64,000 nucleotides of DNA from Pseudooceanicola endophyticus. GTDB lineage: Bacteria; Pseudomonadota; Alphaproteobacteria; Rhodobacterales; Rhodobacteraceae. A program made the translations under genes and the position numbers. This document shows, piece by piece, positions 1 through 64,000 of the stretch (position 1 is the stretch's first letter; the number at the start of each line of letters is the position of its first letter). Under the pieces are notes generated by a model. That model saw only the letters and a program-made list of their open reading frames with translations, did no database searches and was not told where the DNA came from. The stretch covers positions 186,001-250,000 of the forward strand of contig NZ_JAHIAB010000004.1 in NCBI RefSeq assembly GCF_018760365.1, read 5' to 3'.

Positions 1-1
1 C

Positions 2-895
<894 letters not shown>

Positions 896-928
896 AAGGC
901 CCCGGGGCGATGCCCAGATGATCTGATA

Positions 929-1018
929 CCGGGACGCCACTCATTCGGGTCCCGGATTTCCCGAGGCCCGTCCCCGCCGGAGGGCCGCACATCTTGCGTT
1001 ATCGCTTCAAGAAGGATG
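929..1018 (+). promoter_or_regulatory. Possible RNA thermometer (ROSE-like leader) of the Hsp20 gene
   Basis: The leader can form two stem-loops. The first pairs CCGGGAC (929-935) with GTCCCGG (949-955). The second pairs CATCTT (990-995) with AGGATG (1013-1018), continued by GCG (996-998) with CGC (1003-1005), and leaves a 7-base bulge on the 3' side. The second stem would bury the Shine-Dalgarno AAGGA that serves the ATG at 1025. Stem-loops that hide the ribosome site are the rule for small heat-shock genes of alphaproteobacteria (ROSE elements). The pairing is read by eye, so function is inferred. Confidence 0.4.
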
Positions 1019-1024
1019 ACTGAC

Positions 1025-1486
1025 ATGCGTAATTTCGACTTTGCCCCGCTCTATCGCTCCAGCGTCGGTTTCGACCAGATCGCCAACATGCTGGACCGCG
1101 TCCTGACGAGCGAGGTAAGCCAGCCCAGCTACCCGCCCTACAACATCGAGAAGACCGCCGAGGATTCCTACCGGATCTCCATCGCCGTGGCCGGCTTCTG
1201 CGAGAATGAGCTTTCGGTCGAGGTGAAGGACAAGGCCCTCGTGGTCTCCGCCCGCAAGGCCGAGGACGAGACCCCCCGCACCTACCTGCATCGCGGCATC
1301 GCCACCCGCGCCTTCGAGCGCCGCTTCGCGCTCGCCGATCATGTCCGCGTGACCGGGGCCACCCATGCCGACGGCATGCTGCATATCGACCTGGTCCGAG
1401 AGGTCCCCGAGGCGCTGAAGCCCCGCCGGATCGAGATCGGCCGCCAGGCCTCCCAGCCCCGCACCATCGAGGCCACCGAGGTCTGA
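1025..1486 (+). CDS. Small heat-shock protein, Hsp20/IbpA family
   Basis: ATP-independent cytoplasmic holdase chaperone of 153 residues that binds unfolding proteins for later refolding by DnaK/ClpB. The protein opens with MRNFDFAPLYRSSVGFD, the typical IbpA opening, followed by an alpha-crystallin domain (about residues 35-130) and a short tail. An ATG at 1016 is in frame, but the AAGGA at 1012-1016 overlaps it and sits 8 bases before the ATG at 1025, so 1025 is preferred. The gene stands alone, with a leader that may fold over the ribosome site and a strong terminator 26 bases after the stop. Heat control through the leader is an inference. Confidence 0.93.
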   Translation: MRNFDFAPLYRSSVGFDQIANMLDRVLTSEVSQPSYPPYNIEKTAEDSYRISIAVAGFCENELSVEVKDKALVVSARKAEDETPRTYLHRGIATRAFERRFALADHVRVTGATHADGMLHIDLVREVPEALKPRRIEIGRQASQPRTIEATEV

Positions 1487-1512
1487 ACCAGCCTTCCCGA
1501 AGGCAGGAATGC

Positions 1513-1544
1513 GGCGCGGCCCCTCCCGGGGTCGCGCCTTTTGT
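1513..1544 (+). terminator. Intrinsic terminator after the Hsp20 gene
   Basis: An 11-bp GC-rich stem with one G-T pair (1513-1523 with 1528-1538) and the loop TCCC is followed by TTTTGT. It ends the Hsp20 transcript and lies only a few bases from the 3' end of the opposing VOC gene. Confidence 0.75.
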
Positions 1545-1547
1545 CTG

Positions 1548-2174
1548 TCAGCGCAGCACCACGGGCCCTTCCGGCCCGTCATAGGTTGCGGCCAGGGAGG
1601 GCAGGGCATCGGTGACGAAGTCCAGCCGGGCGTCCTGGATCAGCGGCGCCAGCAGGGCCTGCAACCGCGCGGCCTCGGGGTGGCGGATTTCCAGCCGGCT
1701 GAGGCGCATTGCGCTCTCGGGCATCCGCCGGGTCGGGATCTCGCCCTCGGTGTCCCAGTCGATGAAGGTCGGAAAGCAGCCGTCGAAGGGCAGGCTACCG
1801 TCCTCGGGCACGCAGATCAGCCAGCGCATCGCGCCGCGCCGGCCCTCGATCACGGGGCCGTTCTCCGGGGGCAGCAGGGCGCGCTTTTCGCGCAGGCCCC
1901 GGATTCGGGCCACCCAATGCACCAGCCGGGGGGCGGTCGGCGCCCGGTCCAGCGCGAACCAGCGCGGGCGGGGGGCGGTCTCTCCGGGCTGCGGCGCGAT
2001 CGCCTCCAGGTAGCACTCCGCGCCGGTGCCCAGCACGGCATTATGCGTCGCCATCATCGGATGCACGCCGCCGGGATGCATCGTCATCCCGGGCAGCGCC
2101 TCCACATGGGCCACGGCATCGTCCAGCCGCTTTGCGGCGACCACCAGGTGATCCAGCTCTGCAATCGCGCTCAT
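1548..2174 (-). CDS. VOC-superfamily (glyoxalase-like domain) protein
   Basis: A 208-residue protein with the glyoxalase-like fold: it begins MSAIAELDHLVVAAKRLDDAV, with the His of LDHLVVAA as the usual first metal ligand, and has GGVHPMMATHNAVL shortly after, as in Glyoxalase_3-type proteins. Substrate is unknown; members of this family are often annotated only as VOC proteins. An upstream in-frame start (2198) would translate the end of an intergenic repeat, so the ATG at 2174 is preferred. It lies downstream of the MalY gene on the same strand, separated by a composite repeat, and could be read through from it. Confidence 0.8.
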   Translation of the reverse strand: MSAIAELDHLVVAAKRLDDAVAHVEALPGMTMHPGGVHPMMATHNAVLGTGAECYLEAIAPQPGETAPRPRWFALDRAPTAPRLVHWVARIRGLREKRALLPPENGPVIEGRRGAMRWLICVPEDGSLPFDGCFPTFIDWDTEGEIPTRRMPESAMRLSRLEIRHPEAARLQALLAPLIQDARLDFVTDALPSLAATYDGPEGPVVLR

Positions 2175-2182
2175 CGCTGCCT

Positions 2183-2245
2183 CATTTTCTTGTTCCAAAT
2201 ACCTCGGGGGAGTCTTCCGGCACGGAAGACGGGGGCAGAGCCCCC
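2183..2245 (-). repeat. Composite stem-loop element, copy A1 (AACAAGAAAATG tail)
   Basis: Read on the minus strand just after the malY stop: hairpin GGGGGC-TCT-GCCCCC, then a second hairpin GTCTTCCG-TGC-CGGAAGAC, then TCCCCCGAGGTATTTGG and AACAAGAAAATG. Same architecture as the other copies, with different arms in the second hairpin. It sits 3' of malY and immediately 5' of the VOC gene, so it may act as a 3'-end structure or attenuator. Not a transposon: no coding capacity. Confidence 0.8.
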
Positions 2246-2276
2246 GCCCGATCCGCCACCCCGCGCTGTCCCGGGT

Positions 2277-3449
2277 CTACTGGAGATCCGCGAAGGCGCG
2301 CTGCATCCGCTCCACCGCCTCGACGACCCGCTCCCGCTGGGTGCCGATGTTGAAGCGCTGGAACGTTTCGCCGCCGGCCCCGAAGGCCGAGCCGAAGTTC
2401 ACCGCGATCTTGGCCTCGTCGAGGATGCGTCGCTGCACCTCCTGCGTGCTCATGCCGGTGCCCGAGAAGTCCACCCAGGCCAGGTAGGTGCCCTCCAGAC
2501 GCATCGAGCGCAGCCCCGGGATCGCGTTGATGCCGCTGTCGAACAGGTGCCGGTTGCCGTCCAGGTAGTCGCAGAGCGCATCGACCCAGGCCGCGCCCTC
2601 GGGGGCATAGGCCGCCGGCACCAGGCGCTGTGCGAAGGCATTGGGAGAGATCCCGAGCCCCGCCATCAGCTGCCCGAAGCGCTTGCGCAGCGCCGGGTCG
2701 GGGATGATCACGTTGCCGGTGTGGATGCCGGCCAGGTTGAAGGTCTTGGTGGCGGCGGTCATCATCACCAGCCGCTCGGAGATGCCCTCGTCGGCGAGGG
2801 CCATCGGCACATGGGTGTGACCGGGCATGGTGATGTCGCAATGGATCTCGTCCGAGACCAGGATCAGGTCGTGGCGCCTGGCGAAATCGGCGACCTGCTG
2901 CAGCTCGGCCTTGCTCCAGACCCGGCCGCCGGGATTGTGCGGCGAGCACAGGATGACCATCTTCTCGGAACCGTCGAGGAGGGTGTCATAGGCGTCGAAA
3001 TCCATCTCGTAACGGCCATCGACCTGGATCAGCGGGCATTCCACCACCCGGCGGCCGGCGGCTTTGATGGTGCGGGCGAAGGCGTGGTAGACCGGGGTGA
3101 ACAGCACCACGCCGTCGCCCGGCGCGGTGAAGGCCTCGACGCAGAGGCCGGTGCCGTTGACCAGCCCGTGGGTCGAGAAGATCCATTCCGGATCGATGGT
3201 CCAGCCGTGACGTGTTTCCGACCACCAGCAGACCGAGGCAAGGTAGTCGCGCTCATCGCCGAAATAGCCGAAGACCCCCTCGGCGGCATAGGCCTCCAGG
3301 GCCTGCTGGACGCTGTGCGGCGGACGGAAGTCCATGTCGGCCACCCACATGGGCAGGCCGTCCTCCGGCGACAGGCCGTAGAGCTTTTCCATCATGTCCC
3401 ATTTCGAGGAATGGGTGCCGCGTCGGTCGATGATCTCGTCGAAATTCAT
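2277..3449 (-). CDS. MalY/PatB-type PLP-dependent C-S lyase (cystathionine beta-lyase-like aminotransferase)
   Basis: Fold-type I PLP enzyme of 390 residues. MalY/PatB proteins cleave C-S bonds of cystathionine or cysteine conjugates to pyruvate, ammonia and a thiol. The start is typical (MNFDEIIDRRGTHSSKWD), followed by DGLPMWVADMDF. CSPHNPGGRVW (the Asn that contacts PLP), SDEIHCD and the PLP lysine in AATKTFN follow in the right order. A longer in-frame start reaches into a repeat; the ATG at 3449 with AGGAG upstream is clearly better. Physiological substrate (methionine cycle or degradation of S-conjugates) cannot be read from sequence. Confidence 0.88.
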   Translation of the reverse strand: MNFDEIIDRRGTHSSKWDMMEKLYGLSPEDGLPMWVADMDFRPPHSVQQALEAYAAEGVFGYFGDERDYLASVCWWSETRHGWTIDPEWIFSTHGLVNGTGLCVEAFTAPGDGVVLFTPVYHAFARTIKAAGRRVVECPLIQVDGRYEMDFDAYDTLLDGSEKMVILCSPHNPGGRVWSKAELQQVADFARRHDLILVSDEIHCDITMPGHTHVPMALADEGISERLVMMTAATKTFNLAGIHTGNVIIPDPALRKRFGQLMAGLGISPNAFAQRLVPAAYAPEGAAWVDALCDYLDGNRHLFDSGINAIPGLRSMRLEGTYLAWVDFSGTGMSTQEVQRRILDEAKIAVNFGSAFGAGGETFQRFNIGTQRERVVEAVERMQRAFADLQ

Positions 3450-3553
3450 GTCTGGCTCCTGGGGTCTTCGGCTGACGCTAGTGGAAGTCTCGGCGGGGGC
3501 AAGCCCGGGAGGGGGCGGACCCTGCGTCAGGGCGGGGTTGCGGCGAAAGGGCA

Positions 3554-3622
3554 GGGGGGGCTCTGCCCCCGTCCGCGCCGGGCGCGGACTCCCCCGGGAT
3601 ATTTTTGGCCAGATGAAAGAGC
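3554..3622 (+). repeat. Composite stem-loop element, copy C1 (GGCCAGATGA tail)
   Basis: Run of G's with CTCTG and a run of C's (hairpin), then GTCCGCGC-CGG-GCGCGGAC (second hairpin), then TCCCCCGGGATATTTTTGG and CCAGATGAAAG. It lies in the divergent gap between malY and def1, so unlike most copies it does not follow a gene on its own strand. Confidence 0.8.
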
Positions 3623-3666
3623 CGGTCCCGCGCGGGATCATTGCGCCGGCGCGGGGCATGTCCTAA

Positions 3667-4194
3667 ATGATCGGCATGAAACGCCCGATCCTGATCCATC
3701 CCGATCCGCGCCTGAAGAAGCTGGCCGACCCTGTTGCCGATGTCTCTGACACGCTGCGGGTGCTGGCGGATGACATGCTTGAGACCATGTACGACGCGCC
3801 CGGCATCGGGCTTGCCGCGCCGCAGATCGGCATCCTGCAGCGGCTGATCGTGCTGGATTGCGTCAAGGAGGGCGATGGCCCGGCGCGGCCTCTGGTGATG
3901 TTCAACCCCGAAGTGATCGCGCGTTCGGATGAGACCTCGGCCTACGAGGAGGGGTGCCTGTCGATCCCCGAGCAATATGCCGAGGTGACCCGGCCTGCCG
4001 AGGTGAGCGTGCGCTGGATGGACCGGGACGGGAACCTGCGGGAAGAGACCTTCGACAAGCTCTGGGCGACCTGCGTGCAGCACGAGATCGACCACCTCGA
4101 TGGCAAGCTGTTCATCGACTACCTGTCGCCGATGAAGCGCCAGATGATGACCCGCAAGAGCCAGAAGCTGAAGCGCGAACGGGCGCGGGCCTGA
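3667..4194 (+). CDS. def: Peptide deformylase, complete catalytic set
   Basis: Removes the formyl group from nascent N-formyl-methionyl peptides in the cytoplasm. The 175-residue protein has all three deformylase motifs: [10 protein letters not shown] (about 46-55), EGCLSIP (metal ligand Cys97) and QHEIDHL (ligands His139 and His143, catalytic Glu140). Length is normal. An alternative start at 3676 (MKRPILIHPD) is possible. It is the first of three deformylase-like genes that run straight into fmt, and the only one with fully canonical motifs, so it is the likely housekeeping enzyme. Confidence 0.95.
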   Translation: MIGMKRPILIHPDPRLKKLADPVADVSDTLRVLADDMLETMYDAPGIGLAAPQIGILQRLIVLDCVKEGDGPARPLVMFNPEVIARSDETSAYEEGCLSIPEQYAEVTRPAEVSVRWMDRDGNLREETFDKLWATCVQHEIDHLDGKLFIDYLSPMKRQMMTRKSQKLKRERARA

Positions 4195-4200
4195 GCCGGG

Positions 4201-4698
4201 GTGCCGGTCCGCGACATCCTGCTGTGGCCGGACCCGAGCCTGCGTGCCGATTGCGCGCCGCTTGAGCCCGGTGCGGCGGTGGACGCGCTGGTCGAAGACC
4301 TTCTGGACACGATGTACGCGGCACGGGGGCGCGGTCTGGCGGCGCCGCAGATCGGGGTGCTGAAGCGGGCCTTCGTGATGGATGCCGGCTGGAAGGGCGG
4401 GGCGCCTGCGCCGCGGGTCTTCCTCAATCCGCAGATCCTCTGGCGCTCCGAGGTGATCGGGCTGGGCGATGAGGCCTGCCTTTCGATCCCCGGGGTGAGC
4501 GCCGCGGTGCCGCGACCCTCGGAGGTCGTGGTGCGGTGGCACGACGTCAGATGGCAGCGGCATGAAGAGCGCCTGTGCGGGTTCGAGGCGATCTGTGCCC
4601 AGCACGAGGCCGACCATCTGGAAGGCCGGGTCTACCTGGAGTATCTGCCGCCGGCGACGAAGGCCGGGCTGCTGGCCGCTTACGAGGGAATGAGATGA
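4201..4698 (+). CDS. Second peptide deformylase, slightly divergent
   Basis: Paralogue of 165 residues starting with GTG, 6 bases after the first def gene. The metal site is intact: Cys93 in EACLSIP (usual Gly replaced by Ala) and His135-Glu136-His139 in QHEADHL; motif I reads [10 protein letters not shown]. It should therefore be able to bind metal and deformylate, but spacing between motifs and the C-terminus differ from the first copy, which suggests a different preference or a regulatory job. Its stop overlaps the start of the third copy (ATGA at 4695-4698), so the two are translationally coupled. Confidence 0.9.
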
Positions 4699-5189
4699 CG
4701 AAGAAACCCTGCCTGCCCTGGCCCGACCGCCGCCTGCGCACCGCCAGCGCCCCGGTCGAGGCCATCACCGAGGAGATCCGCGCGATCTGGAGCGACATGA
4801 TCGACACGATGGAGGCAATGCCCGGCGTCGGCCTGGCGGCGAACCAGATCGGCGTGATGCTGCGCCTGGCGGTGGTCGATGCCTCCGAAAGCCGTGGCCA
4901 GGCGGTGAAGATGGCGAATCCCGAGGTGCTTCATGCCAGCGTGCAGCTGCGCGAGCACGAGGAGGCCAGCCCCAACCTGCCCGGCGTCTCGGCGAAGATC
5001 GCGCGGCCGCGAGCGGTGACCGTGCGCTTCCTGAACGAGGCGGGCGAGATGGAGGAGCGCGATTTCGTCGGCCTCTGGGCCACCAGCGTGCAGCACCAGA
5101 TCGACCACCTGGCGGGGCGGATGTATTTCGACCATCTCGGCAAGGTGAAGCGCGACATGCTGATCCGCAAGTCGAAGAAACGCGGCTGA
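4695..5189 (+). CDS. Peptide deformylase-like protein lacking catalytic residues
   Basis: Third tandem deformylase homologue, 164 residues. Motif I is recognisable ([10 protein letters not shown], 44-53) and the fold should be kept, but motif II is EASPNLP, so the metal ligand Cys is Ser92, and motif III is QHQIDHL, so the catalytic Glu is Gln135. Both changes hit residues needed for catalysis in known deformylases. The frame is open and full length, with ATGA coupling to the gene before it and 11 bases to fmt, so it looks kept rather than decaying. A non-enzymatic role, for example binding formylated N-termini or partnering another copy, is inference. Confidence 0.88.
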
Positions 5190-5200
5190 GAGGGACGGAC

Positions 5201-6115
5201 ATGCGCATCATCTTCATGGGAACGCCGGAGTTTTCGGTTCCGGTCCTCGACGCGCTGGTGGCGGCCGGGCACGAGATCGCCTGCGTCTACTGCCAGCCGC
5301 CCCGCCCCGCCGGGCGTGGCAAGAAGGACCGTCCGACCCCGGTGCATGCCCGCGCCCTTGAGCTGGGCCTGGAGGTGCGCCACCCGGTGCGCCTGAAGGC
5401 GCCCGAGGAGCAGGCGGCTTTCGCGGCGCTGAACGCCGATGTGGCGGTGGTCGTGGCCTATGGGCTGATCCTGCCCCAGGCGGTGCTGGATGCGCCGGCA
5501 AAGGGGTGCCTCAACATCCACGCGAGCCTGCTGCCGCGCTGGCGCGGCGCGGCGCCGATCCACCGCGCGATCATGGCCGGCGATGCCGAGACCGGGGTCT
5601 GCATCATGCAGATGGAGGCGGGGCTTGATACCGGGCCGGTGCTGCTGCGCGAGGCCCTGGCGATCGGTGCCGAGGAGACCACGGCTGAATTGCATGACCG
5701 GCTTTCTGTCCTGGGCAGCCGGCTGATCACCGAGGCGCTGACGCGGCTGGACGATCTGGTCGCCGAGGAACAGCCCGAGGCGGGCGTGACCTACGCGGCC
5801 AAGATCGACAAGGCCGAGGCGCAGGTTGATTTTGCCCGCCCCGCGGAGGAGGTTGATCGGCTGATCCGCGGCTTGTCGCCCTTCCCCGGGGCCTGGGTGG
5901 AGCACGAGGGACAACGACTGAAGCTTCTCGCATCGCGGCTGGCGGAAGGATCCGGGGCGCCCGGCACGCTTCTGGACGACGCGCTGACCATCGCCTGCGG
6001 TGTGGGCGCGGTGCAGGTGCTGCGCCTGCAACGGGCGGGCAAGGGGCCGCAAGAGGCCGGGGTCTTCCTGCGCGGGATGCCCATTGCGGCGGGGGCCGTG
6101 CTGGGGGAAAGCTGA
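5201..6115 (+). CDS. fmt: Methionyl-tRNA formyltransferase
   Basis: Transfers the formyl group from 10-formyl-tetrahydrofolate to Met-tRNA(fMet) before initiation. The 304-residue protein starts [16 protein letters not shown], contains the catalytic loop [20 protein letters not shown] (about residues 106-125), and has the usual C-terminal OB-like tRNA-binding domain after residue 205. It follows three deformylase-family genes in one operon, so the enzymes that add and remove the formyl group are expressed together. A composite stem-loop element begins 4 bases after the stop. Confidence 0.97.
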
Positions 6116-6119
6116 GGCA

Positions 6120-6177
6120 GGGGGCTCCGCCCCCGTCTCCTGCGGAGACTCCCCCGAGGTATTTGGAACAAGAAAAT
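6120..6177 (+). repeat. Composite stem-loop element, copy A2
   Basis: Directly after fmt: GGGGGC-TCC-GCCCCC hairpin, GTCTCC-TGC-GGAGAC hairpin, then TCCCCCGAGGTATTTGG and AACAAGAAAATG. Position and structure fit a 3'-end processing or termination structure for the def-fmt operon. Confidence 0.8.
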
Positions 6178-6196
6178 GGGCGGGGCGGACCCTGCC

Positions 6197-6219
6197 TTTC
6201 ATCTTTCCTCAAATATGCC
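6197..6219 (-). repeat. Tail-only element, B type (B1)
   Basis: On the minus strand it reads GGCATATTTGAGGAAAGATG then AAA, the B-type tail without the two hairpins. It lies 20 bases after copy A2 and in opposite orientation, between convergent fmt and rnhA. Confidence 0.7.
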
Positions 6220-6235
6220 TGTCGGAAGGTTGGGG

Positions 6236-6688
6236 TTACTTGAACGGTGCCATGCCGGCGCGCGCCAGTTCGTCGGCGCGTTCGTTTTCCGGGTGGCCGG
6301 CGTGGCCCTTGACCCATTCCCAGGTGACGTCGTGCTGTTTCGCGGCCTCGTCAAGACGCTGCCACAGTTCGGCGTTCTTCACCGGCCTCTTGGCGGCGGT
6401 CTTCCAGCCGTTGCGCTTCCAGCCGTGAATCCAGCCGGTAACGCCGTTCTTCACATACTGGCTGTCGGTAATGATGGTGATCCGCGTGGGGCGGCCCAGG
6501 GTCTCCAGCGCGTGGATCGCGGCCAGAAGTTCCATGCGGTTGTTGGTGGTGTTGGCCTCGCCGCCCTTCAGCTCGCGTTCCTTCAGCAGCGTGTCGCCGT
6601 CCTTCGCCTGCAAAAGTGCGCCCCAGCCGCCCGGGCCGGGATTGCCGGAGCAGGCGCCGTCGGTGAAGGCGTAAAGGGTCGTGGGCAT
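6236..6688 (-). CDS. rnhA: Ribonuclease HI
   Basis: Degrades the RNA strand of RNA-DNA hybrids (R-loops, primer remnants). The 150-residue protein carries the full DEDD set: [16 protein letters not shown] (Asp), NRMELLAAI (Glu), [11 protein letters not shown] (Asp) and [12 protein letters not shown] (Asp), plus the basic handle region GWKRNGWKT. Normal length, single domain. It is transcribed away from ispH's 3' end and convergently with fmt. Confidence 0.97.
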
Positions 6689-6767
6689 GGCGCTCTCCTG
6701 AAGTTGCGCCGGGTGTGGCCCGGGGGGCGCGCAAAGGTCAAGGGCAAAGCAAAGCCGGTTGGGCGGG

Positions 6768-6826
6768 GCCGCCGGCTCCGCAGGAGGCGGCAGGCGCAGG
6801 GGCGGCTCGATGCCGCGCCTGCGCCT
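6768..6826. repeat. Two-hairpin element with TCGAT loop, copy 1
   Basis: Begins GCCGCCGGCTCCGCAGGAG, followed by a 15-bp stem with one mismatch (6792-6806 with 6812-6826) closed by the loop TCGAT. The first 29 bases match the copy at 15789 at all but one position, and the stem bases that differ between copies change in pairs. On the minus strand it lies 3 bases after the ispH stop, so it would form the 3' end of that transcript. Confidence 0.75.
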
Positions 6827-6829
6827 CTC

Positions 6830-7780
6830 TCAGGCGGGAACGCGCAGGACCCGCGGGACCTTGAATTCGACGTTTTCCTGCGCGGTTTCCACCAGGTCGA
6901 CCGTCACCTCGTAACGGGCGCGCAGGGCGTCGATGACCTCGTCCACCAGCACTTCGGGCGCAGAGGCCCCGGCGGTGATGCCGATCGAGCGGATGCCTTC
7001 CAGCGCGCGCCAGTCGATCTCTCCGGCGCGCTGGACCAGCTGGGCATAGCCGCAGCCCTCGCGGGCGGCGACCTCGACCAGGCGGCGCGAGTTCGAGGAG
7101 TTGGGCGCGCCGACCACCAGCATGGCGTCGATCTTGCCGGCCATCGCCTTCACCGCCTCCTGGCGGTTGGTGGTGGCATAGCAGATGTCTTCCTTGTGCG
7201 GCCCGACGATGGCGGGGAAGCGGGCCTGAAGCGCCGCGACGATCCCCTTGGTGTCATCGACCGACAGGGTGGTCTGGGTGACGAAGGCCAGTTTCTCAGG
7301 ATTGCGCACCGCGAGGGTCGCCACGTCGGCCTCGGTTTCCACGAGCAGGACCTCGCCCTCGGGCAGCTGGCCCATGGTGCCGATCGTCTCGGGGTGGCCG
7401 GCATGGCCGATCATGATGATCTGAAGGCCGGCCTCGTGGTGGCGTTCGGCCTCGATATGCACCTTGGAGACCAGCGGGCAGGTGGCGTCGACAAAGACCA
7501 TCTCGCGGGCCTGGGCGGCGGCGGGCACCGATTTCGGCACGCCGTGGGCCGAGAAGATCACCGGCCGGTCAAGCGGGCATTCGTCCAGCTCTTCGACGAA
7601 GACCGCGCCCTTGTCGCGAAGGCCGTCGACGACGAATTTGTTGTGCACGATCTCGTGACGCACGTAGACCGGGGCGCCCCATTTCTCCAGCGCCATCTCG
7701 ACGATCTTGATGGCACGGTCGACGCCGGCGCAGAACCCGCGCGGCGCGGCAAGGTAGAGGGTGAGGGGCGGCTTGGTCAT
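6830..7780 (-). CDS. ispH: 4-hydroxy-3-methylbut-2-enyl diphosphate reductase
   Basis: Last enzyme of the MEP isoprenoid pathway; a [4Fe-4S] enzyme making IPP and DMAPP. The 316-residue protein has the three cluster cysteines in context ([30 protein letters not shown]), the HxE-type motif [10 protein letters not shown] and [10 protein letters not shown]. Two nearby ATGs exist; the one at 7780 is preferred because AGGAG ends 6 bases before it, whereas it touches the upstream one. In phototrophic or carotenoid-making relatives this step feeds pigments, but no pigment genes are in view here. Confidence 0.97.
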
Positions 7781-7832
7781 CGGCATCTCCTGTTGCCCCC
7801 AGAGGTAGGCGATGCAGCGCCAGCCCGCAAGT

Positions 7833-8300
7833 TCAGCCCGCAAGTTCGCAGCTGGCCCAGGCCAGCACCAGGTAGCGCAGCGTCTTGGCGATGCCGACCA
7901 GCAGCAGGAACAGCCAGGCCGGGGTCCGCATCATCCCCGCGACCACCGTGATCGCATCGCCCAGCGGCGCCCAGGACAGCAGCAGCGACCAGACGCCCCA
8001 GCGGGCATACCAGGCCTCGGCCCGGGCCAGCTGGGCGGCGGAGGCGGGGAACCAGCGTCGGTCGCGAAACCGCATCAGCCCGCGCCCGATCAGGTAGTTC
8101 AGTGCGGAGCCCGCGGTGTTGAAGGCGCTGGCAACCAGCAGCAGGATCGGCAGGGGCAGGCTGCCGGCCAGCTGGATCGGCACGAAGACCAGTTCGGACT
8201 GGAAGGGCAGCAGGGTCGCGGCCCCGAAGGCCGCGAGCGCCATGGCCATGGCCTCGGCCAGCGGGTGGCCGAGGGGCAGCAGGTCAAGAAGCCCCGACAT
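7833..8300 (-). CDS. YqaA-like small membrane protein (DedA/VTT superfamily)
   Basis: A 155-residue membrane protein with four to five hydrophobic segments. It matches the YqaA branch of the VTT/DedA-like superfamily: [20 protein letters not shown] in the first re-entrant part, [14 protein letters not shown], and [18 protein letters not shown] in the second. Relatives act in membrane lipid or ion homeostasis, but the function of this branch is not settled. It lies 53 bases upstream of ispH on the same strand and may be co-transcribed with it. Confidence 0.8.
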
Positions 8301-8345
8301 CGGATCGCGCCTGCGAAGGCCGGGCCCGTTGGGCCCCGGCCCGCA

Positions 8346-8921
8346 TCAGGTGGCGGAAGAGGCGCGGCTGCTGCGGCTGTCGTCGCCCTGGTCGCGCGGC
8401 GGACGGCCGATGACTTCCTTCAGCTCGTCGAGTTCGATGAAGTTGTCGGCCTGGCGGCGCAGCTCGTCGGCGATCATCGGCGGCTGCGAGCGGATGGTCG
8501 AGACGACCGAGACGCGAACCCCCTGGCGCTGCAGGCTTTCGACCAGCGGGCGGAAATCGCCGTCGCCGGAGAACAGGACGATATGGTCGACGCGGGGCGC
8601 GAGTTCCATCGCATCCACCGTCAGCTCGATATCCATGTTTCCCTTTACCTTGCGGCGGCCCTGGCTGTCGGTGAACTCCTTGGCCGGCTTGGTAACCATG
8701 GAAAAACCGTTATAGTGCAGCCAATCAACCAACGGGCGGATCGGGGAATATTCGTCGTTCTCCAGAAGGGCGGTATAGTAGAAGGCGCGCAGCAGCTTGC
8801 CGCGGCGCATGAATTCCTGCCGCAGAAGCTTGTAGTCGATGTCGAACCCAAGCGCCTTGGCCGCGGCGTAGAGGTTTGAGCCATCGATGAACAGCGCGAG
8901 CCGTTCGTCCTTGTAGAACAT
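8346..8921 (-). CDS. NYN-domain (LabA/DUF88) putative ribonuclease
   Basis: A 191-residue PIN-like nuclease fold of the NYN family. Acidic active-site positions are visible in ALFIDGSNLY (near the start), GNMDIELTVDAM and VLFSGDGDFRPLV, which is the typical NYN pattern of spaced Asp residues. RNA is the presumed substrate for the family; no target is known for this group. The ATG at 8921 follows AAGGA by 8 bases and is chosen over the in-frame TTG just upstream. It is divergent from folK across a short AT-rich gap. The last residues are Ser/Arg-rich and probably disordered. Confidence 0.85.
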   Translation of the reverse strand: MFYKDERLALFIDGSNLYAAAKALGFDIDYKLLRQEFMRRGKLLRAFYYTALLENDEYSPIRPLVDWLHYNGFSMVTKPAKEFTDSQGRRKVKGNMDIELTVDAMELAPRVDHIVLFSGDGDFRPLVESLQRQGVRVSVVSTIRSQPPMIADELRRQADNFIELDELKEVIGRPPRDQGDDSRSSRASSAT

Positions 8922-9055
8922 CAAACAATTCCTTTCATGTGCCGGAGGTCGGGTGGGAGAGTGATAATTCCCGAGGTCCGGCTAGCTTAAAATAAATGCC
9001 CGCTTAGGATGCATCAAGTGAACTACAAAGTCCAAATGTATAGGTTGGGATGCCC

Positions 9056-9634
9056 ATGAGTCGCAGTTTCCTAGTCGCTGTGGGTGCGAACCTACCCGAA
9101 GTGGGAGGAACCTGCGTCGCGGTCGTACAATCAGCGATAGCACGCCTGTCCCACGAGAGCGGGCAGATTCTTTCTGTCAGCATGCTGTATTCTACCCCCG
9201 CTTTTCCAGCTGGTTCTGGACCAGACTTTGTCAACGCCGCTCTTGTCTTGTCCAGCGAAAGAACGCCGGAGGAGATGCTGGCGGAATTGCACCGTGTTGA
9301 GCAACTCTTTGGCAGGGAACGGAAAAAACGGTGGGGGCCGCGGGCGCTCGATCTGGATCTGATTGCCTGTGACGATCTCGTGCTGCCGAATGAGGCAGAG
9401 CAGCGCCGCTGGATGGCCCTGCCGGCAGAGGATCAGACACGGCTTGCGCCAGAAACCCTGATCCTGCCGCATCCCCGGATTCAGGACCGTGCATTCGTGC
9501 TGGTGCCGCTGTGCGATGTCGCACCAGACTGGCGGCATCCGCTTCTGAACCTGACCGCGCGGCAGATGCGCGATGACCTCGCGGCATCCGATCTGGAAGC
9601 GGTCAAGGCACTGGCAGAACCGACCTGTCCCTGA
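9056..9634 (+). CDS. folK: 2-amino-4-hydroxy-6-hydroxymethyldihydropteridine pyrophosphokinase
   Basis: Transfers pyrophosphate from ATP to the pterin alcohol in folate synthesis. The 192-residue protein shows the family hallmarks FLVAVGANL, LHRVEQLFGRERKKRWGPRALDLDL (ATP/Mg site) and LILPHPRIQDRAFVLVPL. An upstream ATG at 9050 adds two residues. The first 250 bases are visibly richer in A and T than the flanking genes, with many codons unusual for this DNA. folP and folB are not nearby, which suggests folK was separated from the usual folate cluster. Confidence 0.92.
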   Translation: MSRSFLVAVGANLPEVGGTCVAVVQSAIARLSHESGQILSVSMLYSTPAFPAGSGPDFVNAALVLSSERTPEEMLAELHRVEQLFGRERKKRWGPRALDLDLIACDDLVLPNEAEQRRWMALPAEDQTRLAPETLILPHPRIQDRAFVLVPLCDVAPDWRHPLLNLTARQMRDDLAASDLEAVKALAEPTCP

Positions 9635-9697
9635 CCTTCGGCAGGGCCCCGGCCCCGGGCGGGGCGGGGGGACTTGCCGGCGGGCACCCAGAATCCG

Positions 9698-9727
9698 CTT
9701 GTCAGAAAGGGCCAAAGCCCTTATCTA
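9698..9727 (+). promoter_or_regulatory. Candidate promoter of rpoZ with internal palindrome
   Basis: CTTGTC (-35-like, 9698-9703) and TATCTA (-10-like, 9722-9727) are 18 bases apart, about 50 bases before rpoZ. The spacer contains the palindrome AAGGGC-CAAA-GCCCTT (9707-9722), which could be an operator or the remains of a folK terminator. Assigned by eye. Confidence 0.35.
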
Positions 9728-9774
9728 CTCTGTTTCCAAACCTACCCGCATCCATGTCGATGAAGGAGTGAACG

Positions 9775-10131
9775 ATGGCCCGCGTGACCGTAGAAGATTG
9801 CGTCGACAAGGTCCCGAACCGGTTCGAACTGGTAATGCTGGCCGCCCACCGGGCGCGCGAGATCAGCTCGGGTTCGCAGCTGACCGTGGATCGTGACAAC
9901 GACAAGAACCCCGTTGTGGCCCTGCGCGAGATCGCCGAGGAGACCCAGTCTGCCGACGAACTGCGTGAACGCCTGATCGAGTCGAACCAGACCCAGATCG
10001 AGGTGGACGAGCCCGAAGAGGACAGCATGGCCCTTCTCATGGGTGCCGAGGCCGCCGACAAGCCGGTCGAGGACGACATGAGCGAAGAGAAGCTGCTGCG
10101 CGCCCTCGTCGAGGCACAGCGCCAGGGCTGA
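9775..10131 (+). CDS. rpoZ: RNA polymerase omega subunit
   Basis: Small subunit (118 residues) that helps assemble and stabilise RNA polymerase. The N-terminus [30 protein letters not shown] is diagnostic, followed by the conserved [14 protein letters not shown]. The C-terminal tail is acidic, as in alphaproteobacterial omega proteins. A good terminator follows 10 bases after the stop, so rpoZ and rel, although adjacent as in many alphaproteobacteria, may be mostly separate transcripts. Confidence 0.97.
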
Positions 10132-10140
10132 TGGCCCTTC

Positions 10141-10167
10141 GGGCCCGGCATCGTCCGGGCCCTTTCC
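10141..10167 (+). terminator. Intrinsic terminator after rpoZ
   Basis: Perfect 8-bp stem GGGCCCGG (10141-10148) with CCGGGCCC (10155-10162), loop CATCGT, then TTTCC. The short T-run makes it weaker than the Hsp20 terminator, so some read-through into rel is likely. Confidence 0.6.
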
Positions 10168-10278
10168 GCATCCGCGGAGCAACAAGAGCGGGGCCGCCAA
10201 GGCCCTGCAGCGCCTGACGGAGCGGAGAGCCCTGTTGCCCCGGCAGGCCGGCTCAGGCTCAGGGCAGAGGCGCGACAG

Positions 10279-12436
<2,158 letters not shown>

Positions 12437-12459
<23 letters not shown>

Positions 12460-13180
12460 ACGCCGGGACAGGCGCAGCTACAAAACGATCCTGAAGGAGA
12501 TGGTCTGGCCGCGCGGCGGCTGGGCCCGTGCCTTCTACTACGTGCGCCACCGGCTGCACCGTCTGCCCGACACCCCCGAGAAGATTGCGCGGGGGGTCTT
12601 CGCCGGCATCGTCGTGGTGTTCAGCCCGTTCTTCGGTATGCATTTCCCGCTGGCGGCGCTGCTGGCGCTGGCGGTGCGGGGCAATGTCCTGGCCGCGATG
12701 CTGGCAACCTTCGTCGGCAACCCGGTGACCTTCGTGCCCATCGGCATGATCTCTCTGGGGTTCGGGCGCTTCCTGCTGGGGATGTTCGGCTACGACATCC
12801 ACCACCAGATCGACGGCGGCCACCAGGGCGTTGCGGGCAAGTTCCTGGCGGCGGCCAATGACCTGAGGTCGAACTTCCTGGCGCTGTTCAGCGACCGCGT
12901 GACCGACTGGCACGGGCTGGCGATCTTCGTGCACGACATCTTCCTGCCCTACACGGTGGGCGGCCTGCTGCCGGGGGTGGCTGCCGGGCTGGTGGGCTAC
13001 TGGCTGACCGTGCCGGTGATCCGCGCCTATCAGGCGCGCCGGCGCAGCAAGCTGAAGGCCAAGCTGGCGGCGCTGCGGGCCAAGGCGGCGCCGCGTGTCG
13101 GGGCGGCGGGCAAGGGTGTGGCCTCCAAGGTTTCCCAGGCCCAGACCCCGCCCGCGAAGCCCGATCCGGACGCCGGCTAG
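12437..13180 (+). CDS. DUF2062 membrane protein
   Basis: A 247-residue DUF2062 protein. After a basic N-terminus come hydrophobic segments with the family motif PEKIARGVFAGIVVVFSPFFGMHFPLAAL and GNPVTFVPIGMISLGFGRFLLG; another membrane stretch covers TVGGLLPGVAAGLVGYWLTVPVI. The tail is Lys/Ala-rich and probably cytoplasmic. Function is unknown. The start lies inside the end of rel (23-base overlap), so it should be translated from the same message, and the placement between rel and pdxJ is conserved in related genomes to my knowledge. Confidence 0.85.
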
Positions 13181-13267
13181 CTGCAACCGCGTCCCTGCGC
13201 CCGAAAATGCTGGCCCTTGGCGGGTTGATCCGGCACAGATGGCCCCGCAATCCGAAGGAGTTCCGTC

Positions 13268-14017
13268 ATGAGCGACCTGCCCCGCCTGCGACTGGGTGTG
13301 AACATCGACCACGTGGCCACCGTCCGCAATGCGCGCGGCGGCGCCTATCCCGACCCCCTGCGCGCCGCGAAGCTGGCGGAACAGGCCGGGGCCGACGGCA
13401 TCACCGCGCATCTGCGCGAAGACCGCCGCCACATCTCCGATGCCGATATCGAGGCGCTTTCGGCCAATCTCTCGGTGCCGCTGAACTTCGAGATGGCCGC
13501 CACCGACGAGATGCAGAAGATCGCCCTGCGTCACCGCCCCCACGCGGTCTGCATCGTCCCCGAGAAGCGCGAGGAACGCACCACGGAGGGCGGTCTGGAG
13601 GTGGCCCAGGACGAGAACCGCCTGGCGCATTTCATCGCGCCGCTGCGCGAGGCCGGCTGCCGGGTGTCGATCTTCATCGCCGCCGACGAGGTGCAGATCC
13701 GCGCCGCCCACCGCATCGGCGCCGCCGTGGTTGAGCTGCACACCGGCGCCTATTGCGATGCCCATGCCGAGGGCCGCTTTGGCGACCGCGACGCCGAGCT
13801 GGTCCGCCTGACCGCCATGGCGAAGCTCGCGCATGAGCTGGGGCTTGAGGTCCATGCCGGCCACGGCCTGACCTACGAGACCGTCGGCCCGATCGCCGCG
13901 CTGCCCGAGGTCAAGGAGCTGAACATCGGCCATTTCCTGATCGGCGAGGCGATCTTCCTGGGGCTTCAGCCGGCGATCACCGAGATGCGCCGCCGGATGG
14001 ATCAGGCCCGCGGCTGA
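13268..14017 (+). CDS. pdxJ: Pyridoxine 5'-phosphate synthase
   Basis: Condenses 1-deoxyxylulose 5-phosphate with 3-amino-2-oxopropyl phosphate to make pyridoxine 5'-phosphate (vitamin B6). The 249-residue TIM barrel shows [50 protein letters not shown] and [11 protein letters not shown], all conserved active-site stretches. RBS AAGGAG precedes the ATG. The gene normally sits with acpS, but here a LysR gene on the other strand and a small gene intervene. Its last 16 bases overlap the 3' end of the LysR gene. Confidence 0.97.
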
Positions 14018-14913
14018 TCGCCCAGGCCCATGCCGGAGCTGGCCAGGCTGTCCTTCAGCCAGCTCCGGAACTGCCGCTGCGGCGTTGACAGGGATCGTCC
14101 CCGCGCCGAGATCAGCCAGTAGCTGAAGCCGGTCGGGTGCCAGCGCGGGATCGGTGCCACGACGCGCCCCTGCGCGATGGCATCGTGGCAGAGCGTCTCG
14201 AAGGCCAGCAGCACGCCTTCCCCCGACATTGCCGCGTCGAGGCCCAGCGAGGCCTCGTTGAAGACCGGCCCGTCCTGCAGCATGTCGGCGTGCATCCCCT
14301 CGGGGGCCAGCCAGGCCTCCCATGTGAACATCGCGCGGTCGTCGCGGATGATCGGCACCCGCGCGAGGTCGGCGGGGGTACGGATGCGTTTCGCGACCTC
14401 GGGGCTGCAGACCGGGGTGACGAACTGGTGCAGCAGGCGTTCCGCGTGGACATTGGGATAGTGCCCCGGCCCGACGCGGATGGCGAAATCGACATCGCCC
14501 TTGTTGGGATCGACCAGCGCCAGCTCCGAATCGATGCGCACGCGGATCTCGGGATGGGCGCGGGTGAAATCGGGCAGGCGCCAGATCAGCCAGCGCGCGG
14601 CGAAGATCGGCGGCGCCGAGATGGTCAGGATCTGCGCCCGGTCGCGGCGGGTCAGCTCGACCGCGGCGGCGATGCTGGCAAAGCCCTCTTCCAGCAGGCG
14701 GAACACCTCTTCCATGCCGGACAGCGGGATCATGCCGCCGGGGCGACGCTCGAACAGCTGGTGGCCGAGGATTTCCTCGCAGCGGGTGATCTGCTGGCTG
14801 ACCGCGCCGGGCGAGACGCCGAGCGCGCCGGCGGCGGCGCGCAGGGAGCGCAGGCGGGCCACGGCATCGACGGCCCGCAGGCCGTTCAGGGGGAGGCTAT
14901 GCAGCTTTTGCAT
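14002..14913 (-). CDS. LysR-family regulator (GcvA-like)
   Basis: A 303-residue LysR-type regulator. The N-terminal winged helix-turn-helix covers about residues 8-66 ([46 protein letters not shown], read in segments), followed by a substrate-binding effector domain (about 90-295). The AVSQQIT recognition helix and the domain length place it in the GcvA/AmpR-like branch. It is convergent with, and overlaps, pdxJ and is divergent from the small gene at 15011, which is its most likely direct target by the usual LysR rule. Effector unknown. Confidence 0.9.
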
Positions 14914-15010
14914 TTCAGAAAACCTAAACGATATTTCAGATCATGTGCAGTTTTTTCGGCCCCGGAGCAGCCCTATGTTCCAGATATCTGAAACAGAGAA
15001 AGGATTGCAG

Positions 15011-15211
15011 ATGATGGAATGGATGAAACGGCTCCTGGAGATCCGGGGGATGGACCCGGCGCGCCGCAACGATCCCTTCGCGGATCCGGCGGTGGCGGGG
15101 ATGTCCCTGCAGGAGCTTGCCGACCTGCCCCTGGTGCCGCCTCCGGCGCCTGCGCAGGTGATACGGCTCGCGGAGAGACGCGAGCGCGCGCAGCAGAGCT
15201 GTCGTGCCTGA
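15011..15211 (+). CDS. Small protein of unknown function, divergent from a LysR gene
   Basis: A 66-residue frame starting [41 protein letters not shown] when read in pieces, then a Pro-rich stretch and a basic C-terminus. AAAGGA sits 8 bases before the ATG and a perfect terminator starts right after the stop, which together argue that it is a real one-gene transcription unit. No signal peptide or membrane segment. I do not recognise the family. It lies opposite the LysR gene across about 97 bases, so it may be controlled by that regulator. Confidence 0.65.
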
Positions 15212-15242
15212 GACCCGGCCGGTTGGCCGGGTCTTCGCTTTT
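15212..15242 (+). terminator. Intrinsic terminator after the small gene
   Basis: Perfect 9-bp stem GACCCGGCC (15212-15220) with GGCCGGGTC (15225-15233), loop GGTT, then TTCGCTTTT. It separates the small gene from acpS. Confidence 0.85.
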
Positions 15243-15290
15243 CAAGGGGGGGCGGACAGGCTAAGGCCGTGGTCTGAAAGGAGCCGCCAC

Positions 15291-15707
15291 ATGATCCTGG
15301 GCATCGGCACGGACCTCGCCAACATCGAGCGCATCGCGACCACGCTGGAGCGCTTCGGAGACCGCTTCCGCAACCGCGTCTTCACCGAGACGGAGCTGGC
15401 CAAGGCCGCGCGCCGCAAGGATGAGGCGGGCACCCTGGCAAAACGCTGGGCGGCGAAGGAGGCCTGTTCGAAGGCGCTCGGGACGGGGCTGGCGATGGGG
15501 ATCTCCTGGAAGGACATGGCGGTCGCGAACATGCGGAGCGGGCAGCCGGTGATGGAACTGACCGGCTGGGCGGCGGAACGGCTGGCGGCGATGACGCCCG
15601 CGGGCCACACGGCGGTGGTGCATGTGACGCTGACGGATGATCATCCCTGGGCGCAGGCCTTCGTGGTGATCGAGGCGCGCCCGCTGGCATCGGGGATGCC
15701 GGGCTGA
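15291..15707 (+). CDS. acpS: Holo-[acyl-carrier-protein] synthase
   Basis: Attaches the 4'-phosphopantetheine arm of CoA to apo-ACP. The 138-residue protein starts [15 protein letters not shown] (Asp8 is the Mg ligand) and contains FTETELA and [16 protein letters not shown] (Glu ligand), both diagnostic. An in-frame start at 15204 would run through the terminator just upstream; the ATG at 15291 with GAAAGGAG in front is right. It heads the acpS-lepB-rnc part of the core block, but a composite element, a second repeat and a candidate promoter separate it from lepB. Confidence 0.96.
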
Positions 15708-15716
15708 GCGCGGGCA

Positions 15717-15780
15717 GGGGGCTCTGCCCCCATCGCGGCGGGGCCGCGATTCCCCCGGCATATTTGTGGAAAGATGAAAG
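15717..15780 (+). repeat. Composite stem-loop element, copy B2 (GGAAAGATGAAAG tail)
   Basis: GGGGGCTCTGCCCCC hairpin, ATCGCGGC-GGG-GCCGCGAT hairpin, then TCCCCCGGCATATTTGTGG and AAAGATGAAAG. It begins 10 bases after the acpS stop. Confidence 0.8.
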
Positions 15781-15788
15781 GGGCGGTG

Positions 15789-15847
15789 GCCGCCGGCTCC
15801 GCAGGAGACGGCAGGCGTCGGCCCGGCTCGATGCCGGGACGACGCCT
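15789..15847. repeat. Two-hairpin element with TCGAT loop, copy 2
   Basis: Same start as the copy at 6768 (28 of 29 bases equal), then a 15-bp stem with one mismatch (15813-15827 with 15833-15847) closed by TCGAT. Where the stem differs from copy 1 the partner strand differs to match. It follows copy B2 by 8 bases in the acpS-lepB gap. Confidence 0.75.
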
Positions 15848-15914
15848 GGCCCGGGGGTCACGTGGCTGTGACGCGGCGCGGGTGCCGTAGCGGGGCAAAG
15901 GCGGGGCCGGGCGG

Positions 15915-15944
15915 TTGACTTGGCGAAATTCCCCCCGCAAGTAT
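15915..15944 (+). promoter_or_regulatory. Candidate promoter of lepB-rnc
   Basis: TTGACT (15915-15920) and AAGTAT (15939-15944) are 18 bases apart, about 60 bases before lepB. The -35 is close to consensus and the -10 is weak. This would allow lepB-rnc to be expressed apart from acpS. Confidence 0.4.
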
Positions 15945-16006
15945 CGCGGGCCGAAGGGCCCGGACGGGCCCCGGCAGAGGCATCTGTAACGCGGGAGCGG
16001 CAACGC

Positions 16007-16843
16007 ATGGCGAAGAAATCGAAAGAGGGCGGGAACGCGATCTGGGAAACCATCAAGACGGTGTTCTGGGCCCTGATCATCGCCGGGCTCTTCCGGACGC
16101 TCTTCTTCCAGCCGTTCTGGATCCCCTCGGGCTCGATGAAGGACACGCTGCTGATCGGCGACTTCCTGTTCGTCAACAAGATGGCCTACGGCTATTCCTA
16201 CGCCTCCTGCCCGAACATCCATGTCGGCCCGATCAACCTTGATGCGCGCCAGATCTGCGGCTTCTTCGACGGCGAGAACAAGCGCTGGCTGGGCCATGAG
16301 CCGCAGCGCGGCGACGTGGTGGTGTTCCGTCACCCGGTCTCGGGCGAGGATTACATCAAGCGCCTGATCGGCCTGCCCGGCGACGAGATCCAGGTGCGCG
16401 ATTCGCTGCTCTACATCAACGGCAAGCCGGTCGAGGTGAAGGATGGCGGCACCTTCGTCGAGAAATACGAACCCCAGGGGCCCCAGGGCCGTCCGCCGCG
16501 CTGTGCCAATGCGCCGGTGGGCGAGGGCGGCGAATGCAAGAAGTTCCGCCTGATCGAGACCCTGCCCAACGGGGTCACCCACGACATCCTCAACATCGGC
16601 TACATGCCCTCGGCCGACGATACCGGCGTGTTCCGGGTGCCGGAGGGGCATTACTTCATGATGGGCGACAACCGCGACAACTCCACCGACTCGCGCTTCG
16701 CGCAATCCGTGGGCGGTGTCGGCTTCGTGCCCGCCGAGGACCTGATCGGCCGCGCCGACCGCATCATCTTCTCTTCCGCCGGGCGTTCGCTGCTGTACTT
16801 CTGGACCTGGCGCGCCGACCGCTTCTTCAAGAAGATCGTCTGA
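16007..16843 (+). CDS. lepB: Signal peptidase I
   Basis: Membrane-bound serine protease that removes signal peptides of secreted proteins. The 278-residue protein has an N-terminal membrane segment (about 16-35), then the nucleophile Ser43 in PSGSMKD and the general base Lys118 in DYIKRLIGLPGD, and the later box GHYFMMGDNRDNSTDSR. Two Cys (68 and 84) lie in an insertion near the catalytic core and could form a disulfide in the periplasm. The start at 16007 follows GGGAG; an upstream in-frame start would prefix a non-conserved stretch. Confidence 0.96.
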   Translation: MAKKSKEGGNAIWETIKTVFWALIIAGLFRTLFFQPFWIPSGSMKDTLLIGDFLFVNKMAYGYSYASCPNIHVGPINLDARQICGFFDGENKRWLGHEPQRGDVVVFRHPVSGEDYIKRLIGLPGDEIQVRDSLLYINGKPVEVKDGGTFVEKYEPQGPQGRPPRCANAPVGEGGECKKFRLIETLPNGVTHDILNIGYMPSADDTGVFRVPEGHYFMMGDNRDNSTDSRFAQSVGGVGFVPAEDLIGRADRIIFSSAGRSLLYFWTWRADRFFKKIV

Positions 16844-16953
16844 CCCTGCCGGCCCCCGGGATGGCCCCGGGACGGCGCAGTGCTTGCGCCGCCCGGCAAT
16901 TGGGTGTTTTACGGGGCAATCCGTAAACCGGCAGCGCAGACGGGGCCGTCTCC

Positions 16954-17646
16954 ATGAAGATTTCGCAGGACCTGAAGGATTTCCAGCTGAGGCTCGGGCA
17001 TGAATTTGCCCGGCCCGAACTGCTGAGCCGGTCGGTGACCCATTCCTCCATGTCCTCCGCGACCCGGCCCGACAACCAGCGGCTGGAATTCCTCGGCGAC
17101 CGGGTTCTGGGCCTGGTCATGGCCGAGGCGCTGCTGTCCGAGGACAAGGGCGCCAAGGAAGGCCAGCTTGCCCCGCGTTTCAACGCCCTCGTGCGCAAGG
17201 AGACCTGCGCCGATGTCGCCCGCGAGATCGACCTGGGCGCGGTGCTGAAGCTGGGCCGCTCCGAGCAGATGTCGGGCGGGCGGCGCAAGATGGCGCTGCT
17301 GGGGGATGCGATGGAGGCGGTGATCGCCGCCGTCTACCTCGATGCCGGGTTCGAGGCCGCCAAGGCGCTGGTGCTGCGCCTCTGGGAGGCCCGCATCGCC
17401 GAGGTCGAGGCCGATGCCCGCGATGCCAAGACCGCGCTTCAGGAATGGGCCCAGGCGCGCCGTCTGGCGCCGCCCGCCTATGTGGAAACGGAGCGTTCGG
17501 GGCCCGACCACGCGCCGCTCTTCACCATCGCGGCCCGTCTGGAAACCGGCGAGGAGGCCCGCGCCAAGGCCTCGTCCAAGCGCGCGGCCGAGCAATCGGC
17601 GGCCCGCGCCCTGCTGGACCGGCTGTCGCAGGATTCCGCGAAGTGA
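16954..17646 (+). CDS. rnc: Ribonuclease III
   Basis: Double-stranded-RNA endonuclease acting on rRNA precursors, structured mRNAs and sRNA duplexes. The 230-residue protein has the signature [13 protein letters not shown] (about 46-58), the second acidic cluster [15 protein letters not shown] (about 117-131), and a C-terminal dsRNA-binding domain from about residue 155. Its stop overlaps the GTG of the following transporter gene (GTGA at 17643-17646), so the two are coupled. RNase III and the many stem-loop elements in this region could interact, but that is speculation. Confidence 0.96.
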
Positions 17647-18548
17647 GCGACAACCTGCGCGGCAGCCTGTGGATGCTGGCGGCCATGATGGGCTTTGCCG
17701 TCGAGGATGCGCTGTTCAAGGTGATCACCCGCGATGTCTCGCCGGGCGAGGCGATGGCGGTGTCGGGGCTCTGCGGGATCGTGCTGTTCTCCCTGCTGTC
17801 GGCGCGCGCCGGAGAGCCGGTGCTACATGAACAGACCTTCGGGCGGCGGCTGATGCTGCGCTCGGTCCTGGAAATCGCGGGCCGGCTGTTCTTCGGGCTG
17901 GCGCTGGCCTACACGCCGCTGTCCTCGACCTCGGCGATCCTGCAGGCGGCGCCGCTGGTGGTGACCGCCGGCGCGGTGGTCTTCTTCGGCGAGAAGGTCG
18001 GGCCGCGGCGCTGGAGCGCGATCTGCATCGGGCTGCTGGGGGTGATGATGATCCTGCGCCCGACGCCCGAGGCGTTCCGCGCCGATGCGCTGCTGGCCGT
18101 GGCCGCGACGCTGGGCTTTGCCGGGCGCGATCTGGGAACCCGGGCGGCGCCGAAGGGGGTCTCGGGCTGGCAGCTGGGCACGCTGGGCTTCATCATGCTG
18201 ATGCTGGCGGGCGTGATCCTGATGATCGTGCAGGGGCTGGCGCCGGTCTGGCCGCGCCCCGGAACCATGGGGCTGATGGCGCTGGAGGCGGTGGCCGCGA
18301 CCAGTGCCTATGCGGCGCTGACGCGGGCCATGCAGACCGGAGAGATCGCCGTCGTCTCGCCGTTCCGCTATACGCGGCTGATCGCGGCGCTGGCCTTCGC
18401 GGTGCTGGTCTTCGGGGAACGGCCGGACCTGTGGACGCTGGGCGGCGGGCTGCTGATCGTCGTCAGCGGCATCTACACGCTGCTGCGCTCGGGCAAGAAG
18501 GCCCCGGCGCGTGCAGAGACTGGAGACAGGGCTGGCGTGTCGCGCTAA
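17643..18548 (+). CDS. EamA/DMT-family transporter
   Basis: A 301-residue inner-membrane protein with ten predicted helices in two EamA repeats (for example [19 protein letters not shown] at the start and [23 protein letters not shown] in the second half). DMT transporters export or exchange metabolites; substrate unknown. The GTG start overlaps the rnc stop by four bases. Its place between rnc and era breaks an otherwise classic pair. The motif [12 protein letters not shown] is shared with the second EamA protein at 36.2 kb, so the two are related within the family. Confidence 0.85.
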
Positions 18549-18586
18549 TCTGCCCTAGAGAGCGGCCTTCGAGCGAGGATTTCGTC

Positions 18587-19495
18587 ATGAGCACACGCGC
18601 GGGCTTCGTCGCCCTGATCGGAGAGCCGAACGCCGGCAAGTCGACCCTGACCAACCGCATGGTCGGGGCCAAGGTGTCGATCGTCACCCACAAGGTGCAG
18701 ACCACGCGGGCGCGGATCCGCGGCGTGGCGCTGGAGGGCGACAGCCAGATCGTCTTTGTCGACACGCCCGGGCTGTTCCAGCCCAAGCGGCGTCTTGACC
18801 GGGCCATGGTGGCCGCCGCCTGGGGCGGGGCCGCGGATGCGGATGTGATCGTCCTGCTGGTCGAGGCCCATCGCGGCATCACCGAGGGCGTGGAGCGCAT
18901 CCTGGAAGGTCTGGCCGAGCTGCCGAAGGGCCGCCGCATCGCGCTGGCGATCAACAAGATCGACCGGGTCGAATCGCAGAAGCTGCTGGCGCTGACCGAG
19001 GCGCTGAACGAGCGTTACAGCTTCGAGAAGACCTTCATGATCTCGGCCGAGAAGGGCCATGGGGTGAAGGACCTCAAGGCCTGGCTGGCCGGGCAGGTGC
19101 CGGAAAGCCCCTGGCTGTACCCCGAGGACCAGATCGCCGATCTGCCGATGCGCATGATCGCCGCCGAGATGACCCGCGAGAAGCTGACCCTGCGCCTGCA
19201 CCAGGAGCTGCCCTACCAGCTGACGGTGGAGACCGAGCACTGGAACGAGCGCGAGGATGGCTCGGCCCGGATCGACCAGATCATCTATGTCGCGCGCGAC
19301 GGCCACAAGGGCATCGTGCTGGGCAAGAAGGGCGAGACCATCAAGGGCGTCAGCAAGGCCGCCCGCGAGGAGCTGGAAGAGTTCCTGGGCCGCAAGGTGC
19401 ACCTGTTCCTGCAGGTCAAGGTGCGCGAGAACTGGCTGGAAGAGGCCGAGCGCTATTCCGAGATGGGGCTGGATTTCCGTGACGGCAACGGCTGA
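18587..19495 (+). CDS. era: GTPase Era
   Basis: Essential GTPase that binds 16S rRNA and helps 30S assembly. The 302-residue protein has the G1 loop GEPNAGKST, G3 DTPG and G4 NKID (the last near residue 123), then a C-terminal KH domain with GKKGETIKGVSKAAREELE. The ATG at 18587 is preferred over a longer frame that overlaps the transporter gene. Typical company (rnc before, recO after) supports the call. Confidence 0.97.
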   Translation: MSTRAGFVALIGEPNAGKSTLTNRMVGAKVSIVTHKVQTTRARIRGVALEGDSQIVFVDTPGLFQPKRRLDRAMVAAAWGGAADADVIVLLVEAHRGITEGVERILEGLAELPKGRRIALAINKIDRVESQKLLALTEALNERYSFEKTFMISAEKGHGVKDLKAWLAGQVPESPWLYPEDQIADLPMRMIAAEMTREKLTLRLHQELPYQLTVETEHWNEREDGSARIDQIIYVARDGHKGIVLGKKGETIKGVSKAAREELEEFLGRKVHLFLQVKVRENWLEEAERYSEMGLDFRDGNG

Positions 19496-19573
19496 GGCCG
19501 CTGGTCCGGTGGTCGGACGCTCGCTGCCTGCGGCAGCGACGCCCCGCCCGCCGTCCCTGAAGGCGGTGGCGCG

Positions 19574-19903
19574 ATGAGCCTGCGTGCGCGGATCTGGGTG
19601 GATGCCTACCTGACCCGGCTGCGGCTGATGGACATCCCGGCCTTCGTCACCGCCCACGGCGATGACGGGGCGGGGGCCGTGCTGGTCAAGATGAACACGC
19701 TCGATGGCCGGGCGCAGCTGTTCCAGAAGGGCTTTGACCTGATGAGCGGCGCGCGCCGCTGGGACGTGCTGGCCGAGGGGCCGGAGGCCGAGGTCGATGC
19801 CGCCGCAAGCCGGCAGCGCAGCTTCGACCCGGATCTCTGGGTGATCGAGGTGGAGGACCGCCACGGCCGTCACCTGCTGGACGAGCCGGGCTTCGCCGAC
19901 TGA
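19574..19903 (+). CDS. DUF1491 family protein
   Basis: A 109-residue protein of the alphaproteobacterial DUF1491 family: MSLRARIWVDAYLTRLRLMDIPAFV at the start, GAVLVKMNTLDGRAQLF in the middle and DPDLWVIEVEDRHGRHLLDEPGF at the end. Soluble, with no signal peptide. Function unknown. It sits between era and recO. Its stop codon is in one arm of a small palindrome whose other arm holds the stop of the opposing Pr6Pr gene. Confidence 0.88.
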   Translation: MSLRARIWVDAYLTRLRLMDIPAFVTAHGDDGAGAVLVKMNTLDGRAQLFQKGFDLMSGARRWDVLAEGPEAEVDAAASRQRSFDPDLWVIEVEDRHGRHLLDEPGFAD

Positions 19904-19921
19904 GGCGCAGGCGGCGCCTCA
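19901..19921. terminator. Palindrome carrying both convergent stop codons
   Basis: TGAGGCGC (19901-19908) pairs with GCGCCTCA (19914-19921) around AGGCG. The left arm holds the DUF1491 stop and the right arm the complementary stop of the Pr6Pr gene. No T-run follows on either strand, so it is at most a weak bidirectional 3'-end structure. Confidence 0.35.
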
Positions 19922-20563
19922 GCGTTCGCGGGAGAAGAGCCGCCCCAGCCAGACCACCACGAAGCCGCTCAGCAGGAAGGTCAGGGCCATCAGCCCGAGC
20001 CAGACGCAGACGCCGTCCCAGCCATCCGCCGTCGGATCGAGGAAGAAATAGGGATAGTGCCCGTCCAGCGTACCGCGCCAGAAGGCGTAACCGGCGTAGA
20101 GGGCCGGCCAGATCAGCCAGGCGAAGGCGGCCCGGTAGCGCATCCGGGACTTCGGCGTCAGGACGCACCAGAAGGCCAGAACCAGCAGCGGCGTCACGGT
20201 ATGCAGCCCCTGGTCGGCCAGCATCGGGATCCCGGTGGCGGGTTCGGCCAGCAGAACGTGGTAGACCACGCCGGTCAGCACGATCCAGACCGTCAGCCCG
20301 CCCATCCAGACCCGGCCAAGCGCGCGCCGGAGCATGTTCATGGCCAGGAAACTGCCCAGCACCAGCACGTTGGTCAGGATGGTGAAATAGCGCGCCATGC
20401 GCCAGAACACGTCGAGCAGCCGGTCCTCGGGATGGGCCTGCAGCGTGACGAGGAACTGCGCCACCAGAGCCGCGGCCGTCAGCACCACGATCAGCACCGA
20501 GACGGCGCGGGCGAGGGGAGAGAGAGCGTCAGAGCGAAAATCCATGGGCGCAAGCTGATCCAT
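19919..20563 (-). CDS. Pr6Pr family membrane protein
   Basis: A 214-residue membrane protein with six predicted helices, matching the Pr6Pr family (distantly FAR-17a/AIG1-like): RYFTILTNVLVLGSFLAMN, VVYHVLLAE, LADQGLHTVTPLLVLAFW and YPYFFLDPTADGW are the characteristic stretches. The conserved His/Tyr pattern in the membrane suggests an enzyme, possibly a lipid hydrolase, but function is not established. It lies on the minus strand inside the otherwise plus-strand core block. Confidence 0.8.
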   Translation of the reverse strand: MDQLAPMDFRSDALSPLARAVSVLIVVLTAAALVAQFLVTLQAHPEDRLLDVFWRMARYFTILTNVLVLGSFLAMNMLRRALGRVWMGGLTVWIVLTGVVYHVLLAEPATGIPMLADQGLHTVTPLLVLAFWCVLTPKSRMRYRAAFAWLIWPALYAGYAFWRGTLDGHYPYFFLDPTADGWDGVCVWLGLMALTFLLSGFVVVWLGRLFSRER

Positions 20564-20601
20564 CTTGCCAGCGCCCGCAAGCCCACGAATGATGTGTCCT
20601 C

Positions 20602-21348
20602 ATGGAATGGCAAGAAGAAGGCATCCTGCTGACCCTGCGTCGGCACGGCGAAAGCGGCGCCATCGTCGAGGCGTTCACCCCCTCGCACGGGCGCCATGCG
20701 GGGCTGGTGCGGGGCGGGGCCTCGCGGCGGATGGCGCCGATCCTGCAACCGGGGGCGCAGCTGCAGTTTTCCTGGCGGGCCCGGCTGGAAGACCAGCTTG
20801 GTCACTTTTCCGTGGATGTCGTCAGATCGCGCTCTGATGTGACGCTGGGGGGCGACCGGCTGGCGCTGGCGGGGCTGAACGCGGTCACAGCGCTGCTGTC
20901 CTTCTGCCTGCCCGAACGCGAGGCCCATCCGCGCCTTTACCGCGACAGCGAACGGCTGCTCGACCTGCTGGGGCAGGGAGAGCTTTGGCCGCTGGCCTAT
21001 CTGCGGTGGGAAATCGCCCTGCTGGAGGACATGGGTTACGGGCTGGACCTGAGCGCCTGCGCGGTGACCGGCGCGACCGAGGGGCTGGCCTATGTCTCGC
21101 CCCGGACGGGCCGGGCGGTGACGCGGGCGGGGGCGGGCGATTATGCCGACCGGCTGCTGCCGCTGCCCCCGGTGCTGAAGGGCGAGGGGCAGGCCGGGGA
21201 CGCCGAGATCGCCGAGGCGCTGACCGTCACCGGGCATTTCCTGCACAACCACCTGGCGCCGGAGCTGGGCAGCAAACCCCTGCCCGATGCCCGCGCCCGC
21301 CTGATGCAGGTGATTGCCCGGCGCCTTGCGCGCCCGACCGCGCCCTGA
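20602..21348 (+). CDS. recO: DNA repair protein RecO
   Basis: Works with RecF/RecR to load RecA on gapped DNA. The 248-residue protein begins [23 protein letters not shown] (OB-fold domain), continues with the helical domain containing [41 protein letters not shown] when read in parts, and lacks the Cys zinc motif found in some RecO proteins. Its TGA stop and the complementary TCA of the TetR gene are directly adjacent (21346-21351), so the two transcripts must overlap at their 3' ends. Confidence 0.93.
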
Positions 21349-21894
21349 TCAGCGCAGCGCCAGCACCAGATCGACCAGCGTGTCCAGCGCGCTTTCGTTC
21401 TTCGCCCGGGCATCCTCGCCGCTGCTGTCGCAGAGCGAGGTCATGCCGACCCGCGCCGCCAGCAGCATCCGCGCGATGTCGGGATTGGTGACGCCGACGC
21501 CGCGCAGCAGGGCTTCGAGGTGCTGGAGCCGCGCCGCATCGACCTCGGCCAGCATCCGCGCCGCCTCGGGTTCGGTGCGGGCCCAGGCGCGGATCGCGGC
21601 CTCGCTCTCGATCCCGGCAGAGAAGCCTTCCTTGACGATGGCATGAAGCTGGGCGACCGCCGCGCGGCGATCCGCAGGGGCCTCTTCGGGCAGCGCGGCC
21701 AGACCCTGCCAGAACTCCAGCAACGACTGGCGGAAATGCGGCACATCGGGGAAATGCCAGTAGAACGACCCCTTCGTCGTCTCCAGCGCACGGGCCAGAG
21801 GTTCGGCCTTCAGCGCCTCGGGGCCGGCGACCGCGAGCGCATCCAGACCGGCCTGCAACCAGTCCTCGGGAGAAAGGCGAGGTTTTCGACTCAT
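21349..21894 (-). CDS. TetR/AcrR-family regulator
   Basis: A 181-residue TetR regulator with the helix-turn-helix in the first 60 residues (LSPEDWLQAGLDALAVAGPEALKAEPLARALETTKGSFYWHF, read in parts) and a short C-terminal ligand domain. The upstream neighbour on the same strand is an FAH hydrolase that ends close by, so there is no obvious divergent target; the regulated genes may lie elsewhere or be itself. Confidence 0.88.
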   Translation of the reverse strand: MSRKPRLSPEDWLQAGLDALAVAGPEALKAEPLARALETTKGSFYWHFPDVPHFRQSLLEFWQGLAALPEEAPADRRAAVAQLHAIVKEGFSAGIESEAAIRAWARTEPEAARMLAEVDAARLQHLEALLRGVGVTNPDIARMLLAARVGMTSLCDSSGEDARAKNESALDTLVDLVLALR

Positions 21895-21961
21895 GGGTCA
21901 ACGCTAGCCCAGCTTCCGCAGTGCAGCAATCGCAATGCCGTGAAGCCGGGCTGCGGGGGGA

Positions 21962-22648
21962 TCACTCCGGATCGGTGATCGTCAGCTCGACCGGGTCCAG
22001 CCCCTCGATCTGGCCGCTCAGGTGGTTGCCGGGGACCACGGGGCCGACGCCCTCGGGGGTGCCGGTATAGATCAGGTCGCCCGGCGCCAGCCGGTAGAAG
22101 CCCGAAAGGTGGCAGAGCACCTGCACCACGTCGTTCAGCATCAGGTCCAGGGTGGATCCCTGGCGGCGCGTGCCGTCCAGATCCAGGGTGATGGTCTGGG
22201 TCGCGGGCGTGAACTCGCTTGCCTTGGTCAGCCGGGCGATGATGGCGCCGCCGTCGAAATCCTTGCCCAGGTCCCAGGGGCGCTGCTTCTTGCGCTCAGA
22301 AATCTGCAGGTCGCGGCGGGTCATGTCGAGGCCGCAGCCATAGGCATAGATCGCGGCGGCGGCCTCTTCGGGGGTGGCACGGAACAGCGGCGCGCCAAGC
22401 GCCACCACCAGCTCCACCTCGTGGTGGCAGTCCTCGGTGCCCGGCGGATAGGGCAGGGTGGCGCCGCTCAGGTGCAGGTGGGCGGGCGACTTGGTGAAGT
22501 AGAAGGGCGCCTCGGGCACCTCGTTGCCCATCTCGGCGGCATGGGCGGCATAGTTGCGCCCGACGCAGAAGATGCGGGCCACGGCATAGCCGTCGTTCTC
22601 GCCCTTGACGGGCACATCGGGGATCGCGGGCAGGGAGAAGAGCGCCAT
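21962..22648 (-). CDS. Fumarylacetoacetate hydrolase family protein
   Basis: A 228-residue FAH-fold C-C hydrolase. Metal ligands are in place: Glu pair in [10 protein letters not shown] and Asp in [23 protein letters not shown] near the end is the family's closing motif. Family members split fumarylpyruvate, acylpyruvates or related diketo acids. The short single-domain form is typical of the acylpyruvase/fumarylpyruvate hydrolase branch. The ATG at 22648 follows AAAGGA by 8 bases. Divergent from ade; no pathway partner nearby, so the true substrate is open. Confidence 0.88.
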
Positions 22649-22822
22649 CGGCAAGGTCCTTTCGGGCAGGTCGCCCAAGGGGTACGCCCGGGCGCGGCGC
22701 TTGTCACCCATCCTGTCACCCCGCCCATCCCCTGCCGGATCGCCTGCTGCCGCCGCGCCGTGCTGGACAAGGGCGGGGCAAAGGGTTTTCCTGTGCGCCA
22801 CACCCTTTGCCCGGAGGCCGCC

Positions 22823-24523
22823 ATGACCCAGACCCCCCTGACCGAGATGATTGCCCAGGGCCATGGCGACAGGCCCGCGGATCTGGTGCTGAAGGGCGGG
22901 CGGGTCCTTGACGTGGTGACCGGCGCCCTGCTTGAGGGCGACGTGGCGATCTGCGGCGACCGCATCGTCGGCATCATGGAGCGCTACTCCGGCAAGCGCG
23001 AGATCGACGTGACGGGCAAGATCCTGGTGCCCGGCTTCATCGACACGCATCTGCATATCGAAAGCTCCATGGTCACCCCGCACGAGTTCGACCGCTGCGT
23101 CGGCCCGCGCGGCGTCACCACGGCGATCTGCGATCCGCACGAGATCGCCAACGTGATCGGCGTGCCGGGGATCGAGTACTTCCTGTCCTGCGCCACCGAG
23201 ACGCTGATCGACATCAAGGTGAACCTGTCCTCCTGCGTGCCGTCCTCCCACATGGAGACCGCCGGCGCCCGGATCGAGGCCGAGGACCTGGTGCAGCTGC
23301 GCGACCATCCGGCGGTGATCGGCCTGGCAGAATTCATGAACTACCCCGGCGTGATCTTCCAGGACCCGGGCTGCATGGCCAAGCTCGAGATGTTCCGGGG
23401 CGGCCATATCGACGGCCACTGCCCGCAGCTGCTGGGCAAGGGGCTGAACGCCTATATCTCCGCCGGCATCCGCACCGAGCACGAGGCGACGACGGCCGAA
23501 GAGGCGCGCGAGAAGCTGCAGAAGGGCATGCGGGTGCTGATCCGCGAAGGCTCCGTGTCCAAGGACATGGTGGCGCTGCAACCGCTGCTGAGCGATATCA
23601 CCTCGGCCTACATGTGCCTGTGCACCGATGACCGCAATCCGCTGGATATCGGCGAGCACGGTCATCTGGATTTCATGATCCGGGAGCTGATCCGCATGGG
23701 CTGCTCGCCGCTTGCGGTCTACCGCGCGGCCTCGCTCTCGGCGGCGGAGGCCTTCGGTCTGAAGGATCGCGGCCAGATCACCCCGGGCCGGCGCGCCGAC
23801 ATCGTCGTGCTGCCGGACCTGGAGGGCTGCCATGCAGAGATGGTGCTCTCGGGGGGCGTGGTGCTGGAAGAGGCGGCCTTCGCGCAACGCCAGATCACGC
23901 CGCCGGTGGGCCGCGCCTCGGTCCGGGCCCCGGTGGTGACGGCAGATCATTTCCGCAGCTCCGCCAACCGCGAGGAGACCGACGTCATCGGCATCGTCGA
24001 GGGCAAGATCATCACCGAGCACCTGCACGAGGTGATCGCGATCGAGAACGGCGACAAGCGCCCCGACCCGGCCCGCGACCTGGTGAAGATCGCGGTGATC
24101 GAGCGCCACGGCATCAACGGCAACATTGCCTCGGGCTTCGTGAAGGGCTTCGGACTGAAGCGCGGCGCCATCGCCTCGACGGTTTGCCACGATCACCACA
24201 ACATCGCCTGCGTCGGCGTCGATTATGCCGACATGGCCCTGGCCGCCAACCGCCTGGGCGAGATCGAGGGCGGTTTCGTGGTGGTGGAAAACGGCAAGGT
24301 CCTGGCGGAACTGCCGCTTCCCGTCGCGGGCCTGATGAGCCTCTGGCCTTTCGAACAGGTTCGCGACGCCCTGGTCGAGCTGCGCGCGGCGGCCAAGACC
24401 CTGGGCGTCACGCTGGAGGAACCCTTCCTGCAACTGGCCTTCCTGGCCCTGCCGGTGATCCCGGCCCTGAAGATCACCGACCGTGGCATGGTCGATGTCG
24501 TGAAGTTCGAGATCATTTCCTGA
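22823..24523 (+). CDS. ade: Adenine deaminase
   Basis: Converts adenine to hypoxanthine and ammonia (purine salvage). The 566-residue amidohydrolase has [16 protein letters not shown] (metal His pair), [28 protein letters not shown] and [12 protein letters not shown], then the C-terminal domain with [14 protein letters not shown], which is particular to AdeC-type enzymes. A longer in-frame start is not credible, as it would cover the divergent promoter region. GGAGG lies 5 bases before the ATG. Confidence 0.94.
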
Positions 24524-24537
24524 CCACGGTCGGCCAA

Positions 24538-24679
24538 GGGCTCTGCCCCTCTGGCGCCCGTCCCGGGCGCCATTCACCCCGGGATATTTCCGGCCAGATG
24601 ATGAAGAGCCGGGCTCCCTGTCATCTGGCCAGAAATATCCCGGGGGAGGCCGCCGCAGGCGGGCGGGGGCAGAGCCCCC
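24538..24679. repeat. Inverted pair of composite elements, C2 and C3, forming one large palindrome
   Basis: Copy C2 (plus) follows ade: GGGC-TCT-GCCC, then TGGCGCCCG-TCC-CGGGCGCCA, then the tail. Copy C3 (minus) follows alkB in mirror order, with a second hairpin that has one mismatch. The tails face each other and pair over 25 bases with one mismatch (24577-24601 with 24621-24645); a small GAGCC/GGCTC hairpin fills the loop. The outer hairpins are also mutually complementary. Fits a bidirectional transcript end for the convergent genes. Confidence 0.8.
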
Positions 24680-24683
24680 TGCT

Positions 24684-25811
24684 TCAGTCGAGGCCGGGAT
24701 GTCGACCGGTCTTGTAAGGCTGCCAGTCGGTGATTTCCGGGTAGTGGCGCTTGCGCCAGGCGCGGACCGCAGGGTTCATGCGGCGGCGCCAGAGCGGCGG
24801 GATCGCCGCCAGGAAGGCCATGGCCGGATAGCCGAGGGGGAGTTCCGGCGCGATGTCCCGACCGGGCAATTGCAGCAGCGGATAGGGGCGGTCCGGGCGG
24901 CCATGGTGGTCCGAATGGCGTTGCAGGTTGATCAGCAGCCGGTTGCTGGCGCGCTGCGGGGCGTTCCAGCTGTGATGCGCCCGGGGCGGCTCGAAGCGTC
25001 CTCCTCCAAGGTATTTGCAGGTCAGGCCGTAGTGCTCGATGTAGTTGGTCAGCTCCAGCATCCAGATCGCGACCAGCGCCTGCCACAGGAAAAGGAGAAG
25101 TCCGATGGGGCCGGCAAGGAGGAGGGCCAGGGCCAGCATCGTCCCCTGCAGCGCTGCATAGCGCCAGAACGGGTTGGCGCGCGCGAAGGCCGAGCGGCCC
25201 TGCCGGGTCAGGCGGCGGGCCTCTGCGCGCCAGGCAGAGCGCGGGCATTCGCGTAGCACGCGCCAGAAGAAATGCGGGAAGCCCTCGTTGTAGCGGGCGG
25301 TGACGGCATCGCGGGGGGTGGCGACGGCGACGTGGTGCACCAGCAGGTGCTCGCTTCGGAAATGGCTGTAGAGCACCATTGCGAGCAGCAGGTCGGCGCG
25401 CCAGCGGTCGGCCCGGGACGCGCGGTGCATCAGCTCATGCGCGTAGACGATGCCGATGGCGCCGGTCAGCGCGCCCATGCCGTAGAAGAGGAAGTAGAAC
25501 TCCCAAAAGCCGAGATGGGGCGCGCGGGCGGCGTACCAGAGCGTCCAGAACAGCGTCAGGGCCTGGATCGGCGGCCAGATTCGCAGCAGCAGGATGTGGC
25601 CGTCCAACCTGTCCGGCGCCCCGGGGGCGGGATTGCTGCGGTCCGGCGGCAGGGCCCGATCCAGCAGGCCGACCAGCACGAAGGCGCAGGCCGGGACCAG
25701 CAGCACGCTCCAGCCGCCGCGAAGGGCGCCCAGCACTTCGAGAGGGGGCAGCAGCAGCACGGCCCAGAAGGGCCAGGCCGGGGCAGGGCGTGCCGGGTCT
25801 GGAATGGCCAT
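24684..25811 (-). CDS. alkB: AlkB-type membrane di-iron alkane/xylene monooxygenase
   Basis: A 375-residue integral membrane hydroxylase with about six helices. Histidine boxes: HELMH (125-129), EHLLVHH (154-160) and LQRHSDHH near residue 298, plus the AlkB-specific NYIEHYGL; all eight core His are present. In box 2 the usual Gly before HH is Val158. AlkB hydroxylates medium-chain alkanes at the terminal carbon with electrons from rubredoxin; no rubredoxin or rubredoxin reductase gene is in view, so partners are encoded elsewhere. The 3' end shares a palindromic element with ade. Confidence 0.9.
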   Translation of the reverse strand: MAIPDPARPAPAWPFWAVLLLPPLEVLGALRGGWSVLLVPACAFVLVGLLDRALPPDRSNPAPGAPDRLDGHILLLRIWPPIQALTLFWTLWYAARAPHLGFWEFYFLFYGMGALTGAIGIVYAHELMHRASRADRWRADLLLAMVLYSHFRSEHLLVHHVAVATPRDAVTARYNEGFPHFFWRVLRECPRSAWRAEARRLTRQGRSAFARANPFWRYAALQGTMLALALLLAGPIGLLLFLWQALVAIWMLELTNYIEHYGLTCKYLGGGRFEPPRAHHSWNAPQRASNRLLINLQRHSDHHGRPDRPYPLLQLPGRDIAPELPLGYPAMAFLAAIPPLWRRRMNPAVRAWRKRHYPEITDWQPYKTGRHPGLD

Positions 25812-25841
25812 GGGGCCCTCGCGAGATCAACTTTGGGTTGA

Positions 25842-26918
25842 TTATGCGAAGTGGCTCCGGGCCAGGTCAAATGCCTTGCGCATCACGGTGGGCAGATCCG
25901 AGGGGCGGAACACCTCCGGGGGCAGGAAATCGCCGGTGCGGGGCACGGCGTTCAGGCCGACATCGGTCACGCGGACCTGCAGGATCAGGTGGAAATGCGT
26001 GAAGGTGTGGCGCGCCTCGGCGGAGAGCGTCTGCCAGTCGGCCTCCAGCGGGGGGACATGAGGCGCGATCTCCTCGGCCCAGTCCGAGCCCGGCCAGCCC
26101 AGCATCCCGCCCAGCAGGCCCCGGTCGGGGCGGCGCTCCAGCAGGTAGGCGCCATCCGAGCGGCGCGCCACATAGGCGATGCCAAGGCGCGTGGGTTTGG
26201 GCTTTTTCGGGGTCTTCTTCGGCAGCTCCGGGGCGGTGCCTGCCAGGCGGGCGGCGCAGGGACCGCGCCAGGGGCAGATCCCGCAGGCCGGAGAGCGCGG
26301 GGTGCAGATCGTCGCGCCCAGATCCATCACCGCCTGGGCATAGTCGCCCGGACGAGTGGCCGGTGTCAGCGCCGCCGCCAGCGCCGTCAGCGCGGGCTTG
26401 GCGGCGGGCAGGGGGGTATGGACATCGTGCAGGCGGGCCATCACGCGCTCCACGTTGCCATCCACGACAGTTTCGGGCCGGTCGAAGGCGATCGAGGCGA
26501 CGGCGGCGGCGGTGTAGGGGCCGACGCCGGGCAGGGAGAGCAGCCCGGCCAGCGTGTCGGGGAACTGCCCGCCATGGTCCGAGACCACGGCGCGGGCGCA
26601 TTTCAGCAGGTTGCGGGCGCGGGCGTAATAGCCAAGGCCGGCCCATTCGCCCATCACCTCGGCATCCTCGGCGGCGGCCAGGTCTGCCACCGTGGGCCAG
26701 CGGGCGGTGAAGCGCAGGAAGTAGTCGCGCACGGCGGCCACCGTGGTCTGCTGCAGCATCACCTCGGACATCCAGATGTGGTAGGGATCGGGACGGACAC
26801 CTGCCGCCCGTGCCGCCGGCGGCACCCGCCAGGGCATGGTGCGGGCATGGATATCGTACCACTCCAGCAGGTCCTGTGCCGTCGCCGTCGTCATCCGGGT
26901 CTGATCCTGACTTTGCAT
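25842..26918 (-). CDS. mutY: A/G-specific adenine glycosylase
   Basis: Removes adenine mispaired with 8-oxoguanine. The 358-residue protein has the helix-hairpin-helix LPGVGPYTAAAV followed by the catalytic Asp in VVDGNVERV, the Glu of WMSEVMLQQTT, the [4Fe-4S] ligands C-x6-C-x2-C-x5-C in CTPRSPACGICPWRGPC, and a C-terminal NUDIX-like 8-oxoG recognition domain. Two starts are possible: 26918 (with AAGGCAAG upstream) and 26894 (with AGGA upstream); the longer is given. Divergent from the DUF721 gene. Confidence 0.94.
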   Translation of the reverse strand: MQSQDQTRMTTATAQDLLEWYDIHARTMPWRVPPAARAAGVRPDPYHIWMSEVMLQQTTVAAVRDYFLRFTARWPTVADLAAAEDAEVMGEWAGLGYYARARNLLKCARAVVSDHGGQFPDTLAGLLSLPGVGPYTAAAVASIAFDRPETVVDGNVERVMARLHDVHTPLPAAKPALTALAAALTPATRPGDYAQAVMDLGATICTPRSPACGICPWRGPCAARLAGTAPELPKKTPKKPKPTRLGIAYVARRSDGAYLLERRPDRGLLGGMLGWPGSDWAEEIAPHVPPLEADWQTLSAEARHTFTHFHLILQVRVTDVGLNAVPRTGDFLPPEVFRPSDLPTVMRKAFDLARSHFA

Positions 26919-27026
26919 CTTGCCTTGTCTGCGCGGTTTCACGCATTCTTTATGGTTGTCGGAGGCTTTGCTCTGGCGAAGCCCGCTTGCCCGACTAGAA
27001 TAGTCCGGAACACGAGGATGCAAGTC

Positions 27027-27536
27027 ATGCCGCCGCGCCGCCAGACCACGACCTATGGGTTTACCCGCACTTACGGCCTGCTGGAAAGCAGGATCCGCAA
27101 GGCTGGCGAATCGCGTGGCTTTGCCGTCTCCAAGCTGCTGACCCACTGGGAGGAGATCGCCGGTGCCGATACCGCTGCCATCGCCCGCCCGGTCGAGGTC
27201 AAGTATGGCCGCAATTCCATGGGCGCGACGCTGGTGCTGCTGACCACCGGGGCCCATGCGCCGCTGCTGGAAATGCAGAAGGAGCAGCTGCGCGCCAAGG
27301 TCAACGGCGTCTACGGCTACAATGCCATCGCCCGTGTCCGCATCACCCAGACCGCGCCCACCGGCTTCGCGGAGGGCCAGGTGGCCTTTCGCGGTGCGCC
27401 GAAACCCACGGCCCCCGCCCCCGACCCCAAGGTCGTGGAGCGCGCGGAGGCCCAGGCAGAGGGCGTCCAGGATCCCGGACTGCGTGCCGCGCTTGCCGCG
27501 CTCGGGCGCAACGTGCTTGGTTCCTCCAGTCACTGA
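27027..27536 (+). CDS. DUF721 (DciA-like) protein
   Basis: A 169-residue protein with a DUF721 domain in its first 100 residues (YGFTRTYGLLESRIRKAGESRGFAVSKLLTHWEEIAGADTA, read in parts; LEMQKEQLRAKVNGVYG later). DUF721 includes DciA, the ancestral loader of the replicative helicase in bacteria without DnaC, so a replication role is plausible; the C-terminal third is low-complexity. The ATG at 27027 is preferred over one at 27018 because GAGGA is then 8 bases upstream. A -10-like TAGAAT lies at 26996-27001. Confidence 0.82.
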   Translation: MPPRRQTTTYGFTRTYGLLESRIRKAGESRGFAVSKLLTHWEEIAGADTAAIARPVEVKYGRNSMGATLVLLTTGAHAPLLEMQKEQLRAKVNGVYGYNAIARVRITQTAPTGFAEGQVAFRGAPKPTAPAPDPKVVERAEAQAEGVQDPGLRAALAALGRNVLGSSSH

Positions 27537-27552
27537 GAAAGGATTACCCTCA

Positions 27553-28224
27553 ATGGATCGCAGATTCCTCATCGGCGGCGGGCTCTCCGCGCTCGGCGTG
27601 ATGGCCACCTCCGGCCTCTGGCTCGGCTCGGCCGCGACCGCCCTGGCGCAGGAGTCCGCTTCGGGCGACGCCAAGCAGGCGCCGAAGATCGACACCTCGA
27701 CCGTCAAGGAAATGGTGCTGGGCCAGGCCGATGCGCCGGTCACGCTGATGGAGTACGGCTCTTTCACCTGCCCGCACTGTAGCGACTGGCACAACGAAGT
27801 CTACGGCGACATCAAGAAGAACTACATCGACACCGGCAAGGTGAAGTTCGTGTTCCGCGATGTCTATTTCGACCGCTACGGCCTGTGGGCGGCGCTGATC
27901 GCGCGCTGCGATCCGATGCGCTTCTTCGGCATTGCCGACATGCTCTACGAAAAGCAGAAGGATTGGCTGAACGGCGCCAAGTCCGAGGCCGAGATCGCCG
28001 ACAACCTGCGCAAGCTGGGCAAGGTCGCGGGCCTCTCGGACGACCAGCTGGATGCCTGCCTGTCGGACGAGACCAAGGCGCGCACCCTGGTCGCCTGGTA
28101 CCAGGAAAACGCCAAGAAGGACGACATCACCGGCACGCCGAGCTTCCTGATCAACGGCACCAAGTACTCCAACATGAGCTACGCCGACATGTCGAAGCTG
28201 CTGGACGAGGCGCTGAAGGCCTGA
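27553..28224 (+). CDS. DsbA-family thiol:disulfide protein, exported
   Basis: A 223-residue periplasmic thioredoxin-fold protein. A signal peptide with twin basic residues (MDRRFLIGGG..., hydrophobic to about 32, Ala-Leu-Ala before Gln) precedes a DSBA domain with the redox motif CPHC in GSFTCPHCSDWH and the cis-Pro in GTPSFLING. The MDRRFLIGG start resembles a Tat signal, although the RR pair alone is weak evidence. Probably a disulfide oxidase or reductase of the Com1/DsbA type. It follows the DUF721 gene by 16 bases, likely as one transcript ended by the UUCG-loop terminator. Confidence 0.9.
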   Translation: MDRRFLIGGGLSALGVMATSGLWLGSAATALAQESASGDAKQAPKIDTSTVKEMVLGQADAPVTLMEYGSFTCPHCSDWHNEVYGDIKKNYIDTGKVKFVFRDVYFDRYGLWAALIARCDPMRFFGIADMLYEKQKDWLNGAKSEAEIADNLRKLGKVAGLSDDQLDACLSDETKARTLVAWYQENAKKDDITGTPSFLINGTKYSNMSYADMSKLLDEALKA

Positions 28225-28248
28225 GCCTGCCCGCACCGGATCCGACGG

Positions 28249-28280
28249 ACGGCCTTCCTTCGGGAGGGCCGTTCGCGTTT
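28249..28280 (+). terminator. Intrinsic terminator after the DsbA-like gene
   Basis: Ten-bp stem with one G-T pair, ACGGCCTTCC (28249-28258) with GGAGGGCCGT (28263-28272), closed by the stable TTCG tetraloop and followed by TCGCGTTT. Confidence 0.75.
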
Positions 28281-28305
28281 GGGGCCCGGGGCCGCCGCAG
28301 GGCCG

Positions 28306-29328
28306 TCAGAGGGCGACCACCTGCTTGCCCATGTTGCCGCCCCGCAGCATCGAGAAGAAGGCCTGCGGCGCGCTTTCCAGCCCCTGGGCCATGTCCTCCA
28401 GGTAGCGGATGCGACCGTCGCGCACCTTCGGGGTCACCTCTTCCAGGAACTGGTCGAACAGCGGCAGGTGATCGGTCTGCAACAGGCCCTGGATGGTCAG
28501 CCGCTTGACCAGGGCCATGCGCCAGACCTTCTGAAGTGGCATCTGGCCGGTGGCATCGGTTTCCCCGGAATACCAGGCCACCATGCCGCAGACGATGATC
28601 CGGCCATGGGTGTTCATCACCGGCAGCACACCGCCCAGGGTGACGCCGCCGACGTTTTCGAAATAGATGTCCACGCCCTTCGGGCAGACCTCGTGCATGG
28701 CCTCCATCATCTTCAGGATCGTGTCATGCTCCAGCCGGTCGAGGCAGGCGTCGAAGCGGAACGTCTCAAGCGCCAGGCGGCGCTTTTCGGGGCCGCTGGT
28801 GATGCCCACGGTGTGCAGCCCGGCCTCGCGCGCGAGCTGGCCGACCATGGAACCCACCGGGCCGGTGCAGGCGCCCACCACCAGGGTCTCGCCCGGGGCC
28901 ATCCGGCCATGGGCGCGCAGGCCCGACCAGGCGGTGAAGCCCGGCATCCCCAGCACGCCGAGCGCGGTCGAGGGCGGCAGATGGGGCGCCAGCTTGCGCA
29001 GCCTGCGCCCGGGCAGGCAGCCGTGGGTGGCCCAGCCGAACATGCCGAAGACCAGATCGCCGGCGCGGAACCCGGGATCCTGGCTGGCGATCACCTGGCC
29101 CACGCCGCCCCCGCCCATGGTATGGTCCAGCTCCTGCGGGTCGGTGTAGCTTTGCACGTAATCCATCCGGCCCCGCATGTAGGGATCGAGCGAGAAGTGA
29201 CTGAGCTGCACCAGCACCTCTCCGGGGCCGGGGGCGGGCAGGGGGACCTCTTCCAGCCGGAAATCGGCCTCGACCGGAAAGCCCGAGGGGCGGCGGGCGA
29301 GGACAAAGCGCCTCATCATCTCGGCCAT
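28306..29328 (-). CDS. NADP-dependent oxidoreductase, MDR superfamily (leukotriene B4 dehydrogenase-like)
   Basis: A 340-residue zinc-free medium-chain reductase. The order is typical of the YncB/Curcumin reductase/LTB4DH group: MRRFVLARRPSGFPVEADFRLEE, LDPYMRGRM, GVLGMPGFTAWSGL, the nucleotide loop ACTGPVGSMVGQLA, then KGVDIYFENVGG and MLRGGNMGKQVV at the end. These enzymes reduce alpha,beta-unsaturated carbonyl compounds using NADPH. The ATG at 29328 has AAAGGA 8 bases upstream; a longer in-frame start is not conserved in style. Single-gene unit. Confidence 0.92.
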   Translation of the reverse strand: MAEMMRRFVLARRPSGFPVEADFRLEEVPLPAPGPGEVLVQLSHFSLDPYMRGRMDYVQSYTDPQELDHTMGGGGVGQVIASQDPGFRAGDLVFGMFGWATHGCLPGRRLRKLAPHLPPSTALGVLGMPGFTAWSGLRAHGRMAPGETLVVGACTGPVGSMVGQLAREAGLHTVGITSGPEKRRLALETFRFDACLDRLEHDTILKMMEAMHEVCPKGVDIYFENVGGVTLGGVLPVMNTHGRIIVCGMVAWYSGETDATGQMPLQKVWRMALVKRLTIQGLLQTDHLPLFDQFLEEVTPKVRDGRIRYLEDMAQGLESAPQAFFSMLRGGNMGKQVVAL

Positions 29329-29439
29329 CTTGAAATCCTTTCCATCGCACACAGGTATCGGGGCCCGGGGACAGCCTAGGGACAAGGGGTTACCGGGCGA
29401 TGGACAGCACCCGCCCGGCTGGCGTAAAGAGGCCCGATC

Positions 29440-29913
29440 ATGGCACAGAAGAAACCCGATCCGAACTACAAGGTGGTCTCCGAGAACCGCCGCGCGCGCT
29501 TCGATTACGCAATCGAGGACGATCTAGAGTGCGGCATTCTCCTCATGGGGTCCGAGGTGAAATCGCTGCGCACCGGGCAGTCCAACATCGCCGAAAGCTA
29601 CGCGACGGTCGAGGACGGAGAGCTGTGGCTGGTCAACAGCTACATCGCCCCCTATGAGCGCGCGATGTTCGGCCACGAGGAACGCCGCCGCCGCAAGCTT
29701 CTGGTTTCCAAGAAGCAATTGTCGGACCTGTGGAACCAGACGCAGCGCAAGGGCATGACCCTGGTGCCGCTGGTGCTGTATTTCAACCATCGCGGCATGG
29801 CCAAGATCAAGATCGGCATCGCGAAGGGCAAGAAGAACCACGACAAGCGCGCCAGCGAGGCAACGCGGGACTGGAACCGCCAGAAGCAGCGCCTGCTGAA
29901 GGAAAACCACTAG
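29440..29913 (+). CDS. smpB: SsrA-binding protein SmpB
   Basis: Binds tmRNA and brings it to stalled ribosomes (trans-translation). The 157-residue protein shows [44 protein letters not shown] in segments, and the basic C-terminal tail [26 protein letters not shown], which reaches into the decoding centre. Start context and length are normal. No ssrA gene was found nearby in the window. Confidence 0.97.
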
Positions 29914-29987
29914 GACGCGAGGCTTGCCTTGCCGGGCCTGCGGCGATAGGGAATCGGCGTTTTCGCGAGGTAAGGAAGGGCCCCGTC

Positions 29988-30839
29988 ATGAGCGATGATC
30001 CGAAGGTTCTGGTCTCGACCGGCTGGCTGGCCGACCATCTGAAGGACCCGGATCTGCGGCTTCTGGATGCCAGCTGGTTCATGCCCGGCGCCGGACGCGA
30101 TCCCAAGGCCGAATTCGCCGCCCGGCACATCCCCGGCGCGCGCTTCTTCGATATCGACGAGATTTCGGACCACCGCTCGGAGCTGCCGCACATGGCGCCG
30201 CCGGTGGAAAAATTCATGTCGCGGCTGCGCGCGCTTGGCGTCGGGGATGGTCACCAGGTGGTGATCTACGACAGCCAGGGGATCTTTTCCGCCGCCCGTG
30301 TCTGGTGGACCTTCCGCCTGATGGGCCAGTTCGATGTCGCCGTGCTGGACGGCGGCCTGCCGAAATGGCTGGCCGAGGGCCGTGCCGTCACCGATGACGA
30401 GCCGGTGATCCGCGACCGCCACATGACCGTGCGCCGCCAGAACCAGATGGTGAAGGACGTCACGCAGGTCTCTGCCGCCTCGAAGCTTGGCGATTACGAG
30501 ATCGTCGATGCCCGCGCCGCCCCGCGGTTCCGCGGCGAGGTGCCCGAACCCCGTGCGGGCCTGCGCTCGGGCCATATCCCGACCTCGAAGAACGTGCCCT
30601 TCACCACGCTGCTGACGCCGGCCGGCATGTTGAAGACCCCCGAACAGATCCGTGCCACCTTCGAAACGGCCGGGGTGGACCTGTCGAAACCCGTCATCGC
30701 CAGCTGCGGCTCGGGCGTGACGGCCGCCGTGCTGTGCCTCGCGCTGGAGCGCATGGGCAAGACCGATCACGCAATCTATGACGGCTCCTGGGCGGAATGG
30801 GGGGCTTTCCCCACCCTTCCCGTGGCCACCGGAGAATGA
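29988..30839 (+). CDS. sseA: 3-mercaptopyruvate sulfurtransferase
   Basis: Transfers sulfur from 3-mercaptopyruvate to thiol acceptors or cyanide. The 283-residue protein has two rhodanese domains: an inactive N-terminal one (about 1-140) and a C-terminal one with the catalytic loop ASCGSGVTAAV (Cys near residue 230). The CGSGVTA loop is that of mercaptopyruvate sulfurtransferases rather than thiosulfate sulfurtransferases. It is 7 bases upstream of an aromatic/aspartate aminotransferase gene, which fits: such enzymes can transaminate cysteine to 3-mercaptopyruvate, its substrate. Confidence 0.93.
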   Translation: MSDDPKVLVSTGWLADHLKDPDLRLLDASWFMPGAGRDPKAEFAARHIPGARFFDIDEISDHRSELPHMAPPVEKFMSRLRALGVGDGHQVVIYDSQGIFSAARVWWTFRLMGQFDVAVLDGGLPKWLAEGRAVTDDEPVIRDRHMTVRRQNQMVKDVTQVSAASKLGDYEIVDARAAPRFRGEVPEPRAGLRSGHIPTSKNVPFTTLLTPAGMLKTPEQIRATFETAGVDLSKPVIASCGSGVTAAVLCLALERMGKTDHAIYDGSWAEWGAFPTLPVATGE

Positions 30840-30846
30840 GAGAGAC

Positions 30847-32034
30847 ATGTTCGAGAACCTGAAGGAACAGCCGGCCGACAAGATCCTGGCCCTGATCGAG
30901 GCCTTCAAGGCCGATCCGCGCGACGGCAAGATCGACCTGGGCGTCGGCGTCTACAAGAACGCCGAGGGCGTGACCCCGGTGATGCGCGCCGTCAAGGCCG
31001 CCGAAAAGAAGATCTGGGAAGAGCAGATCACCAAGTCCTACACCGGCCTGGCCGGGGATCCCGCCTATGCCGATGCCATGGTCGGCCTGGTGCTGGGAGA
31101 CGCGGTGGAGCGCGGTCAGGTGGCCGCCGTTGCCACCCCCGGCGGCACCGGTGCCGTCCGTCAGGCCTTCGAACTGGTGAAGATGGCCAACCCCGCCGCG
31201 CGCGTCTTCTATTCCGACCCGACCTGGCCGAACCACGTCTCGATCCTGAACTACCTCGGGATGGAAACGCAGTCCTACCGCTATTTCGACAGCGAGACGG
31301 GCGGCGTCGACTTCGAGGGCATGATTGCCGATCTGAAGGCCAACCTGAAGGCCGGCGACGTGGTGCTGCTGCACGGCTGCTGCCACAACCCGACCGGCGC
31401 CAACCTGAACCTGGTGCAGTGGAAAGAGGTCGTCGCGGTCCTGAACGAGACCGGCGCGATCCCGATGATCGACATCGCCTACCAGGGCTTTGGTGACGGT
31501 CTGGACGCGGATGCCGAAGCCACCCGCTATGTCGCGGCCAACGTGCCCGAACTGCTGATCGCGGCTTCGTGCTCGAAGAACTTCGGCATCTACCGCGAAC
31601 GCACCGGCCTGCTGATGGCCGTGTCCGCCGATGCCGCGAAGACCAAGGTCAATCAGGGCTCCCTGGCGTTCCTGAACCGCCAGAACTACTCCTTCCCGCC
31701 GGACCATGGCGCGCGCATCGTCACCACCATCCTGACCGACCCGGCGCTGCGCGCCGACTGGGCGGCAGAGCTGGAAGAGGTGCGCCTGGGCATGCTGGAG
31801 CTGCGCAAGCAGCTGGCCGCAGAGCTGCAGCGCCTGACCGGATCGGACCGCTTCGCCTTCCTGGGCGAGCACCGCGGCATGTTCTCGCGTCTCGGGACCA
31901 CCCCGGAGCTGGTCGAGAAGATGCGTGCCGACAGCGGCATCTACATGGTTGGCGACAGCCGCATGAACATCGCCGGGCTGAACACGAAGACCGTGCCGAT
32001 CCTGGCGCAGGCGATCGTCGACGCCGGCGTCTGA
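30847..32034 (+). CDS. Aromatic/aspartate aminotransferase (TyrB/AspC type)
   Basis: Class I PLP aminotransferase, 395 residues. Conserved parts: LGVGVYKNAEG, TPGGTGAVRQAFEL, DPTWPNHVSIL, CCHNPTGANL, IDIAYQGFGDGL and the PLP lysine in ASCSKNFGIYRERTG. These are the aspartate/aromatic enzyme markers. Likely roles are aspartate, tyrosine and phenylalanine transamination; with sseA directly before it in one operon, cysteine transamination is a reasonable extra role (inferred). Confidence 0.93.
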   Translation: MFENLKEQPADKILALIEAFKADPRDGKIDLGVGVYKNAEGVTPVMRAVKAAEKKIWEEQITKSYTGLAGDPAYADAMVGLVLGDAVERGQVAAVATPGGTGAVRQAFELVKMANPAARVFYSDPTWPNHVSILNYLGMETQSYRYFDSETGGVDFEGMIADLKANLKAGDVVLLHGCCHNPTGANLNLVQWKEVVAVLNETGAIPMIDIAYQGFGDGLDADAEATRYVAANVPELLIAASCSKNFGIYRERTGLLMAVSADAAKTKVNQGSLAFLNRQNYSFPPDHGARIVTTILTDPALRADWAAELEEVRLGMLELRKQLAAELQRLTGSDRFAFLGEHRGMFSRLGTTPELVEKMRADSGIYMVGDSRMNIAGLNTKTVPILAQAIVDAGV

Positions 32035-32118
32035 AACGCACAGAAGACCTGCACGCGGGCCGGTTGACGGCCCGCGGAGCCGGGGTCAGCATGGTCGCAA
32101 CCAGTGAAGGGGTAGATC

Positions 32119-32706
32119 ATGCGCAAGATCCAGGCTCAGGGGGTGCACCACATCACCCTTACCGGGGCGGACCGCCAGACCAGCATCGATTTCTGGGAGG
32201 GCGTGCTGGGCATGCCCTTCATCTTCGATCAGCCGAACCTGGATGACCCCAACCAGGGGCACCTGTACTTCGATCCCGGCGACGGGCGGCTGATCACCAT
32301 CTTCACCAACGAGACCCGCAAGCCCGTCCACGAGCGCACGCCGACGGACCCGGGCTGCGTGCACCACATCGCCTTCAACGTCTCCCGCGCCAGCTTTACC
32401 CAGGCGACGGCCCGGCTGGAGGCGCGCGGCATCAAGCATTCCGGCGTCAAGGACCGGGGCTTCATGGATTCGATCTACTTCAAGGACCCGCTGGGCCTGC
32501 TGATCGAGCTGGCGACCTACAAGTTCGAGCCGCCCGTCGGCTGCTCCCATGCCCAGGTGCTGCTGCGCGCCCACAAGCTGCGGGTTGCGCGCGGCGATTA
32601 CAACATCGGCGAGGAACACCTGGCCGACGCGATCGAGGAACTGGTGCTGGAAACCACCGGGTCGCTTTCCGAAGATCGCGGCCCGGCGGATCCCTACGCG
32701 AAGTAG
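32119..32706 (+). CDS. VOC-family (ring-cleaving dioxygenase-like) protein
   Basis: A 195-residue VOC protein. GVHHITLTGADRQTSIDFWEGVLGM and CVHHIAFNV give His ligands in the two halves, and FKDPLGLLIELATYKFEPP supplies the usual Glu ligand. This arrangement resembles glyoxalase-type ring-cleaving dioxygenases of the PcpA/YkcA group but in a single short unit. Substrate unknown. It lies after the aminotransferase gene and ends 3 bases from the end of the convergent thioredoxin-like gene. Confidence 0.82.
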   Translation: MRKIQAQGVHHITLTGADRQTSIDFWEGVLGMPFIFDQPNLDDPNQGHLYFDPGDGRLITIFTNETRKPVHERTPTDPGCVHHIAFNVSRASFTQATARLEARGIKHSGVKDRGFMDSIYFKDPLGLLIELATYKFEPPVGCSHAQVLLRAHKLRVARGDYNIGEEHLADAIEELVLETTGSLSEDRGPADPYAK

Positions 32707-32709
32707 CGT

Positions 32710-33096
32710 TTACTTCGGCAGCGACTGGTCCAGCCAGGCATCGAAGGCCTTCTGGTCCATGTAGCCCGCCGTGCGCAGCCCCGGCTTGCCGCCGTGGAAC
32801 AGCACGAAGGTCGGCATGGCGTTGACCTTGTACTGCTCGGTCTGGGCGATCAGCGACAGGGCGTCGACGTTGACCACGGTGACGTCCTTGCGCTCGGCTG
32901 CGACCTTGTCGAGCACTTCTGCCTCCGCCTCGCAGGGCTTGCAGGAGGGTGCCATGAAGGCGGCCAGCACATAACCCTGCTGGCTGGGCTGGATCACCTG
33001 CGCGTCGAAATCTCCGGCCTCGTTGACCTGCGTGACCGCAGCAAGGGCCGGGGTGGCGAGAAGCCCCATCAGGGCAGGAAGAAGAAGGCGTTTCAT
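32710..33096 (-). CDS. Exported thioredoxin-family protein
   Basis: A 128-residue thioredoxin-fold protein with a clean signal peptide (MKRLLLPALMGLLATPALA, cut after ALA), so periplasmic. The redox site is CKPC in APSCKPCEAE, and the cis-Pro lies in NAMPTFVLFHGGK. CKPC rather than CGPC suggests a more specialised thiol reductant or cytochrome-maturation partner. It follows the dapA terminator on the same strand and has its own transcript start in the roughly 20 bases between, or depends on read-through. Confidence 0.88.
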   Translation of the reverse strand: MKRLLLPALMGLLATPALAAVTQVNEAGDFDAQVIQPSQQGYVLAAFMAPSCKPCEAEAEVLDKVAAERKDVTVVNVDALSLIAQTEQYKVNAMPTFVLFHGGKPGLRTAGYMDQKAFDAWLDQSLPK

Positions 33097-33112
33097 CGGA
33101 ACCCCCGGTCAT

Positions 33113-33141
33113 GGAAAAGGCCCGGGATCTCTCCCGGGCCT
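33113..33141 (-). terminator. Intrinsic terminator after dapA
   Basis: Perfect 10-bp stem AGGCCCGGGA (33118-33127) with TCCCGGGCCT (33132-33141), loop of four. On the minus strand it is followed by TTTCC, which makes it the dapA terminator; the plus-strand side has CTTTC and could also work weakly for the opposite direction. Confidence 0.75.
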
Positions 33142-33204
33142 CTTTCATGTACCGAAGCGGTGGCGCGGCAAAAGCCACATGGCCGTGAGACCGCAGGGAT
33201 CCGC

Positions 33205-34092
33205 TCAGGCGGCGGCGGTTTCCAGCAGGCCGGCATGGGCCAGCGCGGCGCGGATCGCCGCCTTGGTGGTGTCTTCCAGCGGCATCAGCGGCAGGCGCAC
33301 CTCGTCCGAGCACAGGCCCAGCACCGACATGGCGTACTTGGCGCCGCAGACGCCGGGCTCCATGAAGATCGCCTCGTGCAGGGGCATCAGCCGGTCCTGG
33401 AACTTCAGCGCGGTGGCATAGTCGCCGGCCAGGCAGGCGGCCTGCATGTCGGCACACAGCTTCGGCGCGACGTTCGCGGTGACCGAGATGCAGCCGACGC
33501 CGCCCATGGCGTCGAAGCCGACGGCGGTCGCGTCTTCACCCGAAAGCTGGCAGAAGTCGGGGCCGCAGGCCATGCGGGTCTGGGCGACGCGGGCCAGATC
33601 GCCGGTCGCGTCCTTGACGCCGATGATGCGCGGCAGCTTTGCCAGCTCCGCCATGGTGGCGGGCTTCATGTCCACGACCGAGCGGCCGGGAATGTTGTAG
33701 ATGACGATCGGCAGATCGCAGCAGTCATGCATCGCGGTGTAATGCGCGATCATGCCCCTGGCGGTCGGCTTGTTGTAGTAGGGGGTCACCACCAGGGCGG
33801 CATCGGCACCGACTTCGGCGGCGTGCTTGATCAGGCGGATGCCTTCCAGCGTGTTGTTGGCACCGGCGCCCGCGATCACCGGGATGCGACCGGCGGCGGC
33901 CTTCACGACCTCTTCCACGACCTGCTCGTGTTCGCGCAGGCTGAGGGTGGGCGATTCGCCCGTCGTGCCCACCGGAACCAGCGCCGAGGAGCCCTGCGCC
34001 ACATGCCAGTCGACCAGCTTCTTGAGCGTATCGAGATCCACTGCGCCGTCCTTGAACGGCGTGACCAGGGCAGGGATGGACCCTTTGAACAT
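33205..34092 (-). CDS. dapA: 4-hydroxy-tetrahydrodipicolinate synthase
   Basis: First committed step to diaminopimelate and lysine: condenses pyruvate with aspartate semialdehyde. The 295-residue TIM barrel has [10 protein letters not shown] at the start, [10 protein letters not shown] (active-site Thr pair), the Tyr in [17 protein letters not shown] and the Schiff-base Lys in [13 protein letters not shown]. asd, which supplies its substrate, is also in the window at 52.5 kb but separate. Confidence 0.97.
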
Positions 34093-34234
34093 GACACGCT
34101 CCTTCTACGTATGGGGGGACGATCCCGTCGTCCGGGCCCGGGGTGGCTTGGCCCCGCGTTGACCTTGTGATTTCCAGTGCGGGGTACCAGTGAATATCAT
34201 CGCAGCGTCTATCCGCTCACATGGGGTAAAACAA

Positions 34235-36256
34235 GTGATCCGACCGCCGTTCCCGGCCCTTTTCGCGCTCTCGCTGGCCTTTGGCGCGTTCGGCCCCGGC
34301 CTGTCGGTGGCCCTGCGCGCCCAGTCCTTGCCCGAAGCCGCCGCGGCCCCGGCCCCGAAGGCGCCCCGTCCCCTGGCCTGGGCCGAAACCGCCGCCGACC
34401 GGGGCGACTGGGACCGCGCCGTGCAGATCGCGCAGCGTGACGGCCCGGTGGCGGTGGCGCTGATCACCTGGCGCAAGCTGCGCACCGGAGAGGGAACCCC
34501 GGAGGAGGTTCTGGCCTTCCTTGCCGCCCATCCCGACTGGCCGGGCCTGGACCTGCTGCGCAAGCGCAGCGAGGCGGGCTTTGCCGGGGCGACGTCTGAC
34601 CAGATCGCGGCCTTCTTCAAGGGGCAGGCGCCGACCTCGGGGTTCGGGGCGCTGATCTGGTCCGAGATCCTTGAGGAACGCGGCCAGAAGGATCAGGCGC
34701 GTGCCGTGGTGCAGCAGGCCTGGCGCAGCCTGGTGATGAGCGAGGGCGAACAGGCCGCCCTGCGCGAGGCCTGGCCCGATGCCACCGCCGAAGTCGATGC
34801 CGAGCGCCTGTCGATGCTGTTCTGGGCCGGCGCGCGCGACCAGATCGCCGATCTGCTGCCGCTGGTGACGCCGCCGCTGCGCGATCTGGGGCTGGCCCGG
34901 GAACTGGCCCGGGCGGGCTCGGACGAGGCGCCCGGAGCCATTGCGGCCCTGCCCAAGGCGCAGCGGGACGATCCGGCCATCGCCTACGGTCTGTTCCGGG
35001 CGCTGATGGATCAGGGCCAGATCCCTGCCGCCCGCGCCCTGCTGCTGAACCAGAGCCAGAGCGCGGCGGGACTGGGCAATCCGCAGGCCTGGGCCGGGCA
35101 GCGCCGCTACTGGGCGCGCACCGATTTCCAGGACGGGGATTATGCCGATGCCTATGCCATGGCCTCGGACAGCGGGCTGAGCGGGGGCGCCGATTTTGCC
35201 GATCTGGAATGGCTGGCGGGCTTCATCGCGCTGCGCAACATGAAGCAGCCGGCGTCGGCGCTATCGCATTTCGAGCAGCTGCGCGACGGTGTCGGCTCTC
35301 CGATCTCGCTCGGGCGGGCCTGGTACTGGATCGGTCGCGCGCAGGAGGCCCTGGGCAACGATGCGGCGGCCCGGGCCGCCTATGGCGAGGGGGCGCAGTA
35401 CCAGACGACCTATTACGGGCTGCTGGCCGCCGGGCGCGCCGGGCTGCCCTTCGATGCCAGCCTGGCCGGGGCCGATCCCCTGCCGGACTGGCACGTGCCC
35501 CGGATCGAGGGCTCGGACCTGCTTCAGGCGGCGCTGCTGCTGGAAGGGGCCGGGCGCACCGGCACCTCCGACATGTTCCTGATGCAGATGGCCGAGGGGC
35601 TGGACGAGGACGGGTTGAAGCGGCTGGCGGGTTTTCTGGAGGCGCGCGGCGATGCCCATCTGCTGATCCGCCTGGGCAAGGGCGCCGCCGACCGGGGCAT
35701 CATCCTGCCGCAGGCCTATTACGCGCTGCATCCGCTGCGCGACATGACCCTGCCCGTGGCCCCCGAGCTGGCGCTTTCCATCGCCCGCCGCGAGAGCGAG
35801 TTCAACGCGACAGCCGCCAGCCCGGTGGGGGCGCGCGGCCTGATGCAGCTGATGCCGGGCACCGCCGACAAGGTGGCGCGCGACCTCGGGATCGACCACG
35901 ACACCGCCATGCTGACCGCCGACTGGCGCCACAATGCCACCCTGGGCGCCGCCTACCTGGCCGAGCTGGGGCTGCGTTTCGATGGCAATGTGATGATGGT
36001 GGCAGCGGCCTACAATGCCGGGCCCGACCGGGTGGATGACTGGATTGCCACCTATGGCGATCCCCGACAGCCCGGTGTCGATCCCGTCGACTGGGCCGAG
36101 GAGATCCCCTACCGGGAGACCCGCAACTACGTTCAGCGCGTCGCCGAAAGCCTGCCGGTCTACCGCGCCCGGCTGGGCCGCGATCCCCTGCCGGAACCGT
36201 TCCGGCAGGAGCTGGGGGGCTCAGGCCTTCTGCCGCTCTCGGAAGAAGGTAAATAG
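34235..36256 (+). CDS. slt: Soluble lytic murein transglycosylase
   Basis: Exported enzyme that cuts the glycan strands of peptidoglycan to anhydro-muropeptides. About 673 residues: signal peptide (hydrophobic ALFALSLAFGAFG, cut after LRA), a long alpha-superhelical U-shaped region, then the catalytic SLT domain with the Glu in SIARRESEFN, GARGLMQLMPGTADKVA and AAYNAGPDRVDDWI. GTG at 34235 is chosen since it gives a compact signal peptide with GGGG upstream; GTG at 34190 is also in frame. The 3' end overlaps the convergent EamA gene by 36 bases. Confidence 0.92.
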   Translation: MIRPPFPALFALSLAFGAFGPGLSVALRAQSLPEAAAAPAPKAPRPLAWAETAADRGDWDRAVQIAQRDGPVAVALITWRKLRTGEGTPEEVLAFLAAHPDWPGLDLLRKRSEAGFAGATSDQIAAFFKGQAPTSGFGALIWSEILEERGQKDQARAVVQQAWRSLVMSEGEQAALREAWPDATAEVDAERLSMLFWAGARDQIADLLPLVTPPLRDLGLARELARAGSDEAPGAIAALPKAQRDDPAIAYGLFRALMDQGQIPAARALLLNQSQSAAGLGNPQAWAGQRRYWARTDFQDGDYADAYAMASDSGLSGGADFADLEWLAGFIALRNMKQPASALSHFEQLRDGVGSPISLGRAWYWIGRAQEALGNDAAARAAYGEGAQYQTTYYGLLAAGRAGLPFDASLAGADPLPDWHVPRIEGSDLLQAALLLEGAGRTGTSDMFLMQMAEGLDEDGLKRLAGFLEARGDAHLLIRLGKGAADRGIILPQAYYALHPLRDMTLPVAPELALSIARRESEFNATAASPVGARGLMQLMPGTADKVARDLGIDHDTAMLTADWRHNATLGAAYLAELGLRFDGNVMMVAAAYNAGPDRVDDWIATYGDPRQPGVDPVDWAEEIPYRETRNYVQRVAESLPVYRARLGRDPLPEPFRQELGGSGLLPLSEEGK

Positions 36257-37087
36257 GCCCGCGCCGATGATCAGCGCCGCCCCGATGGCGACATTGGTGC
36301 GGATGTGCTCTCCGAAGACCGGGATGGCGATCATGGTGCCGAAGGCCAGCTGGAAATAGGCGAAGGGCTGCACGGCCGAGGCCTCGGCGATCTCGTAGAC
36401 GCGGATCAGCAGGTAGTGCCCCGAGGCGCCCGCGATGCACAGGATCAGCATCAGGATCCAGTCGGTGCCGCTCATCGTTTCCCAGGAGGAGAGGCCGATG
36501 GCGGTCATCAGCACGAAGCCGGTGACCCCGGTCCAGAAGAACGAGGTGGCCGAGCTGTCCTTGCGCGCCACGTAGCGGTTCAGCAGCCCGTAGCCCGCGA
36601 ACATCAGCGCCGCGATCAGCGGGATGACGGCGGCGGGCTTGAAGACGCCAAAGCCGGGCTCCAGGATGATCAGCACGCCGATGAAGCCGACGCCGATTGC
36701 CGACCAGCGCCGCCAGCCGACCTTTTCACCCAGCACCGGACCGGAAAGCGCCGCGATCAGCAGCGGGTAGCAGATGAAGACCGCCTGGGTCTCGATGATG
36801 CCGAGATAGGTGAAGCCCAGCACCATGACGCAGATTTCCAGCGCCAGCAGCGCCGAGCGGAAGATCTGGATGCCCGGCTGCGCGGTCGAGGCGGCGGCGC
36901 GCAGGCTGCCGGCCTGCTTGATTCCCATCGCGATCACGAAGGCCGCGAAGAACCAGTAGCGCATCATCACCACCATCAGGACGTTGTAGGTCTCTGACAG
37001 GTGAAGCGAGAAGGCGTCCTGCACGGCGAAGATCAGCGTGGTGAGGATCATCAGCATGATCCCCTTGCGGGTATTCTGTTCGGTCAT
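36221..37087 (-). CDS. EamA/DMT-family transporter
   Basis: A 288-residue inner-membrane protein with ten predicted helices in two EamA repeats. The segments FTYLGIIETQAVFICYPLLIAAL and ASAVQPFAYFQLAFGTMIAIPVFGE mark the ends of each repeat. Substrate unknown. It shares GEKVGWRRWSAIGVGFIGVLIIL with the first EamA protein here. Its ATG overlaps the mnmD stop (ATGA at 37084-37087), so mnmD and this gene are one translation-coupled unit on the minus strand. Confidence 0.87.
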   Translation of the reverse strand: MTEQNTRKGIMLMILTTLIFAVQDAFSLHLSETYNVLMVVMMRYWFFAAFVIAMGIKQAGSLRAAASTAQPGIQIFRSALLALEICVMVLGFTYLGIIETQAVFICYPLLIAALSGPVLGEKVGWRRWSAIGVGFIGVLIILEPGFGVFKPAAVIPLIAALMFAGYGLLNRYVARKDSSATSFFWTGVTGFVLMTAIGLSSWETMSGTDWILMLILCIAGASGHYLLIRVYEIAEASAVQPFAYFQLAFGTMIAIPVFGEHIRTNVAIGAALIIGAGLFTFFRERQKA

Positions 37088-37749
37088 GTCCTGCGGCCCT
37101 GGGTCATGTGGCGCTTGCGTCCGAAACCCGGGGCCCGCGTCACTTCGAAGCCGGCTGCGGCCAGCGCCCGGCGGACATGGCCCGCGGCGGTATAGGTCGC
37201 GACCGTGCCCGAGGGCGCGGTGTGGTCATGCACGGCCTGCATCAGCGTCTCTTCCCACATTTCGGGGTTCTTGGCGGGCGCGAACCCGTCCAGGAACCAC
37301 GCATCCGCCCGTTCCCGCCAGGCGGGAACCGTTTCGCGTGCATCTCCCGTGACCATGCGGAAGTCCAGATCCGGGAGGGTAAAGGCGCTCTTGCCCCAAT
37401 AAGGCGAAAGCTCCTGCGAGAGGGCGGCGACCTCCGGGAAGGCGGCCTGGGCGCGGCGCATGTCCCCGGGGGCCATCGGATAGGCCTCGAAGGTGGTGAA
37501 GCGCAGGGTGCCGGGGCTGCCGGCCTCGCGCCAGAGCTTCAGCACCGCCAGCAGGTTCAGCCCGGTGCCAAAGCCCAGCTCTGCCACCTGGAAGCCGTCG
37601 CGGAAGCGCTCGGGCAGGCCGTTGCCGGCCAGGAAGACATGCGCGGTCTCCGCCAGCCCGTTGCCGAGGCTGAAATAGGGATCGTCGAACCGGGTGGCGA
37701 CAGGCACGTCGCCTTCGGTCCAGTCAAGCTCGGGCGGCTGGTCCTGCAT
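37084..37749 (-). CDS. mnmD: tRNA 5-methylaminomethyl-2-thiouridine methyltransferase (MnmD)
   Basis: Methylates nm5(s2)U at the wobble position of several tRNAs with SAM. The 221-residue protein matches the N-terminal half of E. coli MnmC: DDPYFSLGNGLAETAHVFL at the start, the SAM loop VAELGFGTGLNLLA, and DAWFLDGFAPAKNPEMWEE plus GTVATYTAAGHVRRALAAAGFEV. No oxidoreductase domain is attached; that function is probably encoded by the divergent gene at 37814. Confidence 0.92.
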   Translation of the reverse strand: MQDQPPELDWTEGDVPVATRFDDPYFSLGNGLAETAHVFLAGNGLPERFRDGFQVAELGFGTGLNLLAVLKLWREAGSPGTLRFTTFEAYPMAPGDMRRAQAAFPEVAALSQELSPYWGKSAFTLPDLDFRMVTGDARETVPAWRERADAWFLDGFAPAKNPEMWEETLMQAVHDHTAPSGTVATYTAAGHVRRALAAAGFEVTRAPGFGRKRHMTQGRRT

Positions 37750-37813
37750 CTGGGTATCCTCTAGGAAGGCTCCGGCGGCCGGAGCGGGCCGAAGATGGAT
37801 TGGAGGTGCGCAA

Positions 37814-38854
37814 ATGGCAAGGATCGACGTGACGGTGCGCGGCGCGGGGGCCTTCGGGCTGGCCTGCGCCTGGGCCTGCCAGCTGCGTGGCGCGACGGTG
37901 CGGGTGGTCGATCCCTTCGGGGTGGCCGCCGGGGCCTCGGGCGGGGTGGTCGGGGCGCTGGCGCCCCATGTCCCCGAGAACTGGAACGAGAAGAAGGCCT
38001 TCCAGCTTGACAGCCTGCTGATGGCGGAAGGCTTCTGGGCCGGGGTCGAGGCAGTGTCCGGGCTGTCGTCGGGCTATGGGCGGACGGGGCGTTTGCAGCC
38101 GCTGGCCGATGCCCAGGCGGTGGAGCTGGCGCGGGGACGCGCGGGCACTGCGGCAGAGCTGTGGCAGGGCCGGGCACTGTGGGAGGTCATCGAGGGGAGC
38201 GGCGCGGACTGGGAGCCGGTCAGCCCGACGGGCCTGCTGGTGCGCGACACGCTTTCGGCGCGGATCCATCCGCAGCAGGCCTGCGCGGCGCTGGCCGGAG
38301 CGCTGGTCGCGAAAGGCGCGCAGATCGTGGCCGAGGCCCCCGACGAAGGCGTGGTGATCTGGGCCACCGGGGCGGCGGGCCTGGAAGAGATGAGCCGGAG
38401 TGCCGGGCGGCAGGTCGGCGTGCCGATCAAGGGGCAGGCCGCCGTGCTGGCCCATGACCCGGGCGCCGGGGTGGCGCAGCTGTTTGCCGGCGGGGTGCAT
38501 GTGGTGCCCCATGCCGATGGCACCGTGGCGATCGGATCGACCACGGAGCGCGACTTTGACGGGCTGGGCTGCGATGCGCAGCTGGAGGCGGTGATCGCGG
38601 CGGCGCGGGCCGCCGTGCCGGCGCTGGAGGGTGCGCAGGTGCTGGCGCGCTGGGCAGGGCTGCGCCCCCGCGCCCGCAGTCGCGCCCCGATGCTGGGCGC
38701 CTGGCCGGGGCGCCCCGGGCAGTTCATCGCCAATGGCGGCTTCAAGATCGGCTTCGGGATGGCGCCGAAGGTGGGCGCCGTAATGGCCGATCTGGTGCTG
38801 GAGGGCGATGGCGCGGGGATCCCGGACGGATTCCGGGCGGAAGCGCTGTTCTGA
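37814..38854 (+). CDS. FAD-dependent oxidoreductase, likely the MnmC oxidase half
   Basis: A 346-residue DAO-family protein with an N-terminal FAD loop (VRGAGAFGLACAWACQLRG, a GxGxxG pattern), GASGGVVGALAPHVP as in MnmC/ThiO-like oxidases, and the C-terminal ANGGFKIGFGMAPKV. In E. coli MnmC one protein removes the carboxymethyl group (FAD half) and methylates (MnmD half). Here a MnmD gene is divergent across 64 bases, so this is most likely the missing half. Glycine oxidase (ThiO) is the alternative. Confidence 0.78.
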   Translation: MARIDVTVRGAGAFGLACAWACQLRGATVRVVDPFGVAAGASGGVVGALAPHVPENWNEKKAFQLDSLLMAEGFWAGVEAVSGLSSGYGRTGRLQPLADAQAVELARGRAGTAAELWQGRALWEVIEGSGADWEPVSPTGLLVRDTLSARIHPQQACAALAGALVAKGAQIVAEAPDEGVVIWATGAAGLEEMSRSAGRQVGVPIKGQAAVLAHDPGAGVAQLFAGGVHVVPHADGTVAIGSTTERDFDGLGCDAQLEAVIAAARAAVPALEGAQVLARWAGLRPRARSRAPMLGAWPGRPGQFIANGGFKIGFGMAPKVGAVMADLVLEGDGAGIPDGFRAEALF

Positions 38855-38858
38855 AGGG

Positions 38859-38922
38859 GAGGGGCGCTGCCCCTCTTGCGCCTGCGGCGCAATTCACCCC
38901 GGGATATTTCGGGCCAGATGAC
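38859..38922 (+). repeat. Composite stem-loop element, copy C4
   Basis: GAGGGGC-GCT-GCCCCTC hairpin (38859-38875), TTGCGCC-TGC-GGCGCAA hairpin (38876-38892), then TTCACCCCGGGATATTTCGG and GCCAGATGA. It begins 4 bases after the FAD-oxidoreductase stop and lies between convergent genes. Confidence 0.8.
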
Positions 38923-38934
38923 AGAGAGCCCGGG

Positions 38935-39342
38935 CTAGCGGCCGCGCAGCCGGAAGACCCCCGTGGCGGTGGCGCAGAGCGTGCCTTCGCTGTCGGTCAT
39001 TTTCGCCTCGGCGAAGAAGGTGCGGGCGCCGCCGCCGGTGCGAATGCCCTCGGCGATCAGGAGGCTGCCCTTCGCGGGGGCGAGGAAGTTGACCGAGAGA
39101 TTCAGCGTCATGGCCATCTGGCGGCGCTCCGGATCGCCGGTGTAGCAGCCGGCAAAGCCCATCGCGGTGTCGGCCATCACCCCGTGGATGCCGCCGTGCA
39201 GGATGCCGTGGCGGTTGGTCAGGAAATCCTCGAGCGGCAGTTCGAGGCGGGCGAAGCCGTCGCGCCAGGCGCTGAGCCGGTAGCCGAGGTGCGACTGGAT
39301 CGGGTAGGGGGCCTCGGTGAGGCGGGGGTCGAGATCGGGCAT
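38935..39342 (-). CDS. PaaI-family hotdog thioesterase
   Basis: A 135-residue hotdog-fold acyl-CoA thioesterase. The motif HGILHGGIHGVMADTAMGFA (HGG box on the hotdog helix) and LSVNFLAPAKGSLLIAEG are typical of the PaaI/YbgC-like group. Substrate unknown. The ATG at 39342 follows CAGGA by 8 bases; an in-frame start further up would add a Pro-rich, non-conserved stretch. Confidence 0.88.
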   Translation of the reverse strand: MPDLDPRLTEAPYPIQSHLGYRLSAWRDGFARLELPLEDFLTNRHGILHGGIHGVMADTAMGFAGCYTGDPERRQMAMTLNLSVNFLAPAKGSLLIAEGIRTGGGARTFFAEAKMTDSEGTLCATATGVFRLRGR

Positions 39343-39516
39343 GGCGGCGTCCTGCTGCGGAAATCCCGGGCAGTCTGGCGATTGCGGACGGTCGGGGGAA
39401 GGGGGGGCTGCCGCTGGTGGCGCTAACCTGTGGCCCGGTTGCGATGCCGGGTCGGAAGGGGATTTCAAGGGCCGGGGGGATGTGGAATAACTCTCGCGAC
39501 GTCAGAGGAGTTCTTC

Positions 39517-40458
39517 ATGTCTGCCATTGATAAAGCCCTTATTCCCGAAGCCCTTTTCCCCACCATCGACGCGCTTTGCGCCACTGCCGTGAAACTTTCT
39601 GCCGTGATCGCGCGCGGCCCGCTGGGCCAGTCGCTCGGGGCCGGTGTGGGCGAGAACTCGGACGGTGACCAGCAGAAGGCGCTGGACGTGATGGCCGACG
39701 AGATGTTCGAGGCCGCGCTGAGGCCCGCGGGCGTGAAGCACTATGCCTCCGAAGAGCAGGAAACCGTGCTGGTGCTGGACGAGGCGGGCGCCTATGCGCT
39801 GGCCATCGACCCGCTGGATGGTTCGTCCAACATCGACGTGAACGTGACCATCGGCACGATCTTCTCGGTCTTCGAGGCCGAGGAGGAGGCCGAGGCGAGC
39901 TTCCTGCGGCCGGCCTCCGAGCAGATTGCCGCCGGCTACATCGCCTACGGGCCGCAGACGCTGATGGCGGTGACTTTCGGGACCGGCACGCATCTTTACG
40001 TGCTCGACCCCGAGACCGGCGCCTTCGAGCTGGCCACCGGGCAGATGGACCTGCCGGTGGCGGCCAAGGAGTTCTCGATCAACGCGTCGAACCGGCGGCA
40101 CTGGACCCTGCCGGTGCGCGCCTATGTCGAGGAATGCGAGGCGGGCGTCGAGGGCGCCAAGGGCAAGAACATGAACTTCCGCTGGGTCGGGAGCCTGGTC
40201 GCGGAGACGCACCGCATCCTGACCCGGGGGGGCACGTTCCTGTATCCCTCGGATGCGCGCAAGGGCTATGAAAAGGGCCGGCTGCGGATGGTCTACGAGG
40301 TGGCGCCGATGGCCTTCCTGGTCGAGCAGGCGGGCGGCAAGGCCACCGACGGCAAGACGCCGATCCTGGAGCTGCAGGCGGGCGCCCTGCACGAGCGCTG
40401 CCCGCTGGTCTTCGGCTCGGCCGAGGAAGTGGACCGGATCGCCGAGCTGCACGGCTGA
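39517..40458 (+). CDS. fbp: Fructose-1,6-bisphosphatase, class I
   Basis: Gluconeogenic (and Calvin-cycle) phosphatase. The 313-residue protein has GENSDGDQQKALDVMADEMF, ASEEQETVLVL (metal Glu), the class I signature AIDPLDGSSNIDVNVTIGTIF, and ETHRILTRGGTFLYP with KLRMVYEVAPMAFLVEQAGG-like sequence (here GRLRMVYEVAP). GAGGAG lies 6 bases before the ATG. rpe follows on the same strand, which could suit either gluconeogenesis or pentose-phosphate metabolism; no RuBisCO or phosphoribulokinase gene is present. Confidence 0.95.
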   Translation: MSAIDKALIPEALFPTIDALCATAVKLSAVIARGPLGQSLGAGVGENSDGDQQKALDVMADEMFEAALRPAGVKHYASEEQETVLVLDEAGAYALAIDPLDGSSNIDVNVTIGTIFSVFEAEEEAEASFLRPASEQIAAGYIAYGPQTLMAVTFGTGTHLYVLDPETGAFELATGQMDLPVAAKEFSINASNRRHWTLPVRAYVEECEAGVEGAKGKNMNFRWVGSLVAETHRILTRGGTFLYPSDARKGYEKGRLRMVYEVAPMAFLVEQAGGKATDGKTPILELQAGALHERCPLVFGSAEEVDRIAELHG

Positions 40459-40478
40459 GGTCCGCAGGTGCCCCGGGG

Positions 40479-40530
40479 AGCGCCCTGTCGGGCGCTGCCT
40501 GCGGCGCAGGTATTTCGAACAAGAAAATGA
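40479..40530 (+). repeat. Variant element A3 (hairpin abutting GGTATTT tail)
   Basis: Hairpin AGCGCCC-TGTC-GGGCGCT, then CCTGC-GGC-GCAGG running straight into TATTTCGAACAAGAAAATG. The tail is the A type with the CCCCCGA part replaced by the arm of the second hairpin. It lies between fbp and rpe. Confidence 0.7.
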
Positions 40531-40596
40531 CAGGGCGCTTTCCCTTGCGGGGAGGGCGCTCTATACGGGCGGCGTTCTTGGAAAGGGAGCCGCCCG

Positions 40597-41292
40597 ATGA
40601 CTGCCGCCTTCGACCGTAACCTGAAGATCGCCCCGTCGATCCTTTCTGCCGATTTCGCCAATTTCGGCGCCGAGATCGAGGCCGTCGAGGCCCAGGGCGC
40701 AGACTGGATCCATGTGGACGTGATGGACGGGCATTTCGTGCCGAACCTGACCTTCGGTCCGCCGCTGTGCAAGGCGATCCGCAAGCACATCCACACCGTC
40801 ATGGACGTGCACCTGATGATCACGCCGGTCGATCCCTATATCGATGCCTTCGTCGATGCCGGTGCCGATATCCTGACCGCGCATCTGGAGGCGGGGCCGC
40901 ATATCCACCGGACGCTGCAGGCGATCCGGGGCGCGGGGGTGAAGGCCGGGCTGGCGCTGAACCCGGGCACCCCGGTCGAGGCGGTGACCCATCTGCTGGA
41001 CATGATCGACCTGGTCTGCGTGATGACGGTGAACCCCGGTTTCGGCGGGCAGAAGTTCATCCACTCCCAGATCGCCAAGGTCGAGACCCTGCGCGCCATG
41101 ATCGGCGACCGTCCGATCCATATCGAGATCGATGGCGGCATCACCCCCGAGACCGCGCCGCTGATGCGGGCGGCCGGGGCCGATGTGCTGGTGGCGGGTT
41201 CGGCCGTCTTCAAGGGCGGGTCGGTGGCGAACCCCGCGCCCTACGGAGAGAACATCCGCGCCATCCGCACCTCCTGCGACACGCTGGTCTGA
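40597..41292 (+). CDS. rpe: Ribulose-phosphate 3-epimerase
   Basis: Interconverts ribulose 5-phosphate and xylulose 5-phosphate. The 231-residue TIM barrel shows KIAPSILSADFANFGAEIEAV, DWIHVDVMDGHFVPNLTFGPP (metal His and Asp), MDVHLMI, VNPGFGGQKFI and IEIDGGITPETA, all family signatures. Follows fbp with an element between them. Two GC-rich hairpins lie after the stop. Confidence 0.97.
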   Translation: MTAAFDRNLKIAPSILSADFANFGAEIEAVEAQGADWIHVDVMDGHFVPNLTFGPPLCKAIRKHIHTVMDVHLMITPVDPYIDAFVDAGADILTAHLEAGPHIHRTLQAIRGAGVKAGLALNPGTPVEAVTHLLDMIDLVCVMTVNPGFGGQKFIHSQIAKVETLRAMIGDRPIHIEIDGGITPETAPLMRAAGADVLVAGSAVFKGGSVANPAPYGENIRAIRTSCDTLV

Positions 41293-41300
41293 GGGCCGTC

Positions 41301-41347
41301 GCGTCCCTTCGGGGACGCGCGCGCCGCTCCGCCCCTCGATGGGGCGG
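41301..41347. terminator. Tandem hairpins between rpe and the convergent sensor kinase
   Basis: GCGTCCC-TTCG-GGGACGC (41301-41318) and CCGCCCC-TCGA(T)-GGGGCGG (about 41329-41347). Strong stems but no clear T-run on either strand, so termination may need Rho or be structural only. Confidence 0.4.
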
Positions 41348-41358
41348 GCAGGCGCCCC

Positions 41359-42495
41359 CTAGAGACGCCCCAGGGCGCCGTCGGGATCGACCGGCGGGGC
41401 ATCAGGTTCGCGCAGCGGGAAATCCAGCGTGATCCGGGTGCCGTGCGGGCCCGATTCCAGTGCGAAGGCGCCGCCCAGCTGCCGGGCCGAGGCTTCGATC
41501 ACCTGCATGCCCAGGCCCTGCTGCGCCGTCACGCCCTGGGGCAGGCCGATGCCGTCATCGGTGAGCTCAAGCCGGCAGCGCCCCTCCTGCTCCGCACCGA
41601 CCCGGAAGCGCACGATGCCCGTCCGCCCGTCCGGGAAGGCGTGCTTGTAGCTGTTGGAGGCGAATTCGTTCAGGATCACCCCCAGAGCGGCGGCGATATC
41701 GGCATCGACCTCCAGATCGGGCCAGTCGCTTTCCACCGTCACGTTCGGCGGCGCCGATCCGGCGATCAGCCCGCAGACCGAGGTGCCGAAACGTTTCAGC
41801 CCGATCGTCTCGCTGTCGGCGGCACGGTAGAGCTGCTCGTGCAGGGCGGCCACCGTCTCGATCCGGCGGCGGACCTGCTCCAGCGCGGCACGGGCTTCGG
41901 GGGTTTTCGCGTGCCGGGCCTGCATCCGCGTCAGCGCCGAGACCGATTGCAGCGAATTCTTCACCCGGTGATCGACCTCGCGGCGCATCAGCTCGGCCTG
42001 TTTCAGGCTGCGCTTCAGTTCCAGCTGCGCGATCACCTGCCGGGCCAGCACCTTCAGCGCGTCGCGCTGCAGCGGCGTCAGCTGGTTCGGCTTGGTGTCG
42101 ATGACGCAGAGCGAGCCGATCGGCAGCCCCGCCGAGCTGCGCAGCACCGCGCCGGCGTAGAAGCGCAGGTGGTCCGCCCCGGTGACCAGCGGGTTGTCGA
42201 GCGTGCGGGCGTCGGTGCTGGCATCGGTGATCTCGAGGAAGTCGTCCTGCTGCAGGATCGCATGGGCGCAGATCGATTCGCGCAGGCTGGTCTGGGTCAG
42301 CGTGACGCCGGTGCGGGCCTTGAACCACTGCCGGTCCTGGTCGACCAGGCTGATCAGGGAGATCGGCATGCCGCAAAGCGCCGACGCCAGCTGGACGATG
42401 TCGTCGAAGGGCGTTTCGGGGTCGGTGTCGAGGATCTCGAACGAGCGCAGCTCGTGCAGGCGGGCGTCGTTCTCGGGGTGGTCGGGGGCTTGCAT
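41359..42495 (-). CDS. GAF-domain sensor histidine kinase, HisKA_2 type
   Basis: A 378-residue cytoplasmic kinase. A GAF domain (about 30-165; LCGMPISLISLVDQDRQWFKA, RESICAHAI, IGSLCVID) is followed by a HisKA_2 dimerisation domain with the phospho-accepting His in EVDHRVKNSLQSV and an HATPase domain with the N-box LNEFASNSYKHAFP and the G-box LTDDGIGLP. This group often signals in the general stress response or to LuxR-like partners. It is not next to a receiver gene, but a PAS-LuxR gene lies just upstream on the same strand. Start at 42495 preferred over 42561. Confidence 0.85.
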   Translation of the reverse strand: MQAPDHPENDARLHELRSFEILDTDPETPFDDIVQLASALCGMPISLISLVDQDRQWFKARTGVTLTQTSLRESICAHAILQQDDFLEITDASTDARTLDNPLVTGADHLRFYAGAVLRSSAGLPIGSLCVIDTKPNQLTPLQRDALKVLARQVIAQLELKRSLKQAELMRREVDHRVKNSLQSVSALTRMQARHAKTPEARAALEQVRRRIETVAALHEQLYRAADSETIGLKRFGTSVCGLIAGSAPPNVTVESDWPDLEVDADIAAALGVILNEFASNSYKHAFPDGRTGIVRFRVGAEQEGRCRLELTDDGIGLPQGVTAQQGLGMQVIEASARQLGGAFALESGPHGTRITLDFPLREPDAPPVDPDGALGRL

Positions 42496-42711
42496 CGGTC
42501 TACTCGGTAACGGCTTCCCGGAGGAGGGGAGCGCATGATCTAATACATGCATCTTCGCCATGGCAAAGGCCTAATGCCGCCGGAGGGGCGCTTCGGCACA
42601 TTGCGACGCAGCGTTCCTGCCCAGAAAACCCTTGCATTTGCAACGTCTTGTCCGGCGGTTCGCGCCGCACTGGGGGCGCGGCAGGGTGGGGTTGGGGCGC
42701 GGCAGCGGCGA

Positions 42712-43254
42712 TCAAAGCCCGGGGCCTGCCAGTTTTCGGATCAGTTCCGCGGCATTGCGGACCTCGTGCTTGCGCAGCAGGCGGGCGCGCACGTCTTCGA
42801 CCGTGCGCGGCGACAGGGCCAGGGTGCGGGCGATCTCCTTGCTGGTCTGGCCACGGGCCAGCCCCTGCACCACGTCGCGTTCGCGGGGCGTCATGGGGTT
42901 CTCGGTGGTGCGGGAAAGTGGCGCGAAACTCATCACCAGCCGGGCCAGGGGCGCTTCGGGCGTCAGGGTGCGGGCACGGAAGCGCACCCAGAACGGGCTG
43001 CCGCCGGCGCGCTGCATCATCCGCTCATCGCTGTAAAAGCCGGTGTCGCGCAGCGCCGAAAGGCCGATGTCGCGGATCGTGTCGAATTCGGCATCGCTCG
43101 CGTAGAGCACGCGAAAGCTTTGTCCGATCAGGTGGTTGGGGGCGTGGCCGACGAGCTCTGCGAAGGTCCGGTTGCAGGCCCGGATGATCCGGTCCTCGGC
43201 CAGCACCAGCCCCTGGGGGGCGTGGTCCCAGGCCAGAAATGTGCTCTCGTCCAT
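42712..43254 (-). CDS. PAS-LuxR regulator (PAS sensor plus LuxR-type DNA-binding domain)
   Basis: A 180-residue one-component regulator: an N-terminal PAS domain (about 1-110; APQGLVLAEDRIIRACNRTFAELVGH, GQSFRVLY, SPFWVRFRARTL) followed by a LuxR/GerE helix-turn-helix (PMTPRERDVVQGLARGQTSKEIARTLALSPRTVEDVRARLLRK, read in parts). No receiver domain, so it senses directly through PAS. It is divergent from the M20 gene, with an inverted repeat between them as a possible binding site. GGAGG precedes the ATG. Confidence 0.87.
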   Translation of the reverse strand: MDESTFLAWDHAPQGLVLAEDRIIRACNRTFAELVGHAPNHLIGQSFRVLYASDAEFDTIRDIGLSALRDTGFYSDERMMQRAGGSPFWVRFRARTLTPEAPLARLVMSFAPLSRTTENPMTPRERDVVQGLARGQTSKEIARTLALSPRTVEDVRARLLRKHEVRNAAELIRKLAGPGL

Positions 43255-43264
43255 GGCCGCCTCC

Positions 43265-43293
43265 ACCGTATTCCTACGGTATTGAGACCGTAG
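43265..43293. promoter_or_regulatory. Inverted repeat ACCGTA...TACGGT in a divergent promoter region
   Basis: ACCGTA (43265-43270) and TACGGT (43275-43280) form a perfect inverted repeat spaced by TTCC; a third half-site ACCGTAG follows at 43287-43293. The 63-base gap between the PAS-LuxR gene and the M20 gene holds nothing else, so this is the best candidate operator for the regulator or for both genes. Confidence 0.4.
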
Positions 43294-43317
43294 TGCGCCC
43301 CGATCAAGCCTTAGGCC

Positions 43318-44634
43318 ATGACAACCGTTCCCGCCGCCGAGGCACCGCCCATCCTTCATGCAGAGGCCCTGCGCGATGCCATCGCGGCGCGCAGGGATGA
43401 TCTGATCGCGCTGACCCAGGACCTGCTGCGCATCCCGACGCTGAACCCGCCGGGCGACTGCTACCTGGAGATCTGCGAATACCTGGCGAAGCGGCTGAAG
43501 GCCTCGGGCTTCGAGGTGCAGCTGGTGCGCGCCCATGGTGCCAAGGGCGACACCGACCGTTATCCGCGCTGGAACGTGGTGGCCCGCAAGGAGGGCCCCC
43601 GGGGGGGCGATTGCGTGCATTTCAACAGCCATACCGATGTGGTCGAGGTCGGGCGCGGCTGGACCAAGGACCCCTTCGGCGGTGAACTGGAAGACGGCAG
43701 GATCTACGGGCGCGGCGCCTGCGACATGAAGGGGGGCCTCGCGGCCAGCATCATCGCGGTCGAGGCCTTCATCGCCGCCGTGCCCGACTGGGGCGGCGCG
43801 ATCGAGATTTCCGGCACGGTGGACGAGGAATCGGGTGGCTATGCCGGTGTCGCCTATCTGGCCGAGAAGGGCTTTTACCAGAACGTCCAGCACGTCATCA
43901 TCCCCGAGCCGCTGAACCCCGACCGCATCTGCCTGGGCCATCGCGGCGTCTGGTGGGCCGAGATCGAGACCTTCGGCGAGATCGCCCATGGGTCGATGCC
44001 GTTCCTGGGCGATTGCGCGGTGCGCCACATGGGCGCCGTGATCAACGAGATGGAAGAGACGCTGTTCCCCGCCCTTTTCGCCAAGACCACCGACATGCCG
44101 GTGGTGCCAGAAGGCGCGCGGCATTCGACGATGAACATCAATTCGCTGCATGGCGGCCTGCCCGAGCCCGGCAAGGACGAGACCGGCTTCCCCTCGGCCT
44201 GCGTGCCCGACAGTGCGCGGATGATCATCGACCGCCGCTACCTGATCGAGGAAGACCCCGAGGAGGTGAAAGCCGAGATCCGCGCCGTGCTGGAACGGGT
44301 GAAATCGAAGCGAGAGACCTTCACCTATGCGCTGCGCGAAATGTGGGGCGTGCCGCCCACCATGACCGACAAGGCCGCGCCGGTGGTGCAATCGGTGCAT
44401 CGCGCGATCGAGGCGACCTATGGCAGGGCGCCGGATTACGTCGTTTCTCCGGGCACTTACGATCAAAAGCACATCGCCCGCATCGGCAAGCTGCACAATT
44501 GCATCGCCTATGGTCCCGGCATCCTCGACCTGGCGCACAAGCCCGACGAATGGGTCGGCGTCGAGGACATGCTGCGCTCGGCCGAGGTGATGGCGCTGGC
44601 GCTCGCCGAGCTGCTGGCCGGGCCCGCCGCATGA
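43318..44634 (+). CDS. M20 peptidase: acetylornithine deacetylase/succinyl-diaminopimelate desuccinylase family
   Basis: A 438-residue dizinc amidohydrolase. Metal and catalytic motifs: FNSHTDVVEV (His, catalytic Asp), GRGACDMKGG (bridging Asp), DEESGGYAG (catalytic Glu, metal Glu). It is longer than ArgE/DapE enzymes and has a Trp-rich internal domain (dimerisation), as in the ArgE/DapE-like family of unknown substrate that includes N-formyl or N-carbamoyl amino-acid deacylases. The divergent PAS-LuxR gene may control it. Confidence 0.85.
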   Translation: MTTVPAAEAPPILHAEALRDAIAARRDDLIALTQDLLRIPTLNPPGDCYLEICEYLAKRLKASGFEVQLVRAHGAKGDTDRYPRWNVVARKEGPRGGDCVHFNSHTDVVEVGRGWTKDPFGGELEDGRIYGRGACDMKGGLAASIIAVEAFIAAVPDWGGAIEISGTVDEESGGYAGVAYLAEKGFYQNVQHVIIPEPLNPDRICLGHRGVWWAEIETFGEIAHGSMPFLGDCAVRHMGAVINEMEETLFPALFAKTTDMPVVPEGARHSTMNINSLHGGLPEPGKDETGFPSACVPDSARMIIDRRYLIEEDPEEVKAEIRAVLERVKSKRETFTYALREMWGVPPTMTDKAAPVVQSVHRAIEATYGRAPDYVVSPGTYDQKHIARIGKLHNCIAYGPGILDLAHKPDEWVGVEDMLRSAEVMALALAELLAGPAA

Positions 44635-44681
44635 CCCCTGCGGCGGGGACCGGGGATGTGGGTGCCGTCTGGCGGGCCGGC

Positions 44682-46367
44682 TCAGCCCGTCACGGGCCTG
44701 TTGTCGATCAGCCGCACGCCGCCCAGCCAGGCGGCGGCGAACAGGCGGCTTTCGCCCGCGGCCTTCTGGAGCAGTGTCAGGTCACTGGCCTCGCGCAGTT
44801 CAAGGTATTCGATCTGGGTGAAGCCGGCCTCGCTCAGCGCGGCTTCGGCGGCGGGCAGAAGGTCGGCCATGGCGGCGCCGCCGCGCAGGACCTCGGCCAT
44901 CTCCTCCATGACCTTGGCCAGACGGGGGGCGGCGGCGCGCACCGCCTCGGGCAGCAGCAGGTTGCGCGAGGACATGGCAAGCCCGTCGTCCTCTCGCACC
45001 GTGGGGCAGCCGATGATCTCGATGTCGATGTCCAGATCGCGGGCCATCCGGCGCACCACCTGAAGCTGCTGCCAGTCCTTGCGCCCGAAATAGGCCCGGT
45101 CCGCGCTGGTCTGGCCGAAAAGCTTGGACACAACCGTTGCCACCCCGTCGAAATGGCCGGGCCGGTGCGCGCCGCACAGCACATCCGTCAGCCCGGTGAC
45201 CGCCACGCTGGTGGCAAAGCCCTCGGGGTACATCTGGTCGCCGTCGGGCACGTAGATCGCATCGACGCCGAGCGGGGCAAGCTTGCGGGCGTCCTCCAGC
45301 TCCGTGCGGGGGTAGTTCGCCAGATCCTCGGGGTTGTTGAACTGCTTCGGGTTCACGAAGATCGTCACGATCACCCGGTCGCATTCGGCCTTCGCGGCCT
45401 TCACCAGGCTCAGGTGGCCTGCGTGCAGGGCACCCATGGTGGGCACGACGCCGATGACTTCCCCGGCGCGGCGCCAGCCCCGGGTCAGGGCGCGCAGATC
45501 GGCCAGCGTCCGGATGATCTTTTCGGAGCCGTCCGAGGGCGTTTTGGCGGCCAGGGTATCGGCAAAGACATGTTTGGCGGCGGGGAAGGCGCGCGCGCGG
45601 ACCTCTTCGGCATAGGCGGCGATGGCGGCCTCGGCCTGGCGGCCCAGATGGGCGAAACGCTTAACGAACTTGGGCTTGAAGGCGGTGAACAGGCCCAGCA
45701 TGTCATCCACCACCAGGATCTGCCCGTCGCAGCCCGCCGAGGCGCCGATGCCGATGGTCGGGATCGCGACCTCTGCGGTGATCCGGTCGGCCAGCGACGC
45801 GGGGACCTTCTCCAGCACCACGGCAAAGGCGCCGGCCTCGGCCACGGCCTGCGCATCGGCCAGAAGCGCCTCTCCCGCCGCGCCGCGCCCCTGCACCTTG
45901 TAGCCTCCAAGCGTGTTGATCGCCTGCGGCGTCAGCCCGATATGGGCCATCACCGGGATGCCGCGCGCGCTCAGGAAACGGATCGTGGCGGCCATGTGCA
46001 CGCCGCCCTCCAGCTTGACGGCGGCGGCGCCGGTCTCGGCCATCAGCCGGGCGGCGTTGCGAAAGGCCTGTTCGGGGCTTTCCTCGTAGCTGGCGAAGGG
46101 CATGTCGATGACCAGCATGGCGCTGCTCAGGCCGCGGGCAACTGCCTGTCCATGCAGCACCATCATCTCCATCGACACGGGAAGCGTGGAGGCAAGGCCG
46201 TGCTGCACCATGCCGACGCTGTCGCCCACCAGAACCACGTCGCAATATGCGTCCATCATCGCGGCCATCGGCGTGGTGTAGGCGGTCAGCGACACGATGG
46301 GGCGCTGCCCCTTCATGGCGCGGATGTCGTCCGGCAGCGGGGCCGTCTTGCGGGCGGTGGCACTCAT
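44682..46367 (-). CDS. Fused PanB-PanC: ketopantoate hydroxymethyltransferase plus pantothenate synthetase
   Basis: One uninterrupted frame of 561 residues carries both enzymes of pantothenate (vitamin B5/CoA) synthesis. PanB part, residues 1-267: VLVGDSVGM (Asp49 region), VIDMPF, KLEGG, HIGLTPQ and VLEKVP. Linker about 268-282 (DNA 45566-45522). PanC part, 283-561: [10 protein letters not shown] (309-318), [15 protein letters not shown] and [13 protein letters not shown] (458-470). No ATG, GTG or TTG occurs in frame across the linker, so PanC cannot be started separately there. Key residues of both enzymes are kept. Confidence 0.9.
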
Positions 46368-46569
46368 GTCTCGCTCCTCCTGTCACCGGGGCGGGCAGCT
46401 GCCCTTGCGGCAGTGCGGCATCGGTCGCGGGCTGGGTAACGGTATTGCGGGCCAAGGTCCAGCGCCCGAAGGGACAACAGAGCTTGACCCCGTTCCGAAG
46501 GGACGCAAGGGTCCGGCCGTAACAGGGAAGGGGACCCCCGGTGGCCCCGCTAGTGAGGGAGAAACAGTG

Positions 46570-48063
46570 ATGCTTTCCAAGTGGATGAAGGTCACCGTCC
46601 TGGGCGCGCTGACACTGGCTGCGGCCAGCGGGGCCGCCCTGGCGCAGGCGCGCGACGATCTGAAGGTCGCCCTTCAGCTTGAGCCGCCGAACATGGACCC
46701 GACCTCGAATGCGGCGGGTGCCATCGACCAGGTGCTTTATGCCAACGTCTTCCAGGGCCTGACCCGCTTCGGCCCCGACGGAGAGATCCTGCCCGACCTG
46801 GCGAAAAGCTGGGACATTTCCGAGGGCGGCAAGGTCTACACCTTCCACCTGGCCGAGGGGGTCAAGTTCCACGACGGCACCGATTTCGATGCCTCCGACG
46901 TGAAGTTCACGCTGGACCGGGCGCGTGCGCCCGACAGCACCAATGCCCAGAAGGGCCTCTTTGCCGGGATCGACACGGTCGAGGTGGTCGATCCGCTGAC
47001 CGTCAAGGTGGTGCTGAAGGCCCCCGACGGCGCCTTCCCCTTCAAGATGGCCTGGGGCGACGCGGTGATCGTGGCCCCCGAAAGCATCAAGGACATCGCG
47101 ACCTATCCGGTCGGCACCGGCCCCTTCAAATTCGAGGACTGGGTGCAGGGCGATCACGTCGATCTTGAGAAGAACCCGGATTACTGGGGCACGCCCGCCA
47201 AGCTTGACCATGTGGAGTTCAAGTTCATCTCGGATCCCACGGCGGCCTTCGCGGCGATGATGGCGGGGGACGTGGATGTCTTCTACTCCTACCCGGCGCC
47301 CGAAAACCTGCCCCAGTTCGAGGCCGATCCGCGCTTCCAGGTCATCGTCGGCTCGACCGAGGGCGAGACGATCATGGCGATGAACAACGCCCGTCCGCCC
47401 TTCGACAACAAGCTGGTGCGCGAGGCGGTGGCCCATGCGGTGAACCGCAAGGAGGTGATCGACGGGGCGATGTTCGGCTACGGCACCCCGATCGGCACCC
47501 ATTTCGCGCCGCACAATCCCGATTACGTCGATCTGACCTCCCTGTCGGACTACGATCCGGAGAAGTCGAAGGAGTTGCTGAAGCAGGCCGGCGTCACCCT
47601 GCCGCTGAAGGTCAAGATGACCCTGCCGCCCACCGCCTATGCCCGCCGCTCCGGAGAGATCATCGCCGCCGAGCTGCGCGCGGTCGGCATCGAACCCCAG
47701 ATCGAGAATGTCGAATGGGCCCAGTGGCTGTCCTCGACCTTCAAGGGGGCGCATGACTTCGACCTGACGATCATCAGCCATACCGAGCCGATGGACATCG
47801 GCATCTATGCCAACCCGGACTACTACTTCGGCTACAACAACCCGGCCTTCCAGAAGGTCATGGCCGATCTCGACGTGGAGACCGACACCGCGAAACGCTC
47901 GGCCCTGCTGAAGGAGGCCCAGACGATCATCGCGCAGGACTACGTCAACGCCTATCTCTTCCAGCTGCCGCTGCAGACCGTGGCAGCCGCAGGCGTGAAG
48001 GGCCTCTGGAAGAACGCGCCGACCCAGGCCACGGACCTGACCGGCGTCTACTGGGAGAACTGA
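46570..48063 (+). CDS. ABC transporter substrate-binding protein, peptide/opine (family 5) type
   Basis: A 497-residue periplasmic binding protein with a Sec signal peptide (MLSKWMKVTVLGALTLAAASGAALAQA, cut after ALA or AQA). Family 5 markers: PPNMDPTSNAAGAIDQVLYANVFQGLTRF and KVYTFHLAEGVKFHDGTDFDASDVKFTLDRA, read in parts. Such proteins bind peptides, opines, glutathione or nickel complexes; ligand unknown. Genes for two permeases and a double ATPase follow, separated by a 221-base gap with an inverted pair of repeats, which may set a higher yield for this gene. Confidence 0.92.
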   Translation: MLSKWMKVTVLGALTLAAASGAALAQARDDLKVALQLEPPNMDPTSNAAGAIDQVLYANVFQGLTRFGPDGEILPDLAKSWDISEGGKVYTFHLAEGVKFHDGTDFDASDVKFTLDRARAPDSTNAQKGLFAGIDTVEVVDPLTVKVVLKAPDGAFPFKMAWGDAVIVAPESIKDIATYPVGTGPFKFEDWVQGDHVDLEKNPDYWGTPAKLDHVEFKFISDPTAAFAAMMAGDVDVFYSYPAPENLPQFEADPRFQVIVGSTEGETIMAMNNARPPFDNKLVREAVAHAVNRKEVIDGAMFGYGTPIGTHFAPHNPDYVDLTSLSDYDPEKSKELLKQAGVTLPLKVKMTLPPTAYARRSGEIIAAELRAVGIEPQIENVEWAQWLSSTFKGAHDFDLTIISHTEPMDIGIYANPDYYFGYNNPAFQKVMADLDVETDTAKRSALLKEAQTIIAQDYVNAYLFQLPLQTVAAAGVKGLWKNAPTQATDLTGVYWEN

Positions 48064-48139
48064 ACCCCGGCCTCCACCGGCAGGGGATGTCCGGTGGAGG
48101 CGCGCAACCCCGGCGGCGCGCTGCCCGCCCTGTTTCGAA

Positions 48140-48254
48140 GCCTCCGGCGGAGGTATTTAAGACAAGAAAATGAGGGGGCGGCGCCCTGAATGCATTTTCT
48201 TGTCCCAAATACCTCGGGGGAGTCGCGCCCTGGCGCGACGGGGGCAGGGCCCCC
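48140..48254. repeat. Inverted pair of composite elements A4/A5 between binding-protein and permease genes
   Basis: Copy A4 (plus): CCTCC-GGC-GGAGG running into TATTTAAGACAAGAAAATG. Copy A5 (minus): GGGGGC-CCT-GCCCCC, GTCGCGCC/GGCGCGAC, TCCCCCGAGGTATTTGG, GACAAGAAAATG. The two tails pair as AGGTATTT (48151-48158) with AAATACCT (48207-48214) and ACAAGAAAATG (48162-48172) with CATTTTCTTGT (48193-48203), a 19-bp stem with a 3x3 internal loop, inside a polycistronic message. Confidence 0.8.
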
Positions 48255-48284
48255 GCCACCCGACAAGGAAGACCAAGACCTGCC

Positions 48285-49232
48285 ATGACGCGCTATATCC
48301 TCACCCGGCTCCTGTCGCTCGTGCTGTCACTGGTTGCGGCTTCTGTGGCGATCTTTCTGGTGATCGAGATCCTGCCCGGTGATCCGGCGGCGATCATGCT
48401 GGGGGTCAATGCCCAGCCCGACACGCTGGCGGCGCTGCGCGCCGAGATGGGGCTCGATCAGCCGATGGTGATCCGTTACCTCGCCTGGGTCGGGGGGATG
48501 CTGCACGGAGATTTCGGCACTTCCTACACCTACCACACGCCTGTGGCCAAGCTGATCGGGGATCGCCTGGCGGTGTCGCTGCCGCTGGCGCTGTTCTCGC
48601 TTCTGCTGACCGTCGTCATCGCCTTCCCGGTGGGAATCTGGGCGGCGGCGCGGCGCGGATCCGCAGCCGACACGCTGATCATGGGGATCACCCAGCTGGG
48701 TGTCGCCATCCCGAACTTCTGGTTCGCCATGCTGATGGTCGTGCTTTTTGCCATCAACCTGCGCTGGTTCTCGGCCGGCGGTTTCGCGGGCTGGGACAAG
48801 GGGCTTCTGCCCGCGCTGAAATCGCTGACCCTGCCGGCGGTGGCGCTGGCCCTGCCGCAGGCCTCGATCCTGGCGCGGGTCATGCGTTCGGCCCTGCTCG
48901 ACACCCTGTCGGAGGATTTCGTGCGCACCGCCCGCGCCAAGGGGCTGAGCCGCGCGAAGGCGCTGCGCCGGCACGCCCTGCGCAATGCGCTGATCCCGGT
49001 GCTGACCATCATCGGCATGCAGTTCTCCTTCCTGCTGGCGGGCGGCATCATCATCGAGAACGTCTTCTACCTGCCCGGCCTGGGCCGTCTGATCTTCCAG
49101 TCGATCTCGGCCCGGGACCTGATCACGGTGGAAAGCGTCGTCATGCTGCTGGTCTTCGCGGTGATCCTCGTCAACTTCCTGGTCGAGCTGGCCTATGCCC
49201 TTGTCGACCCCCGCCTGAGGAGCGGCCGATGA
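48285..49232 (+). CDS. ABC transporter permease, DppB-like
   Basis: A 315-residue inner-membrane permease with six helices and the BPD_transp_1 domain. Typical of the DppB group: MTRYILTRLLSLVLSLV at the N-terminus, LPGDPAAIMLG, the EAA loop FVRTARAKGLSRAKALRRHALRNALIPVL, and FYLPGLGRLIFQSISARDLI. It forms the channel with the next gene, whose ATG overlaps its stop (ATGA at 49229-49232). Confidence 0.93.
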   Translation: MTRYILTRLLSLVLSLVAASVAIFLVIEILPGDPAAIMLGVNAQPDTLAALRAEMGLDQPMVIRYLAWVGGMLHGDFGTSYTYHTPVAKLIGDRLAVSLPLALFSLLLTVVIAFPVGIWAAARRGSAADTLIMGITQLGVAIPNFWFAMLMVVLFAINLRWFSAGGFAGWDKGLLPALKSLTLPAVALALPQASILARVMRSALLDTLSEDFVRTARAKGLSRAKALRRHALRNALIPVLTIIGMQFSFLLAGGIIIENVFYLPGLGRLIFQSISARDLITVESVVMLLVFAVILVNFLVELAYALVDPRLRSGR

Positions 49233-50065
49233 GCCCGATGCGCTTCCTGCGGTCCCGCAACCTGGTGATCGGCGCGCTGCTGACCGGGCTTTTCACCGGC
49301 GCCGCGCTGCTGAGCTTCCTCTGGGTGCCCTATGATGTCACGCAGATGGACATCGCCCACAAGATCAAGCCGCCTTCGGGGGTGCACTGGCTGGGCACCG
49401 ATCACTATGGTCGCGACATCCTGAGCATGATCATGGTGGGCGCGCGCACCTCCATCGCGGTGGCGGTGCTGGCGGTGGGGATCGGCATGGGGCTGGGCGT
49501 GCCGCTGGGCCTCTGGGCGGCGGCGCGGCGTTTCTCGCTGCTGGACGAGGTGATCATGCGCGGCAACGATCTGGTCTTCGCCTTCCCCTCGCTGATCATC
49601 GCGGTGATGATCACCGCGATTCTCGGCCCCTCCGCCACCAACGCCATCATCGCCATCGGGATCTTCAACATCCCGGTCTTCGCGCGGCTGTCGCGCTCCG
49701 GGGCGCTTGGCCTGTGGAACCGCGACTTCATCCTGGCGGCGCGGGTCGCGGGCAAGGGGGCGATGCGGATCAGCTTCGAACATGTGCTGCCCAATATCCT
49801 CAACCTGCTGATCGTGCAGGGCACCATCCAGTTCTCCATGGGGATCCTGGCCGAGGCGGGCCTCTCCTACGTCGGCCTCGGTGCCCAGCCGCCCACGCCC
49901 AGCTGGGGGCGGATGCTGGCGGACAGCCAGACGATGATTTCCTTCGCGCCGCACATGGCGCTGTTCCCGGGTCTTGCCATCCTGCTGACGGTGCTGGGGC
50001 TGAACCTGCTGGGCGACGGCCTGCGGGACCTGCTTGATCCGAAACTGCGCCGGGGCCGGACATGA
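49229..50065 (+). CDS. ABC transporter permease, DppC-like
   Basis: A 278-residue permease, partner of the DppB-like protein. The N-terminal periplasmic part contains PPSGVHWLGTDHYGRDILSMIMVGAR, a hallmark of DppC-type proteins; the EAA loop is FILAARVAGKGAMRISFEHVLPNILN; and QPPTPSWGRMLADSQTM marks the end. Both ends overlap the neighbours by ATGA, so the three downstream genes are tightly coupled. Confidence 0.93.
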   Translation: MSPMRFLRSRNLVIGALLTGLFTGAALLSFLWVPYDVTQMDIAHKIKPPSGVHWLGTDHYGRDILSMIMVGARTSIAVAVLAVGIGMGLGVPLGLWAAARRFSLLDEVIMRGNDLVFAFPSLIIAVMITAILGPSATNAIIAIGIFNIPVFARLSRSGALGLWNRDFILAARVAGKGAMRISFEHVLPNILNLLIVQGTIQFSMGILAEAGLSYVGLGAQPPTPSWGRMLADSQTMISFAPHMALFPGLAILLTVLGLNLLGDGLRDLLDPKLRRGRT

Positions 50066-51651
50066 GCCTTCTCGACATCCGGAACCTCTCGCTCTCGATC
50101 CACGGCACGCCGATCCTGCACGACGTGTCGCTGCGCCTCGACCCGGGCCGCATCCTGGGCGTCATCGGCGAAAGCGGCTCGGGCAAGTCGATGACCGCCT
50201 TCACGGTGATGCGCCTGCTGCCCGAGGGGGCAGAGGCCAGCGGCCAGGTCACGCTGGACGGCCAGCCGATCCTGAGCCGAAGCGAGGCGCAGATGTGCGC
50301 CCTGCGCGGGCGCGACATCGGCATGGTCTTCCAGGAGCCGATGACGGCGCTCAACCCGCTGAAGACCATCGGCGATCAGGTGGCCGAGACGATCCTGATC
50401 CACGAGAAGATCCCGAAACGCGCCGCCATGATCCGCGCCGCCAAGGCGCTGGCGCGCGCCGAGCTGCCGCAGGACCGCTTTCCGCTGAGCCGCTATCCCC
50501 ATGAACTCTCCGGCGGTCAGCGCCAGCGGGTCGTCATCGCCATGGCGATCGCGCTGCGCCCGAAGCTGCTGATCGCGGATGAACCGACCACGGCGCTTGA
50601 TGTCACCACCCAGGCGCAGATCCTGCGGCTGCTGACCCGCCTCGTGCGCGAGGATGGCATGGGCCTGATGATGATCACCCATGATCTTGCCGTGGTGGCG
50701 GAAATGGCGGACGAGATCGCGATCATGCAGAAGGGCAGGGTGGTCGAGGCCGGTCCCACCGGCGCGCTGCTGGAAAACCTTCAGCACCCCTATTCCCGCG
50801 CCCTGCTGGCCGCCTCGACCCATGCGCCCGCCCGCAGCCCCGCCGCGCAGGACACCCCGCTGCTGGAGGTGACGGCGGTGCACCGCTTCTACCCGACGCC
50901 GCGCAAGTCGCTCTTCGGGGCGCCGGGGCGCTTTCACGCGGTCAAGGGCGTCTCCTTCAAATTGCGCAAGGGCGAAAGCCTGGGCCTGGTCGGCGAATCA
51001 GGCTGCGGCAAGTCCACCCTGACCCGTGCCATCCTGGGGCTGGAGCAGATCCAGGACGGCGCGATCCGGCTGAACGGGCGCCCGGTCTTCCAGGGCCGCC
51101 AGCCCGATCCGGAGGTCCGCCGCCGCATGCAGGTGGTCTTCCAGGACCCCTACGGCAGCTTCAATCCCCGCCACCGGGTGGGCCGCCTGGTGGCCGAGCC
51201 GTTTCATCTTTCCCCAAATATGCCCCGCGCGGAGCGCGATACCGCCGTTGCCGAAGCGCTGACGGCGGTGGGGCTGACCCCGGGCGACGCCGACAAGTAC
51301 ATCCACGAATTCTCGGGCGGGCAGCGCCAGCGCATCGCCATCGCCCGCGCGCTCATCACCCGCCCCGAGCTGATCCTGCTGGACGAGGCGGTCTCGGCGC
51401 TGGACGTGCAGGTGCGCGCGCGCATCCTCGACCTGCTGGCGGATCTCTCGGCGCGCTACGGGCTGTCCTATCTCTTCATCTCGCACGACCTCTCGGTGGT
51501 GCGGGCGATCACCGACCGGGTGATGGTCATGAAGGCCGGAGAGATCGTCGAAGCCGGCCCGACCGAGACGGTGTTCCGCGATCCCCGGCACCCCTATACC
51601 CGCCAGCTGCTGGCGGCGGCGCCGCGCCTGCCCGAGGGGCTGGGGTCCTGA
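50062..51651 (+). CDS. Double ATP-binding protein of the peptide-type ABC importer (DppD-DppF fused)
   Basis: One 529-residue protein holds both ATPase domains. First domain (about 1-260): Walker A GESGSGKS, signature LSGGQRQRV, Walker B LLIADEPT. Second (about 270-529): Walker [10 protein letters not shown], signature FSGGQRQRI, Walker B LILLDEAV. Each domain ends with the oligopeptide-transporter C-terminal motif ([21 protein letters not shown]). Residues at about 381-388 (PFHLSPNM) are encoded by a sequence matching an intergenic repeat tail (51202-51224), in a loop between the Q-loop region and the signature where family members vary. Confidence 0.93.
51202..51224 (-). repeat. B-type repeat tail inside the ATPase gene (B3)
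   Basis: Read on the minus strand: GGCATATTTGGGGAAAGATG then AAA, the same 23-base tail as at 59706 and 55383. It is in frame on the plus strand and encodes FHLSPNM. Only the tail is present, without the two hairpins. Confidence 0.75.
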
Positions 51652-51783
51652 GGCGCGGGCGTGCATCCTTGCACAACCGTTGTCGCACCCTGCGGGGGTG
51701 AAACCCGCGAAAAGATCCCCAAGTAACGGGGTGTAAAGGAAATTCGAAACATGGCCCCCGATGCGGGCCAGGAGGATGAAGCC

Positions 51784-52338
51784 ATGACTGCACGTGTTGC
51801 GGTCCTCGTCGGCTCCCTCCGCGAAGACAGCCTGAACCGCAAGCTGGCCCAAGCGCTTGTCGCGCTGGCGCCAGAGGGGCTCGACTTCGACTTCGTGGAA
51901 ACCGGCGATCTGCCGCTCTACAACCCCGACCTCGACGGGGCGGAACCGCCGGCCCCCTGGACACGGCTGCGCGACCAGATCCGCACCCATGACGCGGTGC
52001 TTTTCGTGACGCCCGAGTACAACCGCTCGGTGCCCGCTTCGCTGAAGAACGCGCTCGACGTGGGGTCCCGGCCAGCGGGGCAAAGCGTCTGGGCCGGAAA
52101 GCCCGCCGCCGTGGTCACCGGCAGCCCGGGCGGCATCGGCGGCTTTGGCGCCAACCACCATCTGCGGCAATCGCTGGTCTTCCTCGACATGCCGGCGATG
52201 CAGCAGCCCGAGGCCTATATCGGCCATCTGGGCACGTTGCTTGATGCCGAAGGCCGGGTGGCAGAGCCCGGCACGCGCGACTTCCTGGCGCGCATCATGG
52301 CGGCCTTCAGGGATTGGATCGGGCGGGGCGCTGCCTGA
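51784..52338 (+). CDS. NADPH-dependent FMN reductase family protein
   Basis: A 184-residue flavodoxin-like quinone/FMN reductase (ChrR/YieF type). VAVLVGSLREDSLNRKLA is the phosphate-binding loop and TPEYNRSVPASLKNALD the flavin contact, then GKPAAVVTGSPGGIGGFG. Such enzymes reduce quinones, chromate or azo compounds by two electrons. The ATG at 51784 has AGGAGG about 8 bases upstream. Its link to the importer before it is only positional. Confidence 0.9.
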   Translation: MTARVAVLVGSLREDSLNRKLAQALVALAPEGLDFDFVETGDLPLYNPDLDGAEPPAPWTRLRDQIRTHDAVLFVTPEYNRSVPASLKNALDVGSRPAGQSVWAGKPAAVVTGSPGGIGGFGANHHLRQSLVFLDMPAMQQPEAYIGHLGTLLDAEGRVAEPGTRDFLARIMAAFRDWIGRGAA

Positions 52339-52540
52339 TCCCGGACCGGCCCCGCGCCGGTCCCGGGCCCGGTCGTGATCCTTCGTGCGACCGGGTCCCG
52401 TGTTTGCGAAACGCCCTTCGGCAGCCCTGCCGGGGGGCGTTTCATCGCGGCCCTTGATATGGGCCATCACTGCAATACCCTTTCCAGCCAACCCCTATTG
52501 CGGTATGGACCCGCGATCCAAGGAGAAGGAGTCATCCATT

Positions 52541-53563
52541 ATGGGTTACAAGGTCGTCGTCGTCGGTGCCACGGGCAACGTGGGCCGCGAAATGCTGAAC
52601 ATCCTGGCCGAGCGCCACTTCCCGGTGGACGAGATCGCCGTTCTCGCATCCCGGAAGTCGCTGGGCACCGAGGTCAGCTTTGGCGATACCACCCTGAAGA
52701 CCCAGGATCTGGCCACCTTCGATTTCACCGGCTGGGACATCGCGCTCTTTGCCGTGGGCTCGGGCCCGACGAAGGAATTCGCCCCCAAGGCGGCCGCTGC
52801 CGGCTGCATCGTGATCGACAACTCCTCGCTCTACCGCTACGACCCGGACGTTCCGCTGGTCGTGCCGGAAGTGAACCCCGAGGCCGTCGAGGGCTATTAC
52901 AAGAAGAACATCATCGCCAACCCCAACTGCTCGACCGCGCAGATGGTCGTGGCGCTGAAGCCGCTGCATGACCGCGCCAAGATCAAGCGCGTCGTGGTGT
53001 CGACCTACCAGTCCGTCTCGGGCGCCGGCAAGGAAGGCATGGACGAGCTCTGGGACCAGACCAAGGCGATCTACAACCCGACCGCCGACGTGCCGCCGAA
53101 GAAGTTTACCAAGCAGATCGCCTTCAACGTGATCCCGCATATCGACGTCTTCATGGAAGACGGCTCCACCAAGGAAGAGTGGAAGATGGTTGCGGAGACC
53201 AAGAAGATCGTCGATCCGAAGATCAAGGTGACCGCGACCTGCGTGCGCGTTCCGGTCTTCGTCGGCCACTCCGAAGCGCTCAACATCGAGTTCGAGGAGT
53301 TCCTGGACGAGGATGAAGCCCGCGACATCCTGCGCGAGGCCCCCGGTGTCATGGTGATCGACAAGCGCGAGGACAAGGGCTACGTGACCCCGGTCGAATG
53401 CGTCGGCGATTACGCCACCTTCATCTCGCGCATCCGTCAGGACAGCACGATCGACAACGGTCTGAACCTGTGGTGCGTCTCGGACAACCTGCGCAAGGGC
53501 GCGGCGCTGAACGCCGTTCAGATCGCCGAGACCCTCGGCACCCGGGTCCTGAAGAAGGGCTGA
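52541..53563 (+). CDS. asd: Aspartate-semialdehyde dehydrogenase
   Basis: Makes aspartate semialdehyde, the branch point to lysine/diaminopimelate, threonine and methionine. The 340-residue protein starts MGYKVVVVGATGNVGREML (NADP loop), has the nucleophile Cys in ANPNCSTAQM, YQSVSGAGKEGMDEL, and the substrate-binding RVPVFVGHSEALNIEFE. Two purine-rich stretches (AAGGAGAAGGAG) lie upstream, and a strong terminator follows, so it is a single-gene unit. Its product feeds dapA at 33.2 kb. Confidence 0.97.
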   Translation: MGYKVVVVGATGNVGREMLNILAERHFPVDEIAVLASRKSLGTEVSFGDTTLKTQDLATFDFTGWDIALFAVGSGPTKEFAPKAAAAGCIVIDNSSLYRYDPDVPLVVPEVNPEAVEGYYKKNIIANPNCSTAQMVVALKPLHDRAKIKRVVVSTYQSVSGAGKEGMDELWDQTKAIYNPTADVPPKKFTKQIAFNVIPHIDVFMEDGSTKEEWKMVAETKKIVDPKIKVTATCVRVPVFVGHSEALNIEFEEFLDEDEARDILREAPGVMVIDKREDKGYVTPVECVGDYATFISRIRQDSTIDNGLNLWCVSDNLRKGAALNAVQIAETLGTRVLKKG

Positions 53564-53590
53564 TCGCCCCTTTTCCCCGATTTCACCGGA

Positions 53591-53627
53591 CGTCCGGAGC
53601 AGTGATGCTCCGGGCGTTTCGCGTTTT
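53591..53627 (+). terminator. Intrinsic terminator after asd
   Basis: Ten-bp stem CGTCCGGAGC (53591-53600) with GCTCCGGGCG (53607-53616), one T-G pair, loop AGTGAT, then TTTCGCGTTTT. Confidence 0.8.
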
Positions 53628-53725
53628 GGGGGAATGCCGCCGGTTTCGGGCGGCACGGGAAAAGGCGTTTGCGGTCGGGGCCTTGGAATGCTCAGGCTGG
53701 GGCGATGCAACCCGGAGGAGTGTCC

Positions 53726-55348
53726 ATGCGTCCCGTTCCGCCCCGTGCCCTGTTTTCTGGCCCCCTGATCGCCACGCTCTGCCTGGTCGCGCCCGCCCTG
53801 CGCGCCGAGGAAGTGGTGCTGAGCGGGCAGGTCCGTCAGGTGACGCTCTATCCGGATGCGGCGCGGGTAGCGCGTGCGGTGCCGCTGGACCTGGCGCCGG
53901 GAGATCACCAGCTGGTGCTGCCCGACATGCCCTTCGTCGATCCCGCCCTGCTGCGGATCACCACGCCCTCGGGGCAGATCGGGGCGGTGCGCTGGCGGGA
54001 CAGCGCCCTGCCGCCCCGCACCGAGGCGGACAGCCCCGCGATCCGCGACGCCCGCGCCCGGGTGAAGGACGCGAAGGCTGCCGTCGATGCGTTGGAAACC
54101 CGCGCCAAGGGCGCCGAGGCCGAGGCCGCTGCCGCCGGGGACCGGCTGAAGGTGCTGGCCGGGCTGGGCCAGAACCCCGCCGCCGCCGATCCCGCGACGC
54201 TGCCGCAGCTGCTGTCGGTGGTGGCCACCCAGAGCCTTGCGGCGCGTCAGGACCAGCTGGCGGCCGAGGGGCGCGCGAAGGCGCTGCGCGACGGACTGCC
54301 GCCCCTGCAAAAGGCGCAGGAGGCCGCCGAGCAGGCGCTTGCCGCCCTGCTGACCGCCGCCGGTGGGCGCGCCCGCCTGGTGGTCGATTTCAGCAATGAC
54401 AGCGCGGTGCAGGGCGAGATGACGGTCTCTTACCTGACCCAGGACGCGGGCTGGCAGCCGGCCTATGACGTCTCGCTTGTCACCACCGGGGCCAGCCCGG
54501 CGCTGGAGATCGCCCGCAAGGCTGTGATCCGGCAGGCGAGCGGCGAGGATTGGTCCGATGTGAAGCTCGACCTGTCCACCGCGCGGCCCTCGGGGCAGGT
54601 CGCCCCCTCCGAACTCTGGCCCGAGCTGCTGCGCTACGGCGATCCGCGCGCGCCGATGCCGCTGGCCCGTGCCGCCGGCGCGCCGGTGGCCGAGATGATG
54701 ATGAAGGCCGATGCGGTCTCGCCCAATGACGGGCTGACGCTGGACTATGCCTACCCCCAGCCGGTGAGCCTGGCGAATGGCGCCGAGGCGCTGACGCTGT
54801 CGCTGGGAGAGACCCGGCTGGCCCCCGAGCTTTATGCCCGGGCGGTGCCGATGTCCGATCCCTCGGCCTATCTGATGGCGGGCTTCACCAATGAGGGCAC
54901 GGAGCCGCTGCTGGCCTCCGACCAGGCGGCCTTCTACCTGGACGGCACCTACATGGGCACCCGCAGCCTGCCGCTGCTGCCGGCGGGCTCTGCGGCGGAC
55001 TGGTCCTTCGGCCCGATCGACGGGCTGCGGCTGGAACGCCAGGTGGTGGCACGTTCGGAAGGGGATCGCGGCGTGATCGCGAAGTCGAACCGGCGCGAGG
55101 AAGAGGTGCGTCTGGTGCTGAAGAACCAGACCCGGCGCGACTGGGATCTGCGCGTGACCGACCGGGTGCCCTATTCCGAGCAGGACGACCTGAAGATCAC
55201 CTGGCAGGCCGATCCGGCGCCCGAGGCCCGGGACGTGGACGGCCAGCGCGGGATCTTGGAATGGCGCCTGCCGCTGGCGGCCGGGGTGGAGAAGGTGATC
55301 ACCCTGCAGGACAGCGTCAGCTGGCCCGAGGGCAAGGTGCTGAACTAG
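53726..55348 (+). CDS. Exported DUF4139 (mucoidy-inhibitor MuiA-like) protein
   Basis: A 540-residue protein with an N-terminal signal peptide (cut near LRAEE). Residues about 28-130 form a DUF4140-like N-terminal domain (VVLSGQVRQVTLYPDAARVARAV), 120-235 an Ala/Gln-rich coiled coil, and the rest a DUF4139 domain (SYLTQDAGWQPAYDVSL, ASGEDWSDVKLDLSTARP, VRLVLKNQTRRDWDLRVTDRVPYSEQDDLKI). Family function is unknown; the name comes from a weak link to mucoidy. GGAGGAG precedes the ATG. Ends in an array of repeat tails shared with the convergent carbonic anhydrase gene. Confidence 0.85.
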   Translation: MRPVPPRALFSGPLIATLCLVAPALRAEEVVLSGQVRQVTLYPDAARVARAVPLDLAPGDHQLVLPDMPFVDPALLRITTPSGQIGAVRWRDSALPPRTEADSPAIRDARARVKDAKAAVDALETRAKGAEAEAAAAGDRLKVLAGLGQNPAAADPATLPQLLSVVATQSLAARQDQLAAEGRAKALRDGLPPLQKAQEAAEQALAALLTAAGGRARLVVDFSNDSAVQGEMTVSYLTQDAGWQPAYDVSLVTTGASPALEIARKAVIRQASGEDWSDVKLDLSTARPSGQVAPSELWPELLRYGDPRAPMPLARAAGAPVAEMMMKADAVSPNDGLTLDYAYPQPVSLANGAEALTLSLGETRLAPELYARAVPMSDPSAYLMAGFTNEGTEPLLASDQAAFYLDGTYMGTRSLPLLPAGSAADWSFGPIDGLRLERQVVARSEGDRGVIAKSNRREEEVRLVLKNQTRRDWDLRVTDRVPYSEQDDLKITWQADPAPEARDVDGQRGILEWRLPLAAGVEKVITLQDSVSWPEGKVLN

Positions 55349-55382
55349 GCCGGCGGCGCGCCCGGCGGCAGCGGCGCGACGT

Positions 55383-55537
55383 GCATATTTGGGGAAAGAT
55401 GAATGGGGGGTGGCCCGGCGGGGCAGCCGCCCGTCCCTTGCCAGCGGGGCGAGTCCGTATTTGGGGAAAGATGAAACCGGAAGGTGAAAGAGGCACCGGG
55501 GGGATCCGGTGCCTCTTTCATCTTTCCATAAATATGC
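55383..55537. repeat. Three B-type tails (B4, B5, B6) with a nested terminator hairpin
   Basis: Tails at 55383-55405 and 55457-55477 (plus) and 55515-55537 (minus). B5 and B6 face each other and pair (GGAAAGATGAAA with TTTCATCTTTCC); between them lies a perfect 13-bp stem, AAAGAGGCACCGG (55487-55499) with CCGGTGCCTCTTT (55506-55518), loop GGGGAT. Located between the convergent DUF4139 and carbonic anhydrase genes, it should work as a bidirectional terminator. Confidence 0.75.
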
Positions 55538-55567
55538 AGTCGCACCGGGCGGGGCCGGCGCGCGGCC

Positions 55568-56218
55568 TCAGATGGCGCGGAAGGCCTTCTGGTCGGGCAG
55601 GTACTGTTCGACCGAGCCATTGCCGATGTCGTGCCACAGGCCGTGCAGCGACAGGTTCTCGGCTTCCACGGCGTCCTTCACGAAGGGGAAGGTCATCAGG
55701 TTCTCGAGCGAGACCAGGACGGCCTCCTTCTCCAGCGCGTCGCGCTGTGCCTCGTAGCCCTGGATGTCCTTGACCCGGTCGTAGCCCGGGCGCAGCAGGT
55801 CCATCCAGCGACCGACGAAGCTGGATTCCTCTTCCAGCTCAGGCGCATGGCCCGAGCACATGTCGAGGCAGCCCTGAACGCCACCGCATTTCGAATGGCC
55901 CATGATCACCACATGGGCGACCTTGAGGGCGGTCACCGCATATTCCAGCGCTGCCGAGGTGCCGTGCTGCTGGCCGTCGGGCTGGTAGGGGGGCACCAGG
56001 TTGGCAATGTTGCGGTGAATGAAGAACTCACCCTGGTCGGCGCCGAAGATGCCGGTCACATGCACGCGCGAGTCGCAGCAGGAGATGATCATCGTCTTCG
56101 GGCGCTGGCCCTCGTCGGCAAGGCGGCGGTACCAGGACTTGTTCTCGGTGAAGGTGGTGGCCTTCCAGCCGTGATAACGCTGTACCAGCAGGCTGGGCAG
56201 TGGCTTGGCGTGCTCCAT
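55568..56218 (-). CDS. can: Beta-class carbonic anhydrase
   Basis: Interconverts CO2 and bicarbonate. The 216-residue protein has zinc ligands Cys in ISCCDSRVHVTGIFGADQGEFF and His/Cys in MGHSKCGGVQG, with the catalytic Asp-Arg dyad in CDSRV. Length and motif spacing are those of the Can/CynT beta class. An in-frame upstream start would prolong the N-terminus by about 46 residues without resemblance to the family; the ATG at 56218 with CGGAG upstream is used. Confidence 0.95.
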   Translation of the reverse strand: MEHAKPLPSLLVQRYHGWKATTFTENKSWYRRLADEGQRPKTMIISCCDSRVHVTGIFGADQGEFFIHRNIANLVPPYQPDGQQHGTSAALEYAVTALKVAHVVIMGHSKCGGVQGCLDMCSGHAPELEEESSFVGRWMDLLRPGYDRVKDIQGYEAQRDALEKEAVLVSLENLMTFPFVKDAVEAENLSLHGLWHDIGNGSVEQYLPDQKAFRAI

Positions 56219-56423
56219 GGTAAACTCCGGACGCTGAAATCGTATCGCGCGGACTATAGGGCCGTGGCGGGGGCGTTGAAATGCGGAAACCGCCAATTGG
56301 CGGAAAATCCTTTGCAAAACCGGGCGCATCACCCCTGCAAAACCGCAAAGCTGCAAGTCTTTGGGAACTTCCTTGCGCGAGGGTGTGCGCTGCCGTGGGG
56401 GCGCAGAGAAGGGGGTGCGAAAG

Positions 56424-56804
56424 GTGAGCCAGATCCTGGTGATGACCCGGAGCGAGCCGGTGGGGCTTGATCCGGAACGGCTGCGGCAGCTTTATGCCCA
56501 GCTTGGCGAGGCCGGGGCCGACAACGTGGTCTGCCGCGCCATGGAGGAGCTGGCGCTGCGCTTCTCCCATGCCGACCGGATGCTGCGCGAAGGCCGCCGG
56601 GAGGAGCTGCGCAAGGCCGTGCGCTCGCTTGCGGCGATTGCCGACCAGGTGGGGATGACGCTGCTGTCGCGGGTGGCGGGGGATGTCGGAGCCTGTCTGG
56701 GGGGCGGCGACGATGTGGCGCTTGCGGCCACTTTCGCGCGTCTGCTGCGAGTCGGCGAAAGCTCTCTCATGGCGATCTGGGAGCTGCAGGACATCACGCT
56801 CTGA
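56424..56804 (+). CDS. Small helical protein, unassigned; weak Hpt-like look
   Basis: A 126-residue mostly helical protein: VSQILVMTRSEPVGLDPERLRQLYAQLGEAGADNVVCRAMEELALRFSHADRMLREGRREELRKAV (read in parts) then AIADQVGMTLLSRVAGDVGACLGGGDDVALAATFARLLRVGESSLMAIWE. The helix pattern around RKAVRSLAAIADQVGMTLLSRVAGDV resembles histidine phosphotransfer domains, but the acceptor His is absent (Arg-Ser there). GTG at 56424 with GAAGGGGG upstream is chosen; ATG at 56442 is possible. I cannot assign a function. Confidence 0.6.
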   Translation: MSQILVMTRSEPVGLDPERLRQLYAQLGEAGADNVVCRAMEELALRFSHADRMLREGRREELRKAVRSLAAIADQVGMTLLSRVAGDVGACLGGGDDVALAATFARLLRVGESSLMAIWELQDITL

Positions 56805-56880
56805 GCGGTCCTGCGCGGCAGCCCTTGCGGCGGCGCGCAGCCGGGATAGGCTGGGCGGACCCGACAGCAGGAGCGCCAGA

Positions 56881-58284
56881 ATGCCCAAGACCCCCGCCCT
56901 TACCTTCGCCCAGGACAGTGCCGGCGCGCTGCCGCTGCACGTGATCGAAACCGCCGCCCTGGCCCCCTGGCTGGAGGCGCAGCCCGCCGAGGTCGCGACC
57001 TGGGTGCGCGCCAGCGGTTTTACCGGCGCCCTGTCGCAGGCCTGCTTGGTGCCGGGGCCCGAGGGTCGTCCGGCGATGGCGCTGGCGGGCTACGGCGATG
57101 CGGCGGCGCGGGCGCGGTCCCGCTTCGTGCTGGCCGGTGCGGCGGCACGGCTGCCGGCGGGGGACTACCGGATCGCCTCGGGCCTGCCCGAGGAGGCCGC
57201 CGAGACCGAGGCCCTGGGCTGGCTTTTCGCCGGCTACGCCTTTGATCGCTACCGTGCGCAATCCGGCGTGAAGGCGCGTCTGGTGGCGCCGGACGGCATC
57301 CGCGCCGACCGGCTGGAAGCCATTGCCGCCGGCGAGGCGCTGACCCGCGACCTGATCAACACCCCGGCCTCCGACATGGGCCCGGCAGAGCTGGAAGCCG
57401 CCGCCCGCAGCCTGGCCGAGACCTTCGGCGCCCGGGTCGAGGTCACCACCGGAGAGGCCCTGCTGGCGCAGAACTTCCCGATGATCCACGCGGTCGGGCG
57501 TGCCGCCGCGCCGCATCGTGCGCCCCGGCTGATCGACCTGCGCTGGGGCGACAACGGCCCGATGCTGACGCTGGTCGGCAAGGGGGTCTGCTTCGACACC
57601 GGCGGGCTTGACCTGAAGCCCGCTTCCTCGATGGGGCTGATGAAGAAGGACATGGGCGGCTCGGCCACGGTGCTGGGGCTGGCGCGGATGATCATGGCGC
57701 GCGATCTGCCGGTGCGGCTGCGGGTGCTGATCCCGGCGGTCGAGAACGCGGTGGCGGGCGATGCCTTCAGGCCCCAGGACATCCTGACCTCCCGCAAGGG
57801 GCTGACGGTCGAGATCAACAATACCGATGCCGAGGGGCGGCTGGTGCTGGCCGATGCCCTGGCCTACGGGGCCGAGGAAAAGCCCGACCTGATGATCTCC
57901 TTCGCGACGCTGACGGGGGCCGCGCGGGTCGCCGTGGGCCCCGATATCGCGCCCTATTTCACCGATGATGCCGATGTGGCGGCGGCGCTGGAAAGCTCGG
58001 CCGCCGTGGTGGCGGATCCGGTCTGGCGGCTGCCCTTCCACGAGGCTTACGAAAGCATGATCGAACCCGGCATCGCCGATCTGGACAATGCGCCGAAGGG
58101 TGGGTTCGCGGGCTCCATCACGGCGGCGCTGTTCCTGCGCCGCTTTGCCGGGCCGGGCCTGCGCTACACCCATTTCGACATCTACGGCTGGGCGCCCTCG
58201 GATCTGCCGGGCCGCACGAAGGGCGGTACCGGGCAGGGCGCGCGGGCGCTCTTCTCGGCCCTGCCGGGGCTGCTGGGACTGTGA
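56881..58284 (+). CDS. Leucyl aminopeptidase family (M17) protein
   Basis: A 467-residue dizinc aminopeptidase of the M17 family. The C-terminal catalytic domain has VGKGVCFDTGGLDLKP (Lys and metal Asp), KKDMGGSATVLG and the signature NNTDAEGRLVLADAL. The N-terminal domain is short and divergent, as in the PepB/cysteinyl-glycine-type branch. Likely cytoplasmic peptide turnover. Its stop overlaps the GTG of the next gene by four bases, so the two peptidases are coupled. Confidence 0.93.
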   Translation: MPKTPALTFAQDSAGALPLHVIETAALAPWLEAQPAEVATWVRASGFTGALSQACLVPGPEGRPAMALAGYGDAAARARSRFVLAGAAARLPAGDYRIASGLPEEAAETEALGWLFAGYAFDRYRAQSGVKARLVAPDGIRADRLEAIAAGEALTRDLINTPASDMGPAELEAAARSLAETFGARVEVTTGEALLAQNFPMIHAVGRAAAPHRAPRLIDLRWGDNGPMLTLVGKGVCFDTGGLDLKPASSMGLMKKDMGGSATVLGLARMIMARDLPVRLRVLIPAVENAVAGDAFRPQDILTSRKGLTVEINNTDAEGRLVLADALAYGAEEKPDLMISFATLTGAARVAVGPDIAPYFTDDADVAAALESSAAVVADPVWRLPFHEAYESMIEPGIADLDNAPKGGFAGSITAALFLRRFAGPGLRYTHFDIYGWAPSDLPGRTKGGTGQGARALFSALPGLLGL

Positions 58285-59195
58285 GCGCGCCAGACCGCCG
58301 CCGCTGGCCCTGCAATGGCCGCGTCGCCGCCGAGCGCCTGCGCGGCCAGGCCGAGGCGCGGCATTTCACCGCCGGAGAGCTCTGCCGGGTGAAGGCCCCC
58401 GCCGCCGATCTGCTGGACGCCCCCGGGGGGGCGCGCGACCGCCAGCTGCTGCATGGCGATGAGGTACTGGTCTACGAGGTCCGTGAGGGCATGGCCTTCC
58501 TGGAGGCCCGCAAGGATGGTTACACCGGCTACCTGGAGGCCGCGGCCCTGGCGCCGGACCGGCCCGGCGCGCGGCCCAATGCCGCCGTCCGCCTGCGCGA
58601 GACGCTCTGCTACGACCGCCCGAGCGCCCGCAGCATGGCCTCGGGGCGGCTTTCGCTCGGCGCCCGGGTGCTGGTCGAAAGCCTGGAAGACGGCTGGGCG
58701 CGCACCGGCGCGGGGTACATTCCCGCCGCCCACCTGGATCTCGATCTCCGCCCCGAGGTCGATCCGGTCGCGGTTTCGGCCCGCCTTCTGGGCATGCCCT
58801 ATCTCTGGGGCGCCAACGGTTTCGGCGGCATCGACTGTTCCGGCCTGGTGCAGGCCGGCTGCCTCGCCTGCGGCATCGCCTGCCCGGGCGACAGCGACAT
58901 GCAGTCCCGCGAACTGGGCGATCCGCTGCCCGCGGACGCCCCGCTTGCCCGTGGCGACCTGCTGTTCTGGAAGGGCCATGTCGCCTGGGTCGCCGATCCG
59001 CGGACCATCCTGCATGCCAATGGCCACAGCATGAGCGTCGCCTACGAGGGCCTCCCCGAGGCCATTGCCCGCATCGCCGCCAGCGACGGCCCGGTCACCG
59101 CCCGCCGCCGCCTGCCGGGGCTGGACGCGCGGCTGGCCCGCGCCTCTGCCCATTTTCTTGTTCCAAATACCTCGGGGGGATCAGCCGCAGGCTGA
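58281..59195 (+). CDS. NlpC/P60 (C40) peptidase with SH3-like domains
   Basis: A 304-residue protein: two SH3-like domains (about 15-160; LHGDEVLVYEVREGMAFLEARKDGYTGYL is the first) then an NlpC/P60 domain with Cys in GIDCSGLVQAG, His in FWKGHVAWV and a polar third residue in HANGHSM. Cuts peptidoglycan stem or other peptides with D-Glu-mDAP links. No signal peptide is seen. GTG start overlaps the M17 stop. The last 14 residues (HFLVPNTSGGSAAG) are encoded by a composite intergenic element that belongs to the opposing DUF2794 gene, so the original stop was probably lost or displaced. Confidence 0.88.
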   Translation: MSAPDRRRWPCNGRVAAERLRGQAEARHFTAGELCRVKAPAADLLDAPGGARDRQLLHGDEVLVYEVREGMAFLEARKDGYTGYLEAAALAPDRPGARPNAAVRLRETLCYDRPSARSMASGRLSLGARVLVESLEDGWARTGAGYIPAAHLDLDLRPEVDPVAVSARLLGMPYLWGANGFGGIDCSGLVQAGCLACGIACPGDSDMQSRELGDPLPADAPLARGDLLFWKGHVAWVADPRTILHANGHSMSVAYEGLPEAIARIAASDGPVTARRRLPGLDARLARASAHFLVPNTSGGSAAG

Positions 59196-59212
59196 GGGGG
59201 GCAGCGCCCCCC
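59151..59212 (-). repeat. Composite stem-loop element, copy A6
   Basis: On the minus strand after the DUF2794 gene: GGGGGGC-GCT-GCCCCCC, TCAGCC-TGC-GGCTGA, TCCCCCCGAGGTATTTGG, AACAAGAAAATG. Its tail half lies inside the 3' end of the opposite-strand NlpC/P60 gene and supplies that gene's last codons and stop. Confidence 0.8.
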
Positions 59213-59225
59213 GCCAACGCCGGTC

Positions 59226-59567
59226 CTATTCGACCGCGCGGATCAGCTTGCGCTCCAGCACCCGCAGCACGGTGCGCAGGTCGTGGCCGCGTTTCATCAC
59301 CTGTCCGTCCATGCCGAGCACGGCGTACATGCCCTGCCTGTTGCGCAGCTTCGGGCGCTTTTCGATCCGGTAGAGCGGGTGTTCGGCGGTGCGCCGGAAG
59401 ATCGAGAAGACGGCCACGTCGCTCAGCGCGGAGATGCCGTAATCGCGCCATTCGCCTGCCGCCACCATCCGCCCGTAGAGCGACAGGATGATGTTCAGCT
59501 CGGTCCGGTGGAAAGCCACCTGCTGGGCGGAGCCCCCTGGGATCGGGGGCGGTGTTTGCACTGTCAT
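59226..59567 (-). CDS. DUF2794 protein
   Basis: A 113-residue protein of the alphaproteobacterial DUF2794 family: FHRTELNIILSLYGRMVAAGEWRDYGISALSDVAVFSIFRRTAEHPLYRIEK and RNRQGMYAVLGMDGQVMKRGHDLRTVLRVLERKLI, read in parts. Soluble, no known function. The ATG at 59567 is preferred to longer in-frame frames that run through repeat B7. Confidence 0.87.
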   Translation of the reverse strand: MTVQTPPPIPGGSAQQVAFHRTELNIILSLYGRMVAAGEWRDYGISALSDVAVFSIFRRTAEHPLYRIEKRPKLRNRQGMYAVLGMDGQVMKRGHDLRTVLRVLERKLIRAVE

Positions 59568-59660
59568 GAAGAAAAGGTGCGCCCGGTGCGGGGCAAAATC
59601 AAGGTGCTTCGTGGTGGCGCCGTGCCGGTGGCGGGGCGATGCGCCGGTTTCGGGCGGTGC

Positions 59661-59727
59661 GGGGGGCTCTGCCCCCCTCGGCGCGTGCCGCGCCGAGTCC
59701 CCCGCCATATTTGGGGAAAGATGAAAG
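59661..59727 (+). repeat. Composite stem-loop element, copy B7
   Basis: GGGGGGC-TCT-GCCCCCC hairpin, CTCGGCGCG-TGC-CGCGCCGAG hairpin, then TCCCCCGCCATATTTGGGG and AAAGATGAAAG. It ends 6 bases before the imuB stop, in opposite orientation to both neighbouring genes. Confidence 0.8.
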
Positions 59728-59733
59728 CCTGAC

Positions 59734-61413
59734 TCAGCCGTAGCTGCCCTGGCAGAACCAGCCGCCGGGCAGATCGGCGCCATGGGCCAGGAACAGCCAG
59801 AGGGCCCGGCCGTCCTCCAGCACGGCGGTGACGTAGTCGCGGGTGCCGCTGCGCCAGGCGGGATCGGCCAGCCACCATTCCGGGGCGATGCGTTCGCGGG
59901 CGGGGTGGGGCAGCAGGGCGCAGTCCTGGCGGCGCCAGCGGATCCGGCGCGGCGGCAGGCTTTCGGGGGGCAGCTGCGGGGCCGGTTCAGGGGGCCACAT
60001 CCGCAGCGGGCGGGGCTGGGGCGGCGGCATCCAGGGGCTGTCGGGGGCGTCGGACCAGGCGGCGGCCAGGGTCAGCGCGCCCTTCTCGGGGATATGGGAG
60101 GCGCCGGGATGGCGGCGGGTCAGCGCCTCCAGGCCGATGCGGGCGCCGATGCGGGCCAGCAGGTCGTCGCGGGCGGGGGCGACGGGACGCCCCGGACGCC
60201 AGGCCGGCGAGGCGTTGCGCCGGCTGTCCAGGGGCAGCGGATCCGGGCGGGGCGCCTCTTCGGGGGCTTCGGTCCGGGCGGCGATCAGGCGCAGCATGTC
60301 GATGCCGAAGCCCGCATCGATCTGCGCCAGTTTCATCACCAGCAAGGGCCGGATGCGGGCGGGATCGGTGGTCGGACGGGCCAGCCCCACGGCGACCCAC
60401 TGCATCGTGCCGTCGCTGCGCCAGGCCTCGAGCCGGATCTGGCGGGCGGCGCGGTCCTCCTGGCGCAGCGTGTCGCAGAGCCGCGGCAGCAGCCGGTCGA
60501 GGCCTGCCAGCAGGTCCTCCTCGAGGCCGATCGGGTCCGGCAGGGTCAGGCGGGTGGCAAAGGCCGGGGCCTCGCGCCGGGGCGAGACCGGTTCGGGGGC
60601 GTGCCCCAGGGCCTGGTCGAGGCGCAGCACCAGCCCCTGGCCGAAGCGCCGGGCCAGCGGGCCGCGCGGCTGGCCGGCCAGGTCGCCGATGCGCCGCAGC
60701 CCGAGGCGGTTCAGCTGGTCGAGCACCTCGGGGGCCAGGCGCAGCGCCGCGACCGGCAGCGGCGCGAGGATGCGGCCCAGCTGACCGGGGGGCGCGATGC
60801 GGCTGGCCGGGGCGGCCCCGGCGGCGATCACCGGGGCGCTGCCGCCGCGGTCCCAGTGCCGCCGGGTGGCTCGGGAGCGGGTGGCGCGCGCCTCCTGGTC
60901 GATGGCATCGCCGCTGCGGTCCGACCCGGCCCGGGCCCCGGCGTAGCGGGCCAGCGCCCAGGCGCCGCCGGGGGTATCGGCGATGGCGCCGCGGGCGGTC
61001 AGCCCCAGCCCGGCGCAGTCCTCTTCCAGGCGGGTCAGCAGCGCCTCCTCTCCGCCGAAGAGCCGGGCGCAGCCGGTGATGTCCAGCACCAGCCCGTCGC
61101 TGCCACTTTCGGCGATCCAGGGGGAATAGCGCCCGGCCCAGCGGCGCAGCGCGGTCAGCATCCCGGCCTCGGCCTCGGGGTTGCGCAGGCGGGTCAGCAG
61201 GTCGGGGCAGAGGCTGCGGGCCTCGCGCAGCGGCTGGCCGCGCCGCAGGCCAAGCGCCTGGGCCCCGGGCGACAGCGCGCTGAGCACCTGGCGGTTGCCG
61301 GTATCCTCGACCACGGCAAGCGGCAGTGCCGGGTCGATGCCGTCCCGGCGCAGGATCCGCTCCGCGCCGAGACGGCAGAACCAGAGCGACAGGATGCGGC
61401 GGGGGACGGGCAT
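59734..61413 (-). CDS. imuB: ImuB-like Y-family DNA polymerase homologue
   Basis: A 559-residue ImuB-type protein (adapter of the ImuA-ImuB-DnaE2 mutasome). It starts RRILSLWFCRLGAERILRRDG where active Y-polymerases carry the catalytic Asp motif, and reads SDGLVLDITGCARLFGGE in place of SIDE-x-x-D, so polymerase activity is not expected. The little-finger region and a Pro/Arg-rich tail follow. imuA would be upstream and dnaE2 downstream in a complete cassette; here a cytochrome gene and a DUF2794 gene are found instead. A LexA box is just upstream. Confidence 0.85.
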   Translation of the reverse strand: MPVPRRILSLWFCRLGAERILRRDGIDPALPLAVVEDTGNRQVLSALSPGAQALGLRRGQPLREARSLCPDLLTRLRNPEAEAGMLTALRRWAGRYSPWIAESGSDGLVLDITGCARLFGGEEALLTRLEEDCAGLGLTARGAIADTPGGAWALARYAGARAGSDRSGDAIDQEARATRSRATRRHWDRGGSAPVIAAGAAPASRIAPPGQLGRILAPLPVAALRLAPEVLDQLNRLGLRRIGDLAGQPRGPLARRFGQGLVLRLDQALGHAPEPVSPRREAPAFATRLTLPDPIGLEEDLLAGLDRLLPRLCDTLRQEDRAARQIRLEAWRSDGTMQWVAVGLARPTTDPARIRPLLVMKLAQIDAGFGIDMLRLIAARTEAPEEAPRPDPLPLDSRRNASPAWRPGRPVAPARDDLLARIGARIGLEALTRRHPGASHIPEKGALTLAAAWSDAPDSPWMPPPQPRPLRMWPPEPAPQLPPESLPPRRIRWRRQDCALLPHPARERIAPEWWLADPAWRSGTRDYVTAVLEDGRALWLFLAHGADLPGGWFCQGSYG

Positions 61414-61426
61414 GATCGGGGCCTTT

Positions 61427-61441
61427 GTTCACTTTATGTTC
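61427..61441. promoter_or_regulatory. Alphaproteobacterial SOS (LexA) box upstream of imuB
   Basis: GTTC (61427-61430), N7 (ACTTTAT), GTTC (61438-61441) is a perfect match to the GTTC-N7-GTTC direct repeat recognised by LexA in Rhodobacter and relatives. It starts 14 bases from the imuB start codon, so it fits repression of imuB. The divergent cytochrome c gene begins about 90 bases away. Confidence 0.8.
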
Positions 61442-61532
61442 GTATTTACGCCCTTGCGATGCGCCTGTCGAGACCCCTTGGCAGCGCCGCGTGCTGCGCT
61501 AAGCTCCCTTAGGTCAACGGGAGATTTCCATC

Positions 61533-61970
61533 ATGAAACGACAGATATTCGCCCTTTCCCTCGGTCTGCTGGCGGTGGCCGCGGGCGTGCAGGCCAAGGA
61601 GGGCGTCGCCAATGCGGCGGCGGGCAAGCGCATGGACCTCATGGACGAGATCCGCGCGAGCTTTGCGGTGATCGGCGGCATGGCGCAGGGCAAGACCGCC
61701 TTCGACGCGGATGCGGCGGCGGCGGCACGGGCGAAGCTGCTGGAGGATGCGGCGATGATCCCCGCGGTCTTCAAGCCCGAGGAAAGCGATCCGAAATCCA
61801 AGGCCGCCCCGGCGATCTGGGAGGACTGGGACGAATTCACCGAACATGCCGGTGCGCTGGAGACGGCGGTGCAGGGGCTTGATACCGCGTCGCTGGACAC
61901 GGTGAAGGCGGGCTTCGGGCCGGTGGCGAAAAGCTGCGGCAGCTGCCACGGCGAATTTCGCCTGAAGTAA
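61533..61970 (+). CDS. Class II (c'/c556-type) cytochrome c
   Basis: A 145-residue periplasmic cytochrome: signal peptide MKRQIFALSLGLLAVAAGVQA, four-helix bundle sequence rich in Ala and acidic residues, and the heme site near the C-terminus, SCGSCHGEFRLK (Cys-x-x-Cys-His), as in cytochrome c' and c556. A Met near residue 34 could be an axial ligand. Cytochromes c' bind NO; c556 types are electron carriers; which one this is cannot be told. No partner redox genes adjacent. Confidence 0.9.
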   Translation: MKRQIFALSLGLLAVAAGVQAKEGVANAAAGKRMDLMDEIRASFAVIGGMAQGKTAFDADAAAAARAKLLEDAAMIPAVFKPEESDPKSKAAPAIWEDWDEFTEHAGALETAVQGLDTASLDTVKAGFGPVAKSCGSCHGEFRLK

Positions 61971-61991
61971 ACCCGTCCGGTCGGGAAAGCG

Positions 61992-62030
61992 GGGCGCGCG
62001 TGGCCGGAGGGGCCGCGCGCGCCCTTTTGA
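61992..62030 (+). terminator. Intrinsic terminator after the cytochrome gene
   Basis: Fourteen-bp stem (61992-62005 with 62011-62024, one T-G pair), loop GGAGG, then TTTT. One of the strongest terminators in the window. Confidence 0.85.
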
Positions 62031-62035
62031 CGGGC

Positions 62036-62638
62036 TCAGATGCAGCGGATCGCGGCGACGCGCCCGGCCGCGTCGAGGTGGATGGTCAGCCGGTCGGGGC
62101 GATGATCCATGGTCATCTGGCCGTTTTCCGGGATCACCCGGTAGGGGCCGGTGCGATCCGCCATCATGCTTTCGTCATAGGTCTGGCCGACCAGGTCCAG
62201 GTAGGGATCCATCCCGCAGCTGTCGGAGGGATCGGCCGCGGCGGCGCCCCCCGAGGCGAGCTCGTCCTGGGGGACAGGCAGGGGGCCCTCGTCCGGGGTG
62301 TCGGGGGTGTCGGAGGTGGCCGCCAGGGCCTGGGCCACGTCGCTGGTCAGCGATCCGGTATCGTCGCCCGGCGTGGCGGTGGCCTGGTCCGAGCCCGAGC
62401 CCGAGCCCGCCAGGTCGCCGGGACCCGGCGGCAGGTCGGTCGAGGTGACGGGGGCGGCGCCCTCGACGGCATTCACCTGCGGCTGCAGCGGGGCTGCGGG
62501 CGCGGCGGGCGCGCGTTCCAGCGGCGGCGCCTCGCAGGCGGCAAGCGCCAGAAGCAGCGGCAGGGTCAGCGGCAGGGCGCGCAGGGCTCCGGCACGCGGT
62601 GTCGCGGGGCGGGTCATCTTGGGCAGGATCGGCGGCAT
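62036..62638 (-). CDS. Lipoprotein with I78-peptidase-inhibitor-like C-terminus
   Basis: A 200-residue lipoprotein: lipobox LALAAC after a hydrophobic stretch, a long Ala/Pro/Gly/Asp-rich linker (about 36-135), then a small C-terminal domain SCGMDPYLDLVGQTYDESM...GPYRVIPENGQMTMDHRPDRLTIHLDAAGRVAAIRCI. The end fits the I78 inhibitor pattern (Cys pair, LVGQ, RVI, TMD-x-R-x-DRL). I78 proteins inhibit subtilisin-like proteases or are of unknown role. Outer-membrane anchoring is likely since position +2 is Glu. ATG at 62617 is an alternative start. Confidence 0.78.
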   Translation of the reverse strand: MPPILPKMTRPATPRAGALRALPLTLPLLLALAACEAPPLERAPAAPAAPLQPQVNAVEGAAPVTSTDLPPGPGDLAGSGSGSDQATATPGDDTGSLTSDVAQALAATSDTPDTPDEGPLPVPQDELASGGAAAADPSDSCGMDPYLDLVGQTYDESMMADRTGPYRVIPENGQMTMDHRPDRLTIHLDAAGRVAAIRCI

Positions 62639-62661
62639 GGGCTCTCTCTCTTGCGGGGCGG

Positions 62662-63333
62662 TCAGCGCATCATCGCAGAACGTGGGGCGCGCAGGTCTTC
62701 CGACCAGTCCGATCTATGTGCTCCGTAGCGCGCAAGGAAGGTATCGACGGCCTCGCGGGCAACACGGGCGCGTTCCTCGAGCGAGAGGTCGCGGTCCAGC
62801 CCGAAGAGCATACGGACGAAAAAGCCCGCCCGGCACAGTTCGACGAACTGGTGGGCGGCCATGTCGGGATCCGCGATGGCCATTTCGCCGGTGACGGCGG
62901 CGGTCCGCAGGAAATCGCTGAGCAGCCGATGCGCCATTTCCGGGCCGCTTTCGTAGAATTCCAGGGCCAGGTCGGGGAAACGGTCGGCCTCGGTGGTGCA
63001 GATCCGGAAGATCGCCAGCGCCATCGGCGAGCAGAAGTAGTCCACCATCCGGGTGGCGGCGATCTCCAGCAGGGCGGGGGCGGGCAGGTCCACCGGCACC
63101 GTGGTCAGGGCCTCGCTGGCCTGGCGGCGGCATTCCAGACGGGCCACCTCGATGAACAGCAGCCGCTTGTCGGGGAAGTAGGAATAGAGCGTGGCCTTCG
63201 ACACCTTCGCCTCACGGGCGATGTCATCGACGCAGGCACCGTCGAACCCGTCCTGAAGGAAGACCTTGCGCGCGCCCTCCAGCACCTGATCGTACTTGCG
63301 CCCCCGGCGCCTTTGCACAGCGTCGTCCGTCAT
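62662..63333 (-). CDS. TetR/AcrR-family regulator
   Basis: A 223-residue TetR protein. The helix-turn-helix (about 13-60; RKYDQVLEGARKVFLQDGFDGACVDDIAREAKVSKATLYSYFPDKRLLF in parts) is typical, followed by an AefR-like C-terminal ligand domain. It is divergent from the LOV gene across a 280-base gap with no other gene, and upstream of the I78-like lipoprotein gene on the same strand. Confidence 0.92.
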   Translation of the reverse strand: MTDDAVQRRRGRKYDQVLEGARKVFLQDGFDGACVDDIAREAKVSKATLYSYFPDKRLLFIEVARLECRRQASEALTTVPVDLPAPALLEIAATRMVDYFCSPMALAIFRICTTEADRFPDLALEFYESGPEMAHRLLSDFLRTAAVTGEMAIADPDMAAHQFVELCRAGFFVRMLFGLDRDLSLEERARVAREAVDTFLARYGAHRSDWSEDLRAPRSAMMR

Positions 63334-63613
63334 CGTGGTGGTCCTTCATCCCCGCAGTCCTGACCCGGCAGGATCCCGTCCGGTTAAATCCTGCCGTGAA
63401 AACGAAGTATACACCTTTCCCGTCGCCCGGGGACAGCGATGGCGCGCTATCCTAGGGGCAGGGCGGAGAACCGGCAGGACTTGGCCGGTTTCGCGGGCGG
63501 CGCCGCTATGGCCTTGACGATGCGGGAGTGTTTCGTTCCGCGGTGGTCTTTGCTTGCATCCGGATCGGGCTATGTGTCTAGCCTGACCGGCCCCAGCTGA
63601 TTGGACCCCTCCG
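63334..63613. other. Intergenic gap between the TetR and LOV genes
   Basis: 280 bases between divergent genes. It must hold both promoters. I see a GTATAC-centred stretch near 63410 and no convincing long palindrome, composite element or small gene. Confidence 0.5.
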
Positions 63614-64000
63614 ATGCCCGCCTCGACGACGACGCCCCTTCCCGCCTCCCTGGAGGCCTATTGCGAAAGGTCCCGGATCGCGCTGACGCTGGCCTCGGCC
63701 CGGCTGCCCGACCAGCCGCTGATCTTCGCCAACCAGGCCTTCCTGACCCTGACCGGCTACGACGCGGAAGAGGTGCTGGACCGCAACTGCCGCTTCCTTC
63801 AGGGCGGAGAGACACCGGACGACCAGAAGGCGGCCCTGCGGGCCTTCATCGCCGATGACGGGATCGAGGCGAACTGCTTCCCGGTGATGAACTTCCGCAA
63901 GGACGGGTCGCGCTTCGACAACTACGTTTTCATGACCCGCCTGCGCGACAGCCATGGCGTGACCCAGTTTTTCCTGGGCTCCCAGTTCGATATGTCCCAT
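63614..64000 (+). CDS. LOV-domain photoreceptor, N-terminal part (runs off the window)
   Basis: The frame opens at ATG 63614 and is open to the last base (129 residues). It is a blue-light-type LOV domain: NCRFLQG at 58-64 with the flavin-adduct Cys59, NFRKDG (Asn93), FDNYVFM (Asn103) and GSQFDMS (Gln124), the four residues that hold the flavin in known LOV proteins. Whatever effector follows (kinase, helix or none) is outside the window. Confidence 0.88.
   Translation, partial: MPASTTTPLPASLEAYCERSRIALTLASARLPDQPLIFANQAFLTLTGYDAEEVLDRNCRFLQGGETPDDQKAALRAFIADDGIEANCFPVMNFRKDGSRFDNYVFMTRLRDSHGVTQFFLGSQFDMSH

Follow-up and report, generated by a model that had tools for sequence, protein, structure and literature searches.

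Introduction

The nearest known kind of element to the one described here is the BoxC/PIT/TM_ECO group, intrastrand triplex repeats of E. coli and other proteobacteria (Hoyne/Maher; Holder et al. 2015, PMC4666352). As that account presents them, these repeats are G/C-rich and intergenic, carry three homopurine/homopyrimidine blocks on one strand with a 3-nt linker, and sometimes occur as inverted pairs of two subtypes. The E. coli copies are described as nearly identical, so that structure and ancestry are not separable by sequence there. In E. coli, TM_ECO is reported to be commoner upstream than downstream of ORFs, without a 3′-end bias; for the family the account gives no gene-expression function, and for PIT/TM_ECO neither terminator activity nor a stable triplex in vivo (PMC4666352). 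The main text of Holder et al. 2015 makes no mention of Rhodobacter, Roseobacter, Paracoccus, or Alphaproteobacteria, but single copies may be present in its ITxF database, which covers 5246 genomes and plasmids (PMC4666352). In the literature that we searched, five motif strings of the present element were absent and nothing linked triplex repeats to Rhodobacterales.

Results

Composite repeats in the window and in the host genome

Hundreds of short gene-end repeats are present in Pseudooceanicola endophyticus, and they occur in many relatives as well. The window (the whole 64-kb stretch of DNA analyzed) holds 17 exact tails, ten with a composite head and seven without, in agreement with a sequence-only reading that had reported ten composites in one block order, each now recovered in place or just beside it, and seven further tail or partial copies. 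The composites with tail A lie at 2181..2246 (− strand; 80.8 bits with covariance model R1), at 6119..6180 (+) directly past the fmt stop, at 48191..48255 (−), and at 59149..59212 (−; runs of 6/6/6). Those with tail B are at 15716..15781 (+) and 59661..59728 (+), and those with tail C at 3555..3620 (+; 85.5 bits), 38859..38925 (+), and the converging pair 24535..24605 (+) and 24617..24680 (−). All were placed with a covariance model built from these same ten composites, which therefore match by construction. A covariance-model search, a step that the sequence-only reading had suggested, covered 1.65 Mb of the host genome and returned 103 copies at E≤1e-6. Across the 5.23-Mb genome, A-type tails (ACAAGAAAATG) number 75 and B/C-type tails (GGNNAGATGA) 236, with 0 for either reversed pattern.

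The tails without a composite head were found by tail search. Two tail A copies follow a second type of head, one at 40497..40529 (+) behind the short hairpin CCTGC-GGC-GCAGG and one at 48140..48172 (+) behind GCCTCCGGCGG, the latter tail-to-tail with the 48191 copy. A tail B at 6199..6215 (−), past the converging gene, likewise stands tail-to-tail with the 6119 copy; 55386..55402 (+) and 55458..55474 (+) form a same-strand doublet of tail B, and 55518..55534 (−) faces the second of them. The remaining tail-B match, at 51204..51220 (−), falls within an ABC-transporter gene. We considered an insertion into that gene and rejected it, since the ortholog in the relative G015 carries the same residues, FHLS; the match is native coding sequence and probably no member of the family.

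Block order and the optional second hairpin

In relatives, the core is simpler than the sequence-only reading had it: a purine run (R) is followed by its complement (C1) and, after a 3-nt linker, by a second run of pyrimidines (C2); a junction, usually 4 nt, and TATTT complete it. In the 6119 copy (+ strand), R is GGGGG at 6120..6124, read from the sequence and homologous to the relatives' asymmetric runs; C1, its Watson-Crick partner by sequence, covariance model, and covariation, is at 6130..6134. The variable hairpin H2 (6135..6149, GTCTCC-TGC-GGAGAC) is taken as the C1-C2 linker on the strength of its covariation and its lack in H2-less relatives. It is followed by C2 at 6151..6155, the proposed Hoogsteen third strand, whose length follows R/C1 and whose counterparts in relatives show mirror covariation, and by the 4-nt junction GAGG with TATTT and tail A (6156..6178; sequence and tail search).

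H2 is a closed insert standing where relatives have the 3-nt linker. Among 80 loci of relatives, 23 rows reduced to 21 elements after removal of one duplicate and one in-gene row (reversed control, 4 rows), and H2 was missing from 10 of the 21. Cores that lack H2 and have the 3-nt linker instead occurred in 178 of 292 genomes and 85 of 112 genera, against 0 for the reversed control.

Where present, H2 covaries strongly. Over 103 host copies, 199 cells had changed on both sides, compared with 54.4 ± 5.3 after shuffling and no more than 56 in slid control versions, in an alignment that was itself fitted to the structure. The earlier proposals that H2 pairing is kept while its letters change, and that selection acts on structure, are thus supported. 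That the arms vary from each copy to the next, as had been thought, does not hold genome-wide: 81 parsed stems have 43 distinct 5′ arms, and GTCTCC alone accounts for 19 of them. Identical H2 hairpins were found with all three tail types.

The three runs covary in mirror geometry

TCCCCCG, formerly read as part of a constant tail, proved to be more than that: its C-run follows the length of the G-run, R, C1, and C2 being equal in 78 of 87 host copies (r=0.76; permutation p=5e-5, the floor of 20,000 shuffles), and in relatives it is the Hoogsteen mirror. Where R contains an A, C2 mirrors C1, as in GAGGGG/CCCCTC/CTCCCC. A further exact mirror set in relatives is GGGGAGG/CCTCCCC/CCCCTCC, and the host genome itself holds GGGGGGA/TCCCCCC/CCCCCCT (in L094); complete runs were read directly there and in named loci. 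To type this geometry, we searched 198 family genomes with two patterns that favor neither mirror nor direct repeat. Among the matches listed, 114 distinct sequences were typed and 112 parsed, 4 as symmetric and 108 as asymmetric; of the asymmetric ones, 97 were exact mirrors, 6 were nearer to a mirror, 5 were ties, and 0 were direct repeats. Eight different run sequences among these matches each had their own exact mirror. The neutral GAGRRG pattern was present in 69 of the 198 genomes and the explicit direct-repeat pattern for GAGGGG in 0 of 198. In the window, 8 of the 10 composites have pure-G runs, so the mirror test there amounts to run length and homology only.

Because C2 mirrors C1, Watson-Crick pairing fails as an explanation, and an intrastrand triple helix with C2 as Hoogsteen third strand fits. 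To our knowledge, only a three-stranded DNA or RNA fold needs such a mirror pattern. A separate candidate, pairing of C2 with the 4-nt junction (CTC..GAG), was rejected: the junction does not change in step with C2, the combinations seen being CTCTCC-GGGA, CTCCCC-GGAG, CTCCCC-GAGG, and CCCCTCC-GGGA.

Elements lie at gene ends

Convergent gaps total 29.6 kb and hold 84 of 163 host tails; divergent gaps total 59.6 kb and hold 10, or 10 of the 160 intergenic tails in 1.65 Mb. Among gaps of at least 60 bp in the same 1.65 Mb, an element was held by 63 of 131 convergent, 51 of 497 tandem, and 8 of 226 divergent gaps; the elements from the 80 loci of relatives were 11 convergent, 10 tandem, and 0 divergent. 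This convergent excess bears out the 3′-end position that the first reading had assigned. Its further statement that most copies follow a stop codon on their own strand holds for 122 of 163 tails; in tandem gaps, where alone orientation bias is informative, the bias is weak (38 tails co-oriented and 28 anti; for single tails 28 and 18, p=0.18). As a whole, the two-hairpin view found support on structure selection and 3′-end position and overlooked the decisive trait, the mirror-covarying third run, as well as the optional nature of H2.

Using a home-made predictor, we found canonical terminators at 18 of 118 convergent ends with an element and 27 of 122 without (p=0.19), and in 5 of 49 tandem gaps with an element and 37 of 427 without (p=0.79). 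One element lies inside the phn operon of Loktanella. In gaps orthologous to G015, 4 of 13 host elements were common to both genomes and 9 of 13 were not shared, while 0 of 98 element-free host gaps were matched by an element in G015. One shared gap is clearly homologous, with H2 and tail changed.

Comparison with known families

The composites have the general traits listed above in common with BoxC/PIT/TM_ECO but differ in block order. TM_ECO is described as class II (Y-R-R) with 9-nt blocks, whereas the composites are R-Y-Y (class III; class I on the other strand) with blocks of 4-8 nt, and they have an H2 insert, TATTT, a tail, and a strong gene-end bias, unlike TM_ECO as presented in PMC4666352. 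In 1.65 Mb, R-Y-Y order preceded TATTT 90 times and Y-R-R 0 times; the class II consensus CCCTCNCCC-N3-6-GGGNGAGGG-N3-GGGNGAGGG occurred 0 times in the window and 0 times in 1.65 Mb of the host genome. The composites show the general intrastrand-triplex motif (purine run, complement, and Hoogsteen-compatible third block), in the window by run length and homology only. The window copies, whose blocks are mostly 5 nt and whose hairpin insert exceeds 6 nt, fall outside the ITxF limits (blocks of 6-15 nt, loops of 1-6 nt), within which lie the H2-less relatives with GAGGGG and longer runs.

H-DNA mirror repeats share the homopurine/homopyrimidine mirror (C1-linker-C2); the composites are much shorter and have an additional purine run, so that one strand could fold alone, unlike in H-DNA. 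Intrinsic (Rho-independent) terminators also place a GC-rich hairpin past a stop codon, then an A/T stretch, whereas the composites have a conserved sequence farther on, a third strand, and both orientations. In the parsed copies the hairpin is not directly followed by a U-run of at least 4; only TATTT is conserved, 4 nt past C2. Individual copies have longer T-runs. Rfam gave 0 matches at the gathering score in the window, and at E≤1 only an unrelated miRNA model (33230-33329). The composites are best read as a new family.

Discussion

These elements combine triple covariation in mirror geometry, an optional H2, a gene-end position, and a spread over many genera. We infer from this the formation of a triple helix, with DNA likelier than RNA to form it, and a bidirectional boundary role at gene ends. 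On balance we favor, if by a little, the reading that the composites belong to a family, spread through Rhodobacterales, of gene-end elements that form intrastrand triplexes and probably act as bidirectional boundaries. R and C1 would form a Watson-Crick hairpin, into which C2, folding back via the 3-nt linker or via a closed H2 with adjoining feet, would be laid as third strand; the tail strand would have the class III order R-Y-Hoogsteen and the opposite strand the class I order reverse-Hoogsteen-R-Y. H2 would be required merely to be closed, and its letters could therefore drift while its pairing persists. The boundary would slow or end run-on transcription, with TATTT, 4 nt downstream, as a weak-hybrid release site. 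The lineage-specific tail, with its dialects, might conceivably be a signal like those of DNA uptake.

The preference for DNA comes from the C2 base opposite the run's A. With linkers of at most 6 nt, this was T 113, A 8, C 2, and G 0 times (n=123, among the matches listed). Read on the complementary strand, an A at this place gives a purine-motif T.A:T triad, and it misfits the pyrimidine motif; its being tolerated is why we prefer DNA over RNA. The excess of A over C is small (8 to 2, among the matches listed). With longer linkers (n=27, among the matches listed) the counts were A 18, T 6, and G 3; nearly all these rows carry the hairpin, and the A excess may instead be the T:A closing pair of H2.

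Several observations count against a triplex or a boundary. At 4-8 triads, and 5 in the majority of host copies, the runs are short, and acid pH is required for a contiguous C+.G:C triplex. In the 38859 copy (run GAGGGG, C2 CACCCC) the run's A faces A instead of T, and in the 24535 copy the run is irregular (AAGGG/CCCCT, C2 CACCCC). For the boundary, the counterpoints are the phn-operon copy, the gap turnover against G015, and terminators that are not clearly rarer beside elements. A bolder version, which we put forward tentatively as possible, is that a DNA triple helix marks Rhodobacterales gene ends, punctuating convergent genes in both directions: when transcription or replication exposes single strands, these would fold into a three-stranded knot halting polymerases from both sides, a non-B DNA structure that triad-by-triad covariation would maintain.

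The three blocks here covary triad by triad, in Hoogsteen register and across many genera; for a triple helix, this is the sort of comparative evidence by which RNA helices were established. The gene-end location suggests function, and a mutant turning the mirror into a direct repeat makes a triplex role at gene ends testable.

Among the alternatives, an RNA element survives best, although we think it rather unlikely: a class III triplex or two hairpins in mRNA would serve as intrinsic terminator or exonuclease-resistant 3′ end. It would suit the gene-end placement in host and relatives, the strong H2 covariation, and the 9 nt from C2 through the end of TATTT in a typical copy, about the length of an RNA-DNA hybrid. 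RNA is described as able to form pyrimidine-motif triplexes (PMC4666352). The U-tract, however, is TATTT only, the tandem-gap orientation bias is weak (38 to 28), A is accepted opposite the run's A, contiguous C+ would be needed at neutral pH, and one copy lies within the phn operon. RNA 3′-end formation, processing, or stability, the role first suggested, is a possible one; weighed against it are the occurrence in either orientation, the phn-operon copy, and the canonical terminators not clearly rarer alongside.

Distinctly less probable is a mobile repeat of the REP/REPIN kind that has no role for the host and is tolerated where genes end. REPs prefer convergent gaps, and the composites resemble REP/REPIN/BIME in being extragenic palindromic units in inverted doublets: 21 tail-to-tail doublets occur among 163 host tails, 17 of them with a gap of 17-23 nt. 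High copy number, genome-specific tail dialects, and turnover from one species to another, with 9 of 13 elements not shared, would also suit mobility. The composites differ in their variable arms and mirror covariation, which mobility does not predict, and in the lack of a RAYT: a search for the Y1 transposase (PF01797) found 0 in the host genome and was positive in 5 of 14 controls. H2 varies among copies with an identical tail, so whole units were not freshly copied, and 4 of 13 gaps are common to G015 against 0 of 98 element-free gaps. Very unlikely is hairpin-templated correction during replication, keeping pairing without selection; it would give the compensatory changes in H2 and R/C1 but leaves the gene-end bias unexplained, and since we know of no copying process that produces mirror images, C2 as well. 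A Watson-Crick switch, with C1 and C2 competing for one G-run, is scarcely credible: equal run lengths would suit it, but it requires a direct repeat (0 of 108 typed asymmetric sequences among the matches listed; 0 of 198 genomes for GAGGGG), and the mirror geometry refutes it for the asymmetric elements examined.

Two minor observations concern the host copies. Composites split by the sign of local GC skew gave counts of 35, 13, 25, and 16, with no clear replication-strand bias, and both doublet members had the same tail type in 11 of 20 cases, against 7.5 expected (p=0.07).

Composite elements and the optional hairpin

All ten composites described in the sequence-only reading, and its seven tails with another head or none, are present in the window. 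The composites follow one order: a G-run hairpin (hairpin 1, formed by a purine run R and its complement C1), a variable hairpin (hairpin 2), a second C-run (C2), 4 nt, TATTT and one of three tails (A, B or C). They fit no Rfam family. Tail patterns gave 75 A-type and 236 B/C-type matches in the whole host genome, and reversed patterns gave none. A covariance model trained on the ten window composites retrieved 103 copies at E≤1e-6 from 1.65 Mb of the host genome, training copies included. Across these 103 copies, hairpin 2 keeps its pairing despite letter changes, as had been proposed, with 199 cells of two-sided change, where shuffles gave 54.4 ± 5.3 and slid versions no more than 56; nearly all two-sided changes lie in hairpin 2, hairpin 1 being nearly invariant. 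The accompanying claim that the arms differ in every copy fails genome-wide: 81 5′ arms comprise 43 distinct sequences, GTCTCC occurring 19 times, and one identical arm is found with all three tail types. B-type tails also form seven same-strand doublets spaced 33-55 nt in the 1.65 Mb (55386-55474 and six elsewhere). A perfect tail B at 51204-51220, within an ABC-transporter gene, is native coding sequence, since its FHLS residues are the same in the ortholog of genome G015.

We compared the fmt neighbourhood at eighty loci taken from named records, together with many further genomes. Two of these loci, titled Nocardioides marinus and Enemella evansiae, carry fmt 80% and 76% identical to that of the window, and the titles look wrong for the contigs. 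Relatives show the same order without hairpin 2, namely G-run, loop, C1, a 3-nt linker (GGA, AGA, AAA, GCG or ACA), C2, usually 4 nt, and TATTT; hairpin 2 is absent from 10 of the 21 elements at their fmt loci. Hairpin 2 is therefore an insert at the linker's place. Within the order, a pattern with a linker of exactly three bases matched 178 of 292 genomes and 85 of 112 genera, and its reversed control matched none. A looser core pattern matched 7 of 289 genomes in a class-wide sample (reversed control, 4 matches in 2 genomes): beyond the host, the cores in G048, G183 and G250, from other families, look true and those in G051, G202 and G304 look like chance, and three more genomes of the host's family in this sample had no match.

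Mirror covariation and a proposed third strand

The lengths of R, C1 and C2 co-vary in the host. C2 equals the shorter of R and C1 in 78 of 87 parsed composites (r=0.76; p=5e-5, the permutation floor); 76 of the 163 host tails were left out of this parse, mostly for want of head I, the triplex-type head. In relatives, where R contains an A, C2 mirrors C1. Mirror and direct repeats were compared using two patterns that allow any six-pyrimidine C2, which matched 69 and 11 of 198 family genomes. We typed 114 distinct sequences among the matches listed (two sites of genome G344 are present twice): two were unparsed, four symmetric and 108 asymmetric. Among these listed asymmetric sequences, 97 are exact mirrors, 6 are nearer the mirror, 5 are ties and none is nearer the direct repeat; a direct-repeat pattern for GAGGGG matched 0 of the 198 family genomes. 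Exact mirrors occur with eight runs, GAGAGG, GAGAGGGG, GAGGGG, GAGGGGG, GGAGGGG, GGGAGGGG, GGGGAGG and GGGGGAGG, some of whose left ends were deduced from C1; GGGGAGG and GGGGGAGG were read at full length in L079 and L040, respectively. Because rows share ancestry, the fair count of independent support is eight run types, not 97 rows. Neither a Watson-Crick fold nor any copying process known to us yields mirror repeats.

According to Holder et al. (2015; PMC4666352) on E. coli intrastrand triplex repeats, a foldback third strand requires mirror repeats, its direction relative to the purine strand being parallel for the pyrimidine motif and antiparallel for the purine motif, and the purine motif cannot form in RNA. 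Among the matches listed, the base opposite the A of GAGGGG is T in 113, A in 8, C in 2 and G in 0 of 123 rows with linkers of up to 6 nt, and A in 18, T in 6 and G in 3 of 27 with longer linkers, two of the latter (both G344) being without a hairpin. T suits both motifs; an A can be accommodated solely by the complementary strand's purine motif, as T.A:T. An A here leans towards DNA over RNA, weakly, because it may close hairpin 2 in rows that have one and only eight short-linker rows carry it. G488 is the sole genome among the matches listed with G at this position; in its listed hairpin 2-bearing elements the common stem is GGC[G/A]C and C2 reads CAC[T/G/A]CCCC.

A second head (head II) comprises a variable hairpin and GCCTCCGGCGG followed by the same tails; it lies at 48140-48172 and at many other host loci, and with tail A its 11-mer forms a covarying hairpin (CCTCC/GGAGG, CCTTC/GAAGG, CCTGC/GCAGG). 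No third strand was seen in head II. It often partners head I tail-to-tail in inverted doublets; of all 21 tail-to-tail doublets in the 1.65 Mb, 17 have a gap of 17-23 nt. The two BoxC subtypes are likewise joined in inverted pairs, as PMC4666352 describes.

Position at gene ends

Genes in the 1.65 Mb were called with a home-made codon-model caller. The 163 host tails fall in convergent gaps (84), divergent gaps (10), called genes (3) and tandem gaps, where 38 follow a gene in line and 28 are oppositely oriented. Convergent, tandem and divergent intergenic DNA amounts to 29.6, 110.4 and 59.6 kb, and tails occupy 63/131, 51/497 and 8/226, respectively, of the gaps measuring 60 bp or longer. The observation that most copies follow a stop codon on their own strand extends to the 1.65 Mb, 122 of 163 tails being in line with the preceding gene, with a median of 56.5 nt (maximum 810) from stop codon to TATTT. 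A looser scan of the relatives' 80 loci gave 23 rows (reversed control, 4), and the 21 elements left after removing one duplicate and one in-gene row are 11 convergent, 10 tandem and 0 divergent. We inspected 8 of 26 matches in annotated plasmid records, two from Paracoccus having no gene table at the site. Gene-end placement was matched in Marinibacterium, Sagittula and Aliiroseovarius; the Cereibacter gap is annotated divergent and the Pseudosulfitobacter copy has the opposite orientation.

We propose that the strand would fold into a hairpin plus third strand, with hairpin 2, where present, substituting for the linker. It could do so because its feet adjoin, and its letters would therefore be free while pairing is kept. 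Placed where polymerase should stop, in either orientation, the element may act as a bidirectional boundary at gene ends. The main rival is an RNA terminator or stabiliser. In PMC4666352, the known E. coli triplex repeats showed no terminator activity. Canonical terminators beside elements are not clearly rarer, at 18/118 convergent ends vs 27/122 without an element and 5/49 vs 37/427 tandem ends. In a Loktanella salsilacus plasmid, a copy lies directly 3′ of the phnK stop, between phnK and phnL; being inside the phn operon, it is no complete terminator unless phnL has its own promoter. These three points disfavour a boundary role.

Intrastrand triplex repeats are already known; new here are the block order, lineage, insert, gene-end position and triad covariation. 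The BoxC/PIT/TM_ECO consensus has 0 matches in the window and in the 1.65 Mb, and we found no earlier description of the Rhodobacterales elements within the literature searched.

Turnover and tail dialects

The gap at the end of fmt varies between the host and 21 congeners: head I faces tail B in the host, head II occurs in G012, head I faces head II in G001, G004 and G007, and the remaining congeners have other sequence or other neighbours. The host and G015 have 111 adjacent gene pairs in common, 13 with a host element; G015 has an element at 4 of these 13 gaps vs 0 of the 98 element-free ones (hypergeometric chance 1.2e-4, computed by hand). The pair at host C34:159230 is clearly homologous and differs in both hairpin 2 and tail. 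Since gaps are both shared and unshared, inheritance accounts for some of the elements and gain or loss for others.

Among the matches listed, the tail is GGCAAGATGA in G027 and G031, GGAAAGATGA in G005 and G032, and GGCCAGATGA in G012; in seven of the 21 congeners, exact matches to this tail pattern number 0 or 1, both strands summed. In the host and these five genomes, again among the matches listed, tails are nearly uniform within a genome and different between genomes, dialects that resemble those of an uptake or protein-binding signal. Three tails occur together in the host.
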